Virus record (IMG/VR): IMGVR_UViG_3300034375_001687
Location: 1 to 20,218 of that record
Strand: one strand, 5' to 3'
Source of the DNA: a virus
DNA length: 20,218 bases
This document shows positions 1 through 20,218 of this stretch, piece by piece. How positions within the stretch are numbered: position 1 is the first letter of the stretch; each line of letters opens with the position of its first letter. Under the pieces are notes generated by a model that was given only the letters and a program-made list of their open reading frames with translations, did no database searches and was not told where the DNA came from. Position numbers and translations under genes: made by a program.

Positions 1-99
1 TTCGCTGACCTTTCGGGTTACAGTTTGACGTTCTCAGGAATGGAAGCCGAGCCGATGGTTGAGATTGATGCCGCAGATGTTACTGCATTGACTATTTAA
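1..99 (+). CDS. C-terminal end of a virion protein (partial)
   Basis: Frame 1 is open from the window edge to a TAA at 97-99, giving the last 32 residues of a protein whose start lies outside the window. The residues are small, acidic and beta-prone (ending DVTALTI). Together with its place just before a terminator and a structural operon, this suggests a tail or other virion protein. The fragment is too short to name a family, so the function is inferred from context only. Confidence 0.6.
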   Translation, partial: FADLSGYSLTFSGMEAEPMVEIDAADVTALTI

Positions 100-138
100 T
101 TCGTATCTTCACACTTTCTCTTTTTCATTGTTCTGTTG

Positions 139-168
139 AAAGGGGGTCGGCTAACGCTGACCCTTTTT
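139..168 (+). terminator. Rho-independent-type terminator
   Basis: A stem of 13 pairs (139-151 with 156-168, including three G-U pairs) encloses the 4-nt loop TAAC. The 3' arm ends in a run of five T. It lies 39 nt after the stop of the upstream virion gene and just before the promoter-like motif at 174, so it separates two transcription units. Confidence 0.8.
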
Positions 169-173
169 CGTTT

Positions 174-200
174 GGCACAATTTCGTCTTTTTGCTATTTA
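174..200 (+). promoter_or_regulatory. Promoter-like 27-bp motif, copy 1
   Basis: GGCACAA (174-180), a 12-nt spacer containing TCTTTTT, then GCTATTTA (193-200). It is 23/27 identical to the copy at 12320 and 17/27 to the one at 18878, with exactly the same spacing. It lies directly after a terminator and 13 nt before the first gene of the structural operon, where a promoter is expected. The core TCTTTTTG is one base off the Bacteroidetes -7 box TAnnTTTG. The usual -33 TTG is not at normal spacing, which may mean an unusual or activated promoter. Confidence 0.6.
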
Positions 201-213
201 AATAAAAACAAGC

Positions 214-666
214 ATGGCATCGACCGTAACACCAGCAACCGCAACGGTTCAAATTGTAGAAAGTCTAACACTCGGAGGAGTGGACAGAGGCGGCACTCAT
301 ACGCGCACGATTAACAATATCGCAGAAGCTGACCGTAGAGTTATGACCGTTGACTCGGCTAATGAGATAGACATTATCGAACTGAACACCAACAACGGAC
401 AAGGCAAGTTCGTACGTTCATCTGTTAAGTACATCCGCATCACTAACTTGGATAACACTAACTTCATTCGTGTAAGATTCAAAAAGAGCGGAGGCGCAAC
501 CGCAGATGTAAAGGTTGATGCTGGAGCCACCTTCATGCTATCAACTGGCTCGATGGATGCAGATGCTACACCCGGAGCATTCAGTGCATTTGTGGACATT
601 GACAACATCAGTGCACAAGCTGACACGGCAGACGTAGACATCGAATACGTTGTTTTAGCAGTTTGA
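214..666 (+). CDS. Putative small virion structural protein
   Basis: This 150-residue protein is rich in Thr, Ala, Asp and Val and alternates beta-strand-like segments, for example around residues 70-100. It has no membrane segment, signal peptide or enzymatic motif that I can see. The ATG follows AAAAACAAGC, the same A-rich start context used by several other first genes in this window. It is the first gene after the terminator and promoter-like motif, and its TGA overlaps the TTG start of the next gene. It sits two genes before the portal, so a capsid decoration, connector or tail role is possible, but I do not recognise the family. Confidence 0.7.
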   Translation: MASTVTPATATVQIVESLTLGGVDRGGTHTRTINNIAEADRRVMTVDSANEIDIIELNTNNGQGKFVRSSVKYIRITNLDNTNFIRVRFKKSGGATADVKVDAGATFMLSTGSMDADATPGAFSAFVDIDNISAQADTADVDIEYVVLAV

Positions 667-1049
667 TCAACATCGAACGAAATAGCGCAAACGAGATAGC
701 TTTGACCCTGACTGAAAAGGGAACGGCTGCTTACTACCTGTTCAAGTTCCAAAGCGACAACACGGAGGCGGTGGAGTACTGCATTGCTACGGATTCAAGT
801 AGCTACCCTGAGCGGTTTAATAAGTTCACCATCACAGAACAGACAAGCCCGGACAATCTGAACGCGGAGGTAGAACTTCCAACAGAGGGACAATGGCGGT
901 ACTTCGTTTACGCTAACTCTTCAGCTACCAATTTAGACCCGACTGGATTGACCGAACTCGAAAGCGGTATTGTGAAAGTAACGGGAACAACAACACCAGT
1001 AACCACCTACTCAGGCGGCAACTCAAACTATGTAGTGTATGGCTCTTAA
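663..1049 (+). CDS. Putative small virion structural protein
   Basis: This 128-residue protein is inferred to start at TTG 663 in a TTGA overlap with the previous stop. That mirrors the ATGA couplings elsewhere here, so the non-ATG start is plausible. The sequence is beta-rich and ends in a low-complexity Gly/Ser/Asn/Thr tail (about residues 108-128). It overlaps the portal gene by 11 nt, implying coupled translation. Proteins of this layout (an N-terminal compact beta domain with a flexible Gly/Ser tail) are common among Bacteroidetes phage structural genes. The exact role is unknown. Confidence 0.65.
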   Translation: MINIERNSANEIALTLTEKGTAAYYLFKFQSDNTEAVEYCIATDSSSYPERFNKFTITEQTSPDNLNAEVELPTEGQWRYFVYANSSATNLDPTGLTELESGIVKVTGTTTPVTTYSGGNSNYVVYGS

Positions 1050-2886
1050 AATTCTAAACTTCGGAGCGCATAAAGTACCGACCTTCAAAGAAGCGAGAGG
1101 TAAGGATTGGATTCTGTTCGGAGACGAAGGCGAGTACAAGAACCGTTACCCTGAGTACCTTCTTAATCTGTATCGTAGAAGTGCCAAGCATCACGCTATT
1201 ATCAACTCCAAAAAGGACTACGTTGTTGGTCAGGGCTGGTCAGTAGATGCGGAAAGGTTGGACACGATGGGGCTTGCAAGGCTTCAGCAGTTCATCAACG
1301 AGCCTAACCAATACGAGAGCCTTAACGACATCCTTGAGAAGGTTGCACTTGATTACGAGTTATATAACGGCTTCGCGTTAGAAATCGTTTACAACCAACT
1401 GAACGACAAGATAGCAGCTATTTATCATGCAGACTTTGCACGTTATCGGTCAAATGAGGACGGTACGAAGTACTACTACTCCGAAGATTGGAAGAAACAC
1501 AACCCTGTCGTTGAGGAAATAGACGCTTTCAATTGGAAAGAACCGAGCGGCAAACAGCTACTTTACGTCAAAGGCTACTCACCTGACTGCAAATACTACC
1601 CATTGCCGACCTATTTAGGGTCAACGGGTTACATTGAGCTTGATGTAGAAATAGCAAACTTCCATCTGAACGCTGTCAAAAATAACTTTGTCGGAGGCAC
1701 GATTGTGTCTTTCTACAACGGAGAACCGACCCTTGAAGAACAAGAGGAAATCGAGCGACAGATAAAGGACAAGTTCACGGGCACGGACAACGCAAATTCA
1801 ATCGTTCTGAACTTTGCTGATTCACGAGACAGAGGAGTAGAAATCCAGCAGCTTAATGGTAACGACTTCGACAAGCGTTTTGACATCTTAAATAAGACCG
1901 TTCAAAGGGAAATATACGCTGGACATCAAGTAACTGACCCAGCACTATTTGGTATCAAAGAGGACGGAATCTTCACGAGCAGAAACCAATTGGTAGACAG
2001 CTTTGAGTTATTCCAAAACACCTACGTGAACAACCGACAGCAGTTCATCGAAAGAGTGTTCAATGAGTTGGCAGCATTGCAAGGACTTTCGAACCGTCTG
2101 TTTATTCAAGACACCGAGCCGATATCTATTCAGTTCAGCGAGAACACGGTTGTTAGCGTAATGACGCAAGAGGAAATACGCGAGAAAATCGGACTTCCTA
2201 AACTTGAGCAACCACTAAAAGCTGCAAAGACTTCAAAGGATGAGGACGATGTTCTTATTGAGTACTTCAAGAACTGCGGTTCTACGGATTACGAACCAGT
2301 CGGAAATGGCAAGGCGTTAAACTTTGAATCTGAAACCTCCGCGAGACTTCACGAGGAATTGAACCGAAAGTATTGGTTTGCTGAGATAGACCCACTTGAT
2401 ACGGCTATCCTGAACATCCTAAAGGAGAACCCAGCTACTCCATTCCTTGCAATAGCCGAGCAGCTACAGTTATCCATTGAACGGGTAATGGCTGGGCTTC
2501 AAAGATTGAACGAAGCGAACGCTATCAAGATAGCAATAGACGAGGTGCTTGATTCTACGCAAAGAACTGTTGAGGTAACGAAAGAAGGCGAGCGGTTGCT
2601 TGAAGAAATACCACCAGTCGAAGAAGAGTTCGTTATCCGTTACGTGTATGCAAAAAGACCGGGTGTTGCTGGAGGTGCTATCATTCCAACCACACGAGAG
2701 TTTTGTAGGAAACTGATAGAATTAGTTGAAAAGGAGAATAGAACTTGGGAGTTAACCGAGATTCAGGACATCGGAGTAAGTCAAAATAGAAACGTATGGA
2801 TGCGAGGCGGTGGCTTTTGGGGTAAGTCTTACCATTGCCGACACTACTGGGAGCAGAAACTTATGAGAATTAAGAAGAATGGCTAA
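1039..2886 (+). CDS. Portal protein with C-terminal winged helix and Cys/His-containing tail
   Basis: This 615-residue protein has an N-terminal part (about 1-390) that looks like a PBSX-type phage portal. It has a conserved N-terminal region, a YPLPTYLGSTGYIELD segment near residue 195 and a downstream glutamine/glutamate-rich stem. A portal forms the dodecameric DNA channel at one capsid vertex and works with the terminase at 17694. The extra C-terminal part is unusual. Residues about 453-525 resemble a winged helix-turn-helix (LDTAILNILKENPATP onward, then a recognition-helix-like SIERVMAGLQRLNEANAI). Residues about 530-615 form a separate module with TTREFC, RGGGFWG and CRHYW. The last module resembles C-terminal domains I have seen in Bacteroidetes phage head proteins, possibly MuF-related. 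The portal call is fairly firm; the roles of the extensions are inference. Confidence 0.8.
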   Translation: MALKILNFGAHKVPTFKEARGKDWILFGDEGEYKNRYPEYLLNLYRRSAKHHAIINSKKDYVVGQGWSVDAERLDTMGLARLQQFINEPNQYESLNDILEKVALDYELYNGFALEIVYNQLNDKIAAIYHADFARYRSNEDGTKYYYSEDWKKHNPVVEEIDAFNWKEPSGKQLLYVKGYSPDCKYYPLPTYLGSTGYIELDVEIANFHLNAVKNNFVGGTIVSFYNGEPTLEEQEEIERQIKDKFTGTDNANSIVLNFADSRDRGVEIQQLNGNDFDKRFDILNKTVQREIYAGHQVTDPALFGIKEDGIFTSRNQLVDSFELFQNTYVNNRQQFIERVFNELAALQGLSNRLFIQDTEPISIQFSENTVVSVMTQEEIREKIGLPKLEQPLKAAKTSKDEDDVLIEYFKNCGSTDYEPVGNGKALNFESETSARLHEELNRKYWFAEIDPLDTAILNILKENPATPFLAIAEQLQLSIERVMAGLQRLNEANAIKIAIDEVLDSTQRTVEVTKEGERLLEEIPPVEEEFVIRYVYAKRPGVAGGAIIPTTREFCRKLIELVEKENRTWELTEIQDIGVSQNRNVWMRGGGFWGKSYHCRHYWEQKLMRIKKNG

Positions 2887-3439
2887 CGTACTATTCATAT
2901 CAGAGACGTTTCTCAAGGACAACACGCTCCTTCACGAGAATATCGACTTCAAATATCTGCGACCTGTGGTATTGATGTGTCAGGACATTCACATCCAGCA
3001 CAAGATTGGCACTACATTATACAACGAACTCAAGACACAGATAACGAACTCCACGTTAACGGCTGCTAATCTTACACTTTTGGAGGATTACATTCAGCCG
3101 TCTTTGTTGTATTGGGTTCAGGCAGAAGCACCGACAGCGATAAGCTACAAGTTCCTAAACAAAGGGTTACACCAGCAGAGTTCTGAGAACAGCTCCAACG
3201 CTTCACTTGATGAAATCAACTTCATCTCAAAGAGGTACAAGGACAAAGCGGAATGGTACACCGAGAGGCTGGTTACTTTCCTTTTAGAGAACGAATCGGA
3301 TTACCCAGCTTACGCTAACCCTGACGATGGTCTTGATACAATCCAGCCCGATACACGAACCTATACAACAGGAATGTTTCTCGGACGTAGACCGAAGTTT
3401 ATTTCATTGGAGGAAAAATATGAGTACAAACGCAAGTAG
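2879..3439 (+). CDS. Putative head-tail connector/adaptor protein
   Basis: This 186-residue, mostly helical protein overlaps the portal gene by 8 nt. It begins with a FISETFLKDNTLLHENID segment and has a conserved-looking middle (KIGTTLYNELK, then SLLYWVQAEAPTAISYKFLNKGL). The order portal, then a short helical protein, then another short protein (3466) is the usual connector position in tailed phages. It resembles the small portal-adjacent proteins common in Bacteroides and Flavobacterium phages (DUF6712-like), though I cannot confirm this without a profile search. The function is inferred from position and composition. Confidence 0.65.
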   Translation: MANVLFISETFLKDNTLLHENIDFKYLRPVVLMCQDIHIQHKIGTTLYNELKTQITNSTLTAANLTLLEDYIQPSLLYWVQAEAPTAISYKFLNKGLHQQSSENSSNASLDEINFISKRYKDKAEWYTERLVTFLLENESDYPAYANPDDGLDTIQPDTRTYTTGMFLGRRPKFISLEEKYEYKRK

Positions 3440-3465
3440 ACGAAATCAAGAGAAGCTAAAGAAGT

Positions 3466-3894
3466 ATGTACACGCTCAACGAAATACTAACCCTAATCGA
3501 AACTCAGGCGAACGCGCACCTTCAGGTGAGGCAGTACGGTCAGGGGGACGTTTGGGAGATAAACCCAAAGGAGCTTGATTATTTAGTTCTGTGGGCTATC
3601 GAGGAGAGCGTTGTTCTAAATGAAAGGACATTGACCTACAACATCCGACTGTTGGCAATGGACAGGGTTCTTCCGGGCGAAGAGAACGAACAGGAAGTAA
3701 TGAGCGACACCATCCAAGTTCTACTGGACTTCGTGGCTTACTTTCGGCAATTGCATACTACGGATTTGTCAATCCAGACGAGCGTAACGCTTGAGCCATT
3801 TACCGAGCGATTTGATGACAAAGTAAGCGGACATTCTTGCGTACTTTCAATTACACAACCATACGACTACAACAAGTGTCAAATACCAAACTAA
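3466..3894 (+). CDS. Putative head-tail joining / tail completion protein
   Basis: This 142-residue protein opens with MYTLNEILTLIETQ, has GDVWEINPKELDYLVLWAIEES early on, and contains NEQEVMSDTIQVLLDFV near residue 80. That pattern is familiar from Bacteroidetes phage proteins encoded just after the portal and first connector. The C-terminal half (LEPFTERFDDKVSGHSCVLSIT) looks beta-rich, as in tail completion proteins. It starts 26 nt after the previous stop. A longer overlapping frame from 3420 was considered and is discussed among rejected items. The role is inferred from order and pattern only. Confidence 0.6.
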   Translation: MYTLNEILTLIETQANAHLQVRQYGQGDVWEINPKELDYLVLWAIEESVVLNERTLTYNIRLLAMDRVLPGEENEQEVMSDTIQVLLDFVAYFRQLHTTDLSIQTSVTLEPFTERFDDKVSGHSCVLSITQPYDYNKCQIPN

Positions 3895-3895
3895 A

Positions 3896-4162
3896 ATGAC
3901 TGAATCACAGAAACTAATCGGAACACGCGGCTGCAAACTCCTAACAGGAACGGGAGCGTTGACGAGTTTAAAAGGCTACGCAATAATAGCACAAGAAGAT
4001 ACCGTCTTTACTACCTTTGAAGTTGATGGCGTTGATGCCCTTGCAGACTTCGGCTTAACGGGCGCAACGGTAAAAGCTGGGGCTTACATCGTAGTACCTT
4101 CAGGAGATGCCATCACAGCCATCACCATGTCAAGCGGAAGCGTTATAATCTACAACCAATAA
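3896..4162 (+). CDS. Small putative structural protein
   Basis: This 88-residue protein starts one base after the preceding stop (TAAAATG). It is rich in Gly, Ala, Thr and Val, with alternating hydrophobic residues that suggest a compact beta sandwich. It has only two tryptic clusters of charge and no membrane segment. Its position between the head-tail joining gene and the fibre/adhesin gene fits a small virion component such as a decoration or fibre-attachment protein. I do not recognise a named family. Confidence 0.6.
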   Translation: MTESQKLIGTRGCKLLTGTGALTSLKGYAIIAQEDTVFTTFEVDGVDALADFGLTGATVKAGAYIVVPSGDAITAITMSSGSVIIYNQ

Positions 4163-4165
4163 GCT

Positions 4166-5143
4166 ATGCCAGCAATAGGAAACGGCATAGGATTACCATT
4201 TTTGAAAGGTGGAGGAGGTGCACCTTCACCTAACCCTGACTTCGTTTCAGTTTGGGACACAACGAAAGCAGGAAGTGCAAGTGATACTGTTGTTCTACCA
4301 TTACTTTCGTACGGAACATATAGTGGAACGGTAGACTGGGGAGATGGTACTACATCTCCATTTGATTATGCCAACAGAACCCATGTTTATGCAAGTAGTG
4401 GAATCTACACCATCACAATTAGTGATTACAGCAATAACAATATAGGTGCTTGGAGATTTCAGAACGGTGGTGATAAGTTAAAAATAATTGAAATAACGAA
4501 CTGGGGACTGTTTGATTTTGCATTCACATCATTCAATTATCAAGCATTCAGAGGATGTAAAAATCTCAACATTACAGCAACTGATATTCCTGTTATTTCG
4601 GGATTATCATTGGACGGGTGTTTTAATGATTGCGATGCATTCAATAACGTAAGTTTTTCAGGTTGGGATGTTTCAAATATTGCAAACTTCAGTGATATTT
4701 TTTACGGAAATGGAGGAACATACAGTGGGTTAGATACGTGGGATGTTAGCAGTGCAACAAATTTCTTTCGCGCATTCTTTGGGGCTTCTGTCTATGATGA
4801 TATAAGTGGATGGGATGTGAGCAATGTAACTAATATGTCACAAATGTTTTTTGGAAATGGAGCTTTGAACTGTGATCTTGCTTCATGGAACATAGTGAAT
4901 GTTTCAAATTTTGCAAACTTTATGATTTACAAGAGTGTGTGGTCAACAGTAAATTATGATGCTACATTAATTGGATGGGAGGCTACATTACAAGCTGCAT
5001 ATCCAAGCGGTGTAGGCTATCCGCACACGATAAACATACATTTCGGTGGAAGTCAATACACGGCAGGAGGAGCAGCAGATGCAGCAAGGACATCACTAAT
5101 TTCAAATTTTGGTTGGACAATAACAGACGGAGGATCAGTATAA
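4166..5143 (+). CDS. Putative tail fibre/adhesin: PKD-like domain plus BspA-type (DUF285) repeats
   Basis: This 325-residue protein has a Gly/Pro-rich start, then a PKD-like beta sandwich at about residues 28-95 with VDWGDGTTS and HVYASSGIYTITI. After that come four repeats headed by Trp at 167, 192, 216 and 241 (WDVSN, WDVSS, WDVSNVTNMSQMF, WNIVN), spaced 24-25 residues apart. This is the hallmark of the BspA-like/DUF285 surface-protein repeat. Such repeats are known from bacterial surface proteins that bind host factors or other surfaces. In a phage structural operon just before lysis genes, a receptor-binding or fibre role is the natural inference. Its DNA is more AT-rich (hand counts near 37-38% GC) than neighbours (about 47%), which suggests recent acquisition. 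Confidence 0.7.
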   Translation: MPAIGNGIGLPFLKGGGGAPSPNPDFVSVWDTTKAGSASDTVVLPLLSYGTYSGTVDWGDGTTSPFDYANRTHVYASSGIYTITISDYSNNNIGAWRFQNGGDKLKIIEITNWGLFDFAFTSFNYQAFRGCKNLNITATDIPVISGLSLDGCFNDCDAFNNVSFSGWDVSNIANFSDIFYGNGGTYSGLDTWDVSSATNFFRAFFGASVYDDISGWDVSNVTNMSQMFFGNGALNCDLASWNIVNVSNFANFMIYKSVWSTVNYDATLIGWEATLQAAYPSGVGYPHTINIHFGGSQYTAGGAADAARTSLISNFGWTITDGGSV

Positions 5144-5144
5144 G

Positions 5145-5363
5145 ATGAACAGCATAATAAATCCCACAGTTAGAACGTATTGGATCACTTTTGATGGTGA
5201 CGATAAAACATCTGTATTAAGTTACGGATGGACAGACCCGAATCAACGAACTGATACAATTCACGTTTGGGAAACTACAACGGACGAGGAAGTTTGGATT
5301 GCAAGATTGCTTGAATACGGCATCGTTCCTGAAATCGATGAACAAGGAAACTTAGTGTTATAA
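5145..5363 (+). CDS. Small hypothetical protein downstream of the fibre gene
   Basis: This 72-residue acidic protein starts one base after the fibre gene stop, and its TAA overlaps the ATG of the holin-like gene (TAATG). It contains the segment YWITFDGDDKTSVLSYGWTD and ends EIDEQGNLVL. There is no membrane segment or recognisable motif. Because it is bracketed by the fibre and holin genes, a small fibre accessory or chaperone is conceivable, but there is no direct evidence. Confidence 0.55.
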   Translation: MNSIINPTVRTYWITFDGDDKTSVLSYGWTDPNQRTDTIHVWETTTDEEVWIARLLEYGIVPEIDEQGNLVL

Positions 5364-5590
5364 TGAACGCAATTTTAGAATCACTTGCTAACTACGGCAT
5401 TGCTGGAATCTTTCTTGCTGTGTTAGTTTACTATCTGAACAAGCTGACCGACATTCACCGTGAGGAAAGGAAAGAATGGCAAGAAGCTAACAACCAGCAC
5501 GTTGACAAGTTCAGCGATGTGATTGCCGAGAACACTAAAGCGTTGACTGAAATGCGCTCAGAACTAAAAGAAAATCGTTGCAAAATGTAA
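5363..5590 (+). CDS. Holin-like protein (single membrane span plus coiled coil)
   Basis: This 75-residue protein has one hydrophobic segment at about residues 9-25 (YGIAGIFLAVLVYYL). A long charged, coiled-coil-like C-terminal part follows (REERKEWQEANNQHVDKF). This topology matches the BhlA/UviB group of small holin-like proteins, which permeabilise the inner membrane and let the endolysin reach the cell wall. It is placed directly before the endolysin gene, which strongly supports the call. It shares one base with the previous stop. Confidence 0.75.
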   Translation: MNAILESLANYGIAGIFLAVLVYYLNKLTDIHREERKEWQEANNQHVDKFSDVIAENTKALTEMRSELKENRCKM

Positions 5591-5592
5591 AG

Positions 5593-5610
5593 TGGTGCAA
5601 TATCGCACCA
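5593..5610 (+). promoter_or_regulatory. Hairpin between holin and endolysin genes
   Basis: TGGTGC (5593-5598) and GCACCA (5605-5610) form a perfect 6-bp stem around a 6-nt loop. It lies in the 39-nt gap between the holin-like stop and the endolysin ATG. There is no T run, so it is not a classical terminator. It could stabilise mRNA or tune endolysin translation. That is inference from position. Confidence 0.35.
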
Positions 5611-5629
5611 AGAGAATGTAACTGCAAAG

Positions 5630-6118
5630 ATGGAAACTGTGACCAAAAAGACACGACCAAGCGCGGCAAAGTTAGCCGCAGAGGTAATAAAGGATTTTGA
5701 AGGCTACTCTTCAAAGCCTTATCTATGCCCGGCTAACATTCCAACAATCGGTTACGGGAATACCATGTACGCAAATGGCGAACGGGTTACAATGGACGAC
5801 CCTGAGATTGACAAGGCGGAAGCGGAGAAGATGCTGCTCGATACAATTAAAACCGTAGAGAAGCAAGTGAAAAACGTGGTGGAGGTAAAGCTTCCAGCGC
5901 ATAAATTAGCGGCTCTTATTTCATTCACGTACAACGTAGGAATTGGCAACTTTTCAAACTCAACTCTTTTGGCTTGGTTAAATTCAAACCCTGACTTCGC
6001 TCGTATTCCTGAGCAGTTCAGAAGATGGAATAAAGGAGGCGGTAAGGTGCTGAACGGTTTAGTTAGAAGGCGAGAAGCAGAAATCGAACTTTGGGAAGGG
6101 ACATCACAATACATTTAG
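5630..6118 (+). CDS. Endolysin, GH24 phage lysozyme
   Basis: This 162-residue muramidase cleaves the glycan backbone of peptidoglycan at the end of infection. The catalytic arrangement E-8aa-C-5aa-T is visible: Glu24 in FEGYSS, Cys33 and Thr39 in TIGYGNT. The Cys variant of the Asp/Cys position is known in the family. Other GH24 signatures are ALISFTYNVGIGNFSNSTLL and GLVRRREAEIELW. There is no signal peptide or anchor segment, so release probably depends on the holin-like protein upstream. The next gene begins 28 nt before this gene ends. Confidence 0.93.
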   Translation: METVTKKTRPSAAKLAAEVIKDFEGYSSKPYLCPANIPTIGYGNTMYANGERVTMDDPEIDKAEAEKMLLDTIKTVEKQVKNVVEVKLPAHKLAALISFTYNVGIGNFSNSTLLAWLNSNPDFARIPEQFRRWNKGGGKVLNGLVRRREAEIELWEGTSQYI

Positions 6119-6681
6119 CAAAGGTATACACACCTTACATTTTGGCGTTCTTGCTGGGCGTTCTTGTAGCTTGGCAAGGATGCGGAAGCGGTGAAATTCA
6201 AACCGTAACCATCGAGAAACCAATCCACACAACCAAATATGTTGACCGTTGGCGAACTGATACGGTAAGGTTTGTCCGTAAGGAAATAATAACGCGACAC
6301 GATACCATCTACTCGGAAAAGATAGTTACTCGTTTAGACACATTGTTAAAGGTAGACACGGTTAAGATAGTCGAAGCATGGCTGTCAGAGGTCAACTGTT
6401 ATGATACTACGGTCAATGATGTCCGGGTAAGGTGGCAGAACTATCAGAACATCACGGAAAACTTAGTAATAAGCCACTTACCTAAGAGAGGAGGGTCAAA
6501 ATTTGCACTCGGAGTTCACGGTAACGTCGGCTTGATTTCTGATTTTGAAAGCCAGTATGTCCCGATGTTCGGGGTCGGTTTGCATGGGTCTATAAAAAAA
6601 ACCTACCTTAGCGCAAACTACGGCTATAATGGTCAGCACTATGTAGGTGTTGGCATTGGTCGAAACATAATCAGTAGATGA
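6091..6681 (+). CDS. Spanin-like membrane-anchored protein
   Basis: This 196-residue protein starts at TTG 6091, inside the endolysin gene. An in-frame TAG at 6064 leaves no earlier ATG. Residues about 13-30 form a membrane segment ending in Cys31 (LVAWQGCGSG), so a signal-anchor or a poor lipobox is possible. The middle is rich in repeated R/DT-V units (WRTDTVRFV, RHDTIYS, RLDTLLKVDTVK). The C-terminal 60 residues look like alternating beta strands rich in Gly and Tyr (YLSANYGYNGQHYVGVGIG), as in outer-membrane barrel strands. Position after holin and lysozyme, overlap with the lysozyme, and the anchor suggest an outer-membrane disruption (spanin) role. DUF6808-type phage proteins look similar. 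Confidence 0.6.
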   Translation: MGRDITIHLAKVYTPYILAFLLGVLVAWQGCGSGEIQTVTIEKPIHTTKYVDRWRTDTVRFVRKEIITRHDTIYSEKIVTRLDTLLKVDTVKIVEAWLSEVNCYDTTVNDVRVRWQNYQNITENLVISHLPKRGGSKFALGVHGNVGLISDFESQYVPMFGVGLHGSIKKTYLSANYGYNGQHYVGVGIGRNIISR

Positions 6682-6887
6682 ACTACTACTATTATCAAGA
6701 TGCTGAAGTTCGTGAGCAGATAGACGAACTCCTCCAGCAGAATGCCACAATCCAAGCTAACTTAGGAACAGAATCCACAGCCGAAGAGCGAGAAGAAGCC
6801 AAACGGAAATGGATGGAACTGGCTAAACAGATTCGGGAAATCGACCCGAAGTTTTACCGAGAACGAATAATGGCACAACACAGATGA
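6678..6887 (+). CDS. Small charged helical protein
   Basis: This 69-residue protein overlaps the previous and next genes by 4 nt each (ATGA). After a MNYYYYQDAEV start it is almost entirely charged helix with coiled-coil character (REQIDELLQQN, EEREEAKRKWMELAKQ). There are no motifs. Tight coupling to the metallophosphoesterase gene suggests a shared function or simply co-translation. The family is not recognised. Confidence 0.6.
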   Translation: MNYYYYQDAEVREQIDELLQQNATIQANLGTESTAEEREEAKRKWMELAKQIREIDPKFYRERIMAQHR

Positions 6888-7894
6888 AAGGAGAAATTGT
6901 AAAAGAGTATTTGGAGCATCCTGAATGGGGAAAGCTTCCAAGTCTAACGCTTGCACGTTTGATTTATAAAGATAACGTGGAGGTGTTTAAAGATATTGAG
7001 GATGTACGGTCTAAAATAAGATATTATCGCGGACAATCTGGAGATGTACATAGGCAACGGACAGGAGCGCAACAGTTCAAAACTGAACAGGCACAACACG
7101 CTAAAGCGTTGGGGGTTTCGAACCCATTCGGGCTACCCGAAAGCGATGAGGAGGAGTGGGATCCCTTCGTTCTTCCAGAAGGCAACAACCGAATCCTTTT
7201 ACTGTCGGACATTCACGTTCCTTACCATAACATCCAAGCACTCACTAAAGCTATCGAGTACGGCAAAGAGAAGAAGGTCAACGCTGTGGTTTTGAATGGT
7301 GACACGTTGGACTGTTACGCTCTGAGCAGATACGAGAAAGACCCACGAAAAAGGGGCTTCGCTGCTGAACTTGAAGCCTGCCGCCAATTGCTTGGTATTT
7401 TGAAACGTGAGCTTGACTGTCCAATTTACTTCAAGCTGGGCAACCATGAGGAACGCTACGAGGCATACCTTCGAACCAAAGCACCTGAGTTGCTTGGTAC
7501 TTCGGAGTTCACATTAGACACTTTGCTGAAGTTCGGGGAATACGGCGTTACACTCATTCAAGACAAGCGAATTATCAAAGCTGGCAAGCTGAACATCCTT
7601 CACGGGCATGAGTTCGGTCGGTCGGTATTCTCTCCGGTCAACCCAGCTCGAGGGTACTACATGAGAGCCAAAGCAAGTGTTATTTGTGGACACAACCACC
7701 AAACAAGTGAGCACACCGAGAACAACTTAGAAGGTAAAATTGTAACTACATGGTCAACTGGGTGTCTTTGTGAAATGAATCCGATGTATATGCCAATCAA
7801 TAAGTGGAATCACGGCTTCGCTTTTGTGCAGATTTCAGAGGGTGGAGACTTCGAGGTGGATAACCTCCGCATCATCAACGGTAAAATAAGATGA
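6884..7894 (+). CDS. Calcineurin-like metallophosphoesterase with N-terminal HTH-like domain
   Basis: This 336-residue protein carries all metal-binding blocks of the calcineurin-like fold: DxH at Asp109/His111 (SDIHVP), GD at Asp140, GNHE at Asn187/His188, His240/His242 in LHGHEFG, and GHxH at His270/His272. Such enzymes hydrolyse phosphomono- or diesters with two metal ions; phage members include nucleases and phosphatases. Residues 1-55 (LPSLTLARLIYKDN, then VRSKIRYYRGQSGD) resemble a helix-turn-helix that could place the enzyme on DNA. A charged linker (about 60-95) joins the parts. The substrate cannot be read from sequence; nucleic acid is a guess from the HTH-like part. Confidence 0.85.
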   Translation: MKGEIVKEYLEHPEWGKLPSLTLARLIYKDNVEVFKDIEDVRSKIRYYRGQSGDVHRQRTGAQQFKTEQAQHAKALGVSNPFGLPESDEEEWDPFVLPEGNNRILLLSDIHVPYHNIQALTKAIEYGKEKKVNAVVLNGDTLDCYALSRYEKDPRKRGFAAELEACRQLLGILKRELDCPIYFKLGNHEERYEAYLRTKAPELLGTSEFTLDTLLKFGEYGVTLIQDKRIIKAGKLNILHGHEFGRSVFSPVNPARGYYMRAKASVICGHNHQTSEHTENNLEGKIVTTWSTGCLCEMNPMYMPINKWNHGFAFVQISEGGDFEVDNLRIINGKIR

Positions 7895-8091
7895 CAACCT
7901 TCCTTTTGACCGCTATTCTGTTCCTTGTTCTGTTGGTTGTGGGGTTGTTGGTCTATCTTCTTTACGCTGTCCGGGCAATTATCGACACTCAAGACGTTAT
8001 CTTCGATGCTGCGGTTAATGCAGAGGAGATGTACAAGGAGATAGAGATGAACCAAGAGGCGATTATGAACGCCCACTTCAAGCAGAATTGA
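7891..8091 (+). CDS. Small single-span membrane protein
   Basis: This 66-residue protein overlaps the metallophosphoesterase stop by 4 nt. Residues about 3-27 are strongly hydrophobic (FLLTAILFLVLLVVGLLVYLL). A short acidic cytoplasmic-looking helix follows (about 38-60). It could be a second holin-like protein, an antiholin or a superinfection-type membrane protein, since it ends the lysis-side operon. No motif separates these options. It is the last gene before a new promoter. Confidence 0.6.
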   Translation: MTTFLLTAILFLVLLVVGLLVYLLYAVRAIIDTQDVIFDAAVNAEEMYKEIEMNQEAIMNAHFKQN

Positions 8092-8130
8092 GTTCAAACC
8101 AAAAATAATTTCACTTTTTTGCCCTAACTA

Positions 8131-8163
8131 TTGTGATTATTCAAAACAATTGTTTTATATTTG
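8131..8163 (+). promoter_or_regulatory. Bacteroidetes-type promoter for the recombination operon
   Basis: TTG at 8131-8133 and TATATTTG at 8156-8163, separated by 22 nt, match the Bacteroidetes consensus TTG-N17-23-TAnnTTTG. It lies in the 112-nt gap between genes ending at 8091 and starting at 8204. An upstream TTTTTTGCC and a TATTCAAAA segment are shared with the promoter-like stretch at 10385-10430. Confidence 0.75.
8143..8156. promoter_or_regulatory. Perfect 14-bp palindrome, candidate operator
   Basis: AAAACAATTGTTTT is its own reverse complement and fills the spacer between the -33 and -7 boxes of the promoter at 8131-8163. A bound dimeric repressor would block RNA polymerase there. 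This is inferred from location and symmetry; a small Cro-like HTH protein is encoded at 10966. Confidence 0.45.
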
Positions 8164-8203
8164 AGCCATCATTAACGGGGTAACCCACTAAAAACAGAAC
8201 AAA

Positions 8204-8335
8204 ATGACAACTCAAGAACAAGTAGAAAAGCTATTCATTCAGATGGTTAAGGCAGAAATGGCAATAAGCGGAAACGACTGGAATCAAAGCAAGGTTGTAG
8301 TTAAAGAATGGATGAAGCAGAAAGGCTTAATGTAA
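8204..8335 (+). CDS. Small hypothetical protein, first gene of the early operon
   Basis: A 43-residue frame begins MTTQEQVEKLFIQMVKA and ends KEWMKQKGLM. Its ATG is preceded by AAAAACAGAAC plus three A, the same start context as the next two genes, and lies about 40 nt after a promoter -7 box. The amphipathic helical composition fits a tiny early phage protein. The short length leaves some doubt, but the start context argues that it is translated. No family is recognised. Confidence 0.6.
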   Translation: MTTQEQVEKLFIQMVKAEMAISGNDWNQSKVVVKEWMKQKGLM

Positions 8336-8340
8336 AACTA

Positions 8341-8382
8341 AACGGGGTAACGGGTAATGCCGACCCCACAAAAAACAGAACC
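8341..8382 (+). promoter_or_regulatory. Leader hairpin plus AAAAACAGAAC start element
   Basis: GGGGT (8344-8348) pairs with ACCCC (8363-8367), with an inner CGG/CCG pairing. AAAAAACAGAAC and one base then lead to the ATG at 8383. The same AACGGGGT start and AAAAACAGAAC end precede the ATG at 8204 (8174-8203). AAAAAACAGAAC alone precedes the ATG at 8667 (8654-8665). The repetition marks it as a designed translation-start element rather than spacer. Confidence 0.5.
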
Positions 8383-8637
8383 ATGAACCACTTACAATTT
8401 GAACTTACAATGTCCAACGAGCAGATACCAGCCTTCATTCGGTTGGTTGCTCGCAAAGCAATTACAGACCTACGCACCGCTCCAGTTGATGCGGGAACTA
8501 CTCACATAGAACCGTGGGTGTTTTGGAAGCTGGTCAAGTTTGCCAAAGCTGAACCAATCAAGTCAGGCAAGTACACCTTCATTAGAATCTATGACGAAGA
8601 GCATAATTCGGTTGATATTCAAACACTTAATTCGTAA
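8383..8637 (+). CDS. Small hypothetical early protein
   Basis: This 84-residue protein could also be read from ATG 8308, but I choose ATG 8383. That codon follows the AAAAACAGAAC element and the leader hairpin, and the extra 25 residues would be encoded by that leader. The protein begins MNHLQFELTMSNEQIPAF and has mixed alpha/beta composition with no motif. It belongs to the early operon ahead of the recombination genes. The family is not recognised. Confidence 0.6.
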   Translation: MNHLQFELTMSNEQIPAFIRLVARKAITDLRTAPVDAGTTHIEPWVFWKLVKFAKAEPIKSGKYTFIRIYDEEHNSVDIQTLNS

Positions 8638-8666
8638 CTTTAATACTCATCATAAAAAACAGAACG

Positions 8667-9068
8667 ATGACAGAAACACAGAGAGAGAGGCTTCAACACC
8701 TCGCAAAAGAGAACGGTCTGAACAAAGATCACTTCTTCAAAAGCCCACAAGGGTTCGTGATAATAACCCGACAAGGCATTGAGCGCATCCAAGCGCAAAG
8801 AGGCATCCGCGTTACTTACGATGTGGTCAGCTTATCTGACGACCTGAAGCACGTTGTAATAAAAGCTACTGGCGAGATGGCACGACCTGATGGCTTACCC
8901 GTAATGATGGAAACCTTCGGGGAATCAGCGCCTGACAACACGCGGCAAAAGTACCCGGTAGCAATGGCTGAGAAGAGAGCGCTATCACGTATCGTTTTAA
9001 AACTTAGCGGTATGTATGAGTTAGGAGTGTTCGGCGAGGATGAATCTGATGACTTTAAACGAGCGTAA
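8667..9068 (+). CDS. Possible single-strand annealing (ERF/Rad52-like) protein
   Basis: In this 133-residue protein the segment TGEMARPDGLPVMMETFGES is followed by YPVAMAEKRALSRIVLKLSG and the acidic end FGEDESDDF. The AEKRAxSR block recalls the helix of phage annealing proteins (ERF/Rad52-like), where a Lys/Arg-rich helix follows the DNA-binding sheet. The strongest support is context: the next genes are a YqaJ-type exonuclease and an SSB-like protein, the usual partners of an annealase. The length is short for a complete annealase, so an accessory domain is possible. The start is set by AAAAAACAGAAC ending 1 nt before the ATG. Confidence 0.5.
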   Translation: MTETQRERLQHLAKENGLNKDHFFKSPQGFVIITRQGIERIQAQRGIRVTYDVVSLSDDLKHVVIKATGEMARPDGLPVMMETFGESAPDNTRQKYPVAMAEKRALSRIVLKLSGMYELGVFGEDESDDFKRA

Positions 9069-9070
9069 CG

Positions 9071-9700
9071 ATGGAAGATATTTTTGAAGCAATTAGTAAC
9101 TCAGAGCAACGCTCGGAAGAATGGTATGCGCAAAGGTTAGGGAAGTTCACAGCTTCCCGCTTTGGCGACCTGATGACCAACGGCAGAAAGAAAGACGAGG
9201 TGCTTGGACAGACAGCCATCAGTTACATCTACGAAAAAGCTGCGGAGATTCTAACGGGCGAACGCAAGGAGATCTTCGGGACTGCTTTGGATTGGGGCAA
9301 CGAATACGAGCCTATTTGCAAGGCTTACTACTCAGAACTCCGAGGGGTAACCATTGAGGAGATGCCATTCGTTCAGATAAATGACTACTCAGGCGCAAGC
9401 CCGGACGGAATGGTAGATGGAGAACTGATAGAAATCAAATGTCCGTACAACACCGCGAACCATCTCAAGACTGCGTTTGAGGGTTACATCGACCCGAAGT
9501 ATTTGTGGCAGATGCAAGGGCAAATGTTGGCAACTGGAGCATTAGCTTGTCGGTTCTTATCATTCGACCCACGCATCAAGGACGAACGCTTTAAGCTTAT
9601 TGAAATCAGAGTAGAGCAAGACCTTGAGATGCAAGAACAACTCCGCGAACGGTTAGCGTTTGCAAATGATTATCTTCGTAACCTTTTAAACATCAAATAA
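9071..9700 (+). CDS. YqaJ / lambda-exonuclease-family recombinase
   Basis: This 209-residue member of the PD-(D/E)xK nuclease superfamily degrades one strand of duplex DNA ends for recombination with an annealing protein. Visible motifs are QRSEEWYAQRLGKFTASRF near the N-terminus, the catalytic Asp112 in GASPDG, and the E-x-K pair Glu121/Lys123 (EIKCP). A conserved Gln follows in YLWQMQGQMLATG. The length matches typical YqaJ proteins. It starts two bases after the possible annealase and shares one base with the SSB-like gene (TAATG). Confidence 0.9.
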   Translation: MEDIFEAISNSEQRSEEWYAQRLGKFTASRFGDLMTNGRKKDEVLGQTAISYIYEKAAEILTGERKEIFGTALDWGNEYEPICKAYYSELRGVTIEEMPFVQINDYSGASPDGMVDGELIEIKCPYNTANHLKTAFEGYIDPKYLWQMQGQMLATGALACRFLSFDPRIKDERFKLIEIRVEQDLEMQEQLRERLAFANDYLRNLLNIK

Positions 9701-9990
9701 TGGAAAACAAAGTGATTTTTGTAGATGGCTTGAACGTCTACACACCGAACGAGAACGCCCCTGACTGGGTCAAAGCGAGCATGGTAATTAACCCAAGCAA
9801 GCTGGTCAAGTGGTTGCAGCAAAATGACGACTACCTAAAAGAGGGCAAGCACGGTCTTGAGTTACGACTTCAGATTAAGCAGTCAGCACAGGGCAAGTTA
9901 TACGCAAGCGTTGATACCTACGAGCCGAAGTTGAAGGAAGAGGTAACTGCCAAAGCAGTAACGGTAGACGATGGCGACCTCCCGTTCTAA
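9700..9990 (+). CDS. SSB-like single-stranded DNA-binding protein
   Basis: This 96-residue protein has an N-terminal VIFVDGLNVYTPNENAPDWV segment, a middle LELRLQIKQSAQGKLYASVD that looks like OB-fold strands, and an acidic C-terminal tip DDGDLPF. The acidic tail ending in Leu/Ile-Pro-Phe is the classical SSB partner-binding signature. It sits directly after the exonuclease gene, as in many phage recombination cassettes. It is shorter than bacterial SSB but fits small phage SSBs. The next gene starts inside its last codons. Confidence 0.7.
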   Translation: MENKVIFVDGLNVYTPNENAPDWVKASMVINPSKLVKWLQQNDDYLKEGKHGLELRLQIKQSAQGKLYASVDTYEPKLKEEVTAKAVTVDDGDLPF

Positions 9991-10360
9991 AATTGTCAAG
10001 GATCTCGATGCAGTCTTTAGCCGTTACATACGGTTAAGGGCTGCAAATCTTGACGGCTTTGTCGAGTGCTACACTTGCGGCAGAAGTTACCATTGGAAGA
10101 AAATACAATGTGGACACTTTATGAGCAGAGCAAGGTACGCTACGAGGTGGCACGAGGACAACTGCCGACCACAATGCTACGGATGTAATGTAATGCAGCA
10201 AGGCAGACAGTACGACTTCGGGCTAAACTTGGACAGAGAACGCGAAGGGTTAGCAGAAGAGATGCACCAGCTTAGCCTAACAACGGTAAAGTTCGCAACG
10301 TGGGAACTTGAGGAGATGCTCAAAGAGTATAAACAGAAGGTGAAATCCTTAGAATCCTGA
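9971..10360 (+). CDS. ninG: NinG/Rap-type HNH recombination endonuclease
   Basis: This 129-residue protein resembles lambda NinG (Rap), a structure-specific nuclease acting on recombination branch points. Visible zinc and active-site blocks are Cys33/Cys36 (CYTCGR), CGHFMSRARY at residues 47-56, WHEDNCRPQCYGCN at 60-73, and GLNLDRERE, a typical Bacteroidetes-phage layout of the HNH core. It begins 20 nt inside the SSB-like gene and closes the recombination module. Its end is followed by a promoter-like region. Confidence 0.85.
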   Translation: MATSRSKIVKDLDAVFSRYIRLRAANLDGFVECYTCGRSYHWKKIQCGHFMSRARYATRWHEDNCRPQCYGCNVMQQGRQYDFGLNLDREREGLAEEMHQLSLTTVKFATWELEEMLKEYKQKVKSLES

Positions 10361-10401
10361 ACTTCCTAAACATCCTGAGTGTGTTTTTTTGCCGTAGTGT
10401 T

Positions 10402-10430
10402 TTGGATATTCAAAAGTTATTTAGATATTG
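10402..10430 (+). promoter_or_regulatory. Promoter-like region upstream of the HTH gene cluster
   Basis: TTG at 10402-10404, TATTCAAAA at 10407-10415 and a GATATTG -7-like box ending at 10430 align with the 8131-8163 promoter, which also shares the upstream TTTTTTGCC (10385-10393). The -7 box is degenerate compared with TAnnTTTG. It lies in the 121-nt gap before the gene starting at 10482. Confidence 0.45.
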
Positions 10431-10481
10431 CACCAATCAAACGGGGGTCGCGCATCCGTAACGCGAGAAAAAACAAGAAGA

Positions 10482-10724
10482 ATGAAAACAATGAGCTTTA
10501 TGTTTGAAAACATGAAACAGGTAACAGCCAAAGGGATAATTGACCCGGATGACTTTTACAGTGTTTTTTTCGAAAAGAATCTGATCACCTTTCAGGGTAG
10601 ATATTCGGCAGACAAACTTTCGAGTTATGAAGGTCTATGGTCGTTCAAAATAAACGGCTGCAATGGTTTTTTTGAAGCACAAACAGAAATAGAAGGAGTA
10701 CAAATAAAAATCGTTTTAACATGA
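10482..10724 (+). CDS. Small hypothetical protein
   Basis: This 80-residue protein could start upstream at 10428, but that would place the promoter-like box inside it. I choose ATG 10482, which follows AAAAAACAAGAAGA. It begins MKTMSFMFENMKQVTAKGI and contains paired Phe/Tyr-rich strands (DDFYSVFFEK, WSFKINGCNGFFEA). No motif is recognised. Its TGA overlaps the next ATG, so the two probably act together. Confidence 0.6.
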   Translation: MKTMSFMFENMKQVTAKGIIDPDDFYSVFFEKNLITFQGRYSADKLSSYEGLWSFKINGCNGFFEAQTEIEGVQIKIVLT

Positions 10725-10969
10725 AAACAAGAAGTTTCAAACATTGGATTGGTAACCTTGAAGTGGAGGTCAGCTTTACGCACTACCCTGAAGAGCCGAT
10801 GGTCAGGTATTACTCAGACGGAACGGGTTACCCTGGCTGCTCTGCTTCAGTAGATGACATCTGCATCACGACAAAAATAAACGGTGTTGATGTGGACATT
10901 ACGGACGTATTGGAGGCATTGGAATTTGACGTTGAAGATATAGCTTGGGAGGTAGCTGGAGACCAATGA
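10721..10969 (+). CDS. Small hypothetical acidic protein
   Basis: This 82-residue protein has a beta-rich start (WIGNLEVEVSFTHYPEEP) and an acidic C-terminal helix (DITDVLEALEFDVEDIAWE). It is coupled by ATGA overlaps to the unknown gene before it and the HTH gene after it. The composition, including a CSASVDDICI stretch, does not point to a known family. Acidic DNA mimicry cannot be claimed from sequence alone. Confidence 0.55.
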   Translation: MKTRSFKHWIGNLEVEVSFTHYPEEPMVRYYSDGTGYPGCSASVDDICITTKINGVDVDITDVLEALEFDVEDIAWEVAGDQ

Positions 10970-11145
10970 TACATTTACCGAAAATAGACGAAGTGATAGC
11001 GGAGGCTAATGCCAAGAAGATAACCGCTTACAGAATAGCCAAAGACACGGGGCTATCAACACAAACCGTGTACGCTTACTTCGCTGGCGAGAGGGTCAGC
11101 GTAAGAACACAAGAAACAATAATCAATTACATAAACAAACAATGA
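10966..11145 (+). CDS. Small Cro/CI-like HTH protein
   Basis: This 59-residue protein starts at ATG 10966 (ATGA overlap); an upstream TTG at 10945 is less likely. Residues about 18-42 form a helix-turn-helix (ITAYRIAKDTGLSTQTVYAYFAG) with the typical second-helix and recognition-helix pattern of XRE/Cro-type regulators. It ends TIINYINKQ. It may bind a promoter in this window, for example the palindrome at 8143-8156, but that is speculation. Confidence 0.7.
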   Translation: MIHLPKIDEVIAEANAKKITAYRIAKDTGLSTQTVYAYFAGERVSVRTQETIINYINKQ

Positions 11146-11540
11146 AAAAGACGACCATTAAGTATGCGGCAATGCTGCAAGAAGTGAAAGACGCTTGCAA
11201 GAAGAACGAGCGAATCGTTGCTAAGGAACTCGGAACTAAGTACCGAGCAACGAACAATATGATTTCAAGCCTCCGAAAGATGGGATGGATTGAAAAAGTT
11301 GGAACTGCGAGATACAAGTGGGCAACTGGAGATGTCACTTTAGAGATGGCAACGAAGCTTGCGGAGTTCATTAACGAGCAGACCAATGGTAATCGACCAA
11401 AGAAAAAACCACAGCTAAAGGTTGATTTCAAAGAAACGAAGGAACAACCAAAGGCACAACCAAAGAAAAAAGTTGAACCAGTAAAGACAGAAACCGTTTC
11501 TTGGTTTTGGGGGCTTTACACAAAGACCATCAAAGGATGA
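11142..11540 (+). CDS. Winged-helix protein with basic linker and aromatic C-terminal tail
   Basis: In this 132-residue protein, residues about 10-60 form a winged-helix-like unit (YRATNNMISSLRKMGWIEKV), followed by a Lys/Pro/Gln-rich linker (about 84-118). The C-terminus is the aromatic SWFWGLYTKTIKG, which looks like a conserved tail for protein-protein contact. The gene is ATGA-coupled on both sides. The flexible basic linker could bind nucleic acid. The target is unknown. Confidence 0.55.
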   Translation: MKKTTIKYAAMLQEVKDACKKNERIVAKELGTKYRATNNMISSLRKMGWIEKVGTARYKWATGDVTLEMATKLAEFINEQTNGNRPKKKPQLKVDFKETKEQPKAQPKKKVEPVKTETVSWFWGLYTKTIKG

Positions 11541-11845
11541 GTTACTACAACACGAACAACGAAATCGGGACAGAGTTAAAGAAGTCCCAAGAGAAAGCCA
11601 AAAGTCAGGACGAACTTGTTCTACTTTATTTCAGAAACCATGACCAGCTCGGAGTAACACCTGAGCGAGTTCTTCGGCACTTTCAGATAATGGAGCCGTT
11701 ATCTTCTGACAAGTGGGCAAAGACACCTATTACTTCAATCAGAAGGTCGTTCAGCAACCTACACAAGAAAGGATTGATAGAGAAGACCGGTTACAAGATA
11801 GAAGGCGATTTTGGAAAACAGATAAACGTTTGGAGATGCAAGTAA
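11537..11845 (+). CDS. Winged-helix DNA-binding protein
   Basis: This 102-residue protein starts at ATG 11537 (ATGA overlap), not at the upstream GTG. Residues about 25-85 resemble a MarR-like wing (LGVTPERVLRHF, ITSIRRSFSNLHKKGLIEKTGY), with the Gly-Leu-Ile wing entry typical of such folds. It is the second consecutive winged-helix gene and is followed by the DnaA domain IV protein, suggesting a replication-initiation role for the cluster. Confidence 0.6.
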   Translation: MSYYNTNNEIGTELKKSQEKAKSQDELVLLYFRNHDQLGVTPERVLRHFQIMEPLSSDKWAKTPITSIRRSFSNLHKKGLIEKTGYKIEGDFGKQINVWRCK

Positions 11846-12270
11846 GATTGAACGACAAAATTAAGAAGGAGTTGATTGACATCTTAGAACTCCATAAAGG
11901 TTACTTCGGAGCGGATATAGATTATCTGATTGAAATTATCAACGGTGTGAAATCTTTGAAGTACATCTCGAAAGAAAGCAAGGACATCATCGATATGGTT
12001 GAGAAGGCTTCGGGTATTTCTTACTCAGAACTGAAGAGCAGCAACCGTGAAAGGAACGTAGTCACTGCTCGGCAGTATGCCTTTTGGCGGCTATACCAAC
12101 ACACCTACTCGTTAGGTTATTCGCTTGCTCAGATTGGCAAGATGCTGAACCGTGACCATTCAACGGTTATCTACTCCATAAGGAGGATCGACGAGGGTCT
12201 GTCTGTTAAGGACTTTTTAGTAACTGAAATCCATAAACGCTATGAGCAACTGGAAGCTAAGAGTGCTTGA
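11836..12270 (+). CDS. Orphan DnaA domain IV (origin-recognition HTH) protein
   Basis: This 144-residue protein starts at ATG 11836, 10 nt inside the previous gene. Residues about 60-125 match the DnaA C-terminal domain: NRERNVVTARQYAFWRL, SLAQIGKMLNRDHSTVIYSI, with the signature RDHST at 106-110. In DnaA this domain binds DnaA boxes through a HTH. The AAA+ ATPase and domain III are absent; the N-terminal 60 residues are helical and unfamiliar. It could bind the phage origin or compete for host DnaA boxes. It ends the HTH cluster just before the promoter and helicase operon. Confidence 0.8.
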   Translation: MQVRLNDKIKKELIDILELHKGYFGADIDYLIEIINGVKSLKYISKESKDIIDMVEKASGISYSELKSSNRERNVVTARQYAFWRLYQHTYSLGYSLAQIGKMLNRDHSTVIYSIRRIDEGLSVKDFLVTEIHKRYEQLEAKSA

Positions 12271-12319
12271 TTTTGTTATGTGGACACTCGGATATGAGCG
12301 AGAAAAATGACTTCCAAGT

Positions 12320-12346
12320 GGCACAATTTTGTATATTTGCTACTTA
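12320..12346 (+). promoter_or_regulatory. Promoter-like 27-bp motif, copy 2
   Basis: GGCACAA (12320-12326), 12 nt, GCTACTTA (12339-12346). It contains a perfect -7 box TATATTTG at 12332-12339. It is 23/27 identical to copy 1 and in register. It lies 49 nt after the DnaA-domain gene and 139 nt before the ATG at 12486, so any transcript would carry a long leader. Confidence 0.65.
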
Positions 12347-12404
12347 CTAATGAACGCCTGACAAGCGTTTGATAATGGCAAGGAATGATAAACACACCAA
12401 ACAC

Positions 12405-12480
12405 AGGAGGAAGTAACAGAGGTCGCAGCTACCTTGTCGGCTCACTTTGTTTCGGGCTGTCAACCCGACCTCCTTTCTTT
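12405..12480 (+). promoter_or_regulatory. Structured leader with competing hairpins before the helicase operon
   Basis: Several mutually exclusive pairings can be seen: GAGGTCG (12419-12425) with CGACCTC (12466-12472); CGGG (12453-12456) with CCCG (12464-12467) followed by a T-rich CTTTCTTTTT; GTCGG (12436-12440) with CCGAC (12465-12469); and a perfect AGGAGG (12405-12410) that can pair with CCTCCT (12469-12474). This resembles an attenuator or a regulated start region. A 13-codon frame (12375-12416) precedes it. Confidence 0.45.
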
Positions 12481-12485
12481 TTATT

Positions 12486-13085
12486 ATGGCTAAAGACAAG
12501 AAATCATTTGTAGCTTATTGCGACTGGTTAGAATCGTTTGAGGAACTAACTGATGAGGAAGCGGGCAGACTTGCCAAGCATCTATTCAGGTACGTTAATG
12601 ACCTGAACCCTGAAGCACCTGACAAGATAACCAAGATGTGCTTCATTCCAATCAAGCAGAGTTTGAAACGCGACCTTGTGAAATATGAGGAACGAGCGGA
12701 AAGGGCGAGAGAGAATGGGGCAAAAGGTGGACGACCTAAAACCCAAAAAACCCAGTCGGTTATTTCAGAACCCAAAAAACCTGATAGTGTTAATGTAAGT
12801 GTTAATGATAATGATATATCAATAGGTAGAGATTTTGATACTTTCTTTGAATCCTACGGTAAGCAAGTTGACAAGATACCTTGCCAAAGGGAATGGCTGA
12901 ACATCGAACGAGAAGAACACGCTAAGATATTACAGCACGTTCCAAAGTATGTAAATTCAACGCCTGTTGTAAAGTTCAGAAAGAAGCCATTGAACTACCT
13001 GAAGGACAGAACTTGGTTAGACCCTGAACTTCCAAACCACAACAAAGAACCGAAGGTTGAACGCTACAAACCCAATTTGATATGA
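12486..13085 (+). CDS. DUF6291-like replication protein, possible helicase loader
   Basis: This 199-residue protein could start upstream at TTG 12447, but that lies inside the hairpin region, so ATG 12486 is chosen. The N-terminal ~75 residues (FVAYCDWLESFEELTDEEAGRLAKHLFRYV, then KMCFIPIKQSLKRDLVKYEE) fit the DUF6291 pattern seen in phage replication regions. A disordered, Gln/Lys/Asn-rich linker follows. The C-terminal part ends with YLKDRTWLDPELP. It overlaps dnaB by 4 nt. A helicase-loading or primosomal role is inferred from this pairing, not shown. Confidence 0.65.
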   Translation: MAKDKKSFVAYCDWLESFEELTDEEAGRLAKHLFRYVNDLNPEAPDKITKMCFIPIKQSLKRDLVKYEERAERARENGAKGGRPKTQKTQSVISEPKKPDSVNVSVNDNDISIGRDFDTFFESYGKQVDKIPCQREWLNIEREEHAKILQHVPKYVNSTPVVKFRKKPLNYLKDRTWLDPELPNHNKEPKVERYKPNLI

Positions 13086-14404
13086 GTATTGAGAAACAAG
13101 TACTTGGGAGTCTGATTGCAAACCCTGATAAGTTTGTGGAGGTCAGCGAGATAATTAACGAGAACTCATTCATTGACGAGGACGTTAGGAACATCTTCAC
13201 GGTATTCAAAAAGCTATACGAATCTGGGAGCAAGATCAGCCTTGTGATACTTCAGCAACGGGTTAACCAAACAGACCTACCTTGCAACATCACCGACCTG
13301 ATTGACTACATGGATTCAGGCTCTGCACTTTATGAGCATTGCCAGCTATTAAAAGAACACGAGGTAAAACGTGAGCAGTCTAATTTAGGAATGTCTTTGG
13401 TTACTCGTGCTGGAGATATAACGCAAGACCCGTTTGAAACAAACGACTACCTGATGAACGAGGCGGAGCGCATTGTCTCAATGGTTGACTTTGGAAAGAC
13501 ACAGACCAACATGGAACTGATAAAGGCAGTTACCAAGAAGATGGAACTGGCAAGCCAAACGAGCGGAATAACCGGGTTAAAAACAGGATTTAAAGACCTT
13601 GATAGGGTTTACGGTGGTAGACAAAATTCAGACCTGATAATAAAAGCGGCACGTCCAGCTATGGGTAAAACAGCTCAGGCACTATGCGAAGCAATGAACA
13701 TGGCTTTCGAGGACAACAAGAAGGTCATCTTCTTTAGTTTGGAGATGAGCTCGGAGCAATTGATGCAGAGACTTGTCAGCATCCATACAGGCATACCGTT
13801 GAGCAAAATAAGAAGCGGAAGGTTAGACCCTGACCAATGGCATAGATACAACGAGGAGGTCAATTACCTGATAAATGATAACTTGATAATTGTTGACGAT
13901 GTCTACACGCTGAACGGAATTAGAACGCGTTGCAAAAAGCTGAAGATGAAAGGTAAGCTTGATGCTATTTACATCGACTACCTACAATTGATAAACCACA
14001 ATGTAGCTGCTGGAAGGTCAAAAGAACAAGAGGTCAGCGAAGTATCACGGGCTTTGAAGATGTTGGCAAAAGATTTGAATGTTCCTATCGTTTGCCTTTC
14101 GCAACTTTCACGAGCCGTAGAAACGAGAGGAGGAACTCACAAGCCGCTACTGTCTGACCTCAGAGATTCAGGAGCAATTGAGCAAGATGCCGACATTGTT
14201 GAGTTCATCTACCGACCTGAGTATTATGACAAGGACAATGCCGAACTGTTTGGAGTTGCATACGTAATAATAGCCAAGAATCGAAACGGGGCTTGCGGTG
14301 ATATCGAAATGAGATTCAGGCATGAATGCACAAGATTTGAGAATGTAGGCTACGAACCGCAAAGCATTATGAAACCATCTACTAACTTTGAAGCACCTTT
14401 CTAA
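13082..14404 (+). CDS. dnaB: DnaB-type replicative helicase
   Basis: This 440-residue ring helicase unwinds DNA at the replication fork. An N-terminal domain (about 1-110) is followed by a linker and the RecA-like motor. Walker A is RPAMGKT with Lys196/Thr197, Walker B has Asp299 in IYIDYLQLI, and the conserved VPIVCLSQLSRAVE and LSDLRDSGAIEQDADIVEFIYR segments complete the family signature. The length is close to bacterial DnaB. It is coupled by ATGA to the upstream replication protein and by 1 nt to the HNH gene, so the operon encodes the phage replication core. Confidence 0.95.
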   Translation: MSIEKQVLGSLIANPDKFVEVSEIINENSFIDEDVRNIFTVFKKLYESGSKISLVILQQRVNQTDLPCNITDLIDYMDSGSALYEHCQLLKEHEVKREQSNLGMSLVTRAGDITQDPFETNDYLMNEAERIVSMVDFGKTQTNMELIKAVTKKMELASQTSGITGLKTGFKDLDRVYGGRQNSDLIIKAARPAMGKTAQALCEAMNMAFEDNKKVIFFSLEMSSEQLMQRLVSIHTGIPLSKIRSGRLDPDQWHRYNEEVNYLINDNLIIVDDVYTLNGIRTRCKKLKMKGKLDAIYIDYLQLINHNVAAGRSKEQEVSEVSRALKMLAKDLNVPIVCLSQLSRAVETRGGTHKPLLSDLRDSGAIEQDADIVEFIYRPEYYDKDNAELFGVAYVIIAKNRNGACGDIEMRFRHECTRFENVGYEPQSIMKPSTNFEAPF

Positions 14405-14661
14405 TGGCACGACCAAGACACATCAAGGAAATAATCCAGTCAATGACCGGGAACAAGTATCAATCGTATCTTCAGTCTGATGACTGGCAAAGGAAAAGAA
14501 CGCGAGTGCTTCAGCAACGAGGCGCAAAATGCGAGGTCTGCGGAATCAAGCACAGACTGCAAGTTCATCATATGACCTATGAAAGACTCGGAAATGAGTT
14601 ACTTTCTGACCTAAAAGTTTTATGCTGGGCTTGCCATGAACGAGAGCATGGTTTGCGTTAA
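14404..14661 (+). CDS. HNH endonuclease
   Basis: This 85-residue HNH nuclease has Cys43/Cys46, catalytic-type His55/His56 (VHHMTYERLGNE), Asn64, and CxxCHExxH with Cys74/Cys77/His78 and His82. The Cys pairs form the structural zinc knuckle. Compact free-standing HNH proteins of this kind are common near phage replication or terminase genes and act as nicking or packaging-associated nucleases. It shares one base with dnaB. No homing or intron context is visible. Confidence 0.85.
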   Translation: MARPRHIKEIIQSMTGNKYQSYLQSDDWQRKRTRVLQQRGAKCEVCGIKHRLQVHHMTYERLGNELLSDLKVLCWACHEREHGLR

Positions 14662-14680
14662 ACAAAATTCCTTACATTTA
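14652..14680 (+). promoter_or_regulatory. Promoter for the sigma-like gene
   Basis: TTTG (14652-14655), 17 nt, TACATTTA (14673-14680), one base from the TAnnTTTG consensus. The -33 box lies in the last codons of the HNH gene. The likely start of transcription falls close to the GTG at 14686, so the mRNA may be nearly leaderless. Confidence 0.55.
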
Positions 14681-14685
14681 AGCCC

Positions 14686-15210
14686 GTGAAAGAGCAAGCG
14701 GCAATCGACCTACTCAAAGACGAGGAACTACACGAACTCGCTCAGAAGTTATGCAATTGCCCTGACGACCTTATCCAAGAGGTGGTTCTTCTTTTGCTGG
14801 AGATGCCCGAAGAGAAGTGGCAACAGATAAACGAAGGCGGTTATCTGAGGTTCTACGTGGTTAGAACTATGATGACAATGGCTACCAGTAAACGCTCCAG
14901 CTTCTCAAAACTCTACGACCTCCACAACCACAAGAAGGTAGACCACGAGCGAGAGGACTACGACTGGGAGAAAGAAGACGACATTGCACTTTTGGAAACC
15001 CTGATGGACGAGCTGCATTGGTATGACCGCGAGGTGCTTAAACTGTGGCTTGAAGAAGGTAGCTATCGAAAGGTCGGCAAGAAGGTAGACATACCCTACA
15101 AGTCCATAGGAAACACCGTAAACAAAGCACTTGACCAACTAAGAGACAATTACTATGCTATACATCTTGAGCGCATTATCCGCGAGCGTTGCCGCTTACC
15201 TTTGGATTGA
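14686..15210 (+). CDS. Sigma-70-like (RNA polymerase sigma) protein
   Basis: This 174-residue protein starts at GTG 14686. Residues about 20-80 resemble sigma region 2 (DDLIQEVVLLLLEMPE, LRFYVVRTMMTMATSKRSSF). A highly charged spacer follows (HEREDYDWEKEDD), then region 4 at about 115-160 with a HTH (YREVLKLW-type start, SYRKVGKKVDIPYKSIGNTVNKALDQLR). The two-domain layout matches small phage and ECF-type sigma factors, though a terminase small subunit-like HTH is the usual confounder. It could direct RNA polymerase to phage promoters such as the 27-bp motif family, which is inference. The next gene starts 56 nt inside it. Confidence 0.65.
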   Translation: MKEQAAIDLLKDEELHELAQKLCNCPDDLIQEVVLLLLEMPEEKWQQINEGGYLRFYVVRTMMTMATSKRSSFSKLYDLHNHKKVDHEREDYDWEKEDDIALLETLMDELHWYDREVLKLWLEEGSYRKVGKKVDIPYKSIGNTVNKALDQLRDNYYAIHLERIIRERCRLPLD

Positions 15211-15409
15211 AGTATTCGCGATAGACCTACTTCTGAAAAGCTGGCTACGGCTGCCTGACACTTATCCTTTAAAGCCATTCGACTGTCGGCTTTGTATGTC
15301 GTTTTGGTTAGGCGTTCTGATGTGTTCGGCTCACAGCCCTGAGGCACTTTTATACGTACCTTTGATGAGTGTGTTATTTGAAAGGTTGATGTGGAGGTTC
15401 GAACTATAA
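15155..15409 (+). CDS. Small membrane protein with CxxC
   Basis: This 84-residue protein has hydrophobic segments at about 3-27 and 48-60, and again near the C-terminus (YVPLMSVLF). A KPFDCRLCMSFWLG block carries Cys44 and Cys47. Small proteins with this membrane/CxxC layout are common in Bacteroidetes phages, which supports a real gene despite the 56-nt overlap with the sigma-like gene. Its 3' end overlaps the following gene by 19 nt. The function is unknown. Confidence 0.6.
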   Translation: MLYILSALSASVAAYLWIEVFAIDLLLKSWLRLPDTYPLKPFDCRLCMSFWLGVLMCSAHSPEALLYVPLMSVLFERLMWRFEL

Positions 15410-15765
15410 CTGACTACCTGAAGGAAAACGGGTGGCATGAAATTCTAAGCATGGACAAAAACGAAGTTTTGCTATTTATAGCCGAGAGGCTCGACCAAAT
15501 TACAATGATGGAACAGGGGCGTTACTCGGGACGAATAACACGAGAAGAGCAGAAACTCTATCAAGAAGCGTGGAGTTACATCGACCCGAAAGCGAAGGTC
15601 TGTTTCACTTGTGGGAGAACTCCGCAGTTAATGAGTGTTGCACTTTTAAACTTTTACCAATGCCAGCAAGACAATGCCCTAACGGAAAATGGAGATGGGG
15701 ACAAGGCGACTGCATCTACGAAACCAAAAAGGAAGCGGAGAAGGCGGGGGTCGCAATCGAAATAA
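15391..15765 (+). CDS. Hypothetical protein with CxxC
   Basis: This 124-residue protein starts at GTG 15391 inside the membrane-protein gene. A helical N-terminal part (DYLKENGWHEIL, LLFIAERLDQIT) is followed by Cys71/Cys74 (KVCFTCGRTPQLM), a likely metal-binding knuckle, and a C-terminal low-complexity basic tail (KPKRKRRRRGSQSK). From 15660 on it shares its bases with a second gene in another frame, so the tail may be shaped by that overlap. An in-frame copy of the 27-bp motif lies at 15452-15478. No named family. Confidence 0.55.
   Translation: MEVRTITDYLKENGWHEILSMDKNEVLLFIAERLDQITMMEQGRYSGRITREEQKLYQEAWSYIDPKAKVCFTCGRTPQLMSVALLNFYQCQQDNALTENGDGDKATASTKPKRKRRRRGSQSK
15452..15478 (+). promoter_or_regulatory. 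Motif-like copy 4, inside a coding gene
   Basis: TGGACAA, 12 nt, GCTATTTA (15471-15478), 19/27 identical to copy 1 and in the same spacing. It lies inside the gene at 15391, so it may be chance or an internal promoter for the genes from 15660 onward, including the methyltransferase and terminase. Confidence 0.3.
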
Positions 15766-15791
15766 AACGTAGGTTATATGAAAAGAAGTGA
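15660..15791 (+). CDS. Small protein nested out of frame in the previous gene
   Basis: This 43-residue protein reads MPARQCPNGKWRWGQGDC at its start and ends EKAGVAIEIKRRLYEKK. The CPNGKWRWGxGxCxYxTxxEAEKA pattern is one I associate with small phage proteins, so it is probably real even though 106 nt overlap the 15391 gene in a different frame. Its end overlaps the next gene by 14 nt. The ATG at 15660 is preferred over the earlier frame opening. Confidence 0.55.
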   Translation: MPARQCPNGKWRWGQGDCIYETKKEAEKAGVAIEIKRRLYEKK

Positions 15792-15960
15792 GAACTACGG
15801 GCTCTACATAACCCAAAACACCTACCAAATGAAATGGTACTGCTTCAACCGAGAAGCCGCAACCGCATACTGGAACGGAGAGCCTTGCAAAAAAGCAATT
15901 GGAGACACTCCACAACAAGCACTTTCAAACTACAAGAATGGAAAGTTTACCGATAAGTAA
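15778..15960 (+). CDS. Small hypothetical protein
   Basis: This 60-residue protein contains GLYITQNTYQMKWYCFNREA and ends TPQQALSNYKNGKFTDK, an arrangement common in small phage proteins with a terminal helix. It overlaps the nested gene before it by 14 nt and the methyltransferase gene after it by 23 nt. No family is named. Confidence 0.5.
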   Translation: MKRSENYGLYITQNTYQMKWYCFNREAATAYWNGEPCKKAIGDTPQQALSNYKNGKFTDK

Positions 15961-17095
15961 AGTCAGACCCAACTCGGACAACCCGAGATACATCAAAGAC
16001 GAGAAGTTCAAGAAGCTGGTTCAGTCGCTTCGGGACTTTCCTGAGATGGCTAACGTTAGACCGATAGTTGTAAATACAGAGATGGTTGTATTGGGCGGCA
16101 ATATGCGGCTAAAGGCGATGCAAGAAGCTGGCTGGTCAGAAGTGCCCGTTCAGGTTGTTGATTGGTCAGAAGAAAAACAGCGCGAGTTCATTATTAAGGA
16201 CAACGTAGGATTTGGGGAGTGGGACTGGGACGAGTTGGCGAATACTTGGGATGCTGAAGAACTGAACGAATGGGGGCTTGACACTCCCGACAATTGGAAA
16301 GCAGAAGAACTGGAAGCAGAAGAGGACGATTACGAAGTTCCCGAAGAACTAAAGACAGACGTTGTGCTTGGCGACCTTATCGAGATAGGAGAGCATCGGT
16401 TGCTTTGTGGGGATAGTACTGATAGCGACCAAGTGGCCAAGCTGATGAATGGAGAAAAAGCGGATATGGTGTTTACCGACCCGCCTTATGGAATCAATGA
16501 AAAAGGCGACAGAAGTAAAAGGGGTGGATTGGCGAAGGGAAATAATTTACCCGATTTTATTGACGATAGCATTCAATACGCTATTGATGCTTTTAATCAA
16601 CCACAAAACCTTGATATACCGATTCAAGTTTGGTTTGGAGCAAATTATTATTGTCATTCATTACCACAAGGAAATAATTGGTTAGTATGGGATAAAAGAG
16701 TAGAAGAAAAACAAAGAGATACTCAAAGCGATTGTGAACTTGCGTGGGTAAAATCAAGGTTTAATTCAGTTAGAATATTTAGACATCTTTGGAAGGGAAT
16801 GATGAAAGATAGTGAGAGGGGGCAAAGAAGAGTTCATGCAACCCAAAAGCCTATTGCATTAATTGAATTTGCCTTAAACGAATACGGGTCAAAAGAAGGC
16901 GACTTAGTTATTGATTATTTTACTGGTTCAGGCTCAACAATGGTAGCAGCACACCAACTTAAACGCAAATGCTACGGCATGGAACTTGACCCAAAATACT
17001 GCCAAGTTATCATTGACAGAATGACGAAACTCGACCCGACTTTGAGCGTTAAGATAAACGGAAAGGAGTACGTTAAAACAACGATTGAACAATGA
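15938..17095 (+). CDS. ParB-like domain fused to an N4/N6 DNA methyltransferase
   Basis: This 385-residue protein starts at ATG 15938 (MESLPISKVRPN); an earlier ATG at 15899 would overlap the previous gene further. Residues about 1-90 are a ParB N-terminal-like domain (VRPIVVNTEMVVLGGNMRLKA). An acidic linker leads to the methyltransferase, with DPPY at 181-184 and the SAM-binding FTGSGST at 328-334 (DPPY before FxGxG, the beta-type order). The domain between them, probably target recognition, is encoded by AT-rich DNA. Such phage fusions methylate DNA to avoid restriction or mark packaging DNA. It overlaps the small terminase gene by 4 nt. The recognised sequence cannot be predicted. Confidence 0.88.
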   Translation: MESLPISKVRPNSDNPRYIKDEKFKKLVQSLRDFPEMANVRPIVVNTEMVVLGGNMRLKAMQEAGWSEVPVQVVDWSEEKQREFIIKDNVGFGEWDWDELANTWDAEELNEWGLDTPDNWKAEELEAEEDDYEVPEELKTDVVLGDLIEIGEHRLLCGDSTDSDQVAKLMNGEKADMVFTDPPYGINEKGDRSKRGGLAKGNNLPDFIDDSIQYAIDAFNQPQNLDIPIQVWFGANYYCHSLPQGNNWLVWDKRVEEKQRDTQSDCELAWVKSRFNSVRIFRHLWKGMMKDSERGQRRVHATQKPIALIEFALNEYGSKEGDLVIDYFTGSGSTMVAAHQLKRKCYGMELDPKYCQVIIDRMTKLDPTLSVKINGKEYVKTTIEQ

Positions 17096-17493
17096 ACGAA
17101 GGCGGAACACCTGAGAATCTTAAACCCTTCAAGAAAGGACAGAGCGGCAACCCGAAAGGGCGACCGAAGAACGTGGAAACGCTACTGAAGGAACACTTCC
17201 TTGACGAGCATAACGTCAAGCTGTCGAAGGGTCAGGTTCAGGACATCATAAAGAACGTACTCGGCAAATCCCGAAGCGAGTTGGTGGAGCTGGCAAAGAA
17301 CGACCAGTTACCTTTTTGGATAGCTCTTATTGCGAAGAAAGCCCAACGCGACTACGAGAAGGGAAGCATTCACATTCTCGATGTGTTATTCGATAGGGTC
17401 TACGGCAAGCCAAAAGAGGAGGTTGAGCAGACGGTTAACGGAGGCAAGCCTGACAAGGTGGAGATAGTCATACATCGACCTGAGAAGAAATGA
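17092..17493 (+). CDS. terS: Small terminase-like protein (DUF5681-like)
   Basis: This 133-residue protein has an N-terminal KPFKKGQSGNPKGRPK block, which matches the DUF5681 signature often found beside large terminase genes. A helical middle and a basic end (VEIVIHRPEKK) follow. A small terminase recognises the packaging site and stimulates the large subunit. The gene order (this, a mini-protein, large terminase) fits. The signature is a context marker rather than proof, so the terminase small-subunit role is probable. It is ATGA-coupled upstream and downstream. Confidence 0.65.
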   Translation: MNEGGTPENLKPFKKGQSGNPKGRPKNVETLLKEHFLDEHNVKLSKGQVQDIIKNVLGKSRSELVELAKNDQLPFWIALIAKKAQRDYEKGSIHILDVLFDRVYGKPKEEVEQTVNGGKPDKVEIVIHRPEKK

Positions 17494-17654
17494 CAGAGTG
17501 CCCGGTATGCCATAAAGTAGGCTTCCATAAGATGAGCTGCACAATGCAGAAGGTAACTGTGTTGCTTTCTAAATCGCGTATCGCGAATCGCAAATTGAAG
17601 TACGGAAAAGGTGAAGCACATAAAGTGAAACGAAGTAAAGACGTAGAACCTTAG
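17490..17654 (+). CDS. 54-residue zinc-knuckle-like protein between terminase genes
   Basis: This small frame starts in an ATGA overlap with the small terminase stop and ends at TAG 17652-17654. Its N-terminus has Cys4, Cys7, His8, His13 and Cys17 (CPVCHKVGFHKMSC), a possible metal site. The rest is basic (RKLKYGKGEAHKVKRS), as expected of a nucleic-acid-binding peptide. It is below the usual annotation cut-off. Its tight placement supports reality, but the function is unknown. Confidence 0.5.
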   Translation: MTECPVCHKVGFHKMSCTMQKVTVLLSKSRIANRKLKYGKGEAHKVKRSKDVEP

Positions 17655-17693
17655 ACTGACTAAACCGACCAAAAAGTCAACCTATAATCTGAC

Positions 17694-18878
17694 GTGAAAG
17701 TTGAAGGAACTGGCGTATTTGATGACCTGTGGCAAGCCCTTAATGATAAATCCGTTCGGGGAATTGTGCTTGAGGGTGGAAGCCGCTCATCCAAAACGTG
17801 GAGCATCTGCCAAGCCATCTACCTTACAGGATTACAAGAACCAAAGAGGATCGCAATTGCGAGGTTCAGGCGCACGTGGATTAAGCCGACCGTACTCGAC
17901 ACGTTCAAGAAGGTATTACAAAGCCTTGAGGTATGGGAGGATGAGGCGTTTAACAAGACTGATCTGATCTACTCAGCTCACGGGTCTACATTTGAGTTCT
18001 ACGGGCTTGACGATAGTCAGAAGTTACACGGTATCGAAACGGACTACTTTTGGTTGAATGAAGCCATAGAAACCAGCAAGGACGACTTCGACCAATTAGA
18101 GCAGCGTTGCAAAGGCAAGTGGATTCTCGACTACAATCCTTCCACAGATGAGCACTGGATTTACGACAACGTACTGAAACGGGACGATGTGGTGCTTATC
18201 CATTCCACGATGCTGGACAACACCTTCCTCGACCAGCACATCCGCGACAAGATAAACAGCTACGAACCAACGCCTGAGAACATAGCACGAGGCACGGCAG
18301 ACGAGTACAAGTGGAAGGTCTACGGATTAGGGCAACGGTCAAGAAGAGAAGGCGCGATATACGAGAACTGGCAAGAAACCAAAGAGTTTCCTTCCGGGTA
18401 TAAGTGGAAAGCCTACGGTTTAGACTTCGGGTTTACGAATGACCCGACCGCATTGGTGGAGGTAATATACCAAGATGGCAAACTGTGGGTTAAGGAGGTG
18501 CTTTACGAAACAGGACTGACCAACGCAGACATAGCGAGGAAATGCGGGCTTCAGCGAAGTGATGAAATCATAGCCGACTCAGCAGAGCCAAAGAGCATTG
18601 AGGAAATAAGACGGGCTGGCTTCAGAATCAGACCAGTTGCCAAAGGTCAGGACTCGGTAAGGTCAGGCATCGACAAGCTCAAATCTGTACAGATTATGGT
18701 ACATCAAGATTCGGTCAACATCATTCGGGAGCTCAGGAACTACGCATGGAAGAGGGACTACAAAACAAACCAAGTAACCAACCAACCCGAAGACGATAAC
18801 AACCACGCTCTCGATGCTCTGAGATATGTAGCAATGGAGAAGCTGAAGGCAAACGCTGGGAAGTACACTATTCGTTAG
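17694..18878 (+). CDS. terL: Large terminase subunit (TerL)
   Basis: This 394-residue packaging motor has an ATPase and a nuclease. Walker A GGSRSSKT is at 28-35 (the Arg-containing variant seen in PBSX-like terminases). The Walker B-type YFWLNEA ends at Glu123. The nuclease triad is visible as Asp244 (GLDFGFTNDP), Asp295 (IIADSAEP) and Asp374 (NNHALDALRY). The start is GTG 17694. The length is slightly short of the typical 400-550. It lies after the small terminase and before a promoter-like motif that leads to the tail assembly genes. Confidence 0.95.
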   Translation: MKVEGTGVFDDLWQALNDKSVRGIVLEGGSRSSKTWSICQAIYLTGLQEPKRIAIARFRRTWIKPTVLDTFKKVLQSLEVWEDEAFNKTDLIYSAHGSTFEFYGLDDSQKLHGIETDYFWLNEAIETSKDDFDQLEQRCKGKWILDYNPSTDEHWIYDNVLKRDDVVLIHSTMLDNTFLDQHIRDKINSYEPTPENIARGTADEYKWKVYGLGQRSRREGAIYENWQETKEFPSGYKWKAYGLDFGFTNDPTALVEVIYQDGKLWVKEVLYETGLTNADIARKCGLQRSDEIIADSAEPKSIEEIRRAGFRIRPVAKGQDSVRSGIDKLKSVQIMVHQDSVNIIRELRNYAWKRDYKTNQVTNQPEDDNNHALDALRYVAMEKLKANAGKYTIR

Positions 18879-18904
18879 ACACAAAATTACAGATTCGCTA
18901 TTTA
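18878..18904 (+). promoter_or_regulatory. Promoter-like 27-bp motif, copy 3
   Basis: GACACAA (18878-18884), 12 nt, GCTATTTA (18897-18904), with the same spacing as copies 1 and 2; 17/27 identical to copy 1. It begins at the terL stop and ends 8 nt before the ATG at 18913. The -7-like core CAGATTCG departs from TAnnTTTG, so an additional factor may be needed. Confidence 0.5.
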
Positions 18905-18912
18905 TAATTGAG

Positions 18913-19254
18913 ATGCTTGAACGACTGAATAAAATATGGCGAATGCAGGAGGCTTACACGGATTATCCGAAAGCCGCAAGCGAGAACGCCAAAGCTGCTC
19001 TGAGATGGGCGGAGAAAAACGGATGGAAAGGTTGCGGAACTGCTGTTGGAAAGGCAAGAGCAAACCAACTGGCGAACCGTGAGCCTATCAGTTTAGAAAC
19101 TATTGAGCGGATGGCTGCATTCATTAGACACAAACGCAACTCTAAACGTAAGCTGGGCGAAGGTTGCGGACGTTTGATGTGGTTAGCTTGGGGCGGAGAC
19201 GAAGGCGTTAACTGGGCTATCAAGAAAATAGAGCAACTAAAGAATGAAGATTGA
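18913..19254 (+). CDS. Conserved small phage protein after terL
   Basis: This 113-residue protein has a recognisable phage block: YPKAASENAKAALRWAEKNG, CGTAVGKARANQLANREPIS, ETIERMAAFIRHKRN and LMWLAWGGDEGVNWA. Domains of this type recur in head-morphogenesis or protease-adjacent phage proteins. The Arg/Lys spacing suggests DNA or scaffold contact. It overlaps the tail chaperone gene by 11 nt and follows a promoter-like motif. I do not assign a function. Confidence 0.6.
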   Translation: MLERLNKIWRMQEAYTDYPKAASENAKAALRWAEKNGWKGCGTAVGKARANQLANREPISLETIERMAAFIRHKRNSKRKLGEGCGRLMWLAWGGDEGVNWAIKKIEQLKNED

Positions 19255-19864
19255 GTTACCTAATAGCTGGGCTGGTGTAACTGTTGAGCAGTTCCAAGCA
19301 CTCCAGCGAATCCTCGCGGAAAAGGGAGACGAGTACCCAACAAACGTTGCTATCATTTCTATAATGTCAGGCGTTCCTGTTGACGAGATAGAAACCTACT
19401 CGCTAAAGACCTACGCTAAGTGTATGCAGACGCTTTCTTTTCTAACCGAGCAACTCGTAGGAGAGGTACAGAAGGTGGTGGAATTTGGAGGCGTTAGATA
19501 CGATGTTATCACAGATGTTTACAACCTGAACGGAGGTCAGTACATTACATTGATGCACTTGATGAAAGACCCGGACAAAGTGATAGACCAGCTCCACGAA
19601 GTGATGGCGGTGTTCCTTGTTCCAAGAAAAAAAACATGGTACGGATGGAAGAAAGGCAAGTACGACCCTGAGCGGCACAAGGAAATCTCTGAGGCAATGC
19701 TTCAGGCGCCAATGACAATCGTACAACCGTTGTCGGCTTTTTTTTTAAGCAGTTATCTCAAGTCCGCCAAACATATACTGGAATCTTCGGTGAAGAAAGC
19801 CGAGAAGATAAAGAGACAAGCGGAGCGAAGGTTGAAACGTTTGAATCGAAATACGGCTGGCTGA
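19244..19864 (+). CDS. Tail assembly chaperone, short (unshifted) form
   Basis: This 206-residue product reads in the 0 frame through the T9 run and ends at TGA 19862-19864. The N-terminal part is acidic and helical (TVEQFQALQRILAEKGDEYPTN). A basic stretch near residues 125-140 (PRKKTWYGWKKGKYD) and a Lys/Arg-rich C-terminus (KKAEKIKRQAERRLKRLNR) follow. Tail assembly chaperones bind the tape measure protein during tail building. The gene order and the frameshift site support the call. Confidence 0.6.
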   Translation: MKIELPNSWAGVTVEQFQALQRILAEKGDEYPTNVAIISIMSGVPVDEIETYSLKTYAKCMQTLSFLTEQLVGEVQKVVEFGGVRYDVITDVYNLNGGQYITLMHLMKDPDKVIDQLHEVMAVFLVPRKKTWYGWKKGKYDPERHKEISEAMLQAPMTIVQPLSAFFLSSYLKSAKHILESSVKKAEKIKRQAERRLKRLNRNTAG

Positions 19865-20013
19865 ACGTGGTCAATAACCTATCAAATAACGATGCTACAA
19901 AGTGGGGTTATTTCTTTGCGTTACCGCTTCGGGAGTTCCTCAACCTTATCTCTTTTCAGAAGGCTAAACAAAACCACGAGTACCACCAAATGAAACAGAA
20001 TGGCGTTCGATAA
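19244..20013 (+). CDS. Tail assembly chaperone, -1 frameshift fusion form
   Basis: A -1 shift at T TTT TTA (19741-19747) continues the 0-frame protein into a second open frame that runs to TAA 20011-20013, giving about 256 residues. The extension reads LKQLSQVRQTY after the shift and ends KQNGVR, with a conserved-looking YGWLNVVNNLSNNDATKW and YFFALPLREFLNLISF. The second frame is open from 19693 but has no ATG and only a GTG at 19867 as a possible start, so fusion is the economical reading. This G/GT layout is typical of tail assembly chaperones. Confidence 0.65.
19741..19747 (+). promoter_or_regulatory. Slippery site T TTT TTA for -1 frameshifting
   Basis: The heptamer T TTT TTA is read in the 0 frame as TTT TTA. 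It lies at the end of a 9-T run (19738-19746). It is a canonical X XXY YYZ site, the same heptamer as in HIV-1 gag-pol. Polymerase slippage on the T9 run could give the same product. Confidence 0.7.
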
Positions 20014-20218
20014 ACTGATAGACGCTCTGAACGAGTTTCGGGGTGAGTACGTACGAGAGTTAACCAATTCGTTAACCGAAAAGAACCTTATTGCTTCGGG
20101 TCAACTTGGGGAATCCATCAAGCTGAACGTACAGCCAAAGGTTAAGCTATTCGGGCAAATATACCGTATGCAGATACGCATGGCGGAATATGGCGAGAAT
20201 GTGGACAAGGGACGCGCA
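20000..20218 (+). CDS. gp10-like tail/neck protein (partial)
   Basis: The first 73 residues of a gene run off the window edge. The frame starts at ATG 20000, 14 nt inside the chaperone extension. It begins MAFDKLIDALNEFRGEYVRE and has LIASGQLGESIK and MRMAEYGENVDKGR-type endings, as in HK97 gp10-like tail completion or neck proteins. The call is from this N-terminal pattern and position after the chaperone; the rest is not visible. Confidence 0.5.
   Translation, partial: MAFDKLIDALNEFRGEYVRELTNSLTEKNLIASGQLGESIKLNVQPKVKLFGQIYRMQIRMAEYGENVDKGRA

Follow-up and report, generated by a model that had tools for sequence, protein, structure and literature searches.

A predicted bipartite promoter motif and its putative phage-encoded sigma factor in a family of aquatic phages

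The locus and its four motif copies

The window, by which we mean the whole stretch of viral DNA analysed here, is a contig of 20,218 bases that carries almost all of its genes on the plus strand. Structural and lysis genes are followed by an early recombination/replication block, a DUF6291 gene and a DnaB-like helicase gene (13082–14404, +; TIGR00665, E 5e-112), and these in turn by a small HNH gene, an ECF-like sigma factor gene (14686–15210, +, GTG start), a ParB-like/N6_N4 methyltransferase gene (15899–17095, +), the gene of the terminase large subunit (17694–18878, +) and further virion genes. The methyltransferase gene product consists of a ParB-like N-terminal domain fused to an N6_N4 DNA methyltransferase, an arrangement that is common among phages, and a protein with a DnaA C-terminal DNA-binding domain is encoded at 11713–12270 (E 1.7e-18). 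No Rfam match was found in the whole window, and Megablast found no match to named phages. The relatives that carry the motif described below come from marine and other aquatic metagenomes (>100 metagenomic contigs), and because of the TAnnTTTG elements found in these phages and the likeness to the Nonlabens phage P12024S (NC_018271), the host group of the family is probably Bacteroidota.

According to the original prediction, three copies of a motif, RCACAA-N12-GCTAYTTA, lie in front of operons. The pattern is indeed present in exact form at 175–200, 12321–12346 and 18879–18904, each time on the plus strand, and occurs in the window neither on the minus strand nor read backwards; the identities given for the copies, 23/27 (copies 1 and 2) and 17/27 (copies 1 and 3), are correct by direct count. 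Since the pattern was derived from these same three sites, independent tests weigh more. An unbiased dyad count over the upstream regions of the window itself ranks CACAA-N12-GCTATT first, though at only two starts. A position-weight search recovers the three known copies (scores 36.6–39.4) and reveals that their list was incomplete, as a fourth copy at 15453 scores 37.3; besides these four sites nothing in the window reaches 9 with a 35-column weight matrix built from the sites of relatives, the maximum over 15 shuffles being 10.8. A scan of the window for sigma70-type promoters gave no clear excess (35 versus 29 in shuffles).

We refer to copies 1, 2 and 3 as sites A, B and C and to the fourth copy as site D. 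Site A (174–200, +) comprises a -33 element GGCACAA (174–180) and an extended -10 element TTTGCTATTTA (190–200), with a predicted start at A207, and it precedes the structural operon, whose first gene (214–666, +) lies directly 3' of it and which includes a portal-like gene at 1039 that matches the portal of P12024S. Immediately upstream, at the end of the preceding operon, stands a terminator-like hairpin (138–169, +; 14-bp stem, -23 kcal/mol, z -5.8, T-rich 3' arm), and site A is conserved in relatives whose spacers have diverged. Site B (12320–12346, +) lies just downstream of the gene for the DnaA-C-like protein and upstream of the helicase gene, with its extended -10 element at 12336–12346 and a predicted start at A12353. 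Site C (18878–18904, +), directly behind the terminase gene, combines ACACAA with the extended -10 element TTCGCTATTTA (18894–18904) and a predicted start at A18911, and is followed by a gene with its ATG at 18913. Site D (15453–15478, +), with one mismatch, overlaps the ATG at 15451 and hence lies inside a coding sequence upstream of the methyltransferase and terminase genes; its predicted start is A15485, and internal ATGs follow at 15505 and 15508. The leaders counted from the predicted starts would measure 2 nt at C, 7 nt at A, 20–23 nt at D (to the internal ATGs) and about 133 nt at B.

Copy 3 had been thought to depart from the others at the core. This does not hold, as the core is TTTGCTATTTA and not TATATTTG; the view of copy 3 as a degenerate copy was rejected, its differences falling nearly all within the unconserved spacer.

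Conservation and anatomy of the motif in related phages

In relatives obtained through terminase, helicase and portal searches, we found 591 sites with at most two mismatches, of which 125 are non-redundant at 80% identity and 93 of those have at most one mismatch. They fall into six site families and occupy no fewer than six homologous positions. A to D lie in the window, whereas E and F, which precede ATGGCAACAC and ATGAACATTTC, respectively, belong to a portion of the genome beyond it, and neither of the latter was used to define the pattern. The phages of this family carry four to seven near-identical start signals before replication and structural genes, essentially always on the gene strand. 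Across 18 relatives (312 kb), 59 sites (36 exact, 23 with one mismatch) are present, all 59 on the gene strand, where 0.5 would be expected on both strands together. Every one of them has an ATG-started reading frame within 150 nt of the predicted start, and for 80% of the sites, compared to 13% of random positions, a reading frame begins within 20 nt. Two matches within genes (L141:5369 and L016:6518, with zero to one mismatches) look like chance or coding matches and were not counted as promoters.

These numbers bear on the simplest explanation, namely that the copies are alike by chance or by simple shared descent, or that a pattern was fitted to three sites, from which it was, after all, initially taken. 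With 59 sites against 0.5 expected, six unrelated gene contexts that share the motif despite diverged spacers and flanks, and Leu-Leu-Phe codons that are frozen at site D in 61 orthologues, this explanation is already refuted and its probability is close to nil.

The logo of the sites yields the consensus WG-RCACAA-N9-TTTGCTATTTA, in which the two conserved parts are separated by nine weakly conserved bases and an A is conserved seven bases after TATTTA. Counting the first base of RCACAA as 0, base 32 is an A in 84 of the 93 non-redundant sites. If this A is taken as +1, TATTTA occupies -12 to -7, TGC becomes an extended -10 and GGCACAA lies at about -33 to -27. The predicted start is hence 7 nt after the motif, inside the range of 5–8 nt that had been anticipated, and the geometry, at which we arrived without assuming it, would be that of an ordinary sigma70-family promoter. 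As judged from the sequence, the motif is a predicted bipartite promoter that joins a -33 element to an extended -10, with a purine at the start. Two features count against reading it as the promoter of an ECF sigma factor, namely that TATTTA is atypical as a -10 element of ECF sigma factors and that the predicted leader at C has only 2 nt.

One could alternatively imagine that a DNA-binding regulator of the phage, be it an activator or a repressor, uses the motif as its operator, with a separate, unrecognised promoter nearby. The phage does encode small HTH-like proteins besides the DnaA-C-like protein, and dimers can bind bipartite sites. The two halves of the motif, however, differ in sequence and form neither inverted nor direct repeats, and a strict gene-strand orientation together with a conserved A at a start-like distance argues for a promoter rather than an operator. 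As the motif can stand as little as 2 nt before a start codon, a second promoter downstream of it would have no room, and no other conserved element is present in the 60-nt flanks of the sites. We hence regard an operator as very improbable compared to the promoter reading.

The strict 18-base form of the motif was found in 104 viral stretches, compared to five occurrences across the 257 Gb of 84,980 bacterial and archaeal genomes, where about seven would be expected by chance (an estimate from the base count alone that assumes uniform composition). The strict form is hence at chance level in these genomes, unlike the sites of a host regulon. The original idea of a phage-specific promoter class is hence supported by the direction of the sites, their fixed-register elements, the extended -10, the conserved A and the nearby downstream start codons, as well as by the presence of the motif before operons in more than 100 related contigs and its near absence from bacterial genomes.

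In some distant clades (L066, L061, L062, L145, L149 and L197), TTTGCTATTTA is replaced by TTTCTATTTA or TCTATTTA at several sites, and ATACAA instead of ACACAA occurs at site C in distant clades. It is possible that these changes reflect a drift of sigma specificity.

The phage sigma factor as putative reader of the motif

The product of the gene at 14686–15210 matches the sigma70-ECF family TIGR02937 with an E-value of 2e-8 over residues 15–154, as do 19/20 orthologues, although the 34 bits remain below the curated NCBIfam cut-off of 42.9; Pfam matches are weak, and the protein matches PHROG sigma families. An AlphaFold2 model from 33 sequences (pLDDT 88) has sigma factors as its top PDB matches, with a Foldseek probability of 1.00 for SigL of M. 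tuberculosis, and its region 4 superimposes on sigmaE region 4 bound to -35 DNA (2h27_D) over 68 residues (rmsd 1.9 Å, Z 9.5). The predicted model hence contains both domains of the sigma fold, region 2 and the helix-turn-helix of region 4. Over the whole chain, rmsd and E-values are poor, which is expected for two flexibly placed domains. Searches with the sigma factor gave no match to named phages by tblastn and, in bacterial genomes, 202 pattern hits with none confirmed.

Among the 34 records searched, ten have a close sigma factor, and each of these carries between two and six motifs, all on the same strand; two records with a distant sigma factor (27% identical) carry no motifs, and five helicase-related records (70–77%) have neither the sigma gene nor the motif. 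Conversely, sigma orthologues are present in all ten of the long records that span the locus and carry the motif. Motif phages retain the recognition helix IP[FY]KSIGN even at sigma identities as low as 54%, whereas the two motif-less phages have INHQTCYR, and no recurrent dyad was found in L077, a record with a distant sigma factor. Because the sample consists of related phages, mostly as fragmentary contigs, the co-occurrence supports rather than proves a link between sigma factor and motif. Very probably, the sigma factor encoded at 14686–15210 reads the motif via the host RNA polymerase.

The same evidence weighs on the possibility that a sigma factor of the host, be it the housekeeping sigmaABfr, sigma54 or a host ECF factor, uses the motif as its promoter, and that the phage sigma has other targets. 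Such a reading could draw on the resemblance of TGGCAC to the -24 element of sigma54 and on a host-type TAnnTTTG -7 element within site B. Yet TAnnTTTG is confined to B and missing from all 93 other sites, the strict form of the motif is at chance level in the bacterial and archaeal genomes, and relatives without a close sigma factor lack the motif, all of which makes a host reader improbable. A sigma54 promoter in particular was rejected, since the spacing from GG to GC is 17 in the aligned sites, as compared to 10 for sigma54.

Sites B and D and a proposed transcription programme

TAnnTTTG is the -7 element of housekeeping promoters in Bacteroidota, which are recognised by sigmaABfr (PMC6847099). 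It is present in 12/12 non-redundant B sites with its two n positions variable, although B sites are mutually related and do not represent 12 independent events, and in 0/93 sites of families A, C, D, E and F. The TATATTTG in copy 2 (12332–12339, +) is hence explained by a -7 element of host type that overlaps with the phage motif at this site. The canonical -33 TTG had been noted as absent from copy 2 at normal spacing, and it is indeed missing at the B site of the window; the -33 element is weak in F. johnsoniae also (PMC6847099). The consistent presence of TAnnTTTG suggests that site B is a hybrid promoter that would start sigma synthesis and then amplify it. Given the position of B ahead of the sigma gene, a hand-over from host to phage with positive feedback would be the natural reading.

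The transcript predicted for B would begin with a 5' hairpin, AACGC..GCGUU (12353–12369, +), which is kept in 16 relatives with two different loops and which, since it starts exactly at the predicted +1, provides independent support for that +1. This claim is limited to the 5' hairpin, as the fold of the whole B leader has no extra stability over shuffles (z -0.74). The leader further contains a short conserved reading frame (12385–12513 in the window; also downstream of B in L018, L029 and L065), which in one clade encodes 32 aa (MKKLLYGVKTNGRLL..GRGAVNANPFLLL) and has a stop that overlaps the next start as ATGA, suggesting a leader peptide. A hairpin with a T-rich run at 12440–12486, just before the ATG at 12486, has counterparts of different sequence at the same place in relatives and is possibly an attenuator or the end of a small RNA.

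A second, conserved TATATTTG at 8156–8163 (+) forms a host-type -7 element of a putative early promoter that precedes the gene at 8204. The module around it (8115–8200 in the window) comprises a palindrome on its upstream side (in L007, GTTTTGAATATTCAAAAC) and a ACGGGGTAACCC leader, and some relatives carry a related copy elsewhere (L007:560, L032:605 and 3528). This possibly points to an operator of early genes.

At site D, codons 7–9 of the reading frame are TTG, CTA and TTT in 93–100% of the orthologues that have the same residue (61 distinct orthologues, to about 45% identity), whereas other Leu codons nearby agree in only 44–67%. In clades without site D (L061, L062, L073 and L268), the protein pattern is kept and the codons are not. 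The frozen codons reflect selection on the DNA within a reading frame. Methionine 20 (15508–15510) follows the predicted start by about 23 nt and is shared by 55/61 orthologues; a shortened product from the internal methionine is possible.

From the motif with its conservation, direction, position and start-like conserved base, and from the sigma gene and its co-occurrence with the motif, we infer a programme of binding, timing and feedback. The early genes (about 8.2–12.3 kb) would rely on the RNA polymerase and housekeeping sigma of the host, starting from the host-type promoter at 8156, and site B, with its host -7 element and phage motif, would extend early transcription to the replication genes and to the sigma gene (14686). 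Once made, the phage sigma would redirect the host core polymerase to the bipartite motif, with region 4 reading WG-RCACAA at about -33, region 2 reading TTTGCTATTTA at -17 to -7 and synthesis beginning at the conserved A. As such, it would reinforce B in a positive feedback and switch on D (methyltransferase, terminase) as well as C, E, F and A (structural operons). That the motif is the promoter of the phage-encoded ECF-like sigma, with an early host-sigma start, a hand-over at B and later activation of A to F, appears highly probable to us.

Similar strategies have been described for gp36 of phiEco32 and gp47 of phage 7-11, sigma factors that redirect the host polymerase to the phages' own middle and late promoters (PMC8948821, PMC4281155). 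SaPh711_gp47 of the Salmonella phage 7-11 uses bipartite late promoters, GTAAtg-16-aCTA, with starts 6–9 bp away (PMC8948821), and by analogy the present system may work alike: both have a phage sigma with region 4, bipartite promoters upstream of late genes and, as proposed here, a host core polymerase and early genes on host sigma promoters. It differs in its elements (RCACAA and TTTGCTATTTA), in phage lineage and host group, in being known from sequence alone, and in that one promoter overlaps a host -7 element and one sits inside a gene. phiEco32 shares the ECF-like phage sigma and the recurrence of promoters before middle and late operons, but its promoters consist of a single element, tAATGTAtA, and its sigma factor has no recognisable region 4, whereas both elements and region 4 are present here; for some phiEco32-related promoters, service to host and phage sigma alike has been proposed (PMC8948821, PMC4281155). 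The sigmaABfr promoter (TTTG / TAnnTTTG, PMC6847099) resembles site B and the putative early promoter at 8156 in its -7 element, in contrast to the other 93 phage sites, which have the core TTTGCTATTTA and the upstream RCACAA instead. Compared to these working precedents, the new traits would be another host group, promoters of different sequence, the putative hybrid at B and a promoter within a gene. The searched literature, with partial coverage, contained no description of the motif, and in the literature found there was no phage-encoded sigma with mapped promoters for Bacteroidota phages.

P12024S has a similar gene order, with a sigma-like gene shortly before the terminase; the encoded protein, gp33, has a sigma-70 region 2. 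It differs from the window in that its sigma factor is very distant and that it carries another dyad, AAACAAA-N14-CGTTAATA, at a fixed distance from the ATG. In this isolated Flavobacteriaceae phage (L326), the dyad lies 34 nt before at least five gene starts (2997, 5378, 23927, 25167 and 26768) and is probably a promoter class of its own. Whether three further proposals all hold is, in our estimation, an even bet, namely that (i) B is a two-sigma hybrid in which host TAnnTTTG and phage motif share TTTG, so that control passes from host to phage and the sigma gene comes under positive feedback; (ii) D is an in-frame promoter for a shortened protein that begins at the conserved ATG inside the gene; and (iii) in the L077 type and P12024S sigma region 4 and promoter changed together, as a natural series of orthogonal pairs.

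Overall, promoters have been mapped for few phage-encoded sigma factors, and Bacteroidota have housekeeping promoters that are themselves unusual. The present analysis offers a testable transcription programme for this phage family, with a base-exact prediction of starts and a candidate reader protein. Related phages seem to have changed both sigma factor and promoter, and the family may hence yield an orthogonal pair of promoter and sigma factor for Bacteroidota.
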